Positions 1 through 64,000 of a stretch of 64,000 bases of DNA are shown here, in pieces (positions within the stretch are counted from its first letter, which is position 1; every line of letters starts with the position of its first letter). Origin of the DNA: Ensifer sp. IC4062 (GTDB lineage: Bacteria > Pseudomonadota > Alphaproteobacteria > Rhizobiales > Rhizobiaceae). A program made the translations under genes and the position numbers. Under the pieces are notes generated by a model, which was not told the origin of the DNA, did no database searches, and saw nothing but the letters and a program-made list of their open reading frames with translations. The stretch covers positions 1 to 64,000 of the forward strand of contig NZ_JADYVD010000034.1 of NCBI RefSeq assembly GCF_020193575.1, given 5' to 3'.

Positions 1-216
1 GCCCCGGATAGCCCTCCTGCGCAACCGCCCGTTCCGGCGCCGCCAGCGCCGCGCGAACCCGTGCCGCCTGGTCCAGTTCCGCCCATGCCGCCCCGACCGG
101 TACCGTCGCCGCCATCTCTTCCACCGCAGCCGCCGGTCCCGCCCGCGCCGCCCGCTACGGATGGTCCACCCGCGCCGGGTAACAGGCCTGGCAGGCCGAA
201 CGACATATTTGGGTGA
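1..216 (+). CDS. C-terminal end of an unknown proline-rich protein (5' end outside window)
   Basis: The frame is open from the first base and ends at TGA 214-216, giving 71 residues. It is strongly proline-rich (PP, PAP and VPP repeats) and ends in a short basic tail, RPGRPNDIFG. Such a tail is usually disordered and gives no function. The helicase gene starts 12 bases after the stop, so the two are probably cotranscribed. The missing part would be needed to say whether this is the partner of the helicase, for example an OLD-type ATPase/nuclease as in Gabija-like pairs, but nothing visible shows that. Confidence 0.6.
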   Translation, partial: APDSPPAQPPVPAPPAPREPVPPGPVPPMPPRPVPSPPSLPPQPPVPPAPPATDGPPAPGNRPGRPNDIFG

Positions 217-228
217 CGGCGGCGCGGA

Positions 229-2055
229 ATGGTCGATCTAACCAAAGGGCAGCAGGACGTCCTTGATGGCGGGGGCCACCAACTGGTGACTGGAGGCCCA
301 GGATCGGGAAAAACGACAGTCTCGATCCTAAAGGCGTCTGCGATCGCACGCCAAAGCCTGAACTCCGGTCAGCGGATCCTTTTCCTGAGTTTCGCGCGGG
401 CGACGGTATCCCGCGTGATGGAGGCGATCGACGAGGAGAAGGAGATCGCGAAAACCGAGAAGTCTCGGATCGAGGTGGACACTTATCATTCGTTCTTCTG
501 GCGAATCCTTAAGACGCACGGTTACCTCGTGGGCCTTCCTCGAATCCTTCAAGTGCTGGCGCCTCCGGCCGAAGCGATCGCTCTCTCAGCAGTCAGGGGC
601 GGCTTCGACAAGGATTCGAAGCTTAACGACGAGGAGAAGAAAGCCAAGACGTCCGCAGAGACGGCGGAGCGTCTTCGGCTCGCGACCGAGGAAGGCAAAA
701 TCTGCTTCGACCTGTTCGCCGGTCTTGTCGGCCAGCTTTTGCACGGCTCCGACAAGATCAGGAGACTGATCTCCGAGATGTATCCGTACATCATCCTGGA
801 CGAGTTCCAGGACACTAGCGGTCCGCAGTGGACCGTGGTGAAGGCGCTCGGCGTCCACAGCACGTTGATCGCGCTGGCCGATCCCGAGCAGCGCATCTTC
901 GAGTTCGTCGGCGCCGACCCCGAACGCCTTGATCATTTCAAAAAGGAGTTCAGCCCGGAGGAGCACGACCTTGCAGCCGACAATCATCGAAGCAAAGGCA
1001 CTGAGATAGCGCTGTATGGCAACGACGTCCTGACCGGCAAGTTCAGGCAGGAGTCTTACGAGGGAATCGAATTCGGCGTCTTCGAGCATAATCAGCATCA
1101 GGCATACGCGAAGCTGACGACGACCGTGCTGCAGGCGCGTAAGCGCCTGATCGCGACCGGGCGGCGCGACTGGTCGTTGGCAGTCCTCGTTCCGACGCGG
1201 AAGATGACCCGGCTGGTTTCCGACACGTTTAGCGAGCCGTTCGGAGGTTTTCCTTCGATCGCGCACAGCGCGATAGTCGACATGGAGGGACCGATACTGG
1301 CTGCCGAGACACTCGCCTATCTGATGCAGCAGCCGACGGCGGCCAACGCGCTTGCGGAGCTTGTCCAACTGATCTGCTCGTATCTACACGGACGAGGGGG
1401 AAACGCGCCCGGCAAGACCGACATGGGCGACGCGAAAGCGCTTAAAAAGGCACTCGCGAGATGGGACGTCGCGCTTCTTGCCGGGAAGCAGCCGGCTGCA
1501 AACTCCATCATAAGAGCGACGGAATCCGTTTTGAGTAAGGTCCTAGAACTGACTTTGACCGGGGATCCGGACGAGGACTGGGTGGCAGTGAGAAAAGTCC
1601 TCGCCACAGGAGACTGCACCCGTCTCAAGGCCATCTCGGAGGACGTCAGAAACGTCAGGCTCCTGGAGCGCGGCACGCAGCTTCGGCAGGGACTCGGGGA
1701 GGACTGGAGGGAGAACGGAAGCTACAGCAACGCGCTCGAAATAACGAGGCGCGCGTTCGTACAGGATCACTTCTCCACCGGACAGAAGCCCGAAACGGGC
1801 GTCGTCGTGATGAATATGCACAAGGCGAAGGGCAAGCAGTTCGACGAGGTGATCATCTTCGAAGGATGGCCGGTCGTGGTGAAGAAGAAGATGGTCGCCA
1901 ACCCCGATCGGATCGTCCCGACGAACCTGATCGAAGCGGCTTCAAGCCAGCACCGCCAGAACTTTCGAGTCTCCGTGACGCGCGCGAAGCAGCGCACTAC
2001 GATCCTCACACCCAGCGGGGATCCGTGCGTCCTGCTCCTGGACGCCGACGACTGA
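229..2055 (+). CDS. UvrD/Rep-like superfamily 1 DNA helicase
   Basis: A 608-residue ATP-dependent helicase of the UvrD/Rep type. Motif I (Walker A) GGPGSGKTT is at residues 22-30. Motif Ia region LFLSFARAT is near 51-59, motif II DEFQD at 191-195, motif V MHKAKGKQFDEVI near 530 and motif VI VSVTRAKQ near 585. It lacks the long 2B insertion of full UvrD (about 720 aa) and is longer than typical GajB (about 500 aa). The start ATG lies 12 bases after the preceding stop. Single accessory helicases of this class are common in phage-defence loci, but the family also serves repair, so a defence role is only inferred from the island position and pairing. Confidence 0.85.
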   Translation: MVDLTKGQQDVLDGGGHQLVTGGPGSGKTTVSILKASAIARQSLNSGQRILFLSFARATVSRVMEAIDEEKEIAKTEKSRIEVDTYHSFFWRILKTHGYLVGLPRILQVLAPPAEAIALSAVRGGFDKDSKLNDEEKKAKTSAETAERLRLATEEGKICFDLFAGLVGQLLHGSDKIRRLISEMYPYIILDEFQDTSGPQWTVVKALGVHSTLIALADPEQRIFEFVGADPERLDHFKKEFSPEEHDLAADNHRSKGTEIALYGNDVLTGKFRQESYEGIEFGVFEHNQHQAYAKLTTTVLQARKRLIATGRRDWSLAVLVPTRKMTRLVSDTFSEPFGGFPSIAHSAIVDMEGPILAAETLAYLMQQPTAANALAELVQLICSYLHGRGGNAPGKTDMGDAKALKKALARWDVALLAGKQPAANSIIRATESVLSKVLELTLTGDPDEDWVAVRKVLATGDCTRLKAISEDVRNVRLLERGTQLRQGLGEDWRENGSYSNALEITRRAFVQDHFSTGQKPETGVVVMNMHKAKGKQFDEVIIFEGWPVVVKKKMVANPDRIVPTNLIEAASSQHRQNFRVSVTRAKQRTTILTPSGDPCVLLLDADD

Positions 2056-2555
2056 TCTAGGGATGGAGAATGTCGAAGGCTAGTTTCACGTATCGGGTGG
2101 CCGGTATCGCGCGGGAGCCACACCGGATGTCCCAGATCTGTCGGCTGTCGCTCCACGTCGCTCGGAATTCGCCGGAGTTCTTTTGCGCAAAGCATCAACG
2201 AGCCGCTCACCGACCCGTTCCGGTCAGCGATCAGGGCGACAGGAAGCCACCCTCTGTGGCCTTTTGGATGACCAGATCCAAAAACTCATTTGAACGTGAG
2301 GTACTAGACGGCAGAAAGTCGACCCGTTGCGGACGCTCGCCGATAGCTCCGGGGATGTCCGGAATTGCCCCTAGAGCGGATGCTCACACAGGATGTTAAC
2401 CAGTGACGTTGGCTGAGCCGGCAAAATCGGCAATGGCCTCGGTCACCGAGCGGTGAGCCGATCGCCACGAGCGAGTAGTTCTCTCGCTGCGAACTCGTCG
2501 TTGACGCAAAGTACGTGACGCGTTCTTATCGGAATCAACTCCTCACCTGCGTCGG
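2056..2555. other. intergenic region, 500 bases, no recognised gene
   Basis: An open frame from 2070 (109 codons) has a possible ribosome binding site, but its protein has no recognisable family, unusual composition and many Arg/Ser/Pro residues, so I do not call it. I see no IS ends, tRNA or FixK box. The stretch separates the helicase pair from the oxygen-regulated island and may be degraded DNA. Confidence 0.4.
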
Positions 2556-3188
2556 TTACATCATCCCCATCATCGGAGGCACAAGCAGCCTGTCGGCCAT
2601 CTGTTTCTGCGCTCCGTTGAGCGACTGATAGAGAGGAGCGAGCGCGGCTTTCAGCTTCCGCACGCTTTCGAGCCTGCCAGCCAGGGCGCTTTCGCTCAGT
2701 TCAACATGCTGCAAAGGGGTCGCGGCTGCTCCAGCGGGACCTGCCATTCCCCGCGGCGCCTGCATCATGCCGTCCGGAGCGCCGCGGGCGTTGGCGCGCA
2801 GAACCTCGGCAAACGCGTTCCAGAAGGTCTCCTGCTCAGGGACTATCTTGAGTTCCGTTTTCAGGAACGCGACACGTCCCTCGATGTGTTCGGCAGCCAT
2901 CATCTGGGCCATCGCACCCATGCTGGTCTGCCCCAGAGGTGCCTGACCGGTCATCATACCCATCGAATCTTGTCCGCCAGCCATCATTCGCATCATGCCG
3001 CCCATCATGTCACCGCACATCATGCCGCTCGGCATCGGAGCGCTCGGGTTGGCAGCGGGAAGCTGCTGCGCGGCTTCTTCACTCGCCTGCTCGGTTGTGC
3101 CCTCGGGATGATGTGCGTCCTCGGCAAAGGCTGGGGTCGCCAGCATGAGCAGTGAAGTCGCCAGCAGTACCGTTCGCAGTGTCGCCAT
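2556..3188 (-). CDS. exported methionine-rich Spy/CpxP-like (LTXXQ) protein
   Basis: 210 residues beginning with a clear signal peptide ending AFA-ED near residue 22, so periplasmic. Residues 50-95 are very rich in Met and Gly (MMCGDMMGGMMRMM), and the protein ends in MMGMM. The C-terminal half has helical text with LNGAQKQMADRLL, resembling the LTXXQ repeat of the Spy/CpxP/CnrX group. Members are periplasmic chaperones or metal sensors, and Met clusters commonly bind Cu(I), so copper binding or protection is a reasonable inference. A FixK/FNR box lies 66 bases upstream, between this gene and the phosphoketolase stop, giving the gene its own promoter. A CopA-like ATPase lies 4 kb away. Confidence 0.75.
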   Translation of the reverse strand: MATLRTVLLATSLLMLATPAFAEDAHHPEGTTEQASEEAAQQLPAANPSAPMPSGMMCGDMMGGMMRMMAGGQDSMGMMTGQAPLGQTSMGAMAQMMAAEHIEGRVAFLKTELKIVPEQETFWNAFAEVLRANARGAPDGMMQAPRGMAGPAGAAATPLQHVELSESALAGRLESVRKLKAALAPLYQSLNGAQKQMADRLLVPPMMGMM

Positions 3189-3253
3189 TTCGCTTCTCCT
3201 CCACGTTCGCGAAACTATTCACCTCAAAGATACGCCAGCCGAGAAAACCCACC

Positions 3254-3267
3254 TTGACGCAAATCAA
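3254..3267. promoter_or_regulatory. FixK/FNR box
   Basis: TTGAC-GCAA-ATCAA, a match to TTGAT-N4-ATCAA with one change. It is 66 bases upstream of the Met-rich protein gene, a spacing fitting activation at about -41. Confidence 0.75.
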
Positions 3268-3291
3268 GCTCGGCGTCGTTCACTGCCGTCG

Positions 3292-5661
3292 TCACGACGC
3301 TTCGGAGGCCGACCATTGCCAATTTCGAATCTCCGGCAGGTCTTCTCCATTCTCGCGGATGTAGGCGTCGTGTTCCGCGAGTTTGCCCTCGACGAAACGA
3401 GCGAAGCCCTCCCGCGACGCGGCGAGCGAAGGGACGCGCTCGACCACCGCCTTGGCGAGATGGAAACGGTCAAGTCCATTGAGAACGGCCATGTCGAAGG
3501 GCGTCGTCGTCGTACCTTCCTCCTGATAGCCGTGTACATGGAAGTTGGCATGGTTGGTGCGGCGGTAGGTCAGCCGGTGAACGAGAGAGGGATAGCCGTG
3601 ATAGGCAAAGATAACGGGCTTATCGTGGGTAAACATCTGATCGAACATCTCGTCCGCAATACCGTGGGGGTGCTGGCTGGGCGCTTGCAGCGCCATGATG
3701 TCCACGACATTGACGACCCGCAATCGCAGCGAAGGAAATGCTTCCCGCAGGATCATCACGGCCGCGGGTGCTTCCATGGTCGGGACATCGCCGGCGCAGG
3801 CGACTATGGCGTCGGGATTGCCGTCGTCATTTGAGGCCCAATGCCATACGCCGAGGCCGGTCCGGCAGTGCGCCACGGCCGCGTCCATGTCCATCCACTG
3901 CAGTTCAGGCTGTTTGCCGGCGACGATCACGTTGATGTAGTCGCGGCTCCGGAGGCAGTGGTCAACCACCGAGACAAGCGTATTGGCGTCGGGTGGCAGG
4001 TAGACACGAATGATGTCGGCCTTCTTGTTGGCCACATGATCGATGAAACCGGGGTCCTGATGTGAAAAGCCGTTATGGTCCTGACGCCAGACGTGGGAGG
4101 TCAGCAGGTAAGTGAGCGACGCAATTGGCCTACGCCAGGGGATGTCCTGACAGACCTTCAACCATTTTGCGTGCTGGTTGAACATGGAATCAACGATGTG
4201 GATGAAGGCCTCGTAGCACGAGAAGAAGCCGTGCCGACCTGTCAGCAGGTAACCCTCGAGCCAGCCTTGGCAGAGATGCTCGCTCAGCACTTCCATCACT
4301 CTGCCGTCAGGAGATAGCTGCGTGTCGCTATCCAATATCTCGCCGGTGAAGGCGCGAGTTGTTACCTCGAAAACCGGCGACAGGCGATTTGACTCCGTTT
4401 CGTCCGGCCCGAAGATCCGGAAGTTCCGCTCTTTCTCATTGAGTTTCATGACATCACGGAGATAAAGGCCGGCGATGCGTGTCGATTCTGCCGTCTTGGT
4501 TCCCGGAGTACCTATCTCCACCGCGTATGGGCGGAAATCCGGCAGGTTGAGGTCTTGCAGGAGAAGACCGCCATTGGCATGGGGATTTGCCCCCATTCGA
4601 CGTTGGCCCTTTGGTACGAGGTCTCGCAAGTCTGCGCGAAGTCGGCCGTTTTCGTCGAACAGCTCCCAAGGGCGGTAGCTCCTGAGCCAGTCTTCGAAAA
4701 GCCCGAGGTGCTCCGGCACTTCTGCCAGTTTGGAAAGCGGCACCTGATGCGAACGCCAGGAGCCTTCGGTCTGCTTGCCATCGATTTCTCGTGGGCCTGT
4801 CCAACCCTTCGGAGAGCGGAGTACGATCATGGGCCAGATGGGGCGACCGGAAAATCCCGCGCTGCGCGGCTGCCGCTGGATTTCGGCGATCCGCCCATGG
4901 GCCTCGTCGAGCGCCGCCGCCATAAGCTGGTGCATTTGCCGCGGATCCGATCCCTCGACGAACAGCGGCTCGTAGCCATAGCCGCGAAACAGCGCCTCCA
5001 ACTCTTCATGGCTGATGCGAGCAAGAACCGCGGGATTGGCGATCTTGTAGCCGTTGAGATGCAGGATCGGCAAAACCGCGCCGTCTCGCGCCGGGTTGAG
5101 GAACTTGTTGGAGTGCCAGCTCGTCGCGAGCGCCCCCGTCTCTGCCTCTCCATCACCGACGACGCAGGCGGCGATCAGGTCAGGATTGTCGAAGACGGCG
5201 CCGTAGGCATGCATGAGGCAGTAGCCAAGTTCGCCGCCTTCATTGATCGATCCCGGCACTTCTGCCGCCACGTGGCTCGGGACGCCCCCCGGATAGGAGA
5301 ACTGCGTAAAGAGTTTCTTGAGGCCCGCTTCATCCTGGCCGACCTCGGGATAAATCTCGGAATAGGTTCCTTCAAGATAGGTATTCGCAACGAGACCGGG
5401 ACCGCCGTGACCGGGCCCTGTGACATAGATCATGTTCAGGTCGTGTGCCTGGATCAGCCGGTTCAGATGGACATAGAGAAAATTCAATCCCGGCGTGGTG
5501 CCCCAGTGGCCGAGCAGGCGCGGCTTTACGTGGGCCAGCGTGAGCTTTTGTTTCAGGAGCGGATTGTCGCGAAGGTAGATTTGCCCCACGGAAAGGTAGT
5601 TGGCGGCTCGCCAGTAGGCGTCCATCCGCTCCAGAAGTTCGGGCGACAGCGTATCGGTCAT
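3292..5661 (-). CDS. xfp: xylulose-5-phosphate/fructose-6-phosphate phosphoketolase
   Basis: 789 residues, full length for the family (about 790-800). This thiamine-diphosphate enzyme cleaves xylulose 5-phosphate or fructose 6-phosphate with phosphate to acetyl phosphate plus glyceraldehyde 3-phosphate or erythrose 4-phosphate. Visible family text includes [12 protein letters not shown] near residue 50, TGPGHGGPG near 80, the PGGVPSH segment, and the diphosphate-binding GDGEAETG...[10 protein letters not shown] segment. The start ATG overlaps the TGA of the upstream ackA remnant (ATGA), showing that the pair was once translated together. It offers a fermentative route to acetyl phosphate that fits the low-oxygen context. 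With ackA broken, acetyl phosphate must go elsewhere, for example to Pta, another kinase or protein acetylation. I found no FixK box directly upstream. Confidence 0.96.
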
Positions 5662-6031
5662 CGGGAGGAATCCTTCCTGGTGAGGACATCTTTGACTGCT
5701 GCTGCAATGACTGCTTCCTCGCCGGCTGCAATCAGGCGAACCTCGACATCTGCACTGGCGGCAGAAATGACAGGCGAAGCCGATGCATTGAGCGCAGGAT
5801 CGAGTTCCACGCCAAGAAAGCCGAGGCCATCGCAGATGCGTTGCGGATCACCCGCGAGTGCTCTCCATGCCTCCGGTGAAAACCAGAACATCGAGGCCAC
5901 CCAGCACCGCCGCATAGGCGCCGATTTGTTTTTTGACACGTCCAAGCCCCGCAACGCGAACCTTCGCAGACGGCGAACTTCAGACTGGAGGAGCCGCCAT
6001 TCAGGATGAGGATGTGTCGACCGTTTCCCAT
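5658..6031 (-). pseudogene. ackA: acetate kinase remnant (large internal deletion plus frameshifts)
   Basis: From ATG at 6031 the frame reads MGNGRHILILNGGSSSLKFAV, the acetate kinase N-terminal phosphate-binding motif. After about 24 residues the text jumps to C-terminal AckA sequence: VKKQIGAYAAVLGGLDVLVF then TGG, next a GEHSRVIR-like segment, then [18 protein letters not shown] and [10 protein letters not shown]. These lie in different frames, so besides the loss of roughly 270 residues there are at least two single-base frameshifts (near 5870 and 5840). Intact AckA is about 400 residues. The terminal TGA overlaps the xfp ATG. The gene cannot make active kinase. Confidence 0.88.
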
Positions 6032-6227
6032 TATGTCGACCTCGTCTGGCCGATGGAGATATCGCAAGCACAACTGGCGGCGAACGAATATGATCCCCGG
6101 CAACATGCGGCGGATGAGGCCGGTCCGGTCCTCTTCAGTGAAATCGCGTAGTCTCGCCAGAAGAGGCTTCGGCTCGTAGCGGGGCCCATGGTGAAGGCCA
6201 CGCCCTAGCATCTCGGTTGGAAGGCGC
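6032..6227. other. short gap between ackA remnant and CBS-BON gene
   Basis: 196 bases. Minus-strand open frames here do not match a family I recognise. The stretch may be the end of a gene lost in the same deletion events that broke ackA. No FixK box is seen, so any promoter of the ackA-xfp pair may have been deleted or may lie upstream of the CBS-BON gene. Confidence 0.35.
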
Positions 6228-6884
6228 TCAGTTCGCAACAATGCGCAGCCTGTTCCTGACGCCGCCGGTACCGCTGATCGTCTCGGCGGCGACACGGGCC
6301 GCCTCGCGCAGTGTCTCGCTGTTGACCTCTCCCCATAAATTGACATTTCCGTTCTCGATCGTCACGTCTATCGACCCTCTGTCGAGGCCGAGATCGGAAC
6401 AAAGCCGCGCCAGTACGGCCCGCCGCACAGCCTCATCACCGACGGCGACAACATCAGGCACAGAGGCGGCAATCGCGCGAAGGATGTCGCTGCGCGTGAT
6501 GATGCCCACCATCTTTTCCGCTCGCGTGACCGGAATTCGCTTGATCCTTTTGGCAGCCATGAGTTCAGCTACGCGGCCAATGGGCATGTCTTCATCAACC
6601 GTCACAACAGGGTGCGTCATCACGTCGCCGACGCGCCAGCTATGCCCCTTGATGAACGCCTCCGGCTTCGCTCCGACGCCCGCGAATTCGCGCCACGAAG
6701 CCGACCCCAGCTCCGCACGCCGTAACAAGTCGCCCTCCGATAACATGCCAACGAGCCTACCGCGGTCGTCGAATACAGGCAGGCCGCTTATTCCGGCCGC
6801 AAGCATTATGCGCGCTGCATGGCTCACGCTGTGGTCGGGGCTGATCGACAGCACCTTCTTGTTCATGATGTCTCTGGCCAGCAT
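6228..6884 (-). CDS. CBS-pair plus BON domain protein
   Basis: 218 residues. Two CBS motifs come first: MLARDIMNKKVLSISPDHSV with GLPVFDD-GRLVGMLSEGDLL (residues 1-55) and VGDVMTHPVVTVDEDMPIGR with RIPV...MVGIITRSDILRA (about 84-140). A BON domain follows (about 150-218, VTIENGNVNLWGEV). CBS pairs bind adenine nucleotides and BON domains bind lipid or polymers, so this is probably a soluble energy or stress sensor. The FixK box at 6939-6952 lies 54 bases upstream, at the right spacing for activation of this gene. It is divergent from the CopA-like operon. Confidence 0.87.
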   Translation of the reverse strand: MLARDIMNKKVLSISPDHSVSHAARIMLAAGISGLPVFDDRGRLVGMLSEGDLLRRAELGSASWREFAGVGAKPEAFIKGHSWRVGDVMTHPVVTVDEDMPIGRVAELMAAKRIKRIPVTRAEKMVGIITRSDILRAIAASVPDVVAVGDEAVRRAVLARLCSDLGLDRGSIDVTIENGNVNLWGEVNSETLREAARVAAETISGTGGVRNRLRIVAN

Positions 6885-6938
6885 CCTACCGCCCTCCGAT
6901 TAGTGGCCGCAGCATACGCCGCTTCGTGGAGCAGGAGA

Positions 6939-6952
6939 TTGATGTTGGTCAA
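6939..6952. promoter_or_regulatory. FixK/FNR box in divergent promoter
   Basis: TTGAT-GTTG-GTCAA. It is 54 bases upstream of the CBS-BON start and 33 bases upstream of the chosen CopA-like start. The first spacing fits activation best, but the site may serve both. Confidence 0.75.
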
Positions 6953-6985
6953 ACAATTGACTGCTGAAATGCATAAGATGTCGGG

Positions 6986-9187
6986 ATGGGAATTGATCCG
7001 AACCATCGTCATAGTCGGACAAGTGAGCACCCGCCGACCGCTCAAGCGGAGGGATCGCGAGTCGCGCTGACGGAAGGCGCGATCTACACCTGCCCGATGC
7101 ACCCGCAGGTACGGCAGATCGGCCCCGGCAACTGCCCGATCTGCGGCATGGCCCTCGAACCCGAAGTCGTGACCGCCGAAACGGGTCCCAGCCCGGAACT
7201 CATCGACATGCGGCGCAGGTTCTGGATCGGACTGGCGCTCACCATTCCCGTCCTAATCCTCGAAATGGGAGGCCACCTTTTCGATCTGCATGTGATGGTC
7301 AGCCCTCAGACTTCGAACTGGCTGCAACTCGTCTTCGCAACGCCTGTCGTGCTTTGGGGAGGTGCTTCCTTTTTCGAGCGGGCCTGGCGGTCCCTCGTCA
7401 CCCGACACCTGAACATGTTCACCCTGATCGCCATGGGCACGGGCGTCGCGTGGGTCTACAGCGTCGTCGCCACCGTCTTCCCCGGTCTGTTTCCGGCGAC
7501 GTTCCGTTCCGAGGAAGGTTCGGTTGCGATCTATTTCGAGGCGGCCGCCGTCATCACCGTCCTGGTACTGCTCGGACAGGTGCTGGAGCTGCAGGCGCGT
7601 GAGCAGACGGGCGGCGCGATCCGCGCACTGCTCGACCTTGCGCCGAAAACCGCCCGCCGCATCCGCAGCGATGGCTCCGACGAGGACGTGCCGCTCGAAG
7701 CAGTCGTTGTCGGTGACAGGCTACGCGTCCGTCCGGGTGAAAAGGTCCCCGTCGACGGGACGCTCGTCGAGGGCCGCAGTTCGGTCGATGAATCGATGAT
7801 CACCGGAGAGTCGATGCCGGTCACCAAGGAGGTCGGCGCGAAGCTGATCGGCGGTACGATGAACAAGACGGGCGGTTTCGTCATGGAAGCGGGCAAGGTC
7901 GGCCGCGACACCATGCTGTCGCAGATCGTCCGCATGGTCGCCGAGGCCCAACGGTCTCGCGCTCCCATCCAGCGTCTGGCCGACGAAGTCTCTGGCTGGT
8001 TCGTTCCCGCTGTTATTCTGATCGCTATCGTCGCGTTCGCCACGTGGATGGCTGTTGGGCCGGAACCTCGCTTCACCCATGGACTTGTCGCCGCAGTGGC
8101 GGTGCTGATCATCGCCTGCCCCTGTGCGCTCGGCCTCGCCACTCCGATGTCGATCATGGTCGGCGTCGGCAAGGGTGCAAGCGTCGGTGTGCTGATCAAG
8201 AACGCCGAGGCGCTCGAACGCTTCGAAAAGGTCGATACGCTCGTCGTCGACAAGACGGGGACCCTGACCGAGGGCAGACCGAAGGTTACATCAGTAGTGG
8301 CCGCAAGCGGGATATCCGAGGACGACCTGCTGCGACTCGCAGCAACGCTGGAGCGGCCGAGCGAGCATCCTCTTGCGGCGGCAATCGTCGAGGCCGCCAA
8401 TGAGCGCCGAGTCGCACTCGGAAAGGCGGAAGACTTCGACAGCCCGGTTGGCAAGGGAGTGACGGGCAACGTCGAAGGCCGCAGGCTGATTATCGGCAGC
8501 CACCGGATCATGTCCGAGGAAGGGGTGGACGTCTCCGCCCTCTCGCAAAAGGCGGAAGAGCTGCGCGGCGAAGGAGCGACCGTCATCTTCGCGGCCATCG
8601 ACGGTCGTCTCGGCGGGTTGTTCGCGATCTCCGACCCGATCAAGGAGACGACACCCGCCGCCGTCGAGGCGCTGATCAAGGACGGCGTGCGCGTGGTGAT
8701 GCTCACCGGGGACAACAAGACCACCGCCAATGCCGTCGCTCGCAAGCTTGGCATCAAGGAGGTCGAGGCGGAAATCCTGCCCGAGCATAAAAGCGAGATC
8801 GTCGCTCGTCTGCGCAACGAAGGCAGGATCGTCGCCATGGCGGGCGACGGCGTTAACGACGCCCCCGCGCTTGCCGCCGCCGACGTCGGCATTGCGATGG
8901 GAACCGGGACGGATGTGGCCATCGAAAGTGCGGGCGTAACGCTGCTGAAGGGCGACCTCCAGGGTATCGTGCGGGCGCGGCAGCTCAGCCACGCGACAAT
9001 GCGGAACATCCGCCAGAACCTGTTCTTCGCCTTCATCTACAACGCCGCTGGCGTCCCGGTTGCGGCTGGCGTGCTCTACCCCGCCCTCGGACTTCTACTG
9101 TCGCCGATCATCGCAGCCGCCGCCATGGCGCTGTCGTCGGTCAACGTCATCGGCAATTCGCTCAGGTTGAGGAGTGCTCGGATATGA
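6986..9187 (+). CDS. Cu(I)-exporting P1B-type ATPase (CopA/ActP type)
   Basis: 733 residues. The N-terminus carries a YHS-like heavy-metal-binding domain, [20 protein letters not shown] (about 31-52), instead of the usual GMTCxxC domain. The core has the transport motif [13 protein letters not shown] in TM6, phosphorylation motif [15 protein letters not shown] in the nucleotide domain and [10 protein letters not shown]. The CPC motif points to copper or silver export across the inner membrane. The tail overlaps the next gene by four bases (ATGA). Microaerobic copper ATPases often support cbb3-type oxidase assembly in rhizobia, but no fixG/H/I/S genes are here, so detoxification or cuproprotein supply are both possible. 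Confidence 0.93.
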
Positions 9188-9393
9188 CCTTAGACCGCAG
9201 ATGGATACTGTTCGCCGCCTCGCTCGCTGTGATCGCCGCATTCTTCGTCCTTCGCGAGCACTGGCAGCACGCATTGGGCCTCGCACCCTACCTGCTGCTG
9301 CTTGCCTGCCCGCTGATGCACCTCTTCCATGGCCACGGCGGACATCCCCATGGCGCTGGGGAACACGGGGCGAAGACGGACGATCTCACATGA
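9184..9393 (+). CDS. small DUF2933-like membrane protein
   Basis: 69 residues. Two close hydrophobic stretches ([17 protein letters not shown] and [13 protein letters not shown]) surround a short loop, followed by a His-rich tail [14 protein letters not shown]. This is the layout of DUF2933 proteins, which are often found beside copper-resistance genes. It overlaps the ATPase stop by four bases and the following gene by four bases, so it is translationally coupled to both. The His-rich tail suggests metal binding, which is an inference. Confidence 0.75.
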
Positions 9394-9890
9394 CCTACGC
9401 CCACGAGGCACAATCCGTGGCCGATATCGCGGCATCCGCCGAAGTGCTATTCGACTATCTCGACGACCAGGCGAGCCTTGGCTCGCACATGCAGAAGCCT
9501 TCGATGATGATGCTCGGCGGGCGGATGTCATATGAATTCGACGAAGCCAAAGGTCGCGCTGTCGGTTCGTTGATCAAGATGCAGGGCAACATACTTGGCT
9601 TGGCACTCTCCGTCGAAGAAGTGATCATCGAGCGGCAGCCACCCCGTCGCAAGGTGTGGGAGACGCGAGGCCGTCCGAACCTCCTCGTCATCGGTGGCTA
9701 CCGGATGGGATTCGAGATCAGCGCCTCGGGTGCGGCATCGCGACTGCGCGTGTTCATTGGCTACGGCTATCCAGCGACGATCGCCGGCAAGCTTCTCGGC
9801 CCCCTGTTTGGCTCGATGTACGCACGCTGGTGCGTGAACCGGATGGTCAAGGACGCAGCGGACGCGTTTGCAGGCAGCGTGCGGTCATAG
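9390..9890 (+). CDS. SRPBCC-fold protein
   Basis: 166 residues from the ATG at 9390, which overlaps the preceding TGA. The text (AEVLFDYLDDQASLGSH, a central GNILGLALSVEEVIIERQPP, late RLRVFIGYGYP, C-terminal amphipathic helix) fits the helix-grip fold of the polyketide cyclase/START-like superfamily. Such proteins bind hydrophobic ligands, and no catalytic residue can be named. It is the third gene of the CopA-like operon. An upstream in-frame start at 9174 would overlap the ATPase and DUF2933 genes heavily and is less likely. Confidence 0.75.
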   Translation: MTYAHEAQSVADIAASAEVLFDYLDDQASLGSHMQKPSMMMLGGRMSYEFDEAKGRAVGSLIKMQGNILGLALSVEEVIIERQPPRRKVWETRGRPNLLVIGGYRMGFEISASGAASRLRVFIGYGYPATIAGKLLGPLFGSMYARWCVNRMVKDAADAFAGSVRS

Positions 9891-10322
9891 ATCGACGGCG
9901 CGCATGAGCCACAACATGCCTGATATAACCGCGGCCCCACTGTAGCTGGACCTGTCGGCAGTCAACAGATCGTCGACACAGATTTGGCGATGCCCCCACC
10001 ATCAGGTTTTAAGGAATTAGGTCAACACAGCCCCGGCAGATCACCGATCCATATAGAACCCAGGCCGCTTTCGAGTGCTGTGCTGACTGGGAAAGAGTGA
10101 GGAGGGCGGGAAATCTCGGGGCTTCCGGCTTCTACAGATCACCCCGGTCTTTGACGCCGATCAATGAGGCTGCCGCAGCACAGCGGTTTAATGATCTCAT
10201 CTGGGGTGGCGACCGGCGGAGAAGCGCCGGGAGAAGTCGGCCAGACTGGCTTGCGGCCGCGCCCATGAGCAACCAGCGGTGAGACGAGCCTGGAACCACC
10301 GCTTTGAAGGAGGAAACCAGCC
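9891..10322. other. intergenic region upstream of hsp20
   Basis: 432 bases. Apart from the FixK box at 10151-10164 I see no gene. The last 40 bases hold a GGAGGAA ribosome binding site for hsp20. The remaining sequence has no repeat or IS end I can recognise. Confidence 0.5.
10151..10164. promoter_or_regulatory. FixK/FNR box
   Basis: TTGAC-GCCG-ATCAA, 158 bases upstream of the hsp20 start. This implies a leader of about 115 bases if used as a standard activator site. Confidence 0.72.
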
Positions 10323-10850
10323 ATGGCTGAACCTGCAACCAAACTGCCCATCAAGTCGGAAGAAAAAGGCGTCGAGCGTCGTGCGGAGTCGTGGCCCCCC
10401 TTCGAGAGCCTCAGATCCGAAATCGACCGGCTGTTCGACGACTTCGCTCCAAACCTGTGGCATCGCCCGTTGGCTTCCGCTCTCATGCGTCGGGTGCCGC
10501 GGCTGTCCGACCTGGACGTGGCGCCGGCCGTTGATCTGGCGGAGACAGAAAAGAGCTACGAGATCACCTGTGAACTGCCGGGGATGGAAGAAAAGGACAT
10601 AGAGGTAGCCATCTCCAACGGGATCCTGACCATCCGAGGCGAGAAACAGGAGGAGAAAGAGGAGAAGAAGAAGGAATATGTCCACTCTGAGCGCCGCTAT
10701 GGCTCGTTCCAGCGGACGTTCCGGATGCCAGATGGAGTCGATGCAGAAAAGATTGTTGCAAATTTCTCGAAGGGCGTTCTGTCGGTAACCCTGCCGAAGA
10801 CCCAGGAAGCGCAGCAGAACGAGCGCAAGATCCAGATCAAGTCCGCTTGA
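10323..10850 (+). CDS. Hsp20/alpha-crystallin small heat-shock protein
   Basis: 175 residues. The alpha-crystallin domain spans about 65-165 (VDLAETEKSYEITCELPGME, ISNGILTIRGEK, then the conserved FSKGVLSVTLPK). A charged stretch, KQEEKEEKKKEY, is inserted in the loop. The N-terminal 60 residues hold an amphipathic helix. The protein is an ATP-independent holdase that keeps unfolded proteins soluble in the cytoplasm. It has a strong ribosome binding site (GGAGGAA) and a FixK box upstream, so induction by low oxygen rather than heat alone is likely. No ROSE-type thermometer is evident. Confidence 0.93.
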   Translation: MAEPATKLPIKSEEKGVERRAESWPPFESLRSEIDRLFDDFAPNLWHRPLASALMRRVPRLSDLDVAPAVDLAETEKSYEITCELPGMEEKDIEVAISNGILTIRGEKQEEKEEKKKEYVHSERRYGSFQRTFRMPDGVDAEKIVANFSKGVLSVTLPKTQEAQQNERKIQIKSA

Positions 10851-10864
10851 CCATCCCCGCCTTC

Positions 10865-10899
10865 CCCGTCCGCAATAGTTCAACACCTTTGCGGACGGG
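10865..10899. terminator. 11-bp hairpin after hsp20
   Basis: CCCGTCCGCAA and TTGCGGACGGG form a perfect 11-bp stem with a 13-base loop, 14 bases after the hsp20 stop. There is no T-run, so it may protect the mRNA end or act with Rho rather than be a classic intrinsic terminator. Confidence 0.55.
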
Positions 10900-11099
10900 A
10901 GGCATGTGACGGCTATTCGATGCTCCTGAGGTACACACCGAACTGGTGCTGCTGCCCTACGTTCTCGGCCGCAGCGCGCGAGTCACCGCCAAATGTCAAA
11001 GGAATCTGCTAAAGTCACATCCCTGAGAGCGCGGGTGCATTTCGGACTCCACCTGAACTGCGCGAGTCAACGGCACGTCGGCATTCCGAGGAGCTTGTA

Positions 11100-11819
11100 G
11101 TGGAGAACAAGGCATCGGCCATTGCCCTTGAGGCGCACGAGCTCACCAAGATTTATAGGATGGGTGCGGTAGAGGTTCACGCCCTGCGCGGTGTGGACGT
11201 GGAGTTTCGTGAGGGCGAACTGGTGGTTCTGCTGGGGCCATCCGGCAGCGGCAAATCGACATTGCTCAACATACTGGGCGGGCTCGACACACCCACGCGG
11301 GGCACGGTCATGTTTCGCGGCCAGCCCGTCAGGATGGATAGTGAACGCGCCCTCAACCTCTACCGCCGAGATCATGTCGGTTTCGTTTTCCAATTCTACA
11401 ATCTGATCCCCAGCTTGACCGCGCGCGAAAACGTCTCCCTCGTGACGGAGATCGCGAGAAATCCGATGTCACCGGATGAGGCGCTTTCTATCGTGGGTCT
11501 CGGTGACAGGATCGACCATTTCCCGGCGCAACTTTCCGGTGGCGAACAGCAGCGCGTCGCCATCGCCCGCGCAATCGCCAAGCGCCCCGATCTGCTTCTC
11601 TGCGACGAGCCAACGGGCGCACTCGACAGCAAGACGGGAATCCTCGTGCTCGAGGCAATCCTCACGATCAATCGCGAGCTTGGCACCACCACGGCGCTCA
11701 TCACCCACAACGCCGTCATTGCCGAGATCGCCAATCGCGTGCTCTACTTTGCCGATGGGCGCATCGTCGAAACGCGGCAGAACGCCGTTCAACGCGTCCC
11801 CGGCGAACTCGCCTGGTGA
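11100..11819 (+). CDS. ABC transporter ATP-binding protein (LolD/MacB type)
   Basis: 239 residues from GTG at 11100, with AGGAG just upstream. Walker [11 protein letters not shown]-loop [11 protein letters not shown], signature LSGGEQQR, Walker [13 protein letters not shown] and switch His in ALITHN are all present. The PTGALD extension and size fit the LolD/MacB/FtsE group that drives FtsX-type permeases, which act by mechanotransmission rather than by moving substrate through the membrane. It overlaps the permease gene by four bases (GTGA). Confidence 0.92.
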
Positions 11820-14188
11820 GCATGATGAGCAGTCTCGATCGAAAGCTGCTTCGCGAACTCTGGAGCCTGAAGGCCCAGGTTCTTGCCATCGCGCTGGTGA
11901 TCGCGTCCGGCACCGCCCTGCTCATCATGGCGCTCACGACGATCGAGGCGCTCGAGGAGACGACCGCCGCCTACTACGAGAGGACGCGCTTTGCTGATGT
12001 GTTTGCCCAGGCAAAGCGTGTGCCCGAACATCTTGGCCGCGACATCGCGGAAATCCCAGGTGTGCGCCTCGCCGAAACGCGCATCGTCGAAGGCGCTATT
12101 CTCGACATGCCGGGCTTTGCCGAGCCGGTCGTTGCCCAATTGCTGTCGCTGCCCGAACGGGGCCCTGAGCTACTGAACACATTGGTAATCCGGAGCGGTC
12201 GCCTGGTTGATCCGACGCGCCCGGACGAGGTAGTCGTAAGCGAGCCTTTCGCGGAAGCCCATCGCTTGAAGCCCGGCGACACGTTCGCAGCAGTCTTGAG
12301 GGGCCGCAAACGCGCGTTGCACGTCGTCGGTACAGCCCTTAGCCCTGAATTCGTCTATGCGATCGCTCCCGGCGGCTTGATGCCGGACGACGAGCGCTTC
12401 GGCATCCTGTGGATGGGCCATGATGCGCTGGCGGCCGCCTTCGACCTCAAAGCCTCCTTCAACAGCGTTAGCCTCAGCCTCCTGCCCGGCACAGACGAAA
12501 AGGACGTCATTCAGCGGCTCGACGGCCTCCTGGCTCCCTTCGGCGGCGTCGGTGCGTATGGTCGCGCCGACCAGACCTCGAACTGGTTTCTGGAAAGCGA
12601 AATCGCCCAGCAGAAGAACATGTCCCGGATCATGCCGACGATCTTCCTGGCAGTCGCGGCGTTCCTGACCAACATGGTGATGGCACGGCTGATCGAGACG
12701 GAGCGCCGCGAGATCGGGCTTCTGAAGGCTTTTGGCTACGGCAATCTGGCGATCGGCTGGCATTACGCCAAGATGGTGCTCGTCATCGGCACGGTTGGCG
12801 TCCTGATCGGTTCGTTGCTCGGTGCCTGGCTCGGCCACTGGAATACGGAACTCTACACCAAGTTCTATCGCTTTCCGTTTCTCCTCTATCGTCCAGGGCC
12901 TGCCGGCTTCGTCATCGCCGGTGCGATCAGCCTCGGTGCGGCGCTTGCCGGCAGCCTCGCCACCGTGCGCCGCGCCGTCAGGCTTGCGCCTGCGGAAGCA
13001 ATGCTCCCACCTTCCCCGCCGATCTATCGGCGTAGCTGGGCTTCTCAAACGGCTCTTGCCGGCGCGCTCGACGAACCGTCGCGCATGATCTTACGGCGCA
13101 TCGTCAGGTGGCCAGTCAGGGCTTTCCTCGCCAGCCTGGGCCTTGCGATGTCTATGGCTGTCTTGATCATGGCACTGCAATGGGTGGACGCTATAGACTC
13201 CCTCGCCGAAACGGCTTTCGAGCGTGGGCAGCACCAGGATGCGACCGTTGCCTTCAACGACCTGCAGCCCGTAGACACAGTGACAGACTTCGCGAATCTG
13301 CCTGGCGTCCTGTCGGCGGAACCTTATCGCCATGCATCGGCGCGCATCAGCCACGGGCATATCGTCGAGCGTCAGGGAATCATCGGCGTTCCGGCCGGCG
13401 CCGTCCTCAGTCCGGTCTTCGACGTCGAGCGCGGCGTCGTCGAGGTTCCTTCAGGCGGGGTCATGATCTCGCGCAAGCTCGCCGAACTTCTGAATGCCAG
13501 GGCCGGCGACACCGTCACCGTCGAACTCTTGGAAGGCCGTCAGGCTCGATTGACCCTGCCGGTGGCGCAGATTTTCGAAACCTACCTCGGCACGCCTGCC
13601 TACATGGACATGGCCGCGCTCAATCGCATCGCCGGGGATGGCCGCGTCGTGAGTGGCTTGCATATTCGTGTGGATGCCCGCAGCCGCAGGAACCTGCTGG
13701 AGAAACTGAAGGATGTCCCGAACATCGCATCCGTTCTTTTCCGCCAGGCTGCAATCGACACCTTCTACAAGACCATGGGCGAAACGATCTTCATTTTCAT
13801 CGGTTTCTTCGTCGCCTTCTCGGTGACCCTCTCCGTCGGCGTCACTTATAACTCGATCCGAATTGCGCTTTCCGAACGTGCCCGCGAACTCGCGACACTG
13901 CGTGTCCTCGGCTTCAGCCGTTGGGAGATCTCCTACATTCTGCTCGGAGAAGCCGGCATTCTCACCTGGATTGCGATCCCGCTTGGCGCGGCGATCGGCT
14001 ACGGCCTTGCGTGGTACATGACGAGTGCCTTCGAGACGGAACTCTACCGCGTGCCGCTGGTGCTGCGGGATGCGACCTACGGCAAGGCAGCCCTGATCGC
14101 GCTGACGGCCACACTGATCTGCGCCGCAATCGTGCGCCGGCGGCTCGATCGCCTGGATCTGATCGCCGTGCTGAAGACAAGGGAGTAG
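11816..14188 (+). CDS. FtsX-family ABC permease, double-length
   Basis: 790 residues. An N-terminal TM helix (about 18-40) is followed by a large periplasmic region, three TM helices (about 270-390) with the FtsX text [17 protein letters not shown], a fifth TM near 430, a second periplasmic region, and three final TM helices with [14 protein letters not shown]. This is the two-FtsX layout of DevC/YbjZ-like or lipoprotein-type exporters. Start may be GTG at 11816 (overlapping the ATPase stop) or ATG at 11822. With the adaptor it forms a tripartite inner-membrane unit, but no outer-membrane factor is nearby and the substrate is unknown. Confidence 0.9.
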
Positions 14189-14191
14189 CCT

Positions 14192-15391
14192 GTGAGCGTC
14201 GCGAAGCGCAGATTGGCCATCTGGGGCAGCTTACTGATCCTGCTCGTGGCCGGCGTTGCCTATGCGCTGCGGCCGCAGCCAGTTCAGGTCGACCTTGCCG
14301 TTGCGGAGACCGGAGCGTTGCGCGTGACGATCGACGAGGAGGGCGAGACGCGGGTGCGCGACGTCTACACGCTTCACGCGCCGTTGCGTGGTCAGTTGCA
14401 ACGCATCACCGCCGAGCCCGGCGACGTCGTCAAGGCGGGGGAAACCTTGCTCGCGCAGATCGAGCCCGCTGCGCCCGCGTTTCTCGACGCGCGCACGGAG
14501 GCGGAGCTGCAGGCCGCGGTCGAGGCAGCTCGGGCCGCGCATAATCTCGCCGCCGCCGAACTCAACAAGGCCAAGGCCGACCTGACCTTTGCCGAGGGAG
14601 AACGCGCCCGCGCCCGCATGCTGATCGAGCGCAGGACAATCTCGCAACGCTCCCTGGAAGATGCGGAACGTGCCTATAGCGTCGCACAAGCCAATCTCGC
14701 TACGGCCGAAGCTGGTCTGAAAGTGCGCGAGCACGAGCTTCATCAAGCCCGGTCGCGGCTCTTGTCGCGCCAGGAGATCAGGAGTCGCAGCGGTGCGTGC
14801 GAATGCGTCGCCGTTACGGCGCCGGTCAGCGGCGTCGTCCTGCAGGTCATCCGGCGCAGCGAAGGCGTCGTTGAGGCAGGAACGCCATTGCTCGACATCG
14901 GTGATCCTGCGGATCTGGAAATCGTCGCCAATCTCCTCTCGGAGGATGCTGTCCGGATCAAGCCAGGCCAGCAAGCGCTTGTCACCGGCTGGGGCGGAGA
15001 AGATCTCAAGGCTGTCGTGCAGCGCATCGAGCCCTTCGGTCAAACCAAGATATCGGCACTCGGTATCGAGGAGCAGCGGGTCGATGTCGTGCTGGATTTT
15101 GCCGGTCGACCGGAACGGTGGCGTTCGCTCGGGCACGGTTATCGCGTCGACGTGCGGGTCATCCTGTTCGAAGGCGAAGTCCTCAGGCTGCCGCTAGGCG
15201 CCCTGTTCCGGCAACGCGAAGATTGGGCCGTGTTCCTCGCCGCAGAGGGACGCGCGCAACTGCGCCCCGTCGGCGTCGGTCAGAGGAACAGCCTCGCAGT
15301 CGAAATCCGAGAAGGGCTTTTGCCCGGAGATCGAGTCATTCTCTACCCGAGCGATCGGATCACGGATGGAGTTGCTATCGTGGAGCGATAG
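14192..15391 (+). CDS. HlyD-family periplasmic adaptor subunit
   Basis: 399 residues from GTG at 14192, three bases after the permease stop. One N-terminal TM anchor (about 8-26) is followed by a beta-barrel/lipoyl half-domain (LHAPLRGQLQRITAEPGDVV), a long alpha-helical hairpin rich in Ala/Glu/Arg (about 95-190), the second lipoyl half (VTAPVSGVVLQVI) and a membrane-proximal barrel. It links the inner-membrane FtsX transporter to an outer-membrane channel or donates substrate in the periplasm. It is the last gene of the three-gene operon. Confidence 0.9.
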   Translation: MSVAKRRLAIWGSLLILLVAGVAYALRPQPVQVDLAVAETGALRVTIDEEGETRVRDVYTLHAPLRGQLQRITAEPGDVVKAGETLLAQIEPAAPAFLDARTEAELQAAVEAARAAHNLAAAELNKAKADLTFAEGERARARMLIERRTISQRSLEDAERAYSVAQANLATAEAGLKVREHELHQARSRLLSRQEIRSRSGACECVAVTAPVSGVVLQVIRRSEGVVEAGTPLLDIGDPADLEIVANLLSEDAVRIKPGQQALVTGWGGEDLKAVVQRIEPFGQTKISALGIEEQRVDVVLDFAGRPERWRSLGHGYRVDVRVILFEGEVLRLPLGALFRQREDWAVFLAAEGRAQLRPVGVGQRNSLAVEIREGLLPGDRVILYPSDRITDGVAIVER

Positions 15392-15649
15392 CCGCTGGTG
15401 CTGCAGCGTCGGTTTTAATGGCTGTCTCAGCCGCGCGGTCCCGATCGCCGCGCAGCGTAAAGGCCATCACCTTCCGAGTTGCAGACGCTCTATTGATCGT
15501 GGTCGGTGAACCAGATCCAGACGAGCAGCAGACAAACGTCATGTGTATGCCGGATTTCACCGGCAATTGTTCCAAGTTTCAGCGACCATCCTGGCATTCC
15601 CCATGCTTCTGGCAAAGGCAACATGCCGGATGTGAACGCCCACTTGCCG
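15392..15649. other. gap with a possible membrane-protein remnant on the minus strand
   Basis: 258 bases. Reading leftward from about 15,640, the frame gives GKWAFTSGMLPLPEAWGMPG and then a hydrophobic helix ending CLLLVWIWF before a stop near 15,490. This reminds me of a cytochrome b561-like membrane protein fragment, but the match is weak and no haem ligands can be assigned. It could equally be chance. Confidence 0.25.
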
Positions 15650-16978
15650 CTATTGAACATCGATGCGGTATGCGGTTCCTGCGCGCAGGATGTCGATGGA
15701 AGCATCGCCTTCCGTGCCCTCCAGGACGCTTCCGATTTGATCGGCTGACACGGGCGGTTTGCCGTTGATGGTCGTCAGGTAGTCGCCGGTCCTCAGCCCG
15801 ACCGAATAGGCGGTGCTACCCGGCGCAACATCGACGAGGACGGCTCCTGACGGCGCACAAACAGGTGAGCCGCTCGAGGATGGAAACTCAAAAACGACTG
15901 AGCCTTGGTCAGAGGCGTCGCGACCAGCGGCCGAATCTGAGAGCGTCACGTTCAGCTTCTGCGACGCTTCTCCCCGACGGATATCGAGTGTGATGCGGGC
16001 GTTCGCTGGAAGCAGGCTGATCGCATTCCTGAAGGCTGCCTCCGTCGGGAAGGCGCGGCCGTCCAGGGCCATGATCACATCTCCAAGGCGTACGCCTTGG
16101 AGCTCCGCCGGCGAATTGCAGGCGAGCTCGTTCACGATAAGCCCTTCCGCCTGAGTGGCACTCCCGTCTTGCGCATCCCTGGCGGCCGTTACCGAAAGGC
16201 CGAGCCAGCCGCGCTTGTATTCTCCGTGGGCGATCAATTCGCGGACGATCTGCGCCCCAATATTCGACGGAATCGCAAAGCCAATGCCGGTACTCGCTTG
16301 ATCTGGCGCGGCGATCCCGCGGGCGATGCCGATCAACTCGCCAGAGACATTGACGAGCGCTCCGCCGGAATTCCCTGGATTGATGGCCGCGTCGGTCTGG
16401 ATGTAATCCTGATATTCATCGGCACCCAGGCCCGAGCGGCCCAAGCCGCTAACGATGCCGAAGGTCGCCGTCTGCGTCAGCCCGAAAGGACTGCCTACCG
16501 CGGCCACAAAATCACCGACCTTTAGTTCGGATGAATTTCCCCACTTGAGCGCAGCGAGTTTTGAGGCATCGATCTTAACCACGGCGAGGTCGGTCGGCGC
16601 ATCCTCCCCTACCCTATCGGCCTGGAAAATCCGTCCATCCGAGAGTGTCACGGAAACATCGTCGGCATCGGCAACCAGGTGGCGGCTGGTAACGATGTAG
16701 CCGCCCTCCGGATCGATAATCACGCCGGACCCTGTCGCGATCGCCCCCGTTTGAACGATGAATACCTCATCGGGAAGACCGAGGACCTTACGTACATTCG
16801 GATCTTCGAGCAGCTCGCTTCTGAAGATCCCACTGCTGACGGTTCGGATGCTGACGACCGCCGGTTGCACCCGCTCTAATATCTCGGACACATCCGCGCC
16901 GATGCCAGTCGCTTCGGCGGTCCCTCCGAAGGCATCGAAAAGAGCAGCTAAAACCAGCAGCCTCGAGATCTTGAGCAT
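15650..16978 (-). CDS. DegP/HtrA-like serine protease with PDZ domains
   Basis: 442 residues with an N-terminal signal peptide (cleavage near AEA-TG, residue 23). The trypsin-like domain has the full triad: His100 in VTSRHLV, Asp130 in PTDLAVV and Ser204 in GNSGGALV. Two PDZ-like regions follow (about 250-335 and 365-440). It acts in the periplasm as a protease or chaperone against misfolded proteins. The His motif is VTSRH rather than the common VTNNH. A FixK box lies 55 bases upstream. Confidence 0.92.
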   Translation of the reverse strand: MLKISRLLVLAALFDAFGGTAEATGIGADVSEILERVQPAVVSIRTVSSGIFRSELLEDPNVRKVLGLPDEVFIVQTGAIATGSGVIIDPEGGYIVTSRHLVADADDVSVTLSDGRIFQADRVGEDAPTDLAVVKIDASKLAALKWGNSSELKVGDFVAAVGSPFGLTQTATFGIVSGLGRSGLGADEYQDYIQTDAAINPGNSGGALVNVSGELIGIARGIAAPDQASTGIGFAIPSNIGAQIVRELIAHGEYKRGWLGLSVTAARDAQDGSATQAEGLIVNELACNSPAELQGVRLGDVIMALDGRAFPTEAAFRNAISLLPANARITLDIRRGEASQKLNVTLSDSAAGRDASDQGSVVFEFPSSSGSPVCAPSGAVLVDVAPGSTAYSVGLRTGDYLTTINGKPPVSADQIGSVLEGTEGDASIDILRAGTAYRIDVQ

Positions 16979-17033
16979 CGTCGCGCTCCATGGGTTGATG
17001 GCGGAACTTCAGCCGGATCTGCCCGCCGATGCA

Positions 17034-17047
17034 TTGACGCGCATCAA
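17034..17047. promoter_or_regulatory. FixK/FNR box
   Basis: TTGAC-GCGC-ATCAA, 55 bases upstream of the DegP-like gene. Confidence 0.75.
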
Positions 17048-17172
17048 TTCGCGGCATTCATGACTGCCTGTCATTCGATCGACGCGGATCAGGATCGTGG
17101 AGCACTCGTCAGGCCGGCATGACGCCAAACCCGTGTGCTCCCTGCTCTCGGCTTATAGTCCGGCTCGGCATC

Positions 17173-18768
17173 TCATGCTTCTTCCTGCAGGGCACGGCGC
17201 AACCGTCGGATCACGACACCACGTGCCTTATCGTCCGCGGCCTTTGCCAGTTCGTCCTGAACATCGAGGACGAGCTTCTGGAAATCGTTGTGCCAATCCG
17301 TCCTTCCTGCCCGTACGGGATCGATGCGAGGCGGGGCGACCGCTCCGGAAATCTCAACTGCACCCTGCGAGCCAAGACGGAATGCGCTGTCCAATCTAGG
17401 CCGGATCAGGCGATCTTCTGGTAGGAAGGTGAACAGACGTTCCCTGAGGCCTTCAAGTGCCTCGTCTTCTCCGTGGACGAGAAAGACACCAGCGCTGATC
17501 GGCTGCCGCGCCCCTACCCAGTCGGCAAGCTCTGCGCCGTCGGCATGGCCACTATAGATGTCGAGCTTCCTGATTCGAGCTCGGACGCTGATATCTTCCC
17601 CCTGAATGCGCACGACCGAGGCACCGTCTTCAAGGAGGCGCCCCAGGGTGCCATTCGCCTGGTACCCGACCAACAGCACTGTCGCCTCATCTCTCCAGAG
17701 CCAATTTTTTAACCGATGCCGAATGCGCCCGGCCTCGCACATTCCGCTCGCAGCGATGACAATGTGGAAGCCCCTGATGAGGTCGACCGCCTTGGATTGC
17801 TCCGCCGTTTCGGTAAAGCGAACGTTCTTCGACTCTAATCCCCGAATTAGAGCATCCCCGTTCTCAAGCTCGCGGGCGTGTCTGTGGAATATCTCGCTCG
17901 CACGGGTCGCGAGCGGAGAGTCAATGATGATTGGGCATTTCGGGACGGCACCCGTCTCCATTAGATAGACGAGATCGGTTAGCAGTTCCTGCGTCCGTTC
18001 CACGGCGAAAGAGGGGATGAGAAGAGCGCCATTCGAATGCACTGCAGTCAACACCTCGGAACGCAGGATGTGACGTCGAGCGGCATCGTCCGCTTCCTCG
18101 CGCTCGACATTGCCATAGGTGCTCTCGCAGATGACATAGTCCCAGCCGCTAGGTGCTTTCGCATCAAACTGCAGGAGCTTGTGCCGCGGCCCGATGTCGC
18201 CGGAAAACAGCAGGCGCAACGGCGACGGCCCGGTACCGATCTCCATCTCGACCGAGGCAGATCCGAGCAGGTGGCCGGCATTCCAGAAACGGAAGCGAAC
18301 TCCCTCGCCAGCCTTCTCCCAAGAGCCGAGACGCACCTGCCGAAACAGCGTGATCGCGGCAGCGGCGTCGCGCGCGGTGTAAATCGGCGTCACGGGATCC
18401 CGGCCGCGGCGCAAATTGCGGCGGTTAAGCTGATCGACTTCGCTCTCCTGAATGTGGGCGGAGTCCGCCAGCATGACGGAGCATAGGTCGGTGCTCGCGG
18501 GCGTCGCGAAGATCGGGCCATCGTAGCCAAGCCTGGCGAGCTTCGGCAGCAGGCCGGAATGGTCGATGTGCGCGTGCGTCAGGATGACGGCGTCGATCAT
18601 CTTGGGGCTGAAGGGGAAGTCGCGGTAATTTAGCTCTTTCTCTGTCTTCGACCCCTGGAACATACCGCAGTCGACCAGGATCTTCGTGGCACCGAATTCG
18701 ACGAGTTGGCAGGAACCCGTAACGGTCCCGGCTGCCCCATGAAAACGGATGGTCGGTTCAATCGCCAT
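17173..18768 (-). CDS. beta-CASP metallo-beta-lactamase-fold RNase-like protein
   Basis: 531 residues. The metal motif HAHIDH (His65, His67, Asp69, His70) and later histidines define the metallo-beta-lactamase fold. The beta-CASP region and the C-terminal RNA specificity motif (YSGHADGAEL and HGE) match the YSH1/CPSF73-like group of nucleases. The N-terminus GAAGTVTGSC is characteristic. Such enzymes cut RNA, and bacterial members have been linked to RNA turnover. A FixK box is 63 bases upstream, suggesting RNA processing is adjusted during oxygen limitation. Rhizobial RNase J is a different subfamily. Confidence 0.9.
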   Translation of the reverse strand: MAIEPTIRFHGAAGTVTGSCQLVEFGATKILVDCGMFQGSKTEKELNYRDFPFSPKMIDAVILTHAHIDHSGLLPKLARLGYDGPIFATPASTDLCSVMLADSAHIQESEVDQLNRRNLRRGRDPVTPIYTARDAAAAITLFRQVRLGSWEKAGEGVRFRFWNAGHLLGSASVEMEIGTGPSPLRLLFSGDIGPRHKLLQFDAKAPSGWDYVICESTYGNVEREEADDAARRHILRSEVLTAVHSNGALLIPSFAVERTQELLTDLVYLMETGAVPKCPIIIDSPLATRASEIFHRHARELENGDALIRGLESKNVRFTETAEQSKAVDLIRGFHIVIAASGMCEAGRIRHRLKNWLWRDEATVLLVGYQANGTLGRLLEDGASVVRIQGEDISVRARIRKLDIYSGHADGAELADWVGARQPISAGVFLVHGEDEALEGLRERLFTFLPEDRLIRPRLDSAFRLGSQGAVEISGAVAPPRIDPVRAGRTDWHNDFQKLVLDVQDELAKAADDKARGVVIRRLRRALQEEA

Positions 18769-19157
18769 GGTTCAAGGCCCTGATCTTAAGAACGGCAGAT
18801 CTAAGCATGCACCCTTGGGCAGCCGGGCGACTTGATGCGGATCAAAGATGCTTTGATCCGGCCAGAACCTCCCGACTTCTAATGTTGGTGAACCGCCTTT
18901 CGGCTCGGTCGGACAATCCCTTGGTCGCTTCGTCGGGCCTTTGACGTTCGATTTCGCCATGCACCGAGTAGCCAGCCACGTCATGCGCGGTTTTAGCTTC
19001 TTGCCGCCGATCTGCGTTTGGCGGACAGTCGCCTCCGATCTGCGCTGAGGAGTGACGCGACTGCTTCAGGAAAACTTCTCCATTCACATGATCTGGCTCA
19101 ATATTGGTGACCGCAATGTGGGCGATGCTGAGGTGTTGCCGCATCGGAAGGCATACC
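18769..19157. other. divergent intergenic region between nuclease and membrane protein
   Basis: 389 bases with the FixK box at 18832-18845 for the nuclease gene. A weaker half-match, ATGAT-CTGG-CTCAA, at 19088-19101 is 56 bases upstream of the membrane protein gene at 19158. No gene is convincing here. Confidence 0.5.
18832..18845. promoter_or_regulatory. FixK/FNR box
   Basis: TTGAT-GCGG-ATCAA, a perfect consensus match, 63 bases upstream of the beta-CASP gene. Confidence 0.82.
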
Positions 19158-19829
19158 ATGCCATTCACTGAGGAGCAGTTTTTTCAAGTATTCGCCGCCT
19201 ATAATGCGGCGATCTCACCGCTGCCCGCGGTCGCTTACGTCCTCGGACTTACAGCGTTCGGTCTCCTATTCTGGCGGTCTCGGACCTCCACCGTACTGGT
19301 TATGGCGATCCTGGCGCTGATGTTTCTTGTTAACGGCGTGGGCTACCATTGGTCATTCTTCACCAGCATCAATCCCGCTGCTCAAATCTTCGGCGCGGTG
19401 TTCGTCCTCCAAGCGCTGCTCCTGGCTGCCGCTCCATTTGTCTCACCGGGCTTTAGATTGGCGCCTTCGGATGATGTGCGCACGGTCGCCGGTCTCGCAC
19501 TCGCCGCTTACGCGATCTTGATCTATCAGGTTATCGGTTGGCTATTCGGCCACGTCTACCCGGCGGTGCCCCTGTTCGGGATCGCACCTTGCCCAACCAC
19601 GATCTTCACGATCGGAATCCTGCTACTAGGGCCTTGGCACGTCGCGCGATGGCTCCTCTTGATCCCTGTGCTTTGGACAATCATCGGCGGCAGCGCGGCC
19701 CTTCTGCTCAACGTGCCGCAGGACTACGGCCTGCTGGCCGCATTTCTCGCGGTCCTCGCCTTCGGGGCGGCAAACTGGTTCCACGCGGGTATCGGGCGCC
19801 GCATGGTCAAAGCGAACTCGCGCTCGTAG
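19158..19829 (+). CDS. DUF6064-like polytopic membrane protein
   Basis: 223 residues from the ATG at 19158, preceded by GGAAGG. The protein starts MPFTEEQFFQVFAAYN and has about seven hydrophobic helices with the loops NGVGYHWSFF and FGIAPCPTTIFTIG. This pattern matches the DUF6064 family as I remember it. Function is unknown. The conserved APCPTT loop between helices could bind metal or haem, which is speculation. It is convergent with the ornithine carbamoyltransferase-like gene, whose stop is 31 bases away. Confidence 0.8.
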   Translation: MPFTEEQFFQVFAAYNAAISPLPAVAYVLGLTAFGLLFWRSRTSTVLVMAILALMFLVNGVGYHWSFFTSINPAAQIFGAVFVLQALLLAAAPFVSPGFRLAPSDDVRTVAGLALAAYAILIYQVIGWLFGHVYPAVPLFGIAPCPTTIFTIGILLLGPWHVARWLLLIPVLWTIIGGSAALLLNVPQDYGLLAAFLAVLAFGAANWFHAGIGRRMVKANSRS

Positions 19830-19860
19830 CGCAAATCCAAGTGGTCGCCCCGGCTAGTCA

Positions 19861-20883
19861 TTAAGGGTCTCTGTCTCGCGCATCGGTCTTCCGGTCCCCA
19901 ATGGTCGCGACTAAAATGGCTTTGATCGTGTGCACCCGGTTTTCCGCCTGGTCGAACACAACGGAAGCTTTCGATTCAAAGATCGCGTCCGAGACTTCCA
20001 TGCAGTCGGGCCCGAACTGCTTCGCGATGCAGGCGCCGGCCTTCGAGCTGTTATCGTGGAAGGCAGGCAAGCAATGCATGAACTTGCAATCTGGATTGTC
20101 AGTGGCTTCCATAACATTGGCCCTGACGCCAAAAGGCGCCAGCAGCCTGATGCGCTCGGCCCAACCCACCTCCTGCTCTCCCAGCCACGAAGCCGTGTAG
20201 ACGAAATCGGCGCCCAACACTCCGGCGCCGACGTGTTCCAGGACCGTGAACTTGCCGCCGTTCTTGTGCGCTTCCGACGCCACTTCGTCGATGAAGGACG
20301 AAGCGGGCCAGAAGATCGGCGGCGAGACAATGCGGAAGTCCATGCCGAGCTTGGCCGCTCCGATGGCGAGTGACCCGGCAATAGCACAGCGGCCGTCGCC
20401 CAGAAATGCGGTCGTGACTTCCGGCAGCGCCTTGTCGGCCACTTCCTGCATCGTCAGCAAATCTGCCAATGCCTGTATTGGTAGGGATTCATCGGTAAAG
20501 CCATTGTAGACCGGCACGTGGGCATGTGCCGCCAGCTCCTTCAGGGTCCGAGCGTGGCCGCAATATTCGATAGCGTCGTAGATCCTGCCGATCACGCGGG
20601 CCGTGTCCTTGATCGATCCGCAACGCCCCGGATGGCTCGCGGGGAGCGTGAGACTGACGACGCGCGCGCCTTGATCATAGGCTGCAATTTCTGATCCGAG
20701 GAGAGTTCCGATCGAATCGTCCTCGCTGACAAGCGCGATGTTCTTGCCATTGAGCCGTGGGATTTCATTGCCACTTCGCTTGTCGGCCTTCAACTCGGCG
20801 GCGAGTTGCAACAGGAACCCGATCTCCCTTGAAGTGAATTCGTCGAGCGTCAGGACGCTGCGGCCCCGGAGACTGGTGGACAT
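19861..20883 (-). CDS. ornithine carbamoyltransferase-like protein with altered active site
   Basis: 340 residues from the ATG at 20883. It aligns along its whole length with enteric-type ArgF/ArgI: LQLAAELKADKRSG, AAYDQGARV, SIKDTARVIGR, DLLTMQE, FMHCLPAFHD, VFDQAENRVHTIKA. The carbamoyl-phosphate motif STRTR is replaced by SIGTL (57-61), HPTQ by LPIQ (134-137), the Arg of YRGY by Cys108, and the YTDVWVSMGE ornithine/phosphate loop by YTASWLGE with two residues lost. The HCLP cysteine (271) and the late Arg of AENR remain. It is intact and has its own FixK box, so it is probably expressed, but normal citrulline formation is doubtful. An alternative upstream start exists at 20898. Confidence 0.85.
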   Translation of the reverse strand: MSTSLRGRSVLTLDEFTSREIGFLLQLAAELKADKRSGNEIPRLNGKNIALVSEDDSIGTLLGSEIAAYDQGARVVSLTLPASHPGRCGSIKDTARVIGRIYDAIEYCGHARTLKELAAHAHVPVYNGFTDESLPIQALADLLTMQEVADKALPEVTTAFLGDGRCAIAGSLAIGAAKLGMDFRIVSPPIFWPASSFIDEVASEAHKNGGKFTVLEHVGAGVLGADFVYTASWLGEQEVGWAERIRLLAPFGVRANVMEATDNPDCKFMHCLPAFHDNSSKAGACIAKQFGPDCMEVSDAIFESKASVVFDQAENRVHTIKAILVATIGDRKTDARDRDP

Positions 20884-20973
20884 GGCATGCCCCGTCACTT
20901 TGAGTTGCGCAGAAACTGCGACCTTTGCGCAGCAGTGCGTTAGGAATTGAACGACAAATACGACGCGCCGGCT

Positions 20974-20987
20974 TTGATGAGCATCAA
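20974..20987. promoter_or_regulatory. FixK/FNR box
   Basis: TTGAT-GAGC-ATCAA, a perfect consensus match, 90 bases upstream of the ornithine carbamoyltransferase-like gene. Confidence 0.8.
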
Positions 20988-21131
20988 TGACGGCCCAGCT
21001 CGTTTCCCGGAAAATGCCTCTCAATGCGACGATCGCAGGTTTGCGATAGTTGACGCGTGGCCGGCGGCGGGGCCTGTCCTTTAGTGGAGGCGACGGTTTT
21101 TCGCTGAGATGCATTTCTGATGGAGAGCAAC

Positions 21132-21566
21132 ATGGCTGTTGCCTACGCCGTGGGTCCGATCAAACGGCATCAATTCGACAAAGCTTACCGGCTGGTCGAC
21201 GCAGCCGGCTGTCACTTCGACTTGCAGGGATGGCGCGAATTCTGCGCAGCCACCGTCACCCGAGTGTGCTCACCAGAAGGAATAGTGACCGCAGAGAACC
21301 CGCTCGGTTATATCGCCGGGATCTGCATCATGCGCCCAGTGCAGAACGAAACATACGGCAGAATGCTCGACGTACCGGTCTTTATCATTACAAGCGCGGC
21401 GGACACGCGTGGCGTGGCCAACGCGCTTCTCGCATATTTCACAGTGGTCGCCCGCAAATACAATTGCGGGTTCATTCGCGTCGCTGCACTCGACCCAACA
21501 GACTGGCCAAGTTCCATCGCCACCTCGCCCCGAGAGGGCCGCGGCATCCTCATACCTGTTCAATAG
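21132..21566 (+). CDS. hypothetical protein, possibly GNAT-like
   Basis: 144 residues from the ATG at 21132, which has GGAG seven bases upstream. An earlier in-frame ATG at 21120 lacks a good site. The text (IKRHQFDKAYRLVDAAG, GYIAGICIMRPV, VPVFIITSAADTRGVANALL, GFIRVAALDP) has the strand-helix rhythm of an acetyltransferase fold, with a possible acetyl-CoA loop near TRGVANAL. I do not recognise a named family. It lies between the carbamoyltransferase-like gene and the regulatory triad, without a FixK box. Confidence 0.6.
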   Translation: MAVAYAVGPIKRHQFDKAYRLVDAAGCHFDLQGWREFCAATVTRVCSPEGIVTAENPLGYIAGICIMRPVQNETYGRMLDVPVFIITSAADTRGVANALLAYFTVVARKYNCGFIRVAALDPTDWPSSIATSPREGRGILIPVQ

Positions 21567-21622
21567 TCCTGACTTAAGCTGAGACCCGATTTCGTCCGTG
21601 TGCCACTGCGAAACCGGGGGAG

Positions 21623-22369
21623 CTAGGAGCGATGGCGAGTCGCCCTCGCGCTAAAGACGTATCCAACACCTCTAACCGACTTGATGAGAGCGGGGCGGGT
21701 AGGATCACGTTCAATTTTGCGCCTTAGGCGACCAATCTGCGCGTCGATCGTGCGATCGAAAGCCTCAAGGTTTCGACCTCTCGTCAAATCCATCAACAAT
21801 TCGCGTTGCAGCACGCGGCCCGCATGCTTCACAAGTACGCATAGCATGTCGAACTCACCGGTCGTCAGGGGGACTTCCCTTCCGTCGTCGTCCGCGACCA
21901 ATTGGCGGCGATCAATGTCAAGGCGCAGTCCTTCGAAACAGTACACTTCCGCTGACGGCGTTTCGCGATCGCTCTGCGATTGCTGCGGCTGGCGGCGACG
22001 AAGGACGCCCCGGACGCGCGCCAATACCTCCCGCAGGTGGAAGGGCTTCGCAATGTAGTCGTCGGCACCCACCTCCAGCCCGACCACCCGGTCGACAACG
22101 TCATTGCGACCAGTCAACATTATCAAAGGAACATCCGAGCGCGCCCGTATGCCGCGTGCAAGTGCCAATCCATCCTCGCCAGGCAGTACAAGGTCGAGCA
22201 GAATGATGTCGATTGACTCTTTGTCGAGGCACTCGCGCATCTCGAGTCCGTCGCCGGCCAGGCTGACGCGGTATCCTTCCTCTTTGAAGTACCGCGCGAG
22301 CATCTGCCGGATTCTCGCGTCGTCATCGACCACGAGAATGTGCTCGGGCAAGGTCCGTGCGTTCGCCAT
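21623..22369 (-). CDS. fxkR: OmpR-family response regulator, FxkR type
   Basis: 248 residues. A receiver domain (HILVVDDDARIRQML, phospho-acceptor Asp in IILLDLVLPG, KPF near 110) is followed by a winged-helix DNA-binding domain (TTGEFDMLCVLVKHAG...VRGVGYVF). In Rhizobium etli, FxkR is an OmpR-type regulator that passes the signal of the hybrid kinase hFixL to the fixK promoter by binding a K-box. Here the gene is divergent from a fixK-type gene, a perfect K-box (22407-22422) lies between them, and the hybrid kinase follows. The symbol rests on this context rather than on sequence comparison. Confidence 0.85.
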   Translation of the reverse strand: MANARTLPEHILVVDDDARIRQMLARYFKEEGYRVSLAGDGLEMRECLDKESIDIILLDLVLPGEDGLALARGIRARSDVPLIMLTGRNDVVDRVVGLEVGADDYIAKPFHLREVLARVRGVLRRRQPQQSQSDRETPSAEVYCFEGLRLDIDRRQLVADDDGREVPLTTGEFDMLCVLVKHAGRVLQRELLMDLTRGRNLEAFDRTIDAQIGRLRRKIERDPTRPALIKSVRGVGYVFSARATRHRS

Positions 22370-22406
22370 TCATCAACTCCGAACCGCGCCGTTCCCTCCA
22401 TGCGCC

Positions 22407-22422
22407 GTTACACTTTGTTACA
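22407..22422 (+). promoter_or_regulatory. FxkR K-box
   Basis: GTTACA-CTTT-GTTACA, an exact direct repeat with a 4-base spacer, matching the K-box known upstream of FxkR-controlled fixK genes. It is 91 bases upstream of the fixK start and 37 bases upstream of the fxkR start, so it could activate fixK and also affect fxkR. Confidence 0.82.
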
Positions 22423-22513
22423 TTATCGCACCGATTTTTGCACGCGTGTCGTCATGAGATTACGGCCTGACCTCCAGACTCTTCCCATCACGAAAGGATG
22501 GAGGAGAGAGGTC

Positions 22514-23263
22514 ATGAGCGTTCAAGTCGTAGCAATGCAGGATCGTCGCACTGCAGCGATATGCGGGCTGACAGTGCCAGTAACGGACCTATCTACCCTA
22601 TTTCATCGGCAGCCAATCGAAAGGTTTGAGCCCGGTCGTGCGATCTTCTGGGAGGGCGATGAGGCCGCTGATGTCTTCGAGGTCGTGGATGGAATGCTGC
22701 GCGCATTGCGGCTGCTCGGCGACGGCCGGCGAATTATCGTAGGCTTCTTGCGTCCCGGAGATCTGCTCGGCGTGTCGCTTAAGGAGCGTTATCTCTACAC
22801 GGTCGAGGCGATCTCCCCAGTGCAGCTTCACCGCTTCCCTCGCCGCCGTTTCGAAGACGAAGTGGCGCGGCATTCACACTTACAGCAGCAACTTTTCTCG
22901 AGGCTACGTGACGAAATGACTGCCGCGCAAGATCAGGCCGTCCTTCTTTCCCGCCGGAGCGCTGAGGAAAAGCTTGCAAATTTCTTCCTGATGATGAGGC
23001 GGAGCGAGAACTCCAAGCATACTTCGGTGGTCGACCTGCCCATGACGCGACTCGACATCGCCGATTATCTCGGCATGACAATCGAGACGGTATCCCGCAC
23101 TATAACAAAGTTTGCGACAAGCGGCGTCATCGCGGCACCGGAACGGCGCTCGATCACGGTGTTGAAGATGGAGACCCTTCGATCGCTCGCGGACGGTGAC
23201 GAAAGGGAGCACTGGGTGCGCTCGCGTATAGCGCCCGCGCGCTATGCAGCCGCCAGTGCTTGA
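22514..23263 (+). CDS. fixK: FixK/FNR-family transcription regulator
   Basis: 249 residues from the ATG at 22514, with GGAGAGAGG upstream. It has a cyclic-nucleotide-type beta-roll ([20 protein letters not shown]), dimer helix and helix-turn-helix [20 protein letters not shown]. The recognition helix E-x-x-S-R is the FNR/FixK type that reads TTGAT half-sites. Only one Cys (17) is in the N-terminal region, so it lacks the FNR iron-sulfur cluster and depends on upstream signalling, like FixK. Its probable targets are the FixK boxes spread over 3-40 kb of the window. The hybrid kinase gene begins 35 bases after its stop. Confidence 0.88.
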
Positions 23264-23298
23264 AGCCCGCCGAGCCGAATGGAGAGAGGAACCGCTAT

Positions 23299-24867
23299 AT
23301 GGTCACTCAGACCGACAGCGACATCACCAATCTTAGACGCGCTAAGGCCGATTTGGCGGCGCGCGAGGCACATCTTCGCTCGATCCTCGATACGGTTCCC
23401 GAAGCAATGGTGGTGATCGATGAAAGAGGCGTGATTTCCTCTTTCAGCGCAGCCGCAGAACGCCTGTTCGGATATGCTGAAAGCGAGGTCGTTGGATCCA
23501 ACGTCAAGATCTTGATGCCCTCTCCTCATCGCGAGGCGCATGACCGGTACTTGGATAACTATCTGCGCACCGGCGAACGGCGCATTATCGGAATTGGACG
23601 GGTCGTTGCGGGCCAACGAAAGGACGGCACAATATTTCCCATGGAGCTTTCGGTCGGAGAAGCGACGTCTGATGGTCGGCGCATATTCACCGGCTTTATT
23701 CGGGATCTGACCAGCCGCCAGCGCATTGAAGAGGAGCTCAGGCAAGCGCAGAAGATGGAAGCAGTAGGGCAACTCACCGGCGGCCTAGCGCATGATTTTA
23801 ACAATCTGCTGACTGTGATTACCGGCAATCTGGAAATGATCGAAGCCCGGCTGCAAGACGAGAAGTTGAGGCCTCTCATACAAGAAGCTCAGGCCGCAGC
23901 CGACGATGGGGCAAAGCTAACGGCCCAATTGCTGGCATTCGGGCGGCGGCAGCCGCTCAACCCGAAGCTCGTCGACGTTGGTGAACTCGTCACGAACTTT
24001 TCGAAGCTGCTCACCAGAACCCTGGGCGAGACCATAGAACTGTCCACCGTCGTAAACGGCAGCGCGAACCTCGCCTTGATCGACATCTCTCAGCTTCAGA
24101 ACACTCTCCTGAACTTGGGGCTGAACGCACGCGACGCAATGCCGAACGGTGGCCACCTGACAATCGAGATTTCCACGACGGTTCTCGACCGCGATTACGC
24201 CCTAATGTACCCCGAAGTCCGAATGGGACACTACGTTCTGGTCGCCGTCACGGACACGGGCGTCGGGATGACCGAAGAGGTCAAGCGTCATGCCTTTGAG
24301 CCGTTTTACACAACGAAGGGCACTGGTGCGGGGACAGGCCTCGGTCTCAGCATGGTCTACGGCTTTGTAAAGCAATCCGGCGGACATATTCAGCTCTATA
24401 GTGAACCCGATCGAGGAACGAGCGTGCGGCTGTTCCTGCCAGCGGCACATGGAGAAAACCGCCTTGCCCAAGCTGGCGCAGGAGATGAAGCAGCCCTTGA
24501 GCCTATGCCGAGAGGTCATGAAACGATTCTCGTCGTGGAGGACGACGCACGGGTGCGCCGCGTCGTGGTCTCGCGACTGCGCGACGCTGGATATTCCGTC
24601 ATCGAAGCAGAGGCCGGCACGCAGGCCCTTCAACTGCTTTCAGAACATCCAGAAATCTCCCTCGTCTTCACGGACATGATAATGCCGGGCGGAATGGATG
24701 GCGGCGAATTGGCCGAGCATGTTCGCGCACTCAGACCCGACGTAAAGATGCTGTTCACGTCGGGCTACGCCGAGCCGGGTGCGGCCGGCCGCGCTGCAGG
24801 AAGCTGGCTGCAAAAACCCTACACCGCCAGAGACTTGGCATTGCGGCTCCGAGACCTGCTGGATTGA
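23299..24867 (+). CDS. hybrid histidine kinase with FixL-type haem PAS and receiver domain (hFixL-like)
   Basis: 522 residues from the ATG at 23299 (GGAGAGAGGA upstream). A PAS domain (about 20-140) closely resembles the FixL oxygen-sensing [41 protein letters not shown]. His81 corresponds to the FixL haem ligand and Arg101 to the distal-pocket Arg220 of Bradyrhizobium FixL. The position of Arg206 is Asn87. Then come a HisKA domain (His165 in [10 protein letters not shown]), an ATPase domain ([15 protein letters not shown]) and a receiver domain ([17 protein letters not shown]). No membrane segment is seen, so it is a soluble oxygen sensor. Partner: the OmpR-type FxkR. Confidence 0.9.
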
Positions 24868-24929
24868 TGTGCCAGATGTCATGGCGACATAGCTGCACGG
24901 AATAGCTCCTTGCCCGAACGGGTTTTTGT

Positions 24930-24943
24930 TTGAGCGCAATCAA
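24930..24943. promoter_or_regulatory. FixK/FNR box
   Basis: TTGAG-CGCA-ATCAA, 55 bases upstream of the Pat-like gene start at 24999. One position differs from consensus. Confidence 0.65.
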
Positions 24944-24998
24944 CGCGCGGCCGGAATGCGGCGAAATCTTCGATCAACGAAGATTGGAGATCGAGGTC

Positions 24999-27698
24999 AT
25001 GAGCATTCGCAACCTTCATCACGCCATCGATCCGAAGTCGGTTGTTATTATCGGTGCCTCAAATCGCGCCGGATCGCTTGGCCGGGTGATCATCGAAAAC
25101 GTGCTCGCGGCCGGATTTGAGGGAGAAATCTGGCCGGTAAATCCGAAATATGACCAGGTGGCGGGCCTTTACTGCTATCGCCGAGTAGCGGATGTTCCAA
25201 GTGTTCCCGATCTCGCGGTTATCGTCACGCCGCCGAAAACCGTTCCGGCCCTGATCCATGAGCTGGGCGTGAAGGGAACGCGCGCTGCCGTGGTTATCAC
25301 GGCGGGTCTCAACGCTGATCAAGGCTTGAGACAAGCGATGCTCGATGCCGCGAAACCATTTCTCCTTCGCATCATCGGCCCCAACACGGTGGGTCTCATC
25401 GTCCCGTCCGCGAAGCTGAATGCGAGCTTCGCGCATTTGCAGGCACAGCCAGGCGGAATCGCATTGCTTTCCCAATCCGGGGCGATCGCGACTTCGCTGA
25501 TCGACTGGGCAGCCGACAACGATGTCGGGTTCTCCAAGATCGTTTCCCTCGGCGACATGGCCGATGCAGACGCCGGCGATTTCCTCGATTTGCTAGCTGG
25601 TGATCCCGAGACGCATGCGATCGTCATGTATCTCGAGGCTATCTCCAATCCCCGGAAATTCCTGTCGGCAGCACGGGCCGCGGCTCGGGTAAAGCCGGTC
25701 GTCGCCATTAAGGCGGGCCGTCACGCCGAGGCCGCCAAAGCGGCCGCCACACATACAGGTGCGCTTTCAGGAGCCGATCGCGTCGTCGACGCGGCTTTGC
25801 GTCGTGCCGGCATCTTGAGAATTGAAGGCCTCGGCGAACTGTTCAATGCGACGGAAACCATCGCGCGCTTTCCCCCTCTTGAGCGCAGCCGTGTCGCAAT
25901 CGTCACCAATGGCGGCGGTGCCGGCGTTCTCGCGGTGGATCGGCTGATCGACTTCGGGTGCGCGCTCGCGGATCTTTCTCCGGAGACTGTCGGCACCCTC
26001 GATCGAGTTCTTCCCGCCAATTGGTCGCGCGCCAATCCCGTCGATATTATCGGTGATGCACCACCCTACCGTTACAAGACGGCCGTTGAGACCATCGCTC
26101 GGGATGTGGGAGTGGATATCCTGATCGTCATGAATTGCCCAACGGGTCTTGCGTCCCCCGCTGATGCGGCTCATGCGATCGCTTCCCTTGCGCAGTCCGG
26201 GACAATTTCCGGCAAACCCGTTCTCACATGCTGGCTGGGCGGTCGGACCGCTCGTGAGGGTCGCACTGTGCTGCAGCAGGCGGGATTGGCGAGCTACGAT
26301 ACGCCGTCTGACGTCGCATTAGCGGCTTCTTACCTTGCCAAATGGTCGAAAGCGCAGCAGGCGTTGGTCAGGGTGCCAAAGGGCCGAGACGACGAAGTGC
26401 ATTGCAACCGCGATCTGGCGCGATCCGTTCTCCAGAGGGTAGCGTCCGAAGGTCGCCGAATGCTGAACGAACCCGAAGCCAAGGCCGTGATCGCAGCCTA
26501 TGGCATCCCCGTCCCTCAAACGATGATTGCAACGTCGCCGAAGGAGGCGGAAGCGATCGCCGGCTTGCTTCTTGCGGGCGCGCCGAAGCTAGTGGTCAAA
26601 TTGATCTCGAAGTCGATCACGCACAAATCCGATGTAGGCGGTGTCGTCCTTGACATCCTGTCCCCCGTCGCCGCTCGTGAAGCTGCCGAGGCAATCGCTG
26701 CGCGGGTCAAGGCGCATGACCCGACTGCCGTTGTCGACGGTTTTGCCGTGCAGCCGATGATCGAACGCAAACATGCGTGGGAACTGCTCCTGGGCCTCAC
26801 CCGAGATCCGATCTTCGGTCCGGTCGTTCTATTCGGCTCGGGAGGTGTTTCCGTGGAAGTGGTCGCAGACACTGCGGTCGCGCTTCCGCCGCTCGACGCT
26901 GCGCTTACCGGCGACCTCATCGACCAGACCCGGATAGGAAAGCTCCTCGCCGGTTTCCGTAACGAGCCGCCAGCAGACAGAGCAGCGATCTGCAAAGCGC
27001 TCGCGGCTCTCTCCCAGATGATTGTCGATTTTCCATGCGTGCTTTCGATGGATATTAACCCGCTGGTCGTCAGCGCAGAGGGCATGATTGCGCTCGACGT
27101 GCGCATCGAAATCGACCCGCAGGCTGTCGCATGTTCGGGCCCCAATCGCGACCTCGCGATCCGCCCATATCCGAGCGATTGGCAAAAGCAGGTCACGCTT
27201 GCTGAGCGGATTTATCATCTGCGCCCGATCAGACCCGCAGACGCGGCACTGTATCCGGATTTTTTGGCAAAGACGTCTTCGGATGACATCCGATTTCGTT
27301 TCTTGTCGTCGCGCAAGCACTTTCAGGATCAGATGTTGGTGAGGCTCACGCAGATCGATTACGAGCGCGAGATGGCCTTCGTCGCTCTCGATAATAAAAG
27401 CGGCGAGCTTGCCGGAATTGCCAGGCTTTACGCTGACCCTGATCACGAGGCCGCCGAATATGGCTTGCTGGTGAGAACCGACCTGCAGGGGCATGGTCTC
27501 GGCTGGGCTCTCCTTTCTCATCTGAGGGACTATGCTGCGGCCGATGGTCTGCAACGCATAGAAGGCCTCGTTCTGAGTGAAAATTCGAAAATGCTGAAAA
27601 TGTGCAGAGAGTTTGGATTTACGATTTCGCCGAATTCGACCGATTCAACGCTCAGGATCGCGACGCTGACACTGCAGCCTCAGGCGGGAAATTCTTGA
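24999..27698 (+). CDS. Pat/YfiQ-like protein acetyltransferase (acyl-CoA synthetase-like plus GNAT)
   Basis: 899 residues from ATG 24999 (GGAGATCGAGG upstream). Order of domains: CoA-binding Rossmann domain (SVVIIGASNRAGSLGRVI), CoA-ligase-like domains (ATHTGALSGADRVVDAAL), ATP-grasp domain (about 480-690, SITHKSDVGGVVLDI), and a C-terminal GNAT domain (about 730-890, YGLLVRTDLQGHGLGWALL, the acetyl-CoA loop). This is the architecture of Pat/YfiQ enzymes that acetylate lysines, for example of acetyl-CoA synthetase. The His of THTG, catalytic in ADP-forming synthetases, is present. With phosphoketolase and the FixK box it suggests control of acetate metabolism at low oxygen. Confidence 0.9.
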   Translation: MSIRNLHHAIDPKSVVIIGASNRAGSLGRVIIENVLAAGFEGEIWPVNPKYDQVAGLYCYRRVADVPSVPDLAVIVTPPKTVPALIHELGVKGTRAAVVITAGLNADQGLRQAMLDAAKPFLLRIIGPNTVGLIVPSAKLNASFAHLQAQPGGIALLSQSGAIATSLIDWAADNDVGFSKIVSLGDMADADAGDFLDLLAGDPETHAIVMYLEAISNPRKFLSAARAAARVKPVVAIKAGRHAEAAKAAATHTGALSGADRVVDAALRRAGILRIEGLGELFNATETIARFPPLERSRVAIVTNGGGAGVLAVDRLIDFGCALADLSPETVGTLDRVLPANWSRANPVDIIGDAPPYRYKTAVETIARDVGVDILIVMNCPTGLASPADAAHAIASLAQSGTISGKPVLTCWLGGRTAREGRTVLQQAGLASYDTPSDVALAASYLAKWSKAQQALVRVPKGRDDEVHCNRDLARSVLQRVASEGRRMLNEPEAKAVIAAYGIPVPQTMIATSPKEAEAIAGLLLAGAPKLVVKLISKSITHKSDVGGVVLDILSPVAAREAAEAIAARVKAHDPTAVVDGFAVQPMIERKHAWELLLGLTRDPIFGPVVLFGSGGVSVEVVADTAVALPPLDAALTGDLIDQTRIGKLLAGFRNEPPADRAAICKALAALSQMIVDFPCVLSMDINPLVVSAEGMIALDVRIEIDPQAVACSGPNRDLAIRPYPSDWQKQVTLAERIYHLRPIRPADAALYPDFLAKTSSDDIRFRFLSSRKHFQDQMLVRLTQIDYEREMAFVALDNKSGELAGIARLYADPDHEAAEYGLLVRTDLQGHGLGWALLSHLRDYAAADGLQRIEGLVLSENSKMLKMCREFGFTISPNSTDSTLRIATLTLQPQAGNS

Positions 27699-27708
27699 CC
27701 GGCATCAA
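27695..27708. promoter_or_regulatory. FixK/FNR box
   Basis: TTGAC-CGGC-ATCAA, overlapping the end of the Pat-like gene and 65 bases upstream of the first universal stress protein gene. Confidence 0.75.
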
Positions 27709-27773
27709 TGCAGCCACCCCCACCCGGCATAGATTGGCTTTCAGAAAGCAAACCGCTTGGGGAGACCGGAGCA

Positions 27774-28595
27774 ATGACCTACAAGACAGTTCTTCTCGTA
27801 CTCGATGCAAACTATGAAGCGGACCTCACAGCGGCGGCAGATCTCTGCGACGCTGCCAATGCTCATCTCTCGGTCTTGCTGGTGAAGGTCGCGGCTCCAC
27901 CCCGGTTCGGGGACCATGCGGGCCTCTCGGTCGCATGGCTCGACATACAGGCGGCCGAGTTCGAACAGCTCGAAAAAGCCGTCGAGGCGGTACGAACGAC
28001 GCTCAAGGAAGTGGGGTTATCGTTCGACGTCGCCGGCGAATACACCGAGCCTGCACGGGCCGACGACCTGGTCGGAGAGCGGGCACGCTACGCCGATGTT
28101 GCATTGATCGGAACCAGCATGGACCCGTCATTGCGGGCGCGCGCCATCGAAGGCGCCCTTTTCTATTCGCCCTGCCCGGTCCTGCTTGCGCCCCGTCGCC
28201 AATCGGTAACCTTGCTTCCGAGGAGGATTCTGCTGGCGTGGAACGCCAGTCTCGAATCCAAGAGGGCCGCTCGCGAAGCGCTCGACATGATGAAAAGTGC
28301 CGAAGGCGTAAACGTGGTATTGGTCGACCCTGCGGCCTCTCGCTGGAACGGCCATGAACCTGGCGCAGATGTTGCGACTTATCTTGCCCGCCACGGCATT
28401 AAGGTGACTGTCGATCGGCTTCCCAGCGCCGAACGTCCGGTCGACGAGGTCCTCAACGAGCATGCAATTGATACCACCGCCGACCTGATCGTAATCGGCG
28501 CATATGGACATACACGTCTTCGCCAGATGATTTTCGGCGGTGTCACGAAAGCCATGATCGAGGCCCCGATCGTGCCAGTGTTGCTGGTCCGCTGA
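27774..28595 (+). CDS. universal stress protein, two UspA domains (first of tandem pair)
   Basis: 273 residues from the ATG at 27774 (GGAG upstream). Two UspA folds in tandem (about 1-140 and 150-273). The second has the conserved end DLIVIGAYGHTRLRQMIFGG and a C-terminal PIVPVLLV. The G-2x-G-9x-G(S/T) nucleotide motif appears in the second domain as GAYGHTRLRQMIFGGVT. It shares most of its sequence with the next gene, so the two arose by tandem duplication. Both have their own FixK box. Confidence 0.92.
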   Translation: MTYKTVLLVLDANYEADLTAAADLCDAANAHLSVLLVKVAAPPRFGDHAGLSVAWLDIQAAEFEQLEKAVEAVRTTLKEVGLSFDVAGEYTEPARADDLVGERARYADVALIGTSMDPSLRARAIEGALFYSPCPVLLAPRRQSVTLLPRRILLAWNASLESKRAAREALDMMKSAEGVNVVLVDPAASRWNGHEPGADVATYLARHGIKVTVDRLPSAERPVDEVLNEHAIDTTADLIVIGAYGHTRLRQMIFGGVTKAMIEAPIVPVLLVR

Positions 28596-28624
28596 CATCA
28601 CTCAGGCCACATTCAAAAACAATG

Positions 28625-28643
28625 GCGCCGCTTTCTGCGGCGC
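28625..28643. terminator. hairpin after first usp gene
   Basis: GCGCCGC-TTTCT-GCGGCGC, a perfect 7-bp stem 29 bases after the stop, without a T-run. Probably an mRNA-end structure or weak terminator. Confidence 0.45.
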
Positions 28644-28731
28644 TCAGTTCGGGTCTGCGATCGCGCCGCACCCGGCCAAATCAAGCACAAGGAAACCCAA
28701 CACTCGCGCCCCAAGAGCTTCTTGACAGCGA

Positions 28732-28745
28732 TCAATGTAGCAGGC
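28732..28745. promoter_or_regulatory. FixK/FNR box
   Basis: TTGAC-AGCG-ATCAA, 56 bases upstream of the second usp gene. Confidence 0.75.
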
Positions 28746-28801
28746 GCTGGCGGGAGTAGATTGATTCGTGAAACTGCCACTCAGCTTCGGAGGAGGAAGC
28801 A

Positions 28802-29635
28802 ATGACCTACAAAACAATTCTTTTGGTGATCGGCGCCAATGAGCACGAAAATGATCTAACAGCGGCAGCGGATCTCTGCGCGGCCGCCGATGCCCATTTA
28901 TCAGTTCTTCTGGTCAAGCTCGCCGCACCACCACCGATCGGAGATTATGCGGCCATGTCGGTCGCCTGGCTCGACGAACGGGCCGAGGACATGAGGCAAC
29001 TGGATGAGGCAGTGGAGAGAGCTCGAGCCACGCTGAAGGGCCTCGGGATCTCATTCGAGGCAAATGGCATCTATTGCGAGACCGCATGGGCCGACAACGA
29101 TGTGGGCAATCGCGCACGCTATGCCGACATTACATTGATCGGGGCGAGCATGAAGCCGGATTCTCCGTTGCGAGCGCGAGCCATTGACGGAGCGCTCTTC
29201 TATTCGGCGCGACCGGTTCTGCTCGCAACCAATCGCCAATCCGTTACACTGCGTCCAAGAAAGATTCTCCTCGCATGGAACTCGACCATGGAATCCGCGA
29301 GAGCGGCCCGCGAAGCATTGGAACTGATGGAGAGCGCCGAGGAGGTGAATGTCGTGGTGGTCGATCCAAGCGCAGCTTCGGCCAAAAACGGCGAAGAACC
29401 GGGTGCTGATGTTGCCACCTACCTCGCTCGCCATGGCATCGAAGTCACCGTCGATCGCCTCCCAAGCGCCGGACGCCGTGTCGAGGAGGTTCTCAACCAG
29501 CATGCCATTGATACCTCTGCCGATCTGATCGTGATGGGCGCATACGGGCATACACGTCTTCGCGAAAGGATATTCGGCGGCGTTACCAAGGCGATGATTG
29601 AAGCACCTATGGTACCGGTGCTGATGGTGCGCTGA
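28802..29635 (+). CDS. universal stress protein, two UspA domains (second of tandem pair)
   Basis: 277 residues with a strong ribosome binding site (GGAGGAAG). Same two-domain layout as its neighbour, with MTYKTILLVIGANEHENDLT at the start and GAYGHTRLRERIFGGVT near the end. Length differences come from short insertions such as an extra KPDSP segment near residue 118. The pair is likely to respond to low oxygen through the adjacent box. Confidence 0.92.
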   Translation: MTYKTILLVIGANEHENDLTAAADLCAAADAHLSVLLVKLAAPPPIGDYAAMSVAWLDERAEDMRQLDEAVERARATLKGLGISFEANGIYCETAWADNDVGNRARYADITLIGASMKPDSPLRARAIDGALFYSARPVLLATNRQSVTLRPRKILLAWNSTMESARAAREALELMESAEEVNVVVVDPSAASAKNGEEPGADVATYLARHGIEVTVDRLPSAGRRVEEVLNQHAIDTSADLIVMGAYGHTRLRERIFGGVTKAMIEAPMVPVLMVR

Positions 29636-29654
29636 ACATTCCCTGTTGCATCGA

Positions 29655-29690
29655 AACAAGGGCGCCGCATAAAGCGACGCCTTTGTTGTT
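29655..29690 (+). terminator. intrinsic terminator after second usp gene
   Basis: AACAAGGGCG and CGCCTTTGTT form a 10-bp stem with one G-T pair, followed by a T-rich run (TTTGTTGTTTG). It lies 20 bases after the stop, just before the convergent PNPOx-like gene. Confidence 0.55.
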
Positions 29691-29695
29691 TGCCG

Positions 29696-30151
29696 TCATG
29701 CTTCACCTTCGTGTGCAGCTCGGCCGGTCATGTCTTCGATATCGACACAGAAAAAGACATGCGGCGAAGAGCCTGCGACCGCTTGTGGTGCGGGCTTCAG
29801 CCCGCCCGGCTCCCACCAATTTGGTCGCGCCTCGAGAAGCGACCAGGCATGCACGCACTCTCTCTGCCATCGCCCTTCCGACGGCAGCTCCTGATAGCGG
29901 CCGAATACAAGGACGCTTTTCCACTGCCGTTCGCCTGAAAACTCATCGACTTGAAGGCATACATGCGGGTTGGCGCGCATCCAGTCGATCTTCTGGCCGG
30001 GCATAGAAAAGCAGTAAATGCAGTTGCCCGTAAAAGCATAAGTGATTGGCACGACATACGGCCTGCCTTCGTTACAGCAAGCAAGACGAGCCAGATGACC
30101 GGCCTGAATGACGCTGCTGCATTCGTGACGGGACATTTCCTTGATGAACAT
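29696..30151 (-). CDS. PNPOx-like flavin-binding protein
   Basis: 151 residues. The start MFIKEMSRHECSSVIQAGHLARLACCNEGRPYVVPITYAF and the later MPGQKIDWMRANPHVCLQVDEF match the split-barrel pyridoxamine 5'-phosphate oxidase-like family (FMN or F420 binding), common as stress-related or nitroreductase-like proteins. The C-terminal part (WWEPGG near 112, then a short tail) is typical of this subgroup. The substrate is unknown. It faces the BON gene across a shared FixK box 65 bases from both starts. Confidence 0.82.
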   Translation of the reverse strand: MFIKEMSRHECSSVIQAGHLARLACCNEGRPYVVPITYAFTGNCIYCFSMPGQKIDWMRANPHVCLQVDEFSGERQWKSVLVFGRYQELPSEGRWQRECVHAWSLLEARPNWWEPGGLKPAPQAVAGSSPHVFFCVDIEDMTGRAAHEGEA

Positions 30152-30216
30152 GATCTCCCCTCCCTTAAGGCGTCGATCTATCGACTGAGGTTAAATCTGC
30201 AGGGAACGCCTGTGCC

Positions 30217-30230
30217 TTGATGTCCCTCAA
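30217..30230. promoter_or_regulatory. FixK/FNR box in divergent promoter
   Basis: TTGAT-GTCC-CTCAA, 65 bases upstream of the PNPOx-like gene and 66 bases upstream of the BON gene. The symmetric spacing suggests control of both. Confidence 0.65.
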
Positions 30231-30296
30231 AGACCGATAGCCGGGAATGGCCAATAGTTGAGCCAGTGTTTGCCGGTTTTGAGGAAGGAGACGATC

Positions 30297-30971
30297 ATGA
30301 GCGACATTCGCCTGCGCCAGGACATCCTGGATGAGCTCGAATATGAACCCAGCATAGACGCCGCGAACATCGGAGTAACGGTCGAGGACGGCGTTGTCAC
30401 TTTAACGGGCCATGTTCACAGCTTTGCGGAAAAACACACTGCGGAACGGGTTGCGCAACGGGTGAAGGGCGTGCGCGCAATCGCCGAGGAAATCGAAGTG
30501 CGGCTACCGGAGAACAAGAAGACCGCCGATGACGAAATCGCCAGCCGCGTGGTAAAAATTCTCACCTGGGGAGCCGCAATTGCCGAGCTCAAGGACATCC
30601 AGGTCAAGGTTGAAAACGGTTACGTGACCCTGGAGGGAACGGTCGATTTCTATTTCCAGCGTAATGCGGCCGAGAGCTTGGTGCGTCGCTTGACGGGCAT
30701 CACGGGTGTCGACAACCGACTGAAGATTCGTCCCATGATGGATGTGCTCGACATCAGGCATGGCATCAGAGAGGCGCTGAAACGCAACGCTGAGATAGAG
30801 GCCGAAAACATCGACGTAGAAGTATCCGGCAGTCATGTCACCTTGCGTGGGAAGGTTCAAAGCCGGCGCGAGAGAGCCGTGGCCGAGCGAGCGGCCTGGT
30901 CGGCTCGAGGCGTCACGGCTGTCGAGGATCACTTGAAAATCGAAGAACCCCGAGGCCGGCTCAATACCTGA
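30297..30971 (+). CDS. triple BON domain protein
   Basis: 224 residues from the ATG at 30297 (GAGGAAGGAG upstream). Three BON repeats (about 3-70, 78-145 and 150-217), each with a core such as VTVEDGVVTLTGHV, VKVENGYVTLEGTV and VEVSGSHVTLRGKV. There is no signal peptide, unlike OsmY, so it may stay in the cytoplasm or be leaderless. BON domains bind membranes or polymers. The P-type ATPase gene starts 14 bases after its stop, forming an operon. Confidence 0.88.
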   Translation: MSDIRLRQDILDELEYEPSIDAANIGVTVEDGVVTLTGHVHSFAEKHTAERVAQRVKGVRAIAEEIEVRLPENKKTADDEIASRVVKILTWGAAIAELKDIQVKVENGYVTLEGTVDFYFQRNAAESLVRRLTGITGVDNRLKIRPMMDVLDIRHGIREALKRNAEIEAENIDVEVSGSHVTLRGKVQSRRERAVAERAAWSARGVTAVEDHLKIEEPRGRLNT

Positions 30972-30985
30972 ATGGAGCGCTTCAA

Positions 30986-33664
30986 ATGACCTTCGTGGCA
31001 CTCCCAGACCTTGCCTCGCGCGGGGGCTCACTGGTCGGCGGTACGGGACTTAGCCATGAGGAGGCTCGTCTCCGGCTTACGCGCTTTGGTTCGAACAGCC
31101 TTCCGGAACCGCAAGCCTCCTCGCTGGCGATTACTTTCCTGCGCCAGTTCCGCAGCCCGCTGATCTACATTCTGCTGGCCGCGGCACTGGTATCTCTCCT
31201 ATTGAGCGATCTGAAAGATGCGCTATTCATCAGCATCGTTCTTATCGCGAACGGCATCATCGGGGCTTTGCAGGAGCACACGGCCGGCAAAGCCGCATTG
31301 GCGTTGCGCAGATTGGAACAACCGAAGGCGAGCGTCATCCGCGACGGACGCTTGCAGGAAATCGACGCTCGACTGTTGGTGCCGGGCGACGTGGTCGCGC
31401 TCGAAGCGGGCGGACGCGTGCCGGCCGATATCCGGCTCCTCTCAGCGACCGATCTCGTTTGCGACGAATCCCTCCTGACGGGAGAATCAGCACCGGTTCA
31501 CAAGCCCAGCTCGATTGTGGAGGCTGCCCCCGGAAAGGACGGGCGCTCCATGGCCTTTGCGGGCACGCTCGTCACGCGCGGCCGCGGACAGGGTGTGGTC
31601 GCGGCGACTGGAGCAGCAACCGAGATCGGCAAGATTGCCACCGAGATCGGCAAGGCGTCCGTCACCAAGCCCCCCTTGATGATCAGGCTGGAACGCTTCT
31701 CCAAATTCATCGCCTGGATCGTCGCGGTTGCGATCGCTCTTCTCGTCGTTGTGGGGATTGCCCGCGCGATGACGCCGAGCGAGCTCTTCATGATGTCCGT
31801 TGGCCTCGCGGTGAGCGCGATCCCTGAAGGCCTGCCGATTGCGATCTCGGTCGCGCTGGCAATCAGCATGCGGCGTATGGCGAAAGCACACGTCATCGTG
31901 CGCCGAATGCCGGCGGTGGAAGCTCTCGGCTCCTGCACGATGATTGCCACCGACAAGACCGGCACATTGACGCTCAACGAACTGACCGTGACGGATATCC
32001 GCTTGCCGGACGGCACCGAGATTGTCTGCGATACGGGCGCTGACCTGGACGCCTGCACGATTCGGGGCGATGGAACCCCTCCGGCGGAGGCACGGGAACG
32101 TGCCCTTGCCTTGTTCAAGGCCGCGTCGCTGCCCAACGAAGGATCGCTGGTCAAGGAAGCGCATGGCTGGACCGCCGTCGGCGATACGGTCGACATTGCA
32201 TTGCTCGCGGCCGCCCACAAGGCGGGCTTGCCGCGGGAGGCTATCGAGAACGACTATCCGCTTGTCGCCCGAATCCCCTACGAGCCGGACCTCAAATACG
32301 CGGCCTCGTTTCACCGCCACGGCGACAGCGTTCGCATCTTCGTCAAGGGCGCCGCGGAAACCCTGATCGACATGGCCGACCGCATGGACGTGGCCGGTCG
32401 CGCCGAGCCGATCGATCGGGATATCCTCCTCCATCAGAAGGAAGAGATGGCCGCGCGTGGGCTACGAGTCCTTGCCTTTGCGGAGGGCGAGACGGCAATC
32501 GAAACAGATGGCGGCTTTGGGCGGCATCTCCTGGTCGACCTCGTCTTTCTGGGGCTTGCAGGAATGCAGGATCCGGTACGCCCTGAGGTGCCGCAAGCCA
32601 TCAGCGATTGCCACTCCGCAGGCGTGGACGTGGCAATGGTCACCGGCGACGATCCCAGGACCGCGGCGGCAATTGCCTCCCATGCCGGGCTGATCTTCGC
32701 CGAAGTTCAGGTGGTCATCGGCGAAGACGTGCGCAGGGCCGAGGAAAATGGGCAGGAAAGTCTCGACGCGTTGACCCGCCATGGCCGCATCTATGCGCGC
32801 GTTGCCCCGTCACAAAAGCTGGCGATCGTCCTGTCGCTCGCCCGCAACGGCCACTTCGTCGCCGTCACAGGGGACGGCGTCAATGACGCGCCGGCGCTGA
32901 AGCACGCGCATATCGGCGTGGCGATGGGGCGCAAGGGCACGGAGGTGGCGAAGGAGAGCGCCGACATCGTCATCACCGATGACAACTTCGCGTCGATCGT
33001 CAGCGGCATCCGCGAAGGCCGGGTCGCCTACGCGAATATCCGCAAGGTCATCTTCATGCTGATGTCGACGGGGGCCGCAGAATTGCTGCTGTTCCTGCTG
33101 GCAATCCCACTCGGCTTGCCGATGCCTCTTCTTCCCGTGCAGTTGCTTTGGCTCAACCTCGTGACCAATGGCATTCAGGACATTGCGCTCGCCGGCGAAA
33201 GTCCAGAAGGCGACGAACTCAGCCGCGCGCCGCGCAGGCCGTCCGAACCGATCTTCGACCGGCTGATGATGCGGCGGATCGTTCAATCTACCCTGGTTAT
33301 GGGAGCCGGCGGGCTCGCGATGTTCTATGTTCTGCTCGAGCAGGGCTATGGCGAAAGCGAAGCCCGCAATCTGCTGCTGCTGTTGTTCGTGCTTTTCGAG
33401 AACTTCCAGACGCTGGCGAGCCGCTCCGAGCGCAGATCCGTCTTCCAGCTCGGCTTTCTCGCCAATCCGTTGCTGCTACTCTCCATCGCAGCGGCGCAAG
33501 GCCTTCATATCGCTGCCATGTACATTCCGATCCTGAGGGAGACGCTGCAAGTTTCCCCGATATCCTTTTCCGAATGGGCGCTCCTGCTTGTTACCGCGTC
33601 TTCTGCCCTCCTGGTCGTCGAAATCGACAAATGGCGGGTCCGCAGCGAGCCGGTCGCCCTTTGA
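30986..33664 (+). CDS. P2-type cation-transporting ATPase (Ca2+/PMA-like)
   Basis: 892 residues. Cation-ATPase N-domain (SHEEARLRLTRFGSNSLPEP), P-type core TGES, TM4 motif PEGLP followed by RRMAKAHVIVRRMPAVEALG, phosphorylation site [30 protein letters not shown] and a six-helix C-terminus. PEGLP is typical of Ca2+-type P2 pumps, but bacterial relatives may transport other cations. It is cotranscribed with the BON gene and presumably under the same FixK box. No CPC-type motif, so it is not a heavy-metal pump. Confidence 0.92.
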   Translation: MTFVALPDLASRGGSLVGGTGLSHEEARLRLTRFGSNSLPEPQASSLAITFLRQFRSPLIYILLAAALVSLLLSDLKDALFISIVLIANGIIGALQEHTAGKAALALRRLEQPKASVIRDGRLQEIDARLLVPGDVVALEAGGRVPADIRLLSATDLVCDESLLTGESAPVHKPSSIVEAAPGKDGRSMAFAGTLVTRGRGQGVVAATGAATEIGKIATEIGKASVTKPPLMIRLERFSKFIAWIVAVAIALLVVVGIARAMTPSELFMMSVGLAVSAIPEGLPIAISVALAISMRRMAKAHVIVRRMPAVEALGSCTMIATDKTGTLTLNELTVTDIRLPDGTEIVCDTGADLDACTIRGDGTPPAEARERALALFKAASLPNEGSLVKEAHGWTAVGDTVDIALLAAAHKAGLPREAIENDYPLVARIPYEPDLKYAASFHRHGDSVRIFVKGAAETLIDMADRMDVAGRAEPIDRDILLHQKEEMAARGLRVLAFAEGETAIETDGGFGRHLLVDLVFLGLAGMQDPVRPEVPQAISDCHSAGVDVAMVTGDDPRTAAAIASHAGLIFAEVQVVIGEDVRRAEENGQESLDALTRHGRIYARVAPSQKLAIVLSLARNGHFVAVTGDGVNDAPALKHAHIGVAMGRKGTEVAKESADIVITDDNFASIVSGIREGRVAYANIRKVIFMLMSTGAAELLLFLLAIPLGLPMPLLPVQLLWLNLVTNGIQDIALAGESPEGDELSRAPRRPSEPIFDRLMMRRIVQSTLVMGAGGLAMFYVLLEQGYGESEARNLLLLLFVLFENFQTLASRSERRSVFQLGFLANPLLLLSIAAAQGLHIAAMYIPILRETLQVSPISFSEWALLLVTASSALLVVEIDKWRVRSEPVAL

Positions 33665-33678
33665 CCACTGTGAGTTCA

Positions 33679-35208
33679 TCACCGTCGGGGATCACGGCTA
33701 TGCTTCAGGATATCCGCTACGACATCGTTCGCGAAGCGATCGACATCCATTCGGTGCCAATCGATACCTCCGAGATCATAAGTTAGTTGCCGCGAGAGGA
33801 CATTCAGATCCGCATCGGAAGGTCCTACCGTCCTTTCGGCAACACGGCCGCGAAGAACCGACGGGCTCGCGTCCAGCCAGAAGGCCGCATATGGCACATG
33901 CGCCTCGCGCGCAGCCGCCTCGATGCGCTGACGGTTGATACACTTGTCGAAGACGGCTGCCGCGACTACGGATCCTCCCGCACGCAATATCGAAAATGTG
34001 CGGCGGGCCATCTCGTCGTAGACCTTCTGCGAAATCTCCGAACGATAGGCTTCCGCCGGCAGCCGCGTTTCGGCTGCCACGCCGTACATCTCCTTGCGGA
34101 CGCGATCGCTTTCAATGATCCTCGCGCCCGGAGGCGAACCGAACTGTGCAGCCAGGATTTCCGACACAGTCGTTTTGCCGGAACCACTCAATCCGCCAAT
34201 CACCATCAAGCGGGGTGGCCTCGTTTCAAGCAGGGATAGCGCCAGGTCGAAATAGGATCGAGCCTCGGCGGCGAGCGCCTCCGACCGCTGGCCACTCTCT
34301 TCGATCTGGGTGGCTGTGACGTGCGCCCTCACGGCAGCGCGGATCGCCATGAAATAAGGCAGTAGAACAAAGCCATCCTCGTCGCCCGCTTCGTCCAGAT
34401 ACCGGTTCATGACCAGGTTGGCAAACTGCGGAAAGCCGCGATGCCAAAGATCCATGAGCAGGAACGCGAGATCATAGAGCGTATCGATGGTTGCAATCTG
34501 GTCGTTGAACTCGATGCAGTCGAACAGCCGCGGTTCGCCTTGCAACAGGCAGATATTGCGCAGATGCAGGTCACCGTGGCATCGCCTGACCCTGCCGGCG
34601 ACTTCACGCGCATCGAGCAGCGGTGCATAGGCCGCCAGGTTGCGCTCGAAAGCGCGTTCGAACTCGGCAACCTCGACGGGATCGAAGAGCCTGCTCGTGG
34701 CAAAACCGGCCGCATTGACACGCAAGACAGCGGCGATGTTCTCGGAACCGCGTCCCTGATGAACGATCTGGGCGACCCCGTGAAAGCGGGCGATCATGTG
34801 TGCTGTCCGCGCCATCAATTCGGCATCGAGCTTGCCTCCAACGGCCATGCGATCGAACAACGCCTCCTGGTCGAACCGGACCATTTCGATGACCGCTTCG
34901 ACAAGCTCCTCGCCCTGATCATAAGCAAGGCGGCCATCGCGGCCGCGCATGATCCGTCGCACGCCGACGTACAGACCTGGCGCAGTGACGCTGTTCAGCG
35001 CCACCTCCTTTTCACAAGCGGCGAGCCTCAGTTCCGCAGTCGAGAAATCCACATAGGGCAGCTTCACCGCCCGCTTGATCTTGTAAGCGCGATCACCGGA
35101 AAGGAAGATCCAAGAGATGTGTGTCTCGATGATCTCGACCTCATCCGCGCCACGCGCGTGAGGCGCGCTTAGAAAGGCGACGACCTCCGCCTGATCCTGG
35201 GCAATCAT
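33679..35208 (-). CDS. APH-like kinase fused to P-loop (gluconate-kinase-like) domain
   Basis: 509 residues from the ATG at 35208, which has GGAAAGG upstream. The N-terminal part (about 20-330) is an aminoglycoside phosphotransferase-like fold with HGDLHLRNICLLQGEPRLFDCIEFND (catalytic loop plus metal Asp, shown in two parts in families of this type). The C-terminal part has Walker A GGLSGSGKTT near 345 and resembles small sugar kinases. Fusions of this kind are conserved in proteobacteria, with unknown substrate. A FixK box lies 110 bases upstream. Confidence 0.85.
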   Translation of the reverse strand: MIAQDQAEVVAFLSAPHARGADEVEIIETHISWIFLSGDRAYKIKRAVKLPYVDFSTAELRLAACEKEVALNSVTAPGLYVGVRRIMRGRDGRLAYDQGEELVEAVIEMVRFDQEALFDRMAVGGKLDAELMARTAHMIARFHGVAQIVHQGRGSENIAAVLRVNAAGFATSRLFDPVEVAEFERAFERNLAAYAPLLDAREVAGRVRRCHGDLHLRNICLLQGEPRLFDCIEFNDQIATIDTLYDLAFLLMDLWHRGFPQFANLVMNRYLDEAGDEDGFVLLPYFMAIRAAVRAHVTATQIEESGQRSEALAAEARSYFDLALSLLETRPPRLMVIGGLSGSGKTTVSEILAAQFGSPPGARIIESDRVRKEMYGVAAETRLPAEAYRSEISQKVYDEMARRTFSILRAGGSVVAAAVFDKCINRQRIEAAAREAHVPYAAFWLDASPSVLRGRVAERTVGPSDADLNVLSRQLTYDLGGIDWHRMDVDRFANDVVADILKHSRDPRR

Positions 35209-35506
35209 AAAATGCCTTTCCGTCCGGCTGGGACTATCTCGTCGATCCAAATCACGAAAGGCAAACTCTCGTGCGCAACAGAACGAAATGATGATCAACG
35301 CTACAAGCATGCGCCTCATTGATCAGTATCAAGGAACCATGAAGCGATGCCGGTAAGCAAAACCCCACCAGACCGATATTCACGCTCACCAATGAGCTGC
35401 GACGGTGTTGTGCGACGTCGCGAATAGCGCCGCGGCGCGTACCGGCCGCATCGAAGCTGGAAACACCCACTCACGGCAACGGCAGCGGTGAAAACTAGGC
35501 ATTCGT
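35209..35506. other. intergenic region
   Basis: 298 bases between the kinase-like gene and the end of the DUF4010 gene. It contains the FixK box at 35319-35332. Nothing else is recognised. Confidence 0.5.
35319..35332. promoter_or_regulatory. FixK/FNR box
   Basis: TTGAT-CAGT-ATCAA, a perfect consensus match, 110 bases upstream of the APH/kinase gene. Confidence 0.82.
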
Positions 35507-36756
35507 TTAGCGGACAATGAGGAAATAAACCGCGACTCCGGTCCCTGCGGCGAGAAGCGACACAACGGCGAGCGATGCCCAATAGCGTATTGTTCCGGAC
35601 GCCATCGCCACCAACACCCGTCCGCCTGCGTTTGCGAGTACCGCGCTGAGCACTGCGGCCCCCGCGATCTGCAGCGGTGCGGCTCCGCCTCCAGAGCGAA
35701 GCGCCGTCAGTACCGCGACGTCGACATCGAATACTCCCGACGCCGCGGAGATGCCGACCAGCCGTCGTGGCCCATACCGGTCATCAAGGCTGCGCCGGTG
35801 GTCGCGGTCAGGGCAAACAGGCCGGCAAAGAGAAGAGGCGAAAGGAGTTCAAACGGATTCCGCGGCTTTATCGGTTCTTCCCCGTGAGGTGCGGTTCTTG
35901 CCATCAAAGCGGCACCACCCGCGGCGAAGAGCGACGCAGCGGCAATGATCGGCAGGGCGACCACGGGGAAGACCTGCGGGAAAACGAGAAGGACGACTGC
36001 CAGCACTCGCAACAGCGAGACGACGGCGGCGATGCTTGCCGCTCCCGCCAACGGCCCTGGCTCCTCGCCCGAGCGTGCCTTCTGCCCAAAACTGGCCGTC
36101 ACGGCAGTCGATGAAACGACTGCGCCCACCAGTCCGCCCACTACCAATCCTCTTGACGAGCCAAGCAGCCGAACCGCGACGTAGCCGACAAATGAAATGG
36201 TGGCGCTCAGAACCGTGAAGAACCAGATTTCACGTGGATTGAACCCGCCCCATGGGTCAAGGGCATGGTTTGGAAGAAGAGGCAGGCCGATGGCGGTCAT
36301 CGCCGCCAGCACGAGAGCCGAACGCAGTTCGATCCATGACAGCTTCTTGAGGAGATTGTGCGTTAGCTCGCGGCTGGCGAGCACGCCAGCGAGTGCAGCC
36401 GCGCCCGCCGCCGCCACCCTGTAGTCGCCACCCACCGCCAATCCGCCGAGCGCAAAAACCGCCAATCCGGCAATGACGCCGGTAACGCTGAAATCCTCAT
36501 CGTGCCGCGCTTCGCGCAGCTTGAACCAGGTGAAACTCAGCGCGAAGCTCATGAACCCTGCGGCAAAGATAAGGTCGCTCCGCTGTGCATCGGACAGTGC
36601 CGCCAAGATCCCTCCAAGCAGACCCGAAATACCGTAGGTGCGGATGCCTGCCGTTCGGCTGCCTTCCGGCGCTTCCCTTTCCCGCCATCCACGCTCAAGT
36701 CCCACGAGCAGGCCTATGGCAAGGGCGAGCCCTAGACGGAGAATAAGAGGTTCCAT
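35507..36756 (-). pseudogene. MgtC/DUF4010-family membrane protein gene, frameshifted near its 3' end
   Basis: From ATG 36756 the protein reads MEPLILRLGLALAIGLLVGL, the MgtC-like N-terminus, and continues through many TM helices typical of DUF4010 proteins. Near 35,778 the frame breaks after ALMTG and hits a stop at about 35,707. One base away, the reading continues as GISAASGVFDVDVAVLTALR to a TAA at 35507 with two more TM helices, the normal family ending (AVYFLIVR). A single missing base in ATGACCGGTATGGG explains it. About 90 of some 415 residues are lost from the in-frame product. A sequencing error is possible. Confidence 0.82.
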
Positions 36757-36903
36757 TCGCTTCCGGCTTCGCCGCCGTGCAACGTGTTGATGTCGGCGCT
36801 CCGTGGAAGCCCAAGTCGTGAGCGACCACTCCGGTGAGCCAGGCCGCAAAGCATATCCGATTTGGAGCGCCGCGCAGCAAGCCGCGTCACCTGCGGGAAG
36901 CCA

Positions 36904-37581
36904 TTAACGATGTTGAACGAACCTGCTTTGCCAATGCCGGGGTATTTGGATCGCGACTGCTGTCAAAGCCATTGCAGTAGCAACCGGCACCCATAATGCC
37001 AGGTCCCCTACCCCTTGCACGAGGGCCGCCCCTGAAAGTGCTCCTGCCATCATGCCGAGCCACGGCACGATTTGTATGATCCAGTGCGTGTTGCGGATGC
37101 CCATGGCCCAGCGTCCCATACCTCGTCCGAAGCGTGACAGTGCCCCGGTGATATATGTCAAGCCAACCGGTAGACCTTCGATCTGCTCGACAGAGGCATT
37201 GATCGATCCCATCGCCAGAATAAGCAACAGGAACCGGAGCTCTCTTTGATGAGCTAGCAGGGCTGCGCATACGAGGAGAACCGTCACAAACAGCAAAACA
37301 GCCTGCGGCCTGAATCTCATCGCAAGCATGACTCCCGCGGCGTTCCCGATCACGAAGGTCATCAGGCCGCCGATGAGGAGGACCGCCCGAGCGACTTCGC
37401 CCTGTATCAGGGCGACCGATGCGCGAGTCGTGTTGCCACTCATGAAGGAGACAAAGTCTCCGAGGGACATGAGTCCTATGGCATCGGTCATGCCTGCAAG
37501 GAACGATATCCCGGCGACAAGCGCCAAACCAACAGAGCCCCTTTGACGCTTAATGATGCGCCGCCGCCGCTGTACCGTCAT
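36904..37581 (-). CDS. DUF1275 (YoaK-like) membrane protein
   Basis: 225 residues from ATG 37581. Six hydrophobic helices, with the family start GISFLAGMTDAIGLMSLGDFVSFMSGNTT and the later text PVGLTYITGALSRFG. Members are inner-membrane proteins of unknown function. An upstream in-frame ATG at 37680 would add 33 residues with no family match and is less likely. It is divergent from the P1B-5 ATPase gene. Confidence 0.85.
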   Translation of the reverse strand: MTVQRRRRIIKRQRGSVGLALVAGISFLAGMTDAIGLMSLGDFVSFMSGNTTRASVALIQGEVARAVLLIGGLMTFVIGNAAGVMLAMRFRPQAVLLFVTVLLVCAALLAHQRELRFLLLILAMGSINASVEQIEGLPVGLTYITGALSRFGRGMGRWAMGIRNTHWIIQIVPWLGMMAGALSGAALVQGVGDLALWVPVATAMALTAVAIQIPRHWQSRFVQHR

Positions 37582-37781
37582 TTGTGCAATCCAAGTGAAA
37601 CCCCGCCAAGGAAAGCAAACGCGACCCCGTGTTGCAAGCTCGCGATCGTCGCAGCACGGCGCCCGCCATTCACATGGCAATGCACGTTTTTGCCTCGGCC
37701 GTTTTCCATAAGGCCTTTGCGCGGGATCAAGGCAACGATCCTGTTATCCAGTATTCTTCACGAGATCTGTCGGAGAGCACC

Positions 37782-40106
37782 TTGACCAAGAGCCGTGTCG
37801 TCGAGCCGTTTTGGCAAGGAGGAGAGCTGGGCAAGCGCCTTCTCCTGGCCCTCATCGCTGTAGCCTTGCTCGCCGGCACAGCCGCCTGGCTGGCGGACCG
37901 GCCTGACCTCAGCGCCGCGTCCTGGGCTGCCGGAACCGCGATCATCCTGGCGAGCCTTCTTATCGAGGTCGCGATCAGTCTCGGAAGGAAGGAATTCGGG
38001 CTGGACCTCATCGCTGCGCTCGCCATGGGCGGTGCCCTTCTTCTCGGCGAATACCTGACCGGCAGCATCGTCGCACTGATGTATACGGGCGGACAGGCGC
38101 TCGAGGATTTCGCTCAAAGGCGCGCACGCCGGGAACTGACGGCGCTGCTCAGTCGGGTACCGCGCACCGCCGCTCGTTACGCGGATGGGCAGTTGCAGGA
38201 GGTTTCCATCGAAGAACTGAATCCTGGCAACCGCATCCTGATACGCCGTGGCGAGGTGGTGCCCGTCGACGGAAACGTGCTGGATGGAACCGCCGTGCTG
38301 GACGAGTCGGCCCTAACGGGCGAAGCCCTGCCGGTCCGCCGCCGCTCCGGCGAGCCCGTGACGAGCGGCACGACGAACGCCGGCGATGCGTTCGACATGC
38401 TCGCCGCAAGTTCCGCGAGCGACAGCACCTATGCGGCGATCGCCAGGCTGGTGGAGGCGGCGAAGGCCGCGAAGGCGCCGATGGTCCGTCTTGCCGACCG
38501 CTACGCGCTGGTGTTCCTCGCGGTCACGCTGCTCCTCGCCGGCGGCGCCTGGGCCATGAGCGGGGAACCGGTCCGCGCGCTCGCCGTGCTGGTCATTGCG
38601 ACACCGTGCCCGCTCATTCTCGCGGTCCCGGTGGCGATCATCTCCGGCGTCTCCCGCTGCGCCGGCAAGGGGGTGCTCGTAAAGGGCGGAGGCGCACTCG
38701 AGATGCTCGCGCGGATGAAGACGGTGATCCTCGACAAGACCGGGACGATCACCGACGGCCGGGCCCGTCTTATCGAGGTCAAGTCCCGCGTGGATCTCGA
38801 TCCTCTGGAGGTGCTGCGTCTCGCGGCATCGCTAGATCAGGGCTCACACCATGTGATCGCCCGCGCGCTGGTCGCAGCCACCCGCGAGCGGGAACTGAAA
38901 CTTGTCGCACCGTCGGGATCACTTGAAGTGGCAGGTTCCGGCATGACCGGCAACATAGATGGTCACGAAATCGCAGTGGGCGGTTGGGATTTCGTCAACG
39001 CCAGGATTGAGGAGACCGCCTTCTCGCGAGAGATCCGGGAGTGGATCCGGAGGGATGGCACCGTCTCGGTTCTCGCCGCGAAGGACGGAATTCTGGCGGG
39101 CGCGTTTCTGCTGGCAGACGAGGTCAGGCCGGAGGCCGGCAGCGTGCTCAGGCGATTGCGCGATGCCGGCGTCGATCGGATCGTGCTTGCGACCGGGGAT
39201 CGCACCGAGCTGGCGGAGAGCCTCCAGGCCTTCCTAGGGTTGGACAGTGTTGCCGCCGAATTGAAGCCCGAGGACAAAACCCGAATTGTCGAAGCGGAAA
39301 GATCGGCAGGACCGGTCATGATGGTCGGCGATGGCGTCAACGACGCACCGGCGCTCGCAGCCGCGGACGTTGGGGTAGCCATGGGCGCGCGCGGGGCTGC
39401 CGCCTCCTCCGAAGCGGCGGACGTCGTGATCATGGTGGACAGGCTCGATCGGCTCGTCAGCGCCATTCGCATAGCGCACCGGTCACGCGCAATTGCGCTC
39501 CAGAGCGTCTATATGGGGGTGGGCCTGTCTGTCGCTGGCATGATCGCGGCCGCCTTCGGCTATCTGACGCCGGTTCAGGGCGCACTGCTGCAGGAAGCAA
39601 TCGACGTCGTCGCCATCTTGAACGCGCTGCGCGCTCTTGGAAACCCTAACCGCGTTTGGCGGAAAACAACACGTTTGGCGCACGCGGAGCTCCTGAAGCT
39701 CGAAGCCGAGCATGGTGCCCTGATGGACGTCGTGGACGAGATACGCCATACGAGCGCTCGCATCCAGCAGATCCCGGAAGAGGAAGTGCGCAATCAGCTT
39801 GCACATTTGGACGCCTTGCTGCGACAACGCCTTCTTCCGCACGAACGGCAGGATGACGAGGAACTCTATCCTAGGCTGCGCAGGCAGGCGGGCACGCCGG
39901 ATGCTCTTGCCGGCATGAGCAGAACTCACATGGAGATCCAGCGTCAGGTCCACAGCTTCACTTCGCTTCGACAAGCCCTTAGCGAACATGGACCGAGCCG
40001 GGCACAGCGCTACGAGATCCAACGCCTGCTGCACGGTCTCGAAGCTATCACTCGCCTCCACTTTGCCCAGGAGCTGGAAATCTATCGATCGCTTGAGGAC
40101 GAGTAA
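37782..40106 (+). CDS. nia: P1B-5-type metal ATPase with C-terminal hemerythrin domain (Nia-like)
   Basis: 774 residues if started at TTG 37782 (GGAG upstream). ATG 37674 gives 36 more residues that do not look like family sequence. There is no N-terminal metal domain. TM helices precede the core. The transport motif is TPCPL rather than CPC, with DKTGTITDG and [10 protein letters not shown]. The usual HP of the nucleotide domain is HH (GSHHVIA). The C-terminal about 140 residues form a hemerythrin-like domain with His/Glu motifs (EHGALMDVV, LLPHERQDDEELYP, RTHMEIQ, LHFAQELEIY). This TPCP plus hemerythrin layout defines P1B-5, known from Sinorhizobium meliloti Nia, a nickel/iron exporter. A weak FixK-like site, TTGCG-CGGG-ATCAA, is at 37717. 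Confidence 0.88.
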   Translation: MTKSRVVEPFWQGGELGKRLLLALIAVALLAGTAAWLADRPDLSAASWAAGTAIILASLLIEVAISLGRKEFGLDLIAALAMGGALLLGEYLTGSIVALMYTGGQALEDFAQRRARRELTALLSRVPRTAARYADGQLQEVSIEELNPGNRILIRRGEVVPVDGNVLDGTAVLDESALTGEALPVRRRSGEPVTSGTTNAGDAFDMLAASSASDSTYAAIARLVEAAKAAKAPMVRLADRYALVFLAVTLLLAGGAWAMSGEPVRALAVLVIATPCPLILAVPVAIISGVSRCAGKGVLVKGGGALEMLARMKTVILDKTGTITDGRARLIEVKSRVDLDPLEVLRLAASLDQGSHHVIARALVAATRERELKLVAPSGSLEVAGSGMTGNIDGHEIAVGGWDFVNARIEETAFSREIREWIRRDGTVSVLAAKDGILAGAFLLADEVRPEAGSVLRRLRDAGVDRIVLATGDRTELAESLQAFLGLDSVAAELKPEDKTRIVEAERSAGPVMMVGDGVNDAPALAAADVGVAMGARGAAASSEAADVVIMVDRLDRLVSAIRIAHRSRAIALQSVYMGVGLSVAGMIAAAFGYLTPVQGALLQEAIDVVAILNALRALGNPNRVWRKTTRLAHAELLKLEAEHGALMDVVDEIRHTSARIQQIPEEEVRNQLAHLDALLRQRLLPHERQDDEELYPRLRRQAGTPDALAGMSRTHMEIQRQVHSFTSLRQALSEHGPSRAQRYEIQRLLHGLEAITRLHFAQELEIYRSLEDE

Positions 40107-40151
40107 TCCAAACGAATAGACGACCCGATGCCGAGCATCTCATCGACCCAT

Positions 40152-40165
40152 TTGAGGCAGATCAA
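40152..40165. promoter_or_regulatory. FixK/FNR box
   Basis: TTGAG-GCAG-ATCAA, 51 bases upstream of the alpha/beta hydrolase start. One position differs from consensus. Confidence 0.65.
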
Positions 40166-40216
40166 AGTCCTCGCGGCTCAACCCAACTAGGATGCCCTGC
40201 AAGATTGAGTTCCGGG

Positions 40217-41260
40217 ATGGCGGCCATGGGTCGGATCGGATGGACATTATCAGCGGTCTTTATCGCTATCGCGGTCGCAGGTGGGATGGTTTTCCTGTCC
40301 TACAGCAATGACATCGATCGCGCGCGCTCCGCAGTCGCCAATGGCGCGCGCATTGCCAATACGGCCGCCGGCCCCATCGAATATGCCGAGAGAGGTGACG
40401 GCATTCCGCTCCTGTCCATTCACGGCGCAGGTGGCGGATGGGATCAGGGCCTGACCAACGTTGCCGATCTGGTCGGAAGCGGCTTTCGGGTGGTCGCCCC
40501 GTCTCGCTTCGGGTATCTGGGAACGCCGATACCTGCCGATGCTTCGCCGGCCGCCCAGGCCGATGCCCATATGGCGCTGCTCTCCCAGCTTCAGATCGAC
40601 AAAGCCGTGGTCGTTGGCGTTTCGGCAGGCGCACGCTCGGCGATTGAACTGGCGCTTCGCCATCCGGATAGGGTGTCAGCTCTTGTTCTGATCGTGCCTG
40701 GAACTTACGCGCCCGAGAGCCCAGTGATGGTCGAGGGCAGTCGCGGCAGCGCATTTGCCTTCTGGCTGGTCAATACCGGCGCCGATTTCGCATGGTGGGC
40801 CACAGAAAAGATGGCTCCGTCGGTTCTCATGCGCTTCCTCGGCGTACCGCCCGAGGTGGTCGAAGCGGCCGCGGCGACGGATCGAAATCGGGTGACGGCC
40901 ATTATCCGCAGCGTCGAACCGCTTTCGCGGCGCTTCCCCGGCATAAACATCGACAGTGCGCCCAATCTCCACCGCCTGCCGCTCGAGAACATCGCCGCTC
41001 CCACCCTGGTCGTCTCGGCCGAGGACGATCTGTTCAACACACTTCCCGCAGCCAAATTCGCGGCCGCCAGCATTCCAGGCGCGAAGTTGGTCGTCTACGA
41101 CACCGGCGGCCATCTGCTCGTTGGACATGGCGAAAAGGTTAAGGAAGCCGTCAGCGATTTCCTCGCTCAGACAGGCACAATGGAGCCCACCGGATCCCCT
41201 GCCGGCACCTCTGTTCGGCCGAATGTACCCGCACCCGCCGTTTCATCGAAGCGGTCATGA
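40217..41260 (+). CDS. membrane-anchored alpha/beta hydrolase
   Basis: 347 residues from ATG 40217 (TTG 40205 or ATG 40226 are also possible). One N-terminal TM helix (about 7-25) anchors it, with the hydrolase outside the cytoplasm. Oxyanion text SIHGAGGGWDQG (about 72-83), nucleophile elbow VVGVSAGARSAIEL (Ser near 135), acid in SAEDDLFNT and final His in DTGGHLLVGHGE. No specific substrate can be named. A short linker and TGTMEPTGSPAG tail end the protein. It forms an operon with the flavoprotein gene. Confidence 0.85.
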   Translation: MAAMGRIGWTLSAVFIAIAVAGGMVFLSYSNDIDRARSAVANGARIANTAAGPIEYAERGDGIPLLSIHGAGGGWDQGLTNVADLVGSGFRVVAPSRFGYLGTPIPADASPAAQADAHMALLSQLQIDKAVVVGVSAGARSAIELALRHPDRVSALVLIVPGTYAPESPVMVEGSRGSAFAFWLVNTGADFAWWATEKMAPSVLMRFLGVPPEVVEAAAATDRNRVTAIIRSVEPLSRRFPGINIDSAPNLHRLPLENIAAPTLVVSAEDDLFNTLPAAKFAAASIPGAKLVVYDTGGHLLVGHGEKVKEAVSDFLAQTGTMEPTGSPAGTSVRPNVPAPAVSSKRS

Positions 41261-41311
41261 GGGAGGCAGGTATCAGGCATTCATGCGTCGTGATTTTACG
41301 GAGCGCAGCAG

Positions 41312-41893
41312 ATGACCAGGCATATTGCGATTGTCCAGGGCCACCCCGACCCAGTCGGACAGCACCTCCTCCACGCCATGGCTGACGCTTACGCCGAGGC
41401 CGCCACGGCAGCGGGACACGAAGTGCGGCGCATCGAAGTGGCCAAGCTCGAGTTCCCGCTGCTGCGGACGCAGGAAGATTTCGAAACAGGGGCATTACCA
41501 CCGGGCCTGGAGCAGGCTCGGGAGGACATGCGCTGGGCAGAGCACTGGGTCTTTCTGTTTCCCCTTTGGCATGGAACGATGCCGGCCCTGCTCAAGGGCT
41601 TTCTCGAGCACATTTTCAGGCCGGGCTTTGCCATGGAATACAAGAAGCGCGGCTTTCCCAAACGGCTGCTTGCCGGGCGCTCCGCCCGCATAATCGTCAC
41701 CATGGGAATGCCGGTGCTGCTTTATCGATGGTATTTCGGCGCCTATGGCGTGCGCAGCTTCGAGCGCAGCATGTTGGGCTTCGCCGGGATCAGACCCATT
41801 CGCGAGAGCTTCTATGGCCTCTCGTTTGCCGACGAGAAGAAGCGCGCGCGCTGGATCAACGACATGCGCGAATACGGCAGACGGGGCGGTTGA
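41312..41893 (+). CDS. flavodoxin-fold NAD(P)H-quinone oxidoreductase-like protein
   Basis: 193 residues. The start IAIVQGHPDP (flavin phosphate loop), FPLWHGTMPALLKGFLEHIF and FGAYGVRSFERSMLGFAGIR match the KefF/MdaB-like NAD(P)H dehydrogenase (quinone) family, which reduces quinones by two electrons to avoid radicals. It is cytoplasmic. The gene follows the hydrolase by 51 bases and probably shares its FixK-controlled promoter. Confidence 0.88.
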   Translation: MTRHIAIVQGHPDPVGQHLLHAMADAYAEAATAAGHEVRRIEVAKLEFPLLRTQEDFETGALPPGLEQAREDMRWAEHWVFLFPLWHGTMPALLKGFLEHIFRPGFAMEYKKRGFPKRLLAGRSARIIVTMGMPVLLYRWYFGAYGVRSFERSMLGFAGIRPIRESFYGLSFADEKKRARWINDMREYGRRGG

Positions 41894-42025
41894 CTTAGCC
41901 TCGAACGGATCGCGATTGGAGGTCCGACTTTGAGCTTGATCAAGGAGTTTCTCTGCGTGCGAAGCATAATGCTTGCGTGAACACTCTCTGTTGGCTCGAA
42001 TCGCATTCATGCCGGGAGGACGAAA

Positions 42026-42316
42026 ATGCCCTTGAAGTTGGTCAGTGGAATGATGAAGGCATCGGGTGACGAGGCGCTTCTGATCATGGAAAGAGACGTC
42101 GGAGGCGACGAAATCGTTCTTGTTACGAAGGAGGCGCTTTTCGATATCGCCGATCCGCCGCTTTGCAACGAGTGTCGATTGCAGCAATACGTCACAGTAT
42201 TCAGCGAAATCGCGTCCAACAAATTCGATGGGAAGAAGCTCACTTCCGATGGGCACGTAGCAGTAACCGCGACTGATGTTTCTGCTTGGAAGGCTCTTCA
42301 TCCGGACGCGGCTTGA
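42026..42316 (+). CDS. small hypothetical protein (possibly DUF1488-like)
   Basis: 96 residues with a GGGAGG site upstream. Acidic text such as ALLIMERDVGGDEIVLVTKEALFDIADP followed by an AVTATDV strand resembles DUF1488 proteins, where a short beta part precedes helices. The match is moderate. There are two Cys in LCNECR, a possible metal site. No FixK box upstream. Confidence 0.6.
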   Translation: MPLKLVSGMMKASGDEALLIMERDVGGDEIVLVTKEALFDIADPPLCNECRLQQYVTVFSEIASNKFDGKKLTSDGHVAVTATDVSAWKALHPDAA

Positions 42317-42388
42317 GAGGCGTCAATTGCAATGCTAGCCGGTGACGCGACCGCTGAGTTGCTGGCGAACTCAATGGACACGGCTGCA

Positions 42389-42712
42389 ATGAAGCGAATA
42401 TGTGGACTGCAAAGCGCTGTTGCCGTTGCTCTCCTTCTAATGGTCACTGGGGAGAGCGCCGCGGCCGATCGACTCCGCGGCCGCGCCATCGCCCAACGCT
42501 GGTGCAGCGAGTGTCACGTCGTTGCACCTGGACAAGTGCGCGGCTCTGATACTGTTCCGACGTTCGCTCAGATTGGTGAATCGGAGCGATTTGACGAGGC
42601 GAGCCTTTCGGCCTTCCTGGCTGCACCTCACCACTCCCGGATGCCCAATCTGTCCCTGACACGTACCGAGATCGCCGATCTCGTCGCGTATATAAAGTCG
42701 AAATACCCTTAG
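42389..42712 (+). CDS. exported c-type cytochrome
   Basis: 107 residues from ATG 42389. A signal peptide (LQSAVAVALLLMVTGESAAA) is followed by the haem motif CSECH at 39-43 and a likely Met axial ligand in HHSRMPNLS. The short domain fits class I cytochrome c. An earlier in-frame ATG at 42332 would weaken the signal peptide. It precedes the sulfur-transporter genes by about 45 bases and may accept electrons from thiosulfate or sulfide oxidation, an inference from position. Confidence 0.85.
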   Translation: MKRICGLQSAVAVALLLMVTGESAAADRLRGRAIAQRWCSECHVVAPGQVRGSDTVPTFAQIGESERFDEASLSAFLAAPHHSRMPNLSLTRTEIADLVAYIKSKYP

Positions 42713-42758
42713 ACGATGCGGAGACCGACGCCCGAACCGAGAACGCAGTGTGAGCGCA

Positions 42759-43190
42759 ATGACTGAACTGAACTATCTCTGGCCACTGACCGACGGCCTC
42801 CTAATCGGCCTAGCGGCAGGCCTCTATCTTCTGCTGAACGGAAGGATAGCCGGGGTTTCCGGTCTCGCGGCCGCCGCAGCAGGCCTGACCGAGGACGGCG
42901 ACGGCAAGTTGGGATTGGCTTTCCTCGTCGGCATCATCGCAGGCGCTTGGCTGGCGGCGGCCCTCGCCCGCAAACCCGAGATCGTTATCACTTCTTCGCC
43001 TGCACTGCTGATCGCTGCCGGACTCATCGTCGGCTACGGCACCCGACTCGGATCGGGTTGCACGAGTGGTCACGGCGTTTGCGGACTTGCGCGGCTTTCG
43101 CCTCGTTCACTTGCCGCCACAGCAATCTTCATGGCCGTTGCGGGCGCCACGGTCTTCGTCACCCGTCATCTTATTGGAGTCCAGCCATGA
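42759..43190 (+). CDS. YeeE/YedE-type sulfur transporter, first half
   Basis: 143 residues from ATG 42759, or GTG 42750. About four TM helices. The conserved GSGCTSGHGVCGL (thiosulfate/sulfur relay cysteines of the TsuA/YeeE family) is followed by LSPRSLAATAIFMA. Full-length YeeE is about 350 residues with both halves in one chain. Here the second half is a separate gene that overlaps by four bases. The substrate is likely thiosulfate or another sulfane sulfur compound. Confidence 0.85.
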   Translation: MTELNYLWPLTDGLLIGLAAGLYLLLNGRIAGVSGLAAAAAGLTEDGDGKLGLAFLVGIIAGAWLAAALARKPEIVITSSPALLIAAGLIVGYGTRLGSGCTSGHGVCGLARLSPRSLAATAIFMAVAGATVFVTRHLIGVQP

Positions 43191-43645
43191 GGGCTCGCAT
43201 GTTAGCAGCGATCGTTTGCGGGCTCATCTTCGGGGCCGGCCTGCTAATCTCCGACATGATCAATCCCGGACGTGTGCTGGCGTTCCTCGATGTCGCGGGT
43301 AGCTGGGACCCGTCGCTGGCCTTTGTCATGGCCGGCGCGCTGATCCCTTCTGCCGGGGCTTACATCATCCGCGGTCGCCGTCCGGCGCCTTTGCTCGATG
43401 ACCGCTTCTGTGTGCCGGCGAATAGATCGATCGATTGGAAACTGATGACTGGCTCGTGCTTGTTCGGACTCGGGTGGGGGCTGGTGGGATTCTGTCCCGG
43501 CCCCGCCGTCGCTGCACTGTCGACGGGGCGGTGGGAGGCCGTCCTGTTCGTCGCGGCCATGCTGGTCGGCATGTGTTTATACCGCTTCACCGCCAACGCC
43601 TTCCGAACTACTCAGCAAATTGAAGTGTCACCTCCTCCTCCGTGA
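43187..43645 (+). CDS. YeeE-type/DUF6691 sulfur transporter, second half
   Basis: 152 residues beginning with ATG that overlaps the preceding TGA. Four TM helices and the conserved GWGLVGFCPGPAVAAL containing the sulfur-relay Cys. Together with its partner it rebuilds the two-part YeeE channel. The end (TTQQIEVSPPPP) seems natural. Confidence 0.85.
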   Translation: MRARMLAAIVCGLIFGAGLLISDMINPGRVLAFLDVAGSWDPSLAFVMAGALIPSAGAYIIRGRRPAPLLDDRFCVPANRSIDWKLMTGSCLFGLGWGLVGFCPGPAVAALSTGRWEAVLFVAAMLVGMCLYRFTANAFRTTQQIEVSPPPP

Positions 43646-44330
43646 TAAAGCGCAATGTCGAGACGCTTAGGGACGGCAAGGGCCAGGACGAAGTTGTGTT
43701 CCTGGAGTCGCGGCCGCTCCGGATTGAAGCAGAGCAGCGACAGGAACTCTAGCATTCCGTCGCGAGACGAGTTCTTGAATGAGACTCTCTTCTCGTCACT
43801 GACCCATGCCCGATCAGCGCTTTTAAACTGGCGAAGCGACTACAACGATAACCGACCACACTCCGGCCTCGGCCGGCTGGCACCTGCCGAGTTCGCTCAG
43901 ACCATCAACCCGCGACGTGATGCGGTGCTGCGCAGCCGAAATGGCTCCGCACCGCAACCCGAAGCTACCGCCGCAAATGCAGCAACCCAAAACCGCTGGA
44001 GCGAACTCAAATCTGGATAAAACTTGGGGGCAAGGTCACCCGCGCTCAAGCAGTTCTCGGAGGATCCCGATCGAGAGTACGTTCGGAAAATCGGTGAATT
44101 GGTGCAGGGAAAGAAAGCAGCGCGGTCTTGGTTCGTTTTCAGGTGGGGTTCCGCGCCATCCAACGACGATTAGGGCCGCCTCAGCAAGCACATACTGTAG
44201 GAGGAATTCCACGGTCGGGGACCTGCGGCAAGGCTTGCCCCCGCCTAACTCGCGGCGTGACGGGCTCGCTCAGAAAAACCTTGTGCGGTCCTCACATGCC
44301 TACCAAGTGGTCCCCATTGCGAGAACTACC
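43646..44330. other. region of IS and gene remnants
   Basis: 685 bases. First, a coding-like 36-codon frame (GTG 43642 to TAG 43752) reading IKRNVETLRDGKGQDEVVFL and on, overlapping the preceding stop as in an operon. It is probably a gene truncated by insertion. Next the IS3-type remnant (43763-44036). Third, a 42-codon tail (44045-44173) reading LKQFSEDPDREYVRKIGELV and on. I do not recognise either fragment. The last 150 bases have no gene. Confidence 0.45.
43763..44036 (+). mobile_element. IS3-family transposase C-terminal remnant with right end
   Basis: The frame gives RDEFLNETLFSSLTHARSAL and NWRSDYNDNRPHSGLGRLAPAEFA-type text, the end of an IS3-family OrfB (rve integrase domain), through a stop at 44020. 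The following AACTTGGGGGCAAGGTCA resembles an IS right terminal inverted repeat. No left end, OrfA or most of OrfB is present, so it is a fragment and not mobile. Confidence 0.8.
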
Positions 44331-46199
44331 CTATGCCGATGCAGATACTTCCTTCTTGAATTCCATCCTTCGGTCCACAACAAGTTCGGCAGCCAACCTC
44401 ATCAACCGGGACTTCTCCTTCGTCAGGAGTTCTTTGGCGGACCGGTATTCGCGGGTGAGTATCGCGTTTATCTCAACACTCAGTTCTGGGGGAACCGCCA
44501 AGGTGCCATCGACTTTTTGCCTGTCGGCGTAGAACCGCATGTTCTTGCCCATTCCATAGGATAGAACCATCTGTGTTGCGATCCTGGTCGCGGCGTCGAG
44601 ATCCGAACCCATAGCGCCAGCACCGCCAATCGATCGGCTACCCTGAACAACCTCTTCTGCCGCCATGCCCGCGAGCGAAATTCGGATGCGAGCCAGCAGG
44701 GTCGCTTCCGTTGGTAGGATCTCTTCGATCATCCGGTACTGTACCCGACCTCCCTCCTGGGCCTCGAATCCTTGCTCGGAGATGCTATCCTCCAGCTCAA
44801 CGACGATGTCGCCCACCAGTCCTGAGGCGAGCGCAACCAGAACATGGCCGCATTCATGGACGGCCGTTCGCAGAATCACCGCCTCCGGAAGTTTGGTCCT
44901 GACGGGAAGGCTGCTCTTGATATCATCGACAGTGACAGCTCGCCTATGGGTTCGCGCAGCACGCTTCGCCTTTCGAGCAAGCCGTTGGAGATCAGCCGGC
45001 GTCGCGGATCGAAGATTATCGGTAGCCTTGCGAATCTGAAGAGCATCGACGGCGTGTGAGAGGTGATGGCTGAGTATCGCCGCCCGCTCATCGTCGTTCG
45101 GAAGACCGATATAGAAATGTTCCTCGAAGCGACCCGAGCGCAGCACCGCGGGGTCGATGTCTTCCACTCGGTTAGTAGCCCCGACGAGAATCACGCCTTC
45201 GACGTCAACCAGTCCATCTGTCAGTTCCAGGAAGCAGTTGACTACGTTGGATTCGTAGTAGGCGTTCCTTCCCCCGGATCTCCGCCGGCCGATGCCGTCG
45301 AGTTCGTCAACAAAGAGGACGGCGCACTTCTTCGCACGGGCCTCTGCGAAGGACGCCCGCATAGCCTTCAGCATGTCGCCCAGGTAACCATCGGCGCTTG
45401 CCTGCCAGGCTGCGACCGAAGTCGCTACGAGGGGCACACCGATTTCTGCGGCCAGTGCCGAAGCGAAAAATGTCTTGCCCGTTCCGGGCGGACCAACGAG
45501 AAGGGCTCCACGATCGACATCCTTCCAATCAAGCGTGCCTGCTTTCCAATCGTCCAGGTCCCGAGCCAGTGCCGAAACCCAAGGGCGCACCGTCGCAAAA
45601 CCTGGCAGATCGCTAAGAGCAGTGATTGGAGCTCCTCGGTACCTTCGGGCACCTGAACTTGGCAGATTCTGTTTTGATAATGAGCGTCGTCCCACCAGGG
45701 AGCCGATGACGCCTTGATCGGCACGTGAAAGCTCCTGTAGCAAATCAGCGGGAAGCGTCGGCAGGCCAGCGAGACGACGCCCTGCTGCGATATGACGTGC
45801 AGTTGGCGGTGACACATTGACGATGACGTCGGCCGCGTTCAATAGCGTCTCTGGCACCAAATCGGTCGAAGTCGTTATGATGATCAACTGGCGATGAGGT
45901 CCCAGCGGATCGATCCAGTCATTCGGCTTCGGCTTCATCGATGGCTTCAGGACTTGAACCACCCGCCGGGACGCCTCCCGCGACAGGAGGGTTCGGCGCT
46001 GCCCAGTCATCAGGAGCTCCGCAGCCCGCGCATACCGCTCCGTCCAGCTTTCATCGACAATGAGGACCAATATCCCGCGCGTGTTGCCTCGAAATTGCTC
46101 GAAGGGTCTGAGCGTAGCGCGCAGGGAGCTATAAGCCAGAAAATATCCGAGGTTCCGCTTCAATTCCTTGAAGGCTGCGTGTGAGATGCGGTGCTTCAT
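44331..46199 (-). CDS. soluble AAA+ ATPase with FtsH-type M41 metallopeptidase domain
   Basis: 622 residues from ATG 46199. Residues 1-190 form a unique N-terminal domain with no TM helix, unlike FtsH. The AAA+ module has Walker A GPPGTGKT (236-243), Walker B FVDELD (296-301), NRVEDIDPAVLRSGRF with Arg357, and a second-region DLQRLARKAKRAA. The peptidase part has HECGH (448-452) and the third zinc ligand Asp in GSDLDAAT (532-538). This is FtsH topology without the membrane anchor. The start overlaps the DUF6634 stop by four bases (ATGA), so the two are coupled. Substrates are unknown. It lies in accessory DNA next to the recQ breakpoint. Confidence 0.85.
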   Translation of the reverse strand: MKHRISHAAFKELKRNLGYFLAYSSLRATLRPFEQFRGNTRGILVLIVDESWTERYARAAELLMTGQRRTLLSREASRRVVQVLKPSMKPKPNDWIDPLGPHRQLIIITTSTDLVPETLLNAADVIVNVSPPTARHIAAGRRLAGLPTLPADLLQELSRADQGVIGSLVGRRSLSKQNLPSSGARRYRGAPITALSDLPGFATVRPWVSALARDLDDWKAGTLDWKDVDRGALLVGPPGTGKTFFASALAAEIGVPLVATSVAAWQASADGYLGDMLKAMRASFAEARAKKCAVLFVDELDGIGRRRSGGRNAYYESNVVNCFLELTDGLVDVEGVILVGATNRVEDIDPAVLRSGRFEEHFYIGLPNDDERAAILSHHLSHAVDALQIRKATDNLRSATPADLQRLARKAKRAARTHRRAVTVDDIKSSLPVRTKLPEAVILRTAVHECGHVLVALASGLVGDIVVELEDSISEQGFEAQEGGRVQYRMIEEILPTEATLLARIRISLAGMAAEEVVQGSRSIGGAGAMGSDLDAATRIATQMVLSYGMGKNMRFYADRQKVDGTLAVPPELSVEINAILTREYRSAKELLTKEKSRLMRLAAELVVDRRMEFKKEVSASA

Positions 46200-46510
46200 G
46201 CGTCCTGCCTCCGGTCGCGGGAGACGTCCAGCCGATACCAGTGGTTCAGCGTTCGGGCACAAAGTTGTCCGTCTTCTTCGAAGTAGGCGTAGAGTTCGCT
46301 CGTGAAGATCGTCTTGCCATCCGAAAGAAGGGGATGACCGTAGACGGCCCCCTGTAAACACGGCACCCTTCGAGCAGTCAGCCGGTAATCCTCGAGTGAG
46401 GGGATCTCGTTCCCCAGATCGCTGGCCTTCATATCGCTTGCCTGGAGGCGCCTTATATCTCTCAGCAGGCCGTCGAGCCGATCGACCTCCGCTCGCAATT
46501 TGAAACTCAT
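46196..46510 (-). CDS. DUF6634-like small protein
   Basis: 104 residues. MSFKLRAEVDRLDGLLRDIRRLQ is helical and the rest (GNEIPSLEDYRLTARRVPCLQGAVYGHPLLSDGK, then TSELYAYFEEDGQLCARTLN) matches the rhizobial DUF6634 family as I recall it. It is cotranscribed and translationally coupled to the AAA+/M41 gene. It may be an adaptor, inhibitor or substrate of that enzyme. No catalytic residues are apparent. Confidence 0.75.
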   Translation of the reverse strand: MSFKLRAEVDRLDGLLRDIRRLQASDMKASDLGNEIPSLEDYRLTARRVPCLQGAVYGHPLLSDGKTIFTSELYAYFEEDGQLCARTLNHWYRLDVSRDRRQDA

Positions 46511-46658
46511 GATTCGGGTCCCACTTGTTAGGGCTTAAGGATTCGCGCCGATCGCCAACGCGACGCTCACCGCGTCTTTTTTGACGCCTAAGGCGTCACT
46601 CGTCAAGATCCCAATGCGTGGATTTGCAGCGCGCCCGGATCCATGCAAATGAATCCTT
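46511..46658. promoter_or_regulatory. divergent promoter region of the XRE / DUF6634-AAA-M41 module
   Basis: 148 bases between two divergent starts. It contains the inverted text GACGCC-TAAG-GCGTC (46578-46596 area: TTTTTTGACGCC ... GGCGTCACTCGTC), a possible operator for the XRE regulator. No FixK box. Confidence 0.45.
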
Positions 46659-46967
46659 ATGTTGCTGCCGCCTCCGATCATGATGAAGCTTGCAAGAGAG
46701 TTTCTCGGTCTCAGCCAAGAGATGGTTGAAGCGCATTCCGGAATTTCGCGATCGAGCATCCAGCGGGTTGAACGCGGGGTAGCCGGCATGTTGAATTCTG
46801 CGGCGGAACTGAAAAAGTTCTACACCAAGAATGGCATTGTTTTTCTGCCGCCGGAGAACGGTAGGGGATGGGGTATCGTCAACAATAACGCTGTTGAGGA
46901 TGATTCTTCCCTCAACCATCTTCCGTCTGTTGAACTACAGAAACGTTCGACGCCGAAGGTAAAGTAG
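46659..46967 (+). CDS. XRE-family helix-turn-helix regulator
   Basis: 102 residues from ATG 46659. A later ATG at 46680 is also possible. The helix-turn-helix LAREFLGLSQEMVEAHSGIS with SRSSIQRVERG (about 10-40) is followed by a FLPPENGRGWGIV strand typical of small rhizobial regulators. Divergent from DUF6634 and the AAA+/M41 gene, so it probably controls them and itself. A regulator beside a zinc peptidase recalls ImmR/ImmA pairs, but the peptidase here is M41 and not ImmA-like. Confidence 0.82.
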   Translation: MLLPPPIMMKLAREFLGLSQEMVEAHSGISRSSIQRVERGVAGMLNSAAELKKFYTKNGIVFLPPENGRGWGIVNNNAVEDDSSLNHLPSVELQKRSTPKVK

Positions 46968-47334
46968 CGGCGGATGCCTTCTTCAAACTGATTGCCTGAT
47001 ACGATCAAGGCTAGCAGCTTAATGGAATGAGATGGTCGTTTCGCCAACGTCGACATCTGTTTGCATTTCGATGCCGTTATCCTAATCGAGACACGCTGAA
47101 GCTGTCTGCTGACCGAGGCGTCGAGACTCTGTTGAAATCATCGTCTCAAAGCCCCCTCGCTTCGCTCCGGGGACCCTTCCAAGCGGACGGGCTGACGCCC
47201 GACATTCTTTTGTATCCAAGCCCGAGCGGCTCTTAGCGATTTGGGGCTGAGCCTGGGCTTGGATACAAGAAGATCGCCCACATCCAGAAGCAGAGATAGT
47301 TGCACAACTATACCTAAGATAGCTCTTAATTCTG
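46968..47334. other. island edge, non-coding
   Basis: 367 bases between the XRE gene and truncated recQ. It holds the 14-bp inverted repeat at 47210-47268. No gene, tRNA or direct repeat was seen. Confidence 0.5.
47210..47268. repeat. 14-bp perfect inverted repeat near the recQ junction
   Basis: TTGTATCCAAGCCC (47210-47223) and GGGCTTGGATACAA (47255-47268), spaced by 31 bases that include TTTGGGGCTGA. It may be an operator, a hairpin or an end of a mobile element. It lies about 90 bases from the recQ breakpoint. Confidence 0.7.
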
Positions 47335-47832
47335 CTAAGAGTTAGCCGATCCGCCAAAACAATGCGCCTCGTCGATCGCAAACAGCGCAATCTCGACATC
47401 GCCGATCATCTCGGCGAAACCATCGGTGACGGCGCGCTCCGGCGTGACATAGAGCAGATCGAGCGTACCCGCCGAAAGCGCGCGGCGGACCGCAATCGCC
47501 TCCTCGCGCGTCAGCGACGAATTGAGCGCGGCGGCGCGAATGCCGAGTTGCTTCAGCGCCTCCACCTGATCACGCATCAAGGCGATCAACGGCGATACGA
47601 CGATGCCCACGCTGCGGCGGCAAAGCGCCGGGATTTGGAAGCAGAGCGATTTGCCCGCCCCCGTCGGGAAGAGCACCACCGCGTCACTGCCCGCCACCAC
47701 ATGTTCGATGACGTCCTGCTGCTGACCGCGGAAGGCCGAATAGCCATAGACGCGCTTCAGGACGTCGAGAGGATTGGCAACGCCTTCGCTTTCGAACAGG
47801 CGCGCGGCGGAAGCATTGTCGTTGTGGGGCAT
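47335..47832 (-). pseudogene. recQ: recQ helicase, 5' fragment truncated at the island edge
   Basis: Starts MPHNDNASAARLFESEGVANP and continues as RecQ: GYSAFRGQQQDVIEHVVAG (Q motif), FPTGAGKSLCFQIPAL (Walker A), SPLIALMRDQVEALK, then AIDEAHC (DEAH box). After this Cys (codon at 47359-47361) the normal SQWGHDFR is replaced by FGGSANS and a stop. Only 158 of about 600 residues remain, without motifs III-VI, zinc-binding or HRDC domains. The rest of recQ is not in this window, so the breakpoint marks an insertion or rearrangement boundary. Confidence 0.92.
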
Positions 47833-47900
47833 GGAATCGCTTTCGTGAGGCGTGCAGTATGGGAATTGTCCACGCCGGATGTAAACGGGACAGAGATTTG

Positions 47901-48076
47901 CCCCTCACCCTGCCCTCTCCCGGCAAGCGGGGCGAGGGTGCGTCGCGCCTGCGACTCGCGCCGTGCACCAATGGCAAAACCCTGGCGCAAGACACGCGAC
48001 GCGGTAGACCGAGAGGACGCTGCAACGTCCCTTCTCCCCGCCTGCGAGGAAAAGGCCGCGGCAGCGGGATGAGGGG
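47901..48076. repeat. RIME-like extragenic palindromic repeat
   Basis: Begins CCCCTCACCCTGCCCTCTCC and ends in GCAGCGGGATGAGGGG, giving terminal inverted ends, with two inner palindromes around CGGCAAGCGGGGCGAG and CCCTTCTCCCCGCCTGCGAG. Length (176 bases), position between genes and text match rhizobial RIME-type elements. Confidence 0.6.
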
Positions 48077-48093
48077 CTGCCTCAGGGGGTCTC

Positions 48094-50076
48094 CTACCGC
48101 GCAGCCGGACCTTTCACTCTTCCCGAAAGCACGCCGAAGCCTTCGATGATGGCCTCCTGGTTCTCAAGCCGCGTTACTTCGAGCTGGACCTCCTGGAGCG
48201 TCCTGAGCAGCTGTGGCACAACCTGGAGGTCCCCCTCCTCAGTAGCGTGGGCCAGTTCACGCTCCAGTTCGCGCCGCTGCCAATGCAGGGCCTTGCTACG
48301 CCTGTGGAGGGCAAGCGCCTGAAGGTAACCTTCGCGCGCATCCTCTGGCGCGGCGGCAACCGTCGCCGTCCACAGCCGGGCATAGCGGACCTGCTGGTCG
48401 AGCGCGCCGATCAGCGCGCCGAAACCCTCCGTCTCCAGCTGTTCGATCAGGATCTCGCGCGTCAGCCGCGGTCCGCTTGCCGCCGCTGCGTTCAGAACCA
48501 TGGCCCAGCAGCGCTGCAGGTCGCGGTGGTCGAACTCGATGGTCGAGATCTCGTCATATTCGTCGAATAGCAGTTGCGGGTGGTTGACGATGGTTAGGGC
48601 CAACACGCTCTCGCGCAACAGCGGCACCGCCTGTTGACCGCTGACGAGAGACGAGCGCGCCAGGCGATCGGAGATCGCGGTCGGGCCGGCGGCAATATTC
48701 CGGGCACCAGCTGCACCGCGCTGCCCACCAGCCTGGCGCCCGCCCCGGTCGAAAGGCCGCCGTTCACTCCTGAACGGCGCACTGCCCTGCAGAAAGGCAT
48801 TGAGGCGGTCGCGCATGTCCTGGCCATAGTGGCGACGCACGCTTTCGTCGGCGATGACAGATGTCACCTGCCTCAGCCGAGCTTCAAGTTCGGCGCGTTT
48901 TTCCGGCGTGTCGAATGCACCGCCCTGGACTTCGCGCAGCCACACCATTTCGGCGAGCGAGCGGGCATTGGCGAGCACCTTGTCGAAAGGCTCGCGTCCG
49001 TCATGGCGGACGAGATCGTCCGGGTCCTTACCATCCGGCAGCATGGCGAAGCGGACCGATCGTCCGGGCTTGAGATGGGGGAGCGCCAGATCGACGGCGC
49101 GATTGGCGGCGCGGATGCCGGCGCCGTCGCCATCGAAGCAGAGCACCGGCTGCGGCGTCATCTTCCAGAGAAGATCAAGCTGGTTTTCGGTGAGTGCGGT
49201 TCCGAGCGGCGCCACCGCGTTTTCGATGCCGGCCTGATGCAGCGCGATCACGTCCATGTAGCCTTCGACGGCGATGATCGTGCCGGCCCCATCGGCGCCT
49301 TGCGAAGTTCGCCGGGCGCGCGCGAAATTGAAGAGCACATTGCCCTTGTGGAAGAGCTCCGTCTCATTCGAATTCAGATATTTGGCCGGCGCGTCAGGCG
49401 ACATGGCGCGGCCACCGAAGGCGATGACCTTCTCGCGCGCCGAAAGGATCGGAAACATGATGCGGTCGCGGAAACGATCGTAAGAAACCGGCACGTCGGG
49501 TCCATGCACGACGAGGCCGCAGGCTTCGATCTGCTCCTTCCCGACGCCCTTGCCGGCGAGAAACTCCTTCAAAGCATTGCGGCTGTCTGGCGCAAAGCCT
49601 AACCGGAACGTCTCGATCGTACGCCCGGTCAGCCCTCGCTCGCGGAGGTACGCCCGCGCCTTGGCGCCGTTCGCCGTCTGGAGCTGGTCCTGGAAGAACT
49701 GCGTCGCCAGTTCCATGACGTCGAGCAGGCTGGTGCGTTCCTTCTCGCGCCGCTCGGCCTGCGGATCAGGCTGCGGCATGGTGACGCCAGCCATGTCGGC
49801 AATCTGCTGCACCGCTTCAGGGAAGCTCAAGCCTTCCAGATCCGTCAGGAAGCGGAAGTGGTCGCCGGAAACACCGCAGCCGAAGCAATGGTAGCGGCCC
49901 TTGCGGTCCTCGCAATGGAAGCTCGGCGACTTTTCGCCGTGAAAGGGGCAACAGGCCCAGTAGTCACCGCGCGAAACATTGGTCTTGCGCCGGTCCCAGG
50001 TGACGCGCTTGCCGACCACGTCCGAAATCGGAACGCGATCGCGTATCTCGTCGAGGAAGGACTGTGAAAAGCGCAT
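48094..50076 (-). CDS. dnaG: DNA primase
   Basis: 660 residues, full length. CHC2 zinc motif Cys43, His46, Cys64, Cys67 (CPFHGEKSPSFHCEDRKG then YHCFGC). TOPRIM domain with VEGYMDVIALHQAG and FDGDGAGIRAA. C-terminal helicase-binding region (about 500-650). It makes RNA primers at the replication fork. In many alphaproteobacteria dnaG is followed by rpoD. Here its downstream neighbour (across the RIME) is truncated recQ, which suggests a rearrangement at this edge. Confidence 0.96.
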   Translation of the reverse strand: MRFSQSFLDEIRDRVPISDVVGKRVTWDRRKTNVSRGDYWACCPFHGEKSPSFHCEDRKGRYHCFGCGVSGDHFRFLTDLEGLSFPEAVQQIADMAGVTMPQPDPQAERREKERTSLLDVMELATQFFQDQLQTANGAKARAYLRERGLTGRTIETFRLGFAPDSRNALKEFLAGKGVGKEQIEACGLVVHGPDVPVSYDRFRDRIMFPILSAREKVIAFGGRAMSPDAPAKYLNSNETELFHKGNVLFNFARARRTSQGADGAGTIIAVEGYMDVIALHQAGIENAVAPLGTALTENQLDLLWKMTPQPVLCFDGDGAGIRAANRAVDLALPHLKPGRSVRFAMLPDGKDPDDLVRHDGREPFDKVLANARSLAEMVWLREVQGGAFDTPEKRAELEARLRQVTSVIADESVRRHYGQDMRDRLNAFLQGSAPFRSERRPFDRGGRQAGGQRGAAGARNIAAGPTAISDRLARSSLVSGQQAVPLLRESVLALTIVNHPQLLFDEYDEISTIEFDHRDLQRCWAMVLNAAAASGPRLTREILIEQLETEGFGALIGALDQQVRYARLWTATVAAAPEDAREGYLQALALHRRSKALHWQRRELERELAHATEEGDLQVVPQLLRTLQEVQLEVTRLENQEAIIEGFGVLSGRVKGPAAR

Positions 50077-50251
50077 GGATAGCCGATACCCCTAGCCGGC
50101 CTCCCATACAAGCAGTATGGACCGGCGAAGTCGTAGCGGCGACCCGCGGTGCCCGCAATTCACAGGGTAGATACCGCGCGCCGAGGCTCGAAGACGAAGC
50201 CGGTCGGCGCGGTATGGAGGGCGATACGCCCGCTGCAAAGCGCGCGCCAGC

Positions 50252-50701
50252 TTACTTCAGCAATTCCTTGACGAGACCAGAGGCCTTGGCGAAGTCCATC
50301 TGACCCGGATAGCGCTCCTTCAGCGCGTTCATGCACTTGCCCATGTCGCGAAGGCCGTGGGCACCGGTCTCCTGGATGATGGCGGCACAGGCCTGCTTCA
50401 CCTTTTCCTCGGAAAGCTGTTCGGGCAGGAACTGGTTGATGACGGCAATTTCCTGGCGTTCCTGCTCGGCGAGTTCGGGGCGGCCGCCCTCGTCGTAAAT
50501 GCGGGCGGATTCTTCGCGCTGTTTGATCATTTTGGCGAGGATCTGCATGATCTCGTCATCGCCAACCGGATCCTTGCCCTGGCCGCGATTGGCGATGTCG
50601 CGGTCCTTGATCGCCGCCTGGATCAGCCGGACGGTCGAGATGCGCCGCGTGTCCTTGGCTTTGAGGGCTTCTTTCAATGCGTTCGCGAGTTGGTCGCGCA
50701 T
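50252..50701 (-). CDS. yqeY: GatB/YqeY domain protein
   Basis: 149 residues from ATG 50701. MRDQLANALKEALKAKDTRR is helical, and the C-terminal text GLRDMGKCMNALKERYPGQM with ASGLVKELLK matches the YqeY/GatB C-terminal-like family. Its exact role is unknown. It relates to the tRNA-binding tail of amidotransferase subunit GatB. It lies upstream of dnaG on the same strand and opposite to carA. Confidence 0.9.
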   Translation of the reverse strand: MRDQLANALKEALKAKDTRRISTVRLIQAAIKDRDIANRGQGKDPVGDDEIMQILAKMIKQREESARIYDEGGRPELAEQERQEIAVINQFLPEQLSEEKVKQACAAIIQETGAHGLRDMGKCMNALKERYPGQMDFAKASGLVKELLK

Positions 50702-51028
50702 GTCCTTACTCCATGTCGAAACCGGCCCGCGGAGCTCATGCCCGCAACCGGTTCGATTACGTCGTTGTTGTCGTCGTCTTAAACCAGTGCGGCAGGTGCA
50801 ATCAAACGGATTGCGCAACCGCTTGAATTATAAGGAGTTTTATTTCCTTGCAATTCATGGCTGCCGGTTGACCCGGCTAAGGCCTTTCGTTATTTTCCGG
50901 CACCTGCACGAACATCGGCATGAACCTTTTCTCGCGGGGTTTCCGCGCGCCATGCCGCATGCAATTTGAAATGGCGCTGAACCGATTGGCTTTCAAGCCT
51001 CGCCTTCGGCCGCAACGGGATAAGAACG
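50702..51028. promoter_or_regulatory. divergent promoter region of yqeY and carA
   Basis: 327 bases. No gene is convincing. An AT-rich patch (AATTATAAGGAGTTTTATTTCC at about 50826) lies in the middle. I cannot point to a definite operator or riboswitch. Confidence 0.4.
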
Positions 51029-52234
51029 ATGACCGCGACACCCGCATGGACAACCCAGAAACCCACCGCCCTTCTCGTTCTGGCTGACGGCACTGTGATC
51101 GAAGGAAAGGGCATCGGCGCGACCGGCAAGGTTCAGGCCGAAGTCTGTTTCAACACGGCGCTGACCGGATATCAGGAGATCCTGACCGACCCCTCCTATC
51201 TCGGCCAGATCGTCACCTTCACCTTCCCGCATATCGGCAACATCGGCACCAATGACGAGGATATCGAGGACCTGACGCCCGCCGCCCGGCACGGCGCCGT
51301 CGGCGTCATTTTCAAGGCCGACATTACCGAGCCCTCCAACTACCGTGCTGCCAAGCACCTCGACGCCTGGCTGAAGGCGCGGGGCATCATCGGCCTTTGC
51401 GGCATCGACACACGTGCGCTGACAGCCTGGATCCGCGAAAACGGCATGCCGAACGCTGTCATCGCCCACGATCCCGCCGGCGTCTTCGACATCGATCAGC
51501 TGAAGGCCGAGGCCAAGGCCTGGAGCGGTCTCGAGGGCCTCGACCTCGCCAAGGTCGCTACCTCCGGCCAGTCGTCCCGCTGGAACGAAAAGCCCTGGGT
51601 ATGGAACGAGGGCTATTCGACGCTCGGCGAAACCGACGCCACCTATCACGTCGTGGCCCTCGACTATGGCGTCAAGCGCAACATTCTTCGGCTCTTCGCC
51701 GGTCTCAACTGCCGGGTCACGGTCGTCCCCGCACAGACCAGCGCAGAAGAAGTTCTGGCACTGCAACCGGACGGCATCTTCCTCTCCAACGGCCCCGGCG
51801 ACCCAGCCGCGACCGGCGAATACGCCGTTCCGGTGATCCAGGATCTCCTGAAGACCGAAATTCCGGTCTTCGGCATCTGCCTCGGCCACCAGATGCTGGC
51901 GCTGGCACTCGGCGCCAAGACCGAGAAGATGCACCAGGGGCACCACGGCGCCAACCATCCGGTCAAGGACCACACCACCGGCAAGGTCGAGATCGTCTCG
52001 ATGAACCACGGCTTCGCGGTCGATTCGAGGTCGCTGCCGGAAGGCATTGAAGAGACTCACATTTCGCTCTTCGACGGCACCAACTGCGGCCTGCGCGTCA
52101 ACGGCAAGCCGGTCTTCTCGGTCCAGCACCATCCGGAAGCCTCGCCAGGCCCGCAGGACAGCCATTATCTCTTCCGCCGCTTCCTCAATCTCATCCGCGA
52201 GAAGAAGGGCGAATCGGCGCTCGCCGAGCGCTGA
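51029..52234 (+). CDS. carA: carbamoyl-phosphate synthase small subunit
   Basis: 401 residues, full length. N-terminal domain (about 15-150, ADGTVIEGKGIG, FNTALTGYQEILTDPSY) and class I glutaminase domain with nucleophile Cys in FGICLGHQMLALALG and the His/Glu in HHPEASPGPQD. It supplies ammonia from glutamine to CarB for carbamoyl phosphate, used for arginine and pyrimidines. carB is not adjacent in this window. A strong terminator follows. Confidence 0.97.
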   Translation: MTATPAWTTQKPTALLVLADGTVIEGKGIGATGKVQAEVCFNTALTGYQEILTDPSYLGQIVTFTFPHIGNIGTNDEDIEDLTPAARHGAVGVIFKADITEPSNYRAAKHLDAWLKARGIIGLCGIDTRALTAWIRENGMPNAVIAHDPAGVFDIDQLKAEAKAWSGLEGLDLAKVATSGQSSRWNEKPWVWNEGYSTLGETDATYHVVALDYGVKRNILRLFAGLNCRVTVVPAQTSAEEVLALQPDGIFLSNGPGDPAATGEYAVPVIQDLLKTEIPVFGICLGHQMLALALGAKTEKMHQGHHGANHPVKDHTTGKVEIVSMNHGFAVDSRSLPEGIEETHISLFDGTNCGLRVNGKPVFSVQHHPEASPGPQDSHYLFRRFLNLIREKKGESALAER

Positions 52235-52255
52235 GAAGCACGAGCCGCTTCCACA

Positions 52256-52280
52256 AAGGCCCGCTCGCTGCGGGCCTTTT
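52256..52280 (+). terminator. intrinsic terminator of carA
   Basis: AAGGCCCGC-TCGCT-GCGGGCCTT, a 9-bp stem followed by TTTT, 22 bases after the carA stop. Confidence 0.85.
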
Positions 52281-52304
52281 GCCCTCCCGCTATCGTTTTG
52301 TCGA

Positions 52305-53195
52305 TCAGGCGTCTCCAAGGCGCGCCGCGATGAAATCGACGGTGGCACGCACGGACGGCAACTGCCCGCGGCGATGCGGCATCAGGATCGTCGTCATCAC
52401 GCGCCCCGCGGTCCACTGGGGCAGGACGCGGACGAGCGCACCGCATGCGATCTCGTTGCGGCAAAGCTTGCCAGGCAAGGCGGTTATGCCAAGCCCTGCC
52501 ACGGCGGCCTCGCGCAGGACGTACGATTCATCCGCCACAAATCGCGGCTTGGACGACACCCTGACGATCGTCCCGTCCGGATGTTCCAACGTCCAACTGT
52601 CCGATGTCAGTGATGTCAGCAGGCCCTCGTGAGATTCTAAATCTTCGGGATGTTCCGGCGCTTTGCGCTTATCGAGATAGGACGGCGACGCCACCAGCCA
52701 ACTGGCCTCAGAAGCGACGCGGCGCTGCACGAGGCCAGAATCCGGGAGCGGCGCAAAATGGTCGCGCACGGCGATGTCGAAACCTTCCTGGATGAGGTCG
52801 ACGAACCGGTCGGTCGCGTGCACCATAAGACGGATCTTCGGATAGACGATCGCCAGCTGAGGCAACAGCGGCGCGAGCGAAAGCTGCGCCGTCGGAACGG
52901 ATGCCGTGATCCTGACGGTACCGCTTGGCTCGGCGAGCCTCCCCTTGACCACACTCTCAGCGGCTTCCGCCTCGATGAGCATTGCCGCCGCATGGCGGTA
53001 GAAATCCTCCCCCGTCTCTGTCACTGCGAAACGGCGCGAAGTGCGGTTGATGAGCCGAACGCCCAACGCTCTTTCGAGCTCCGCCACCCGTTTGCTCAGC
53101 GTCGACTTCGGCACATTGAGCGCGCGCGCCGCCGGCGCAAAGCCCGCGTGATCTACCACGTGAACAAAGAGCATGAAGTCGTTGAGGTTTGCCAT
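52305..53195 (-). CDS. LysR-family transcription regulator
   Basis: 296 residues. Helix-turn-helix FMLFVHVVDHAGFAPAARAL with NVPKSTLSKRVAELERALG (about 6-45), then the substrate-binding domain with RITASVPTAQLSLAPLLP and a typical C-terminal region. It resembles regulators of the AaeR/DsdC type in the LysR family that often control a divergent operon. It is divergent from the SDR gene with 115 bases between. Confidence 0.92.
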   Translation of the reverse strand: MANLNDFMLFVHVVDHAGFAPAARALNVPKSTLSKRVAELERALGVRLINRTSRRFAVTETGEDFYRHAAAMLIEAEAAESVVKGRLAEPSGTVRITASVPTAQLSLAPLLPQLAIVYPKIRLMVHATDRFVDLIQEGFDIAVRDHFAPLPDSGLVQRRVASEASWLVASPSYLDKRKAPEHPEDLESHEGLLTSLTSDSWTLEHPDGTIVRVSSKPRFVADESYVLREAAVAGLGITALPGKLCRNEIACGALVRVLPQWTAGRVMTTILMPHRRGQLPSVRATVDFIAARLGDA

Positions 53196-53310
53196 GAGAA
53201 GTCAGCGTTCGCATTTGTGGATGATAAGTCCACGTTAGGCCATCTGGCGTACCTTCGTCCATAAATGCATCTCTTCCTCATCGTTCATTGGAACCGAAGA
53301 GGAAGACAGC

Positions 53311-54072
53311 ATGACTATCTACGAAGGTAAGAAAGCCGTTGTGATCGGCGGCACCCATGGCATGGGGCTGGCGACGGTGGCACGGTTGGTCGCTGGCGGC
53401 GCGGAAGTGCTCCTGACCGGAAACAACGAGGACAACCTCGCAAAAGTCAGGGAGAGGTTCGGCGCCGGCGTCCACGCGCTGCGCTCCGACATCGCCGATC
53501 TCAGCGACATCGCGGTTCTCGGAGCCGCGGTTGGTCAGAAGATAGGCGCGATCGATCTTCTCCACATCAACGCCGGCATTTCGGAACTCGAGCCATTCGA
53601 TCAGGTGACCGAGGCGTCCTACGACCGCCAGTTCGCGATCAACACCAAGGGCGCGTTCTTCACCGCGCAGCGGCTGGCCCCGCTGATCCGCAAGGACGGC
53701 TCGATTGTCTTCACCTCCTCCGTTGCGGACGAGGGCGGTCATCCGGGCATGAGCGTCTACAGCGCCACCAAGGCGGCGCTTGTCTCGCTCGCCTCCGTGC
53801 TTGCGACCGAGCTCCTGCCGCGCGGCATCCGCGTCAACACCGTCTCCCCTGGTTTCATCGACACGCCGACCAAGGGTGTTGCCGGCATCACCGATGCTGA
53901 ACGCGCCAAGTTCAAGGCGCTGGGCGACGCGGTCACGCCAATGAAGCGCAACGGCACGGCTGACGAGGTGGCGCGCGCCGTGCTGTTCCTCGCCTTCGAG
54001 GCAACCTTCACGACCGGCGCAAAGCTCGCCGTCGATGGCGGCCTCGGCCAGAAGCTTTCAACCGCCCTCTGA
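53311..54072 (+). CDS. short-chain dehydrogenase/reductase
   Basis: 253 residues. Dinucleotide motif [15 protein letters not shown] (an atypical GGTHGMG), NAGIS motif, catalytic Ser in FTSSVAD, Tyr-Lys in YSATK, and a PGFIDTP segment. It is NAD(P)H-dependent, with unknown substrate. It is controlled by the divergent LysR regulator. The next gene overlaps its stop region. Confidence 0.93.
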
Positions 54073-54095
54073 TGCGAAACAGGAAAGGAAGAGAC

Positions 54096-54962
54096 ATGGG
54101 CAGGATATCTGTTCTCGGTCTCGGTGCCATGGGCACAGCGCTCGCTGCGACCCTCGTCCGGAAGGGCCATTCCGTGACAGTCTGGAACCGCACGTCGTCG
54201 CGGGCGGAGCCGCTTGCCAGCGCCGGAGCGCGGATCGCAGCGAGCCCCGCGGAAGCCGTCGCGGCAAGCGAACTCACGATCCTCTGCGTCGTCGATTATG
54301 CCGCCGCAGGCGCGGTGCTGGCCGAGGCGCAAGACGCACTCCGCGGCCGCGATCTCGTCAACCTGACGAATGGCACACCGCGCAACGCGAAAAATCTCGC
54401 TGCCTGGGCCGAGAAGAAAGGGGCGGCCTATCTCGACGGGGGCATCATGGCCATTCCGCCGATGATCGGCGAGCGTGGCGCCTTGATCCTCTATAGCGGC
54501 TCGGGGGTGCTCTTCGACCGACACAAGCCATCGCTCGATGCACTTGCCGAAAGCCGCCATCTTGGCGAGGACCCAAGCCTCGCAGCGCTTTATGACCTCG
54601 CCCTGCTCTCCGGCATGTACGGCCTCTTCTCAGGTTTCCTGCATGCCGGCGCGCTGGTGGCAAGCAGTGGCGGCAAGGTCACCGATTTCCTGCCGCTTCT
54701 TCTTCCGTGGATCGCGGCGATGAGCGGCACACTCCCCGACCTTGCCGACAAGATCGACAGCGGGCTGCACGATCGCTCCGTGGTTTCGAATCTCGCCATG
54801 CAAACGGTAGCACTCGAAAACATCGCCAGGGCGAGCACGGAGCAAGGTGTCGCGCCGGACTTCATCGAACCGATGCTCCGGCTCGCCACCCGGCGGATTG
54901 CTGAAGGTCATGGCAGCGACGACATCTCGGGCGTGATCGAGACTATCCGGCGACAAAAGTGA
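54096..54962 (+). CDS. NAD(P)-dependent beta-hydroxyacid dehydrogenase/imine reductase-like protein
   Basis: 288 residues from the ATG at 54096, which has AGGAAAGGAAGAG. Rossmann text ISVLGLGAMGTALAATLVRKG, a Thr-Asn-Gly segment (NLTNGTPRNAK), GAAYLDGGIMAIPPMIG and a helical C-terminus. This resembles imine reductases and 6-phosphogluconate-dehydrogenase-like enzymes. It is cotranscribed with the SDR gene. An earlier ATG at 54072 is less likely. Confidence 0.88.
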   Translation: MGRISVLGLGAMGTALAATLVRKGHSVTVWNRTSSRAEPLASAGARIAASPAEAVAASELTILCVVDYAAAGAVLAEAQDALRGRDLVNLTNGTPRNAKNLAAWAEKKGAAYLDGGIMAIPPMIGERGALILYSGSGVLFDRHKPSLDALAESRHLGEDPSLAALYDLALLSGMYGLFSGFLHAGALVASSGGKVTDFLPLLLPWIAAMSGTLPDLADKIDSGLHDRSVVSNLAMQTVALENIARASTEQGVAPDFIEPMLRLATRRIAEGHGSDDISGVIETIRRQK

Positions 54963-55035
54963 ATCCCATTTCAACGCGATAGAGCCATCGCCTGAATCGG
55001 ATTGGCAAGTCGCTGAATCGCTTTGTAAGCGGCAA

Positions 55036-55064
55036 CAAAAAGCCCGCCGACGCACCAGCGGGCT
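55036..55064 (-). terminator. intrinsic terminator of aatA
   Basis: On the minus strand: AGCCCGC - 10-base loop - GCGGGCT followed by TTTTTG, 24 bases beyond the aatA stop. It may also stop the convergent reductase operon. Confidence 0.8.
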
Positions 55065-55088
55065 GTTTGTTTGCGGTAAAGGCTGTTC

Positions 55089-56750
<1,662 letters not shown>

Positions 56751-59090
56751 ATGTTTCTCGACGACGAAATCGCCGCTGCGCGCACGCGGCGCAACGAGGC
56801 GCGTTGGGGTTTCTATCTGGCGCTCGCCGCGCTCGCAGCGTGCATTGTGATGGTCCTCGGTCTGTTGGCGCAGGCTTCGGCTCAAGCGGCCGAACCCAGA
56901 GCGCAGCGGCTAGCTGGCTATGTACGCCCGAACGACATGGGGACCGGCGCACTACTCTTTCCTTCCAGGGAACCCGGCTATTTCGTCGAGGCGCCGCGGC
57001 TGGCAACAGACGTCGAGATAAACGTCAACGGTCCCGTCATCCGAACCCGCGTCACTCAGCGCTTCGAAAACCCGAGCAAGGGATGGGTCGAGGGTACCTA
57101 CGTCTTTCCGCTCCCCGAGGACTCCGCCGTCGATACGCTGAAGATGCAGATCGGCGACCGCTTCATCGAGGGAAAGATCAAGCCGCGCGCCGAGGCCAAG
57201 GAAATCTACGAACAGGCGAAGGCCGAGGGCAAGAAGGCCGCGCTTCTCGAGCAGCAGCGGCCAAACATCTTCACGAACCAAGTCGCCAACATCGGCCCAG
57301 GCGAAACCATCGTCGTGCAGATCGAGTATCAAAGCGGCGTTCGACAGTCCAACGGGGTCTTTTCATTCCGCTTCCCGATGGTCGTCGCGCCTCGTTACAA
57401 TCCGCATCCGATCGTCAACACGGTCGATATCGACGGCCATAGCGGCTATGCCGTGAGCGAGCCGGTTCCGGATCGGGAGAAGATCGAGGCGCCGGTACTC
57501 GATCCGAAGGAAAACGCCAAGGTCAATCCGGTAACCCTCAACGTCAACCTCAAGGCCGGGTTTCCGATCGCAAGTGTTACTTCCCCCTATCACGAGATCG
57601 AAACCGCATCACTCGACGAGCTCAGCCGCCGGATCACGCTGAAAAGTGGCAGCGTTCCGGCCGACAAGGATTTCGAACTGAGCTGGAAGGCGATCGAGGG
57701 CAAGAGCCCCTATGCCGGTCTCTTCCGCGAGACGGTGGGCGGCAAAACCTATCTGCTTGCCTTCGTGACACCGCCGTCCGCCGTCGAGGCCAACAAGGCG
57801 GTTAGACGCGAGGTTGTTTTCGTCATCGACAATTCCGGCTCGATGGCCGGCCCATCGATGGAACAGGCCAAGGAGAGTCTTGCGCTGGCGATTTCGCGAC
57901 TGGACGACGATGACCGCTTCAACGTCATCCGCTTCGACGACACGATGACCGTGCACTTTCCCGAACTCGTTGCCGCCACGCCCGACAAGCGCGAGGATGC
58001 CATCGCCTTCGTGCGCGCGCTTACGGCCGACGGCGGCACCGAAATGCTGCCGGCGCTGGAGGCGGCGCTTCGCACCCAGGGACCGGTAGAGCCCGGCGCC
58101 TTGCGCCAGGTGATTTTTCTTACCGACGGCGCGATTGGTAATGAGAGCCAGCTTTTCGACGAGATCCGCAACAGTCGCGGCGATGCCCGCGTCTTTACCG
58201 TCGGTATCGGTTCCGCTCCCAACAGCCATTTCATGACCAAGTGCGCCGAATATGGCCGCGGCACCTTCACCCTGATCGGCTCCGAGAGCGAGGTTGCCAC
58301 CCGCATGGGTGAGCTTTTCGAGAAACTCGAAAGCCCGGTCATGACCGAAATTTCGGCCACGTTTGACGGCGTTGCGGCCGCGAATATTAACCCCGACCCG
58401 ATGCCCGACCTTTACCGTGGCGAACCGCTGGCGCTGACGGCGGAACTTGCCGGCACCGCGCCGGAAGGCAAGCTCAGGATTGTTGGCAAGGCGGGAGACC
58501 AACCCTGGCGGGTCGAGATGGACATTGCCAAGGCGGCGGCTGGCGAAGGTATCACCAAGCTCTGGGCGCGCCGCAAGATAGATGATCTCGAAGCGAGCGC
58601 CGGCGCCATCGCAGACCCGGCCGAACTCGACCGACAGATCGAGACCGTCGCGCTGGCGCATCATCTCGTCTCGCGTGTCACCAGCCTTGTTGCAGTCGAC
58701 ATCACCCCTTCCCGCGCGGCCGGGGAACCGCTCGCTGGAGCCAAGGTGCCATTGAACCTTCCGGAGGGATGGGATTTCGGCAAGGTTTTTGGCAAGGACC
58801 CGGCCACCCCCGCCAAGATCGATGAACGGGAGGCGGCGGCGGGCAACCGGAGCGAACGCGCCATGCTTGTCGCAGACCGCATGGCGGCAGCGCCGACGGC
58901 GCGTGCAGCAAGCCTGATCGCCGAGGCGAACACCCAGGTGAACCTGCCGCAGACGGCAACCGAGGCTGACAGGCAGATTCTGATTGGCCTGATGCTGCTT
59001 GCCATTGCACTCCTGGCCGGCACGACCTTCGCTCTCTGGCGAGAACAGATCGCCGCGTTCATTGTCGCAAGGGTTCGCCGCCATGGCTGA
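56751..59090 (+). CDS. VIT and vWA domain protein, sortase substrate (marine proteobacterial sortase target type)
   Basis: 779 residues from ATG 56751. ATG 56721 gives ten more. An N-terminal TM/signal segment (about 20-45), a VIT domain (about 55-190, ending near PNIFTNQVANIGPG), then a vWA domain with MIDAS Asp360-x-Ser362-x-Ser364 (VIDNSGSMAGPS) and a helical C-terminal region. The C-terminus has LPQTA at 732-736, a TM helix and a basic end VRRHG, the sorting signal form. The adjacent sortase gene overlaps by eight bases, so it is the cognate enzyme. Such proteins are exported and probably processed at the inner membrane. Confidence 0.93.
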   Translation: MFLDDEIAAARTRRNEARWGFYLALAALAACIVMVLGLLAQASAQAAEPRAQRLAGYVRPNDMGTGALLFPSREPGYFVEAPRLATDVEINVNGPVIRTRVTQRFENPSKGWVEGTYVFPLPEDSAVDTLKMQIGDRFIEGKIKPRAEAKEIYEQAKAEGKKAALLEQQRPNIFTNQVANIGPGETIVVQIEYQSGVRQSNGVFSFRFPMVVAPRYNPHPIVNTVDIDGHSGYAVSEPVPDREKIEAPVLDPKENAKVNPVTLNVNLKAGFPIASVTSPYHEIETASLDELSRRITLKSGSVPADKDFELSWKAIEGKSPYAGLFRETVGGKTYLLAFVTPPSAVEANKAVRREVVFVIDNSGSMAGPSMEQAKESLALAISRLDDDDRFNVIRFDDTMTVHFPELVAATPDKREDAIAFVRALTADGGTEMLPALEAALRTQGPVEPGALRQVIFLTDGAIGNESQLFDEIRNSRGDARVFTVGIGSAPNSHFMTKCAEYGRGTFTLIGSESEVATRMGELFEKLESPVMTEISATFDGVAAANINPDPMPDLYRGEPLALTAELAGTAPEGKLRIVGKAGDQPWRVEMDIAKAAAGEGITKLWARRKIDDLEASAGAIADPAELDRQIETVALAHHLVSRVTSLVAVDITPSRAAGEPLAGAKVPLNLPEGWDFGKVFGKDPATPAKIDEREAAAGNRSERAMLVADRMAAAPTARAASLIAEANTQVNLPQTATEADRQILIGLMLLAIALLAGTTFALWREQIAAFIVARVRRHG

Positions 59091-59751
59091 CGATGATGAT
59101 TCGTCCGGCCAGCGCGCCGGTTTTCTTGCCAGACTGTCGGCAATCGAAACGGTCGTCGTGGCGATCATCGCCCTCATTGCGCTTGCCGGCCTGCTGCTGA
59201 TCGGCAAGGGCTTCTACATGAAGGCCAAGGCCGAGCTTTCGCAGGTCCTGTTGCGGAAGAGTTTCGAAGAACAGCTTCGCGGCGCTGCCGGTGGCAGGCC
59301 CTGGCCCTGGGCGGATTTCGAGACGGCGGCGGAGATCTCCGCACCTCGCATCAATCGCTCGGCGATCGTGCTTGCCGGCGCAAGCGGCGAGGCTCTCGCC
59401 TTTGGCCCGGCCTGGCTCGCCAACACGCCGCTCCCGGGCGATACAGGAACGTCCGTGATCGCCGCTCATCGCGACACGCATTTTCGCTGGCTGAAGGACG
59501 TGAGCCCCGGTGACCTCTTGGTGCTGACGCGCAAAGACGGCCGCCGCTTCATTTTCCGTGCCGGCGAAGGCCGTGTCGCCCGTTGGGACGAAAGCGGTAT
59601 CAACGCGTCGGCCAGCGGACACAACCTTGCACTCGCCACCTGCTGGCCCTTCGACGCCGTCGAACAGGGGCCGATGCGCTACATCGTCAATGCCGAACTC
59701 GTCGGCGAGCAACGCGCGGTTCCGCTCACCACCGGCTCGATCTCCCGATAA
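59083..59751 (+). CDS. class GN-type (Gram-negative) sortase
   Basis: 222 residues. N-terminal TM helix (about 21-42), then the sortase barrel with His129 (IAAHRDTHF), Cys187 (LATCWPF) and Arg200, the catalytic set. It begins eight bases before the end of the substrate gene and cleaves its LPQTA signal. Acceptor in Gram-negative cells is uncertain. Confidence 0.93.
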   Translation: MADDDDSSGQRAGFLARLSAIETVVVAIIALIALAGLLLIGKGFYMKAKAELSQVLLRKSFEEQLRGAAGGRPWPWADFETAAEISAPRINRSAIVLAGASGEALAFGPAWLANTPLPGDTGTSVIAAHRDTHFRWLKDVSPGDLLVLTRKDGRRFIFRAGEGRVARWDESGINASASGHNLALATCWPFDAVEQGPMRYIVNAELVGEQRAVPLTTGSISR

Positions 59752-59834
59752 ACCCGTTTTGATCCGATTTGACTTGAAAGACTTGCGCCTGCGCTCCAGC
59801 TTACCTCAAACGAAGGCGCAATCCGGAGAATGCT

Positions 59835-61025
59835 ATGCGGCGCTCGCTCTTTGGGGCAGGTTTGACGAACATCCCAACCCTATGGGCGTGGTCTGCGGCC
59901 CCTCTGTTTTCCGGTTTTCTCTGCCTTCTCGCCCCGCAAGCGGCGACCGCACAACGGGCGCAGGAATTTTCAACTCAGACCGGTACGGTTCTTGTCGAGA
60001 CGCTCGCGACCGGGCTCCGCCATCCCTGGGCCGTCGAGGTGATGCCGGACGGCGGCATCGTCGTCACCGAGCGCCCGGGACGGCTGCGCATCCTGCGCGA
60101 CGGCGAGCTGTCCGCCCCGATCGAGGGCGTGCCTGATGTGGCCGCTCGCGGCCAGGGCGGATTGCTCGATGTTGCCCTCGATCCGCAATTCGCAACCAAC
60201 CGCGTGCTTTATCTGACCTATTCCGCCAGCGACGGCGACGGCTATGGCACAGTGCTTGTGCGAGCGGCTCTCTCCGACGACCAGCGGCGCTTGACCGACG
60301 TGAAGGAACTGTTCCGGATGAGCAAGTTCACCGGCGGGGGCCAGCACTTCGGCTCGCGCATCGCCATCGACAAGGACGGCAGCCTGTTCTTCGGGATCGG
60401 TGACCGTGGTCAACGTGACCGCGCCCAGGACCCGCGCGACCATGCCGGCGCCATTCTGCACATCAATCCAGACGGCAGCATTCCGGCGGCCAACCCCTAT
60501 CGCGGCGGCACCGAGGGTCGGGCCGAGATTTGGTCGAAGGGGCACCGCAATCCGCAAGGCATCACCTTCGACCAGGGCGACGGCAAGCTCTTGACCGTCG
60601 AACACGGCGCGCGCGGCGGTGATGAAGTAAACAACCCGCAGCCTGGCAAGAACTACGGCTGGCCGGTGATCACCTATGGGAAAGACTACTCAGGCGCAGA
60701 AATCGGCGAAGGCACGACCAAGGAGGGCTTTGAACAGCCTCTCTACTATTGGGATCCGTCGATCGCGCCGGGGGCGCTCGCTGTTTACCGCGGCAGCATG
60801 TTTCCAGAATGGGACGGCGACCTTCTGATCGCGGCCCTGAAATATCAGTTGCTCGCGCGCCTGGAGCGGGACGAAAACGGCGCGATCACCTCCGAGGAAC
60901 GACTGTTCGACGGCGAATTCGGCCGCATTCGGGACGTGGTCGTCGCGCCGGACGGCGCGCTGCTGATGGTAACCGACGAAGACAATGGCGCTGTTCTCCG
61001 GGTCTCCAAGGCTCCTACGCAATAG
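59835..61025 (+). CDS. PQQ-dependent aldose sugar dehydrogenase-type protein
   Basis: 396 residues. Signal peptide (cleavage near AAT-AQR), then a six-bladed propeller: ATGLRHPWAVEVMPDGGIVV, GQGGLLDVALDP, GGGQHFGSRIAIDKDG, GHRNPQGITFDQGDG, EHGARGGDEVN and MVTDEDNGAVLRV. This matches YliI-type soluble aldose dehydrogenases which oxidise sugars in the periplasm with pyrroloquinoline quinone. PQQ synthesis genes are not in the window. Confidence 0.93.
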   Translation: MRRSLFGAGLTNIPTLWAWSAAPLFSGFLCLLAPQAATAQRAQEFSTQTGTVLVETLATGLRHPWAVEVMPDGGIVVTERPGRLRILRDGELSAPIEGVPDVAARGQGGLLDVALDPQFATNRVLYLTYSASDGDGYGTVLVRAALSDDQRRLTDVKELFRMSKFTGGGQHFGSRIAIDKDGSLFFGIGDRGQRDRAQDPRDHAGAILHINPDGSIPAANPYRGGTEGRAEIWSKGHRNPQGITFDQGDGKLLTVEHGARGGDEVNNPQPGKNYGWPVITYGKDYSGAEIGEGTTKEGFEQPLYYWDPSIAPGALAVYRGSMFPEWDGDLLIAALKYQLLARLERDENGAITSEERLFDGEFGRIRDVVVAPDGALLMVTDEDNGAVLRVSKAPTQ

Positions 61026-61084
61026 CGGCGTGCGGAGCAAATCCGGGAAAGGGCGTGACGCTCTTCGTCCGGAATCGCGTTGTT

Positions 61085-61522
61085 TCAACCCGTTCGAAGC
61101 GCTGCCCGCACCTCCTTGCGAAACATGAATTTGAGCCCCGACCACACCGGGTCGATGGCGCAGACCTTCACATCGACAAGATCGAGCGGCAGAAATATCT
61201 CGCGCAAGGTATCCTCGGTCAGATTCGTCGCAACCCCAGAAGTCCGTTTCGGCCACGAAACCCAGAACACTCCATCCGCCCTCAGCCCCGCGGTAAGCGC
61301 GTCGGCCTGGCTTTCGAGCGCAGTCCGGTCGGTTTCGAAGGTATGGATGTAGTCATAGCAGCGTGAGACGGTCCCGCCGATCGACGTGTCGGCGAGTACG
61401 AAGCCGGGAAAGGCAGCAATTTCAGGAAGGTTGGCCGGAACGGCGAGAAGCAGGGCGGCCTGCCCGTCGCGCAGGCCCAGCTTTTTTATAAGTGGTGTTC
61501 CGGAATAGCCTGCGTCGCTCAT
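61085..61522 (-). CDS. DUF3052-like protein
   Basis: 145 residues beginning MSDAGYSGTPLIKKLGLRDG. The text WVSWPKRTSGVATNLTEDTL and IDPVWSGLKFMFRKE matches the DUF3052 family. Function is unknown. Convergent with the sugar dehydrogenase. Confidence 0.87.
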   Translation of the reverse strand: MSDAGYSGTPLIKKLGLRDGQAALLLAVPANLPEIAAFPGFVLADTSIGGTVSRCYDYIHTFETDRTALESQADALTAGLRADGVFWVSWPKRTSGVATNLTEDTLREIFLPLDLVDVKVCAIDPVWSGLKFMFRKEVRAALRTG

Positions 61523-61705
61523 CGGGTCAGGTCAGGTCCCCAGAACGGGAGTCGTCATCGTCAAGTCGCCGGTTCCCCATAGAGGATGGCGGAGGATGAG
61601 GCTTGCCCGACAAAAACGCAAACGATAGAGCGGCTGTGCAATGACCGGAGCGACATGGCTTTGGATTGCCTCGATCCAAATCCGTCACGATCCGGGAGCA
61701 CAGCC

Positions 61706-62605
61706 GTGACTCGCCTTCAGGCCAATCTATTCCTGCTGTTTTCCGGCGCGATCTGGGGCGCCGGTTTTGTAGCCCAATCGACGGCGATGGAGGCAATCGG
61801 CCCGCTCTGGTTCATTGGCCTGCGTTTCGCGATCGCGACGATCGTCGCGCTACCGCTGGCCGTCGTCGAAGGAAGATTCGCCACGACGCCGCTTCCGCAA
61901 AAGTCGATCCGTAACTTCATTTTCATCGGCCTGGCGCTCTTCGGTGGCGCAGTGACGCAGCAGTTCGGGCTTCTGACCACTAGCGTCACCAATTCCGGCT
62001 TTCTGACGGGACTCTACGTCGTCTTCGTACCGATATTGACTGTCGTCTTCCTGCGCCGCAAGCCGCATTGGGTTATCTGGCCGGGTGCCCTGCTTGCCTC
62101 CTTCGGCATCTTCCTCTTGAGCGGCGGGGCACTTTCGAGCCTGACCGGCGGAGATCTTCTGACGATCGTCTGCGCGCTCTTCTGGGCAATCCAGATGCTG
62201 CTCGTCGGTATCTTCGCCTCCGATACGGGTCGTCCGATGCTGCTGTCGATGGTGCAATTCGCCGTCTGTGCCGTGCTTGGTTGCCTGTTCGCGGCCTTCA
62301 CCGAACCCTTAAGCCTCGAGGTGATCGAGAACGCCCTGCCCCAGATTCTTTACGCCGGCGTGTTTTCGAGTGGTGTCGCCTTCATCTGCCAGGTTGTCGG
62401 CCAGCGCTACACGACGGCGCCGCAGGCGGCGATCTTCCTGTCGAGCGAGGCCCTTTTCGCCGCCCTTTTCGGCGTGCTGCTGCTTGGCGAAATCATCACG
62501 CCGATCGGTTATCTCGGCTGTGCCGTCATTTTCGTCGCGATGCTGGCCGTCGAACTCATTCCGGAATTGGCGAAAAGGCGCCAGGAAGCGGAAGCAGCAG
62601 CTTGA
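61706..62605 (+). CDS. EamA-family (DMT) transporter
   Basis: 299 residues from GTG 61706 (GGGAG upstream). ATG 61655 or 61586 would add N-terminal text without family similarity. Ten TM helices in two EamA repeats, with FSGAIWGAGFVAQSTAMEAIG near the start and YTTAPQAAIFLSSEALFAAL in the second half. Drug/metabolite transporters export amino acids or metabolites. The substrate cannot be named. Divergent from DUF3052. Confidence 0.9.
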   Translation: MTRLQANLFLLFSGAIWGAGFVAQSTAMEAIGPLWFIGLRFAIATIVALPLAVVEGRFATTPLPQKSIRNFIFIGLALFGGAVTQQFGLLTTSVTNSGFLTGLYVVFVPILTVVFLRRKPHWVIWPGALLASFGIFLLSGGALSSLTGGDLLTIVCALFWAIQMLLVGIFASDTGRPMLLSMVQFAVCAVLGCLFAAFTEPLSLEVIENALPQILYAGVFSSGVAFICQVVGQRYTTAPQAAIFLSSEALFAALFGVLLLGEIITPIGYLGCAVIFVAMLAVELIPELAKRRQEAEAAA

Positions 62606-63282
62606 TACGACTTACGCGGCAAGCATCTTCTGTACTGCGCGCAAGGTGAACTTTACGGTATTACTTATTACTGTCCAATCGCGCCTATTTTGCTTCGGAA
62701 TGAGACAGCCGTGCCGGACCGCGGGCGGACTTTGCAGTTTTTCTTGTAGATTTTCTGCAAAGTTTGACGGCAGAGCTTCGCCGCATGCGGAACATGAGAC
62801 ATATCAGGCGCTTGCGATTCTTCGAACGAAATTGCGCAAAGCCGCAGTGTGATCGAGAACGACAAAATATGGCGCAAACAGTCAAGTCTTGCCATGGTCG
62901 TGTTCAAAAAGCTGTGATTTCAACAGCTTGCGACGCGTTCAGAATATCCCACGCCGGAACGGCAACTGATCGGTTTTCGAGCAATGAGAAGCGGCAATAC
63001 CTCGTCAGAAAAGTTTTGCTTGCCAATTCAAAATAAACCCATCACTCTTACTGTGTTCGGGCAATCTGCGAACACGGGAAGATCTTGAATTATAAGCGGG
63101 CCGGAGACGCAAGCCACTCCGGGCGGCCAGACTGGGGGAGGCTTGTTTTCCCTTGTTATGGCTGGTCGCGATAACAGGACCCTTTCCTCAAACGTCGAGA
63201 ACTGCCTGCCCCCACGCCCATTTTGGGCAAACTGCAATGCTGCCCGCGCCGTCAAGCGGGTGGAGAGAAAAGGACCTGACGC
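62606..63282. other. long leader and promoter region of the cold-shock gene
   Basis: 677 bases with no coding sequence I can support. Several open frames run through it without family matches. AT-rich patches (for example TTACTTATTACTG near 62660) and the stretch 63040-63282 may be a long 5' leader of the cold-shock mRNA. Confidence 0.45.
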
Positions 63283-63498
63283 ATGGCCGAAACTGGCACT
63301 GTAAAATTCTTCAACACCGACAAAGGTTTTGGTTTCATCAAGCCTGACAACGGTGGTGCAGACATCTTCGTACATATTTCTGCCGTGCAGGCTTCGGGCC
63401 TGAGCGGCCTTACGGAAAATCAGAAGGTAAGCTTCGATACCGAACCGGATCGCCGCGGCAAAGGCCCGAAGGCGGTCAACCTGCAGATCGCCGGCTGA
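63283..63498 (+). CDS. cspA: CspA-family cold-shock protein
   Basis: 71 residues. Single OB-fold cold-shock domain with RNP1 KGFGFI (about residues 14-19) and RNP2 DIFVHIS. Starts MAETGTVKFFNTDKGFGFI. It binds single-stranded RNA/DNA and helps RNA folding. The ribosome binding site AGAAAAGG lies just before it. A strong terminator follows. Confidence 0.95.
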   Translation: MAETGTVKFFNTDKGFGFIKPDNGGADIFVHISAVQASGLSGLTENQKVSFDTEPDRRGKGPKAVNLQIAG

Positions 63499-63535
63499 TA
63501 CGGCCTCTGCTGAAACATTTAAGTTAAAGTTGCAG

Positions 63536-63559
63536 CCCGGCAAATTTGCCGGGTTTTTT
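63536..63559 (+). terminator. intrinsic terminator of cspA
   Basis: CCCGGCAAATTTGCCGGG, a perfect 18-base palindrome, followed by TTTTTT. It lies 37 bases after the cspA stop. Confidence 0.92.
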
Positions 63560-63649
63560 CATTCAGGCTACGTTCAGTTTGAGAGCCCTAGAGTCGGTTC
63601 ATGATGAAAACCGGAACTGATTCCGGCCCAATGCATAGGATGAAGCCCC

Positions 63650-64000
63650 ATGAACAAATTCATCAAAGCCGCTGTTCTCTCGGTTGCCGCTGCCACCGTG
63701 GTTCTCCCGACCTTCGGTACCGCCCAAGCAGGAGATCACGATGATGCATGGGCAGCGGGCGCCGTGGGTCTGGTCACAGGCACGCTCATCGGCGGCGCGA
63801 TCGCCTCGCAGCCGCAGCCGCGCTACTACAGCGAGCCAGTCTATGTGGATCCGGAACCCGAATATTATGAGCCGCGTCCAGTCTACCGCCCGGTTTACCA
63901 GGCTCGGCCGGTCTATCGCCGGGTTGCTGTCGAAAGCTACGGTCTCGAACCCTGGACACCAGCGTGGTACCGCTATTGCTCGCAGCGCTACCGCTCGTTC
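63650..64000 (+). CDS. BA14K-family exported protein (3' end outside window)
   Basis: 117 residues up to the window end, still open. A signal peptide (MNKFIKAAVLSVAAATVVLP...AQA) is followed by AAGAVGLVTGTLIGGAIAS (a TM-like Gly-rich segment) and a Tyr/Pro-rich region (YSEPVYVDPEPEYYEPRPVY). The end WYRYCSQRYRSF is the start of the BA14K domain found in rhizobia and Brucella, a cell-envelope protein possibly with lectin-like activity. Confidence 0.88.
   Translation, partial: MNKFIKAAVLSVAAATVVLPTFGTAQAGDHDDAWAAGAVGLVTGTLIGGAIASQPQPRYYSEPVYVDPEPEYYEPRPVYRPVYQARPVYRRVAVESYGLEPWTPAWYRYCSQRYRSF

Follow-up and report, generated by a model that had tools for sequence, protein, structure and literature searches.

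Why should binding sites for a FixK-type regulator crowd around the regulator's own gene, and which signal would set such a cluster in motion? The question is raised by a 64,000-nucleotide stretch of DNA from Ensifer sp. IC4062 (contig NZ_JADYVD010000034.1; the window), for which an earlier note had proposed that twelve FixK/FNR boxes (anaeroboxes) place most promoters of a gene island in one oxygen-responsive regulon. The features discussed are collected in Table 1; statements on papers cited by PMC number refer to excerpts of those papers.

Number, placement and conservation of the anaeroboxes

A motif search of the 64-kb window for TTGA-N6-TCAA finds 14 sites at 3254–42326 and none at 42.4–64 kb, where 100 dinucleotide shuffles give a mean of 0.69 and a maximum of 3. 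Across the 7.12-Mb genome there are 127 such sites, compared with 33 matches to the reversed control pattern, and the genome outside the island predicts 0.64 sites for the 40,157-bp island, an enrichment of ~22-fold (Poisson P = 1e-14, with island boundaries drawn after the genes had been seen). The narrower TTGAYN4RTCAA occurs 9 times in the island and 53 times genome-wide (reversed control, 6), and the exact consensus TTGATN4ATCAA 3 and 16 times, respectively. The anaeroboxes are enriched over both chance and the genome, as in a FixK/anaerobox regulon.

Table 1. Anaeroboxes, regulatory elements and adjoining genes in the window (orthologues: promoters with a box/promoters compared, in the order of the genes named).
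Feature	Position	Strand	Gene or remark	Orthologues
Anaerobox	3254..3267	-	LTXXQ/Spy-CpxP gene 2556-3188(-)	4/4
Phosphoketolase	3292-5661	-	follows CBS-BON gene on same strand	
Anaerobox	6939..6952	.	between CBS-BON 6228-6884(-) and CopA-type ATPase 6986-9187(+)	4/4 and 4/4
Anaerobox	10151..10164	+	Hsp20 10323-10850	5/5
Anaerobox	17034..17047	-	DegP/HtrA-type protease 15650-16978(-)	6/6
Anaerobox, exact consensus	18832..18845	-	beta-CASP metallo-hydrolase 17173-18768(-)	6/8
Anaerobox, exact consensus	20974..20987	.	ornithine carbamoyltransferase 19861-20883(-); 148-aa GNAT-fold protein 21120-21566(+)	6/6 and 6/6
FxkR-like OmpR-family response regulator	21623..22369	-	Pfam	
K-box GTTACACTTTGTTACA	22407..22422	.	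predicted FxkR operator for fixK, between OmpR-type regulator and fixK	
FixK-type (possibly FixKf) Crp/FNR regulator	22514..23263	+	Pfam	
hFixL hybrid kinase	23260..24867	+	heme PAS - HisKA - HATPase - receiver (Pfam); follows fixK	
Anaerobox	24930..24943	+	acyl-CoA ligase (NDP-forming)-GNAT fusion 24999-27698	4/6
Anaerobox	27695..27708	+	universal stress protein 27774-28595	7/7
Anaerobox	28722..28735	+	universal stress protein 28802-29635	6/7
Anaerobox	30217..30230	.	pyridoxamine-oxidase-like 29696-30151(-); triple-BON 30297-30971(+)	6/6 and 7/7
Ca-type P-ATPase	30986-33664	+	follows triple-BON gene	
Anaerobox, exact consensus	35319..35332	-	APH-AAA fusion 33679-35208(-)	2/3
Anaerobox	40152..40165	+	alpha/beta hydrolase 40217-41260, then flavodoxin-type 41312-41893	2/2
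Anaerobox	41930..41943	+	96-aa ORF 42026-42316; -10-like hexamer present	2/2
Anaerobox, doubtful	42313..42326	+	cytochrome c gene 42389-42712; no -10-like hexamer	0/2

All twelve sites of the earlier note are real, eleven of them at the coordinate it gave, but the one placed at 28732 starts at 28722. Its three exact-consensus sites (18832, 20974 and 35319) do match exactly; every one of the other nine departs from it at a single position (5 or 10) rather than at "one or two", and the set was incomplete, further sites lying at 41930 and 42313. The note had named a lack of local excess as one outcome that would undo its proposal, and the genome-wide count points the other way. Its statement that the boxes lie upstream of gene starts also holds: box centres are 40–165 bp upstream, 13 of the 14 at 40–120 bp (a range for which 5.7% of the island would qualify), with the Hsp20 box, at 165 bp, as the sole exception. 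The accompanying statement that none lies within a gene, save one overlapping a stop codon, is right about box 27695, which shares bases with the stop codon of the gene before it, but with longest-ORF starts boxes 20974 and 24930 fall within an ORF, and an ORF also touches boxes 27695 and 35319. An internal ATG of the longest ORF was taken as the start of the OTC, APH-AAA, ACD-GNAT, USP1, BON3, abhydrolase and cytochrome c genes. Five of these seven starts agree with the RefSeq starts of the orthologues in L124, the closest relative island; the APH-AAA start comes from orthologue alignment, and the cytochrome c start is a Met picked by eye.

A -10-like hexamer begins 28.5–29.5 bp from the box centre, with a score that none of 5000 random placements equalled (the search range was set after the pooled profile had been seen; class II predicts 29.5). 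This spacing is the class II FNR/FixK geometry, in which the box occupies an activating position. The second base past TCAA is G in 13 of the 17 oriented promoters, as it is in the published motif TTGANCNNGATCAANG (PMC4999443); no such enrichment is seen for the mirror image, a C two bases ahead of TTGA (8/17 oriented promoters, P 0.11).

Across eight relatives, which are not phylogenetically independent, a box lies within 250 bp upstream of 74 of 82 distinct orthologous promoters (77 of 85 rows, the two USP boxes sharing three rows that represent the relatives' single USP gene), against 0 of 51 non-target genes. When the near-identical L124 is left out, 60 of 67 distinct promoters are boxed. 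Eight of the 82 distinct promoters are without a box; for the beta-CASP gene, both misses (L126 and L129) concern a gene that sits behind another boxed gene. Even where gene order has changed among the relatives, the box is retained ahead of its gene. Identical columns number 638/680 in the box, against 3223/5100 in the 30-bp flanks and 240/340 in the inner spacer. Upstream conservation of this kind is consistent with a FixK/anaerobox regulon, and together with the box-column identity and the -10 spacing it favours the prediction that these are working activator sites. Box 42313 is not supported as such a site. FixL-like loci were also collected from genome contigs; the best 80 of 591 were retained, most of them distant hybrid kinases. 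No box is present at 59 of these best 80, and the loci taken forward were L005-L011 and L014.

The local regulators and a candidate cascade

The regulator at 22514 had been recognized correctly as FixK-type, and the island boxes do surround its gene. It is a Crp/FNR protein by Pfam, its best PDB match is FixK2 (4i2o, E 3.6e-26), with which it has ETVSR in common, and its Crp/FNR fold with an E-SR recognition helix is that of FixK or FixKf, two groups told apart by tree in PMC4999443. Its NCBIfam scores fall far below the cut-off for both FixK (144 of 300) and FnrL (141 of 300). The whole protein contains a single cysteine, at residue 17, and no N-terminal cysteine cluster for Fe-S, which rules out FNR/FnrN proper as its identity. 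Because an FNR-type cluster is missing, the amount of FixK is expected to carry the signal.

The picture drawn in the earlier note left out the input, namely the K-box at 22407-22422 and the heme-PAS hybrid kinase 3' of fixK. The kinase combines a FixL-type PAS domain, matching S. meliloti FixL (1d06, E 1.5e-46) with the heme-ligand His aligned, and a C-terminal receiver, as hFixL of the known cascade does. By this resemblance it is predicted to bind heme, and it is likely to be the oxygen sensor, acting via the divergent OmpR-type regulator and the K-box. Over 234 aa, this OmpR-type regulator shares 68.8% identity with the response regulator that occupies the fxkR9 position on pRL9 of R. johnstonii 3841, which identifies it as a putative FxkR orthologue. 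The K-box is the only exact match in the genome, and its centre lies 99.5 bp from the fixK start, compared with 93.5 bp at pRL9 fixK9a. Autoregulation of FixK through an anaerobox was rejected: in the window as in the eight relatives, the 300 bp ahead of fixK and of fxkR contain no box. Among the more distant fixK copies of the genus, some are accompanied by a nearby box.

A local-type fixK is present in 15 of 33 genomes of the genus. At 23 fixK copies, the K-box is exact in 15 and has at most two mismatches in 22; in L124 (genome G023), the closest relative island, it carries a single mismatch. An exact K-box occurs in 14 of the 15 genomes with a local-type FixK and in 0 of the 18 without, and the mean number of TTGAYN4RTCAA sites is 57.8 and 36.2, respectively (reversed control, 4.3 and 3.9).

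The reading favoured here, with a probability of roughly 0.7, is that the island is a self-contained low-oxygen stress regulon. A drop in oxygen would cause hFixL to signal to FxkR, presumably by phosphotransfer; FxkR would act on the K-box to turn on the fixK-hfixL operon; and FixK, through its quantity, would act on about 13 TTGA-N6-TCAA boxes near -41.5, recruiting RNA polymerase by class II activation. The genes induced would encode Hsp20 and a Spy-like protein as small heat-shock and envelope chaperones, together with the protease DegP; ornithine carbamoyltransferase, a beta-CASP nuclease-like enzyme and a fusion of acyl-CoA ligase with acetyltransferase; and two universal stress proteins, BON/CBS proteins and ATPases for metals or cations. 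With a probable oxygen sensor and a switch of its own beside about thirteen matching boxes, the island probably has its stress genes switched on together at low oxygen, a response that homology would predict for its promoters.

Comparison with known systems

The island shares with R. etli and R. leguminosarum 3841 a hybrid FixL, an OmpR-type FxkR and anaerobox outputs, and it has, as the published cascade does, a K-box GTTACAN4GTTACA upstream of fixK-hfixL (PMC7888657, PMC4999443). In the hFixL-FxkR-FixK system of R. leguminosarum, activating anaeroboxes lie at -32 to -34 and K-boxes at -62 (PMC7888657). The FxkR site was defined from aligned fixKf upstream regions of three genomes; the cascade genomes named are R. 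etli, R. leguminosarum and S. meliloti, the last of which is stated to have hFixL-FxkR-FixKf beside FixLJ and, by a figure legend, a predicted FxkR site upstream of fixKf (PMC4999443). The outputs differ, since the targets discussed in the excerpted text are fixNOQP, fixGHIS, fnrN, nifA, cco and respiratory or nitrogen genes (PMC7888657, PMC4999443), whereas the boxed neighbours in the island serve stress response, proteostasis and transport. The layout, with fxkR divergent from fixK-hfixL, is that of R. leguminosarum chromosomal cluster 3, which, unlike the island, is reported in the excerpted text without a K-box and an anaerobox.

In gene content there are other parallels. A predicted alphaproteobacterial FixK regulon lists Hsp20, phosphoketolase, a CBS protein, ABC/HlyD transporter parts, a kinase and cytochrome c as targets; as excerpted, however, this is a list across genomes that includes FixL and FixJ rather than an island of clustered genes around a regulator of its own (PMC2908626). 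The lxa locus of Burkholderia cenocepacia resembles the island as a low-oxygen set rich in USPs, small heat-shock proteins and a BON protein, and it has been likened to the DosR regulon of M. tuberculosis (PMC6127331). The likeness is one of gene content only, the lxa and DosR regulators being different from that of the island. DosR is a NarL-type regulator with heme kinases of its own.

The pSymA replicon of S. meliloti Rm1021 carries an orthologous island, in which 14 boxes lie at 591035-641615 and a single K-box at 621141; from gene order, its FixK is probably SMa1141. The 120-kb region SMa1077-SMa1297 of this replicon has been described as having the highest density of FixK-like motifs in the genome and four Crp/Fnr genes, whose products are without the oxygen-sensing cysteine cluster, and a local Crp/Fnr regulator was suggested to act there (PMC5596199). 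A known input is given for FixK1 and NnrR, and the cyclic-nucleotide model for the region is speculative (PMC5596199). Full-text literature searches for hFixL and for FxkR did not bring up this paper. As excerpted, it ties the region to PHB and nitrogen and groups it with fix and denitrification genes, unlike the reading of the island given here (PMC5596199).

Alternative readers and cues, and the place of the island in rhizobial biology

The boxes could be real low-oxygen sites that are read mainly by canonical FixLJ-FixK or another Crp/FNR protein with ETVSR, the local cascade being redundant or minor. Canonical FixL, FixJ and FixK sit together on contig C156 of the same genome, and the ETVSR helix is present in at least four of its proteins, local FixK included; with at least three other candidates, the boxes need not be read by the local FixK alone. 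FixK- and FnrN-type sites are, moreover, indistinguishable by sequence (PMC4999443, PMC2908626). The degP4 gene of S. meliloti is reported to be a FixK target confirmed by experiment, and predicted FixK targets to overlap the microaerophilically expressed genes only in part (PMC3164228); the degP4 result would agree with crosstalk from the canonical FixJ-FixK pair. Boxes are common on pSymA around fixK1/fixLJ as well (6 at 662-682 kb), and clustering is therefore not special to the island FixK. Against this stand the co-occurrence of the K-box with the local-type FixK in the genus, the higher number of boxes in genomes that have it, and the position of the island boxes around the local fixK, only three of the listed sites being on C156. 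On balance, this reading is unlikely.

It is very improbable that the regulon is real but takes its chief cue not from oxygen but from carbon/nitrogen status, through the PHB cycle and perhaps cyclic nucleotides. The orthologous pSymA region does respond to PHB-cycle mutation under nitrogen limitation, where a cyclic-nucleotide model was proposed (PMC5596199), and oxygen may thus not be the only signal; however, the kinase beside fixK has a FixL-type heme PAS, and the K-box is a known hFixL-FxkR output. A chance or compositional cluster without function, which box 42313, one of the 14, would resemble in having neither conservation nor a -10, is ruled out for the cluster as a whole by the shuffles, genome density, box placement, conservation and -10 spacing.

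Several elements of the proposed low-oxygen stress regulon are already known, namely the cascade, which has been predicted for S. meliloti as well, comparable FixK targets and the pSymA peak in FixK-like motif density; no published account joining the cascade to this stress-gene island was found in the open-access literature searched. S. meliloti hFixL-FxkR-FixKf is predicted in PMC4999443, where the text covered does not tie it to the pSymA region. Combined with PMC5596199, that prediction makes SMa1141 a testable candidate for an oxygen-controlled switch of a stress-survival island, distinct from FixLJ-FixK with its output in respiration and nitrogen fixation. The island also provides a clean example of binding sites kept with their genes through rearrangement.

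Tentatively, and with somewhat less than even confidence, the island may be seen as a portable low-oxygen survival module that brings together sensor, relay, FixK and about 13 promoters in part of the genus, often on Sinorhizobium plasmids, runs parallel to the host FixLJ-FixK and forms a rhizobial counterpart of lxa/DosR. If this is true, two acetyltransferase-fold proteins (the acyl-CoA ligase-GNAT fusion and the 148-aa GNAT-fold orphan) would hint at protein acetylation as an output, and the S. meliloti K-box would link SMa1141, an unstudied Crp/Fnr protein, with oxygen and make the stress island the output of SMa1141.

Density and promoter placement of the boxes

The earlier note had listed twelve FixK/FNR boxes between 3254 and 40165; all are present, one of them ten bases from the coordinate assigned to it (28722, not 28732), and a motif scan of the window adds two more. 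In 100 dinucleotide shuffles of the window, TTGAN6TCAA occurs 0.69 times on average and three times at most. Genome-wide (7,124,523 bases in 175 contigs, the window being positions 1-64000 of contig C103) the motif occurs 127 times and its reversed control pattern 33 times, and the 40,157-bp island, whose boundaries were chosen after its genes had been seen, holds 14 against 0.64 predicted from the rest of the genome. The island also contains nine of the genome's 53 TTGAYN4RTCAA sites and three of its 16 exact consensus sites. Among the sites listed (50 of the 127 and 50 of the 53), the next densest clusters are on contig C133, with four identical copies within 6 kb, and on C156, with three sites within 6.7 kb.

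Features of the island, in window coordinates
Feature	Position	Strand	Remark
Added boxes	41930, 42313
Boxes between divergent genes	6939, 20974, 30217
FixK	22514-23263	+
hFixL hybrid kinase	23260-24867	+
FxkR-like regulator	21623-22369	-	OmpR-type
K-box	22407-22422		between OmpR-type regulator and fixK
148-aa protein	21120-21566	+	faces box 20974
Acetate-kinase-like remnant	5661-6228	-	between CBS-BON and phosphoketolase
Beta-CASP metallo-hydrolase	17173-18768	-	RNA-specificity domain
ACD-GNAT	24999-27698	+	NDP-forming acyl-CoA ligase fused to GNAT domain
Heavy-metal P-type ATPase	37674-40106	+	C-terminal hemerythrin domain

The 14 boxes face 17 starts because three sit between divergent genes. 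Measured from box centre to start, the upstream distance is 40-165 bp; for 13 of the 14 boxes it falls within 40-120 bp, a zone that makes up only 5.7% of the island. For seven genes the start is an ATG internal to the longest ORF, and five of these (ornithine carbamoyltransferase (OTC), ACD-GNAT, the universal stress protein USP1, the triple-BON protein BON3 and an alpha/beta hydrolase) coincide with RefSeq starts in S. meliloti LMB1. A -10-like hexamer starts 28.5-29.5 bp from the box centre on the downstream side, the peak for such hexamers in a profile pooled from 62 promoters of nine islands. Within this range, which was set after the profile had been seen, the 17 window promoters have a mean best hexamer score of 3.34 against 1.97 (sd 0.18) for random placement, reached in 0 of 5000 trials; the cytochrome c promoter (box 42313) has no -10-like hexamer there. 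The range is that predicted for class II activation, with the box at -41.5; the activating anaeroboxes of R. leguminosarum stand at -32 to -34 in the numbering of Table 1 of PMC7888657. A G two bases past TCAA, matching the published consensus, is found in 13/17 oriented promoters, and the mirror base, a C two bases ahead of TTGA, shows no enrichment (8/17).

Conservation among relatives

The comparison covers S. meliloti LMB1 plasmid pB (L124), S. meliloti 1021 pSymA (L123), S. medicae T10 (L125), Ensifer IC3342 (L005), Sinorhizobium 8-89 (L006), S. fredii GR64 (L126), S. sojae (L128) and Ensifer PDNC004 (L129). To be kept, an orthologue had to show 55% identity, match at its N-terminus and come with 250 bp of upstream sequence, and the rest were dropped; in this comparison the OTC, BON3 and cytochrome c starts are one codon off, shifting distances by 3 bp. 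A box is present in 77 of 85 target rows, with boxes between divergent genes tallied once per start. Three rows being one USP gene entered under two names, the tally for distinct promoters is 74 of 82, or 60 of 67 once the very close L124 is set aside. No box faces any of 51 non-target genes, which are not 51 independent promoters because many are operon-internal. The promoters without a box belong to beta-CASP (two), ACD-GNAT (two), cytochrome c (two), USP2 and APH-AAA (one each), and both box-less beta-CASP genes stand behind another boxed gene.

In pairwise alignments, built irrespective of whether a box is present, identical cells number 638/680 over the eight bases of the box against 3223/5100 in the 30-bp flanks, with 136/170 at positions 5 and 10 and 240/340 in the inner spacer. 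In L128 and L129 box bases are 88-89% identical and flanks 46-48%. Island gene order varies, and each box remains with its own gene. From these sequence patterns about 13 boxes are, with high confidence, predicted to be working Crp/FNR-type activator sites.

Several island genes deserve separate mention. The acetate-kinase-like remnant, recognised by eye, is decayed, its pieces lying in different frames. The top NCBIfam match of the beta-CASP protein by E-value is type VII Cas14 MBL-CASP, at 323.7 far below the 800-bit cut-off. ACD-GNAT is, by architecture, presumably a Pat-like protein acetyltransferase. The P-type ATPase, which we take to resemble Nia/SMa1163 of S. meliloti, has no box in the 300 bp upstream. 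The 148-aa protein, conserved next to FxkR at loci of Sinorhizobium and Bosea, has no Pfam or NCBIfam match; its AlphaFold2 model, built from 4 sequences (pLDDT 75 for the best of five, 50-54 for three of them), matches PDB structures of GNAT acetyltransferases with a best E of 4.8e-05.

The K-box and its regulators

The sequence GTTACACTTTGTTACA exactly matches the published FxkR operator (GTTACAN4GTTACA; PMC7888657, PMC4999443) and is the sole exact K-box in the genome. The reversed control has nine matches in 33 genomes of the genus, about 0.3 per genome, and therefore location is what counts. This FixK is found in 15/33 genomes (E <= 1e-60), and an exact K-box in 14 of these 15 and in none of the other 18. 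An exact K-box accompanies 15 of 23 fixK copies; with up to two mismatches allowed the number is 22, the lone exception carrying an internal stop. TTGAYN4RTCAA sites average 57.8 per genome with this FixK against 36.2 without it (reversed control 4.3 and 3.9), as raw means that ignore phylogeny and include the island's own sites.

In comparison with pRL9, the FxkR-like regulator shows 68.8% identity to its counterpart at the fxkR9 position and hFixL 64.5% to hFixL9, while FixK shows 49.8% to one of the two FixKs there and 44.2% to the other. The hFixL PAS domain aligns with S. meliloti FixL (1d06), the heme-ligand histidine being in register; we take the 1d06 residue to be that ligand. In Ensifer PDNC004 (L129 19123-20741) fxkR, K-box and fixK are kept and the stretch examined has no hfixL, so that its sensor may act from another locus. 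Plasmid records account for six of the eight relatives, but a plasmid collection was their source; chromosome-sized replicons of the genus carry fixK too, with two copies found 3.4 and 4.1 Mb into a contig (genomes G030 and G016).

This kind of system is already known. PMC4999443 states an hFixL-FxkR-FixKf cascade for R. etli, R. leguminosarum and S. meliloti, and a figure legend takes FxkR sites from fixKf upstream regions of three genomes, so that the K-box at the S. meliloti orthologue was very probably predicted there. Predicted FixK targets include Hsp20, phosphoketolase, CBS, ABC/HlyD and a kinase (PMC2908626, Table 1); a rhizobial Hsp20 with an anaerobox is induced ~50-fold microaerobically by FnrN (PMC11784457), universal stress, CBS and phosphoketolase proteins are microoxia-induced in B. 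diazoefficiens (PMC6515984), and the lxa locus and its parallel to DosR are described in PMC6127331. A link between the hFixL-FxkR cascade and this stress-gene island was not found in the open-access papers searched.

Candidate regulators of the boxes

FixK shares its ETVSR helix with FixK2 and contains a single cysteine. Above cut-off, PF13545 matches 14 loci of the genome, all but five of them (L101-L103, L105 and L106) read closely, and at least three other Crp/FNR proteins carry ETVSR, one adjoining canonical FixLJ on C156. Two near-identical canonical fixK genes lie on C156 and C169 (L095, L093, L132), FixL and FixJ adjoining the C156 copy. Sites of the different ETVSR proteins cannot be told apart by sequence, as PMC2908626 also states for FixK- and FnrN-type sites, and crosstalk on the boxes is likely. 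The island DegP is presumably DegP4. In S. meliloti degP4 is reported as a confirmed FixK target, and predicted FixK targets overlap only partially with microaerophilic expression (PMC3164228).

The 120-kb pSymA region SMa1077-SMa1297 has the highest FixK-like motif density in Rm1021 and four Crp/Fnr genes including SMa1141, and a local Crp/Fnr regulator was suggested (PMC5596199). In our analysis the 143 kb around it contain four Crp/FNR genes (near 621245, 662441, 672248 and 682159) and one K-box, at 621141. Boxes number 16 at 586-646 kb against seven at 646-726 kb, six of the latter at 662-682 kb near fixK1/fixLJ. The orthologue of the island FixK is probably SMa1141, judged from gene order because the pSymA record is without annotation.

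Both proximity and co-occurrence speak for the local FixK as box reader, and there is good reason to expect that the local hFixL-FxkR-FixK set controls the boxes. The observation made in the earlier note is confirmed, and its reading, a single regulon surrounding its own regulator that low oxygen may induce in this strain, is supported at sequence level.
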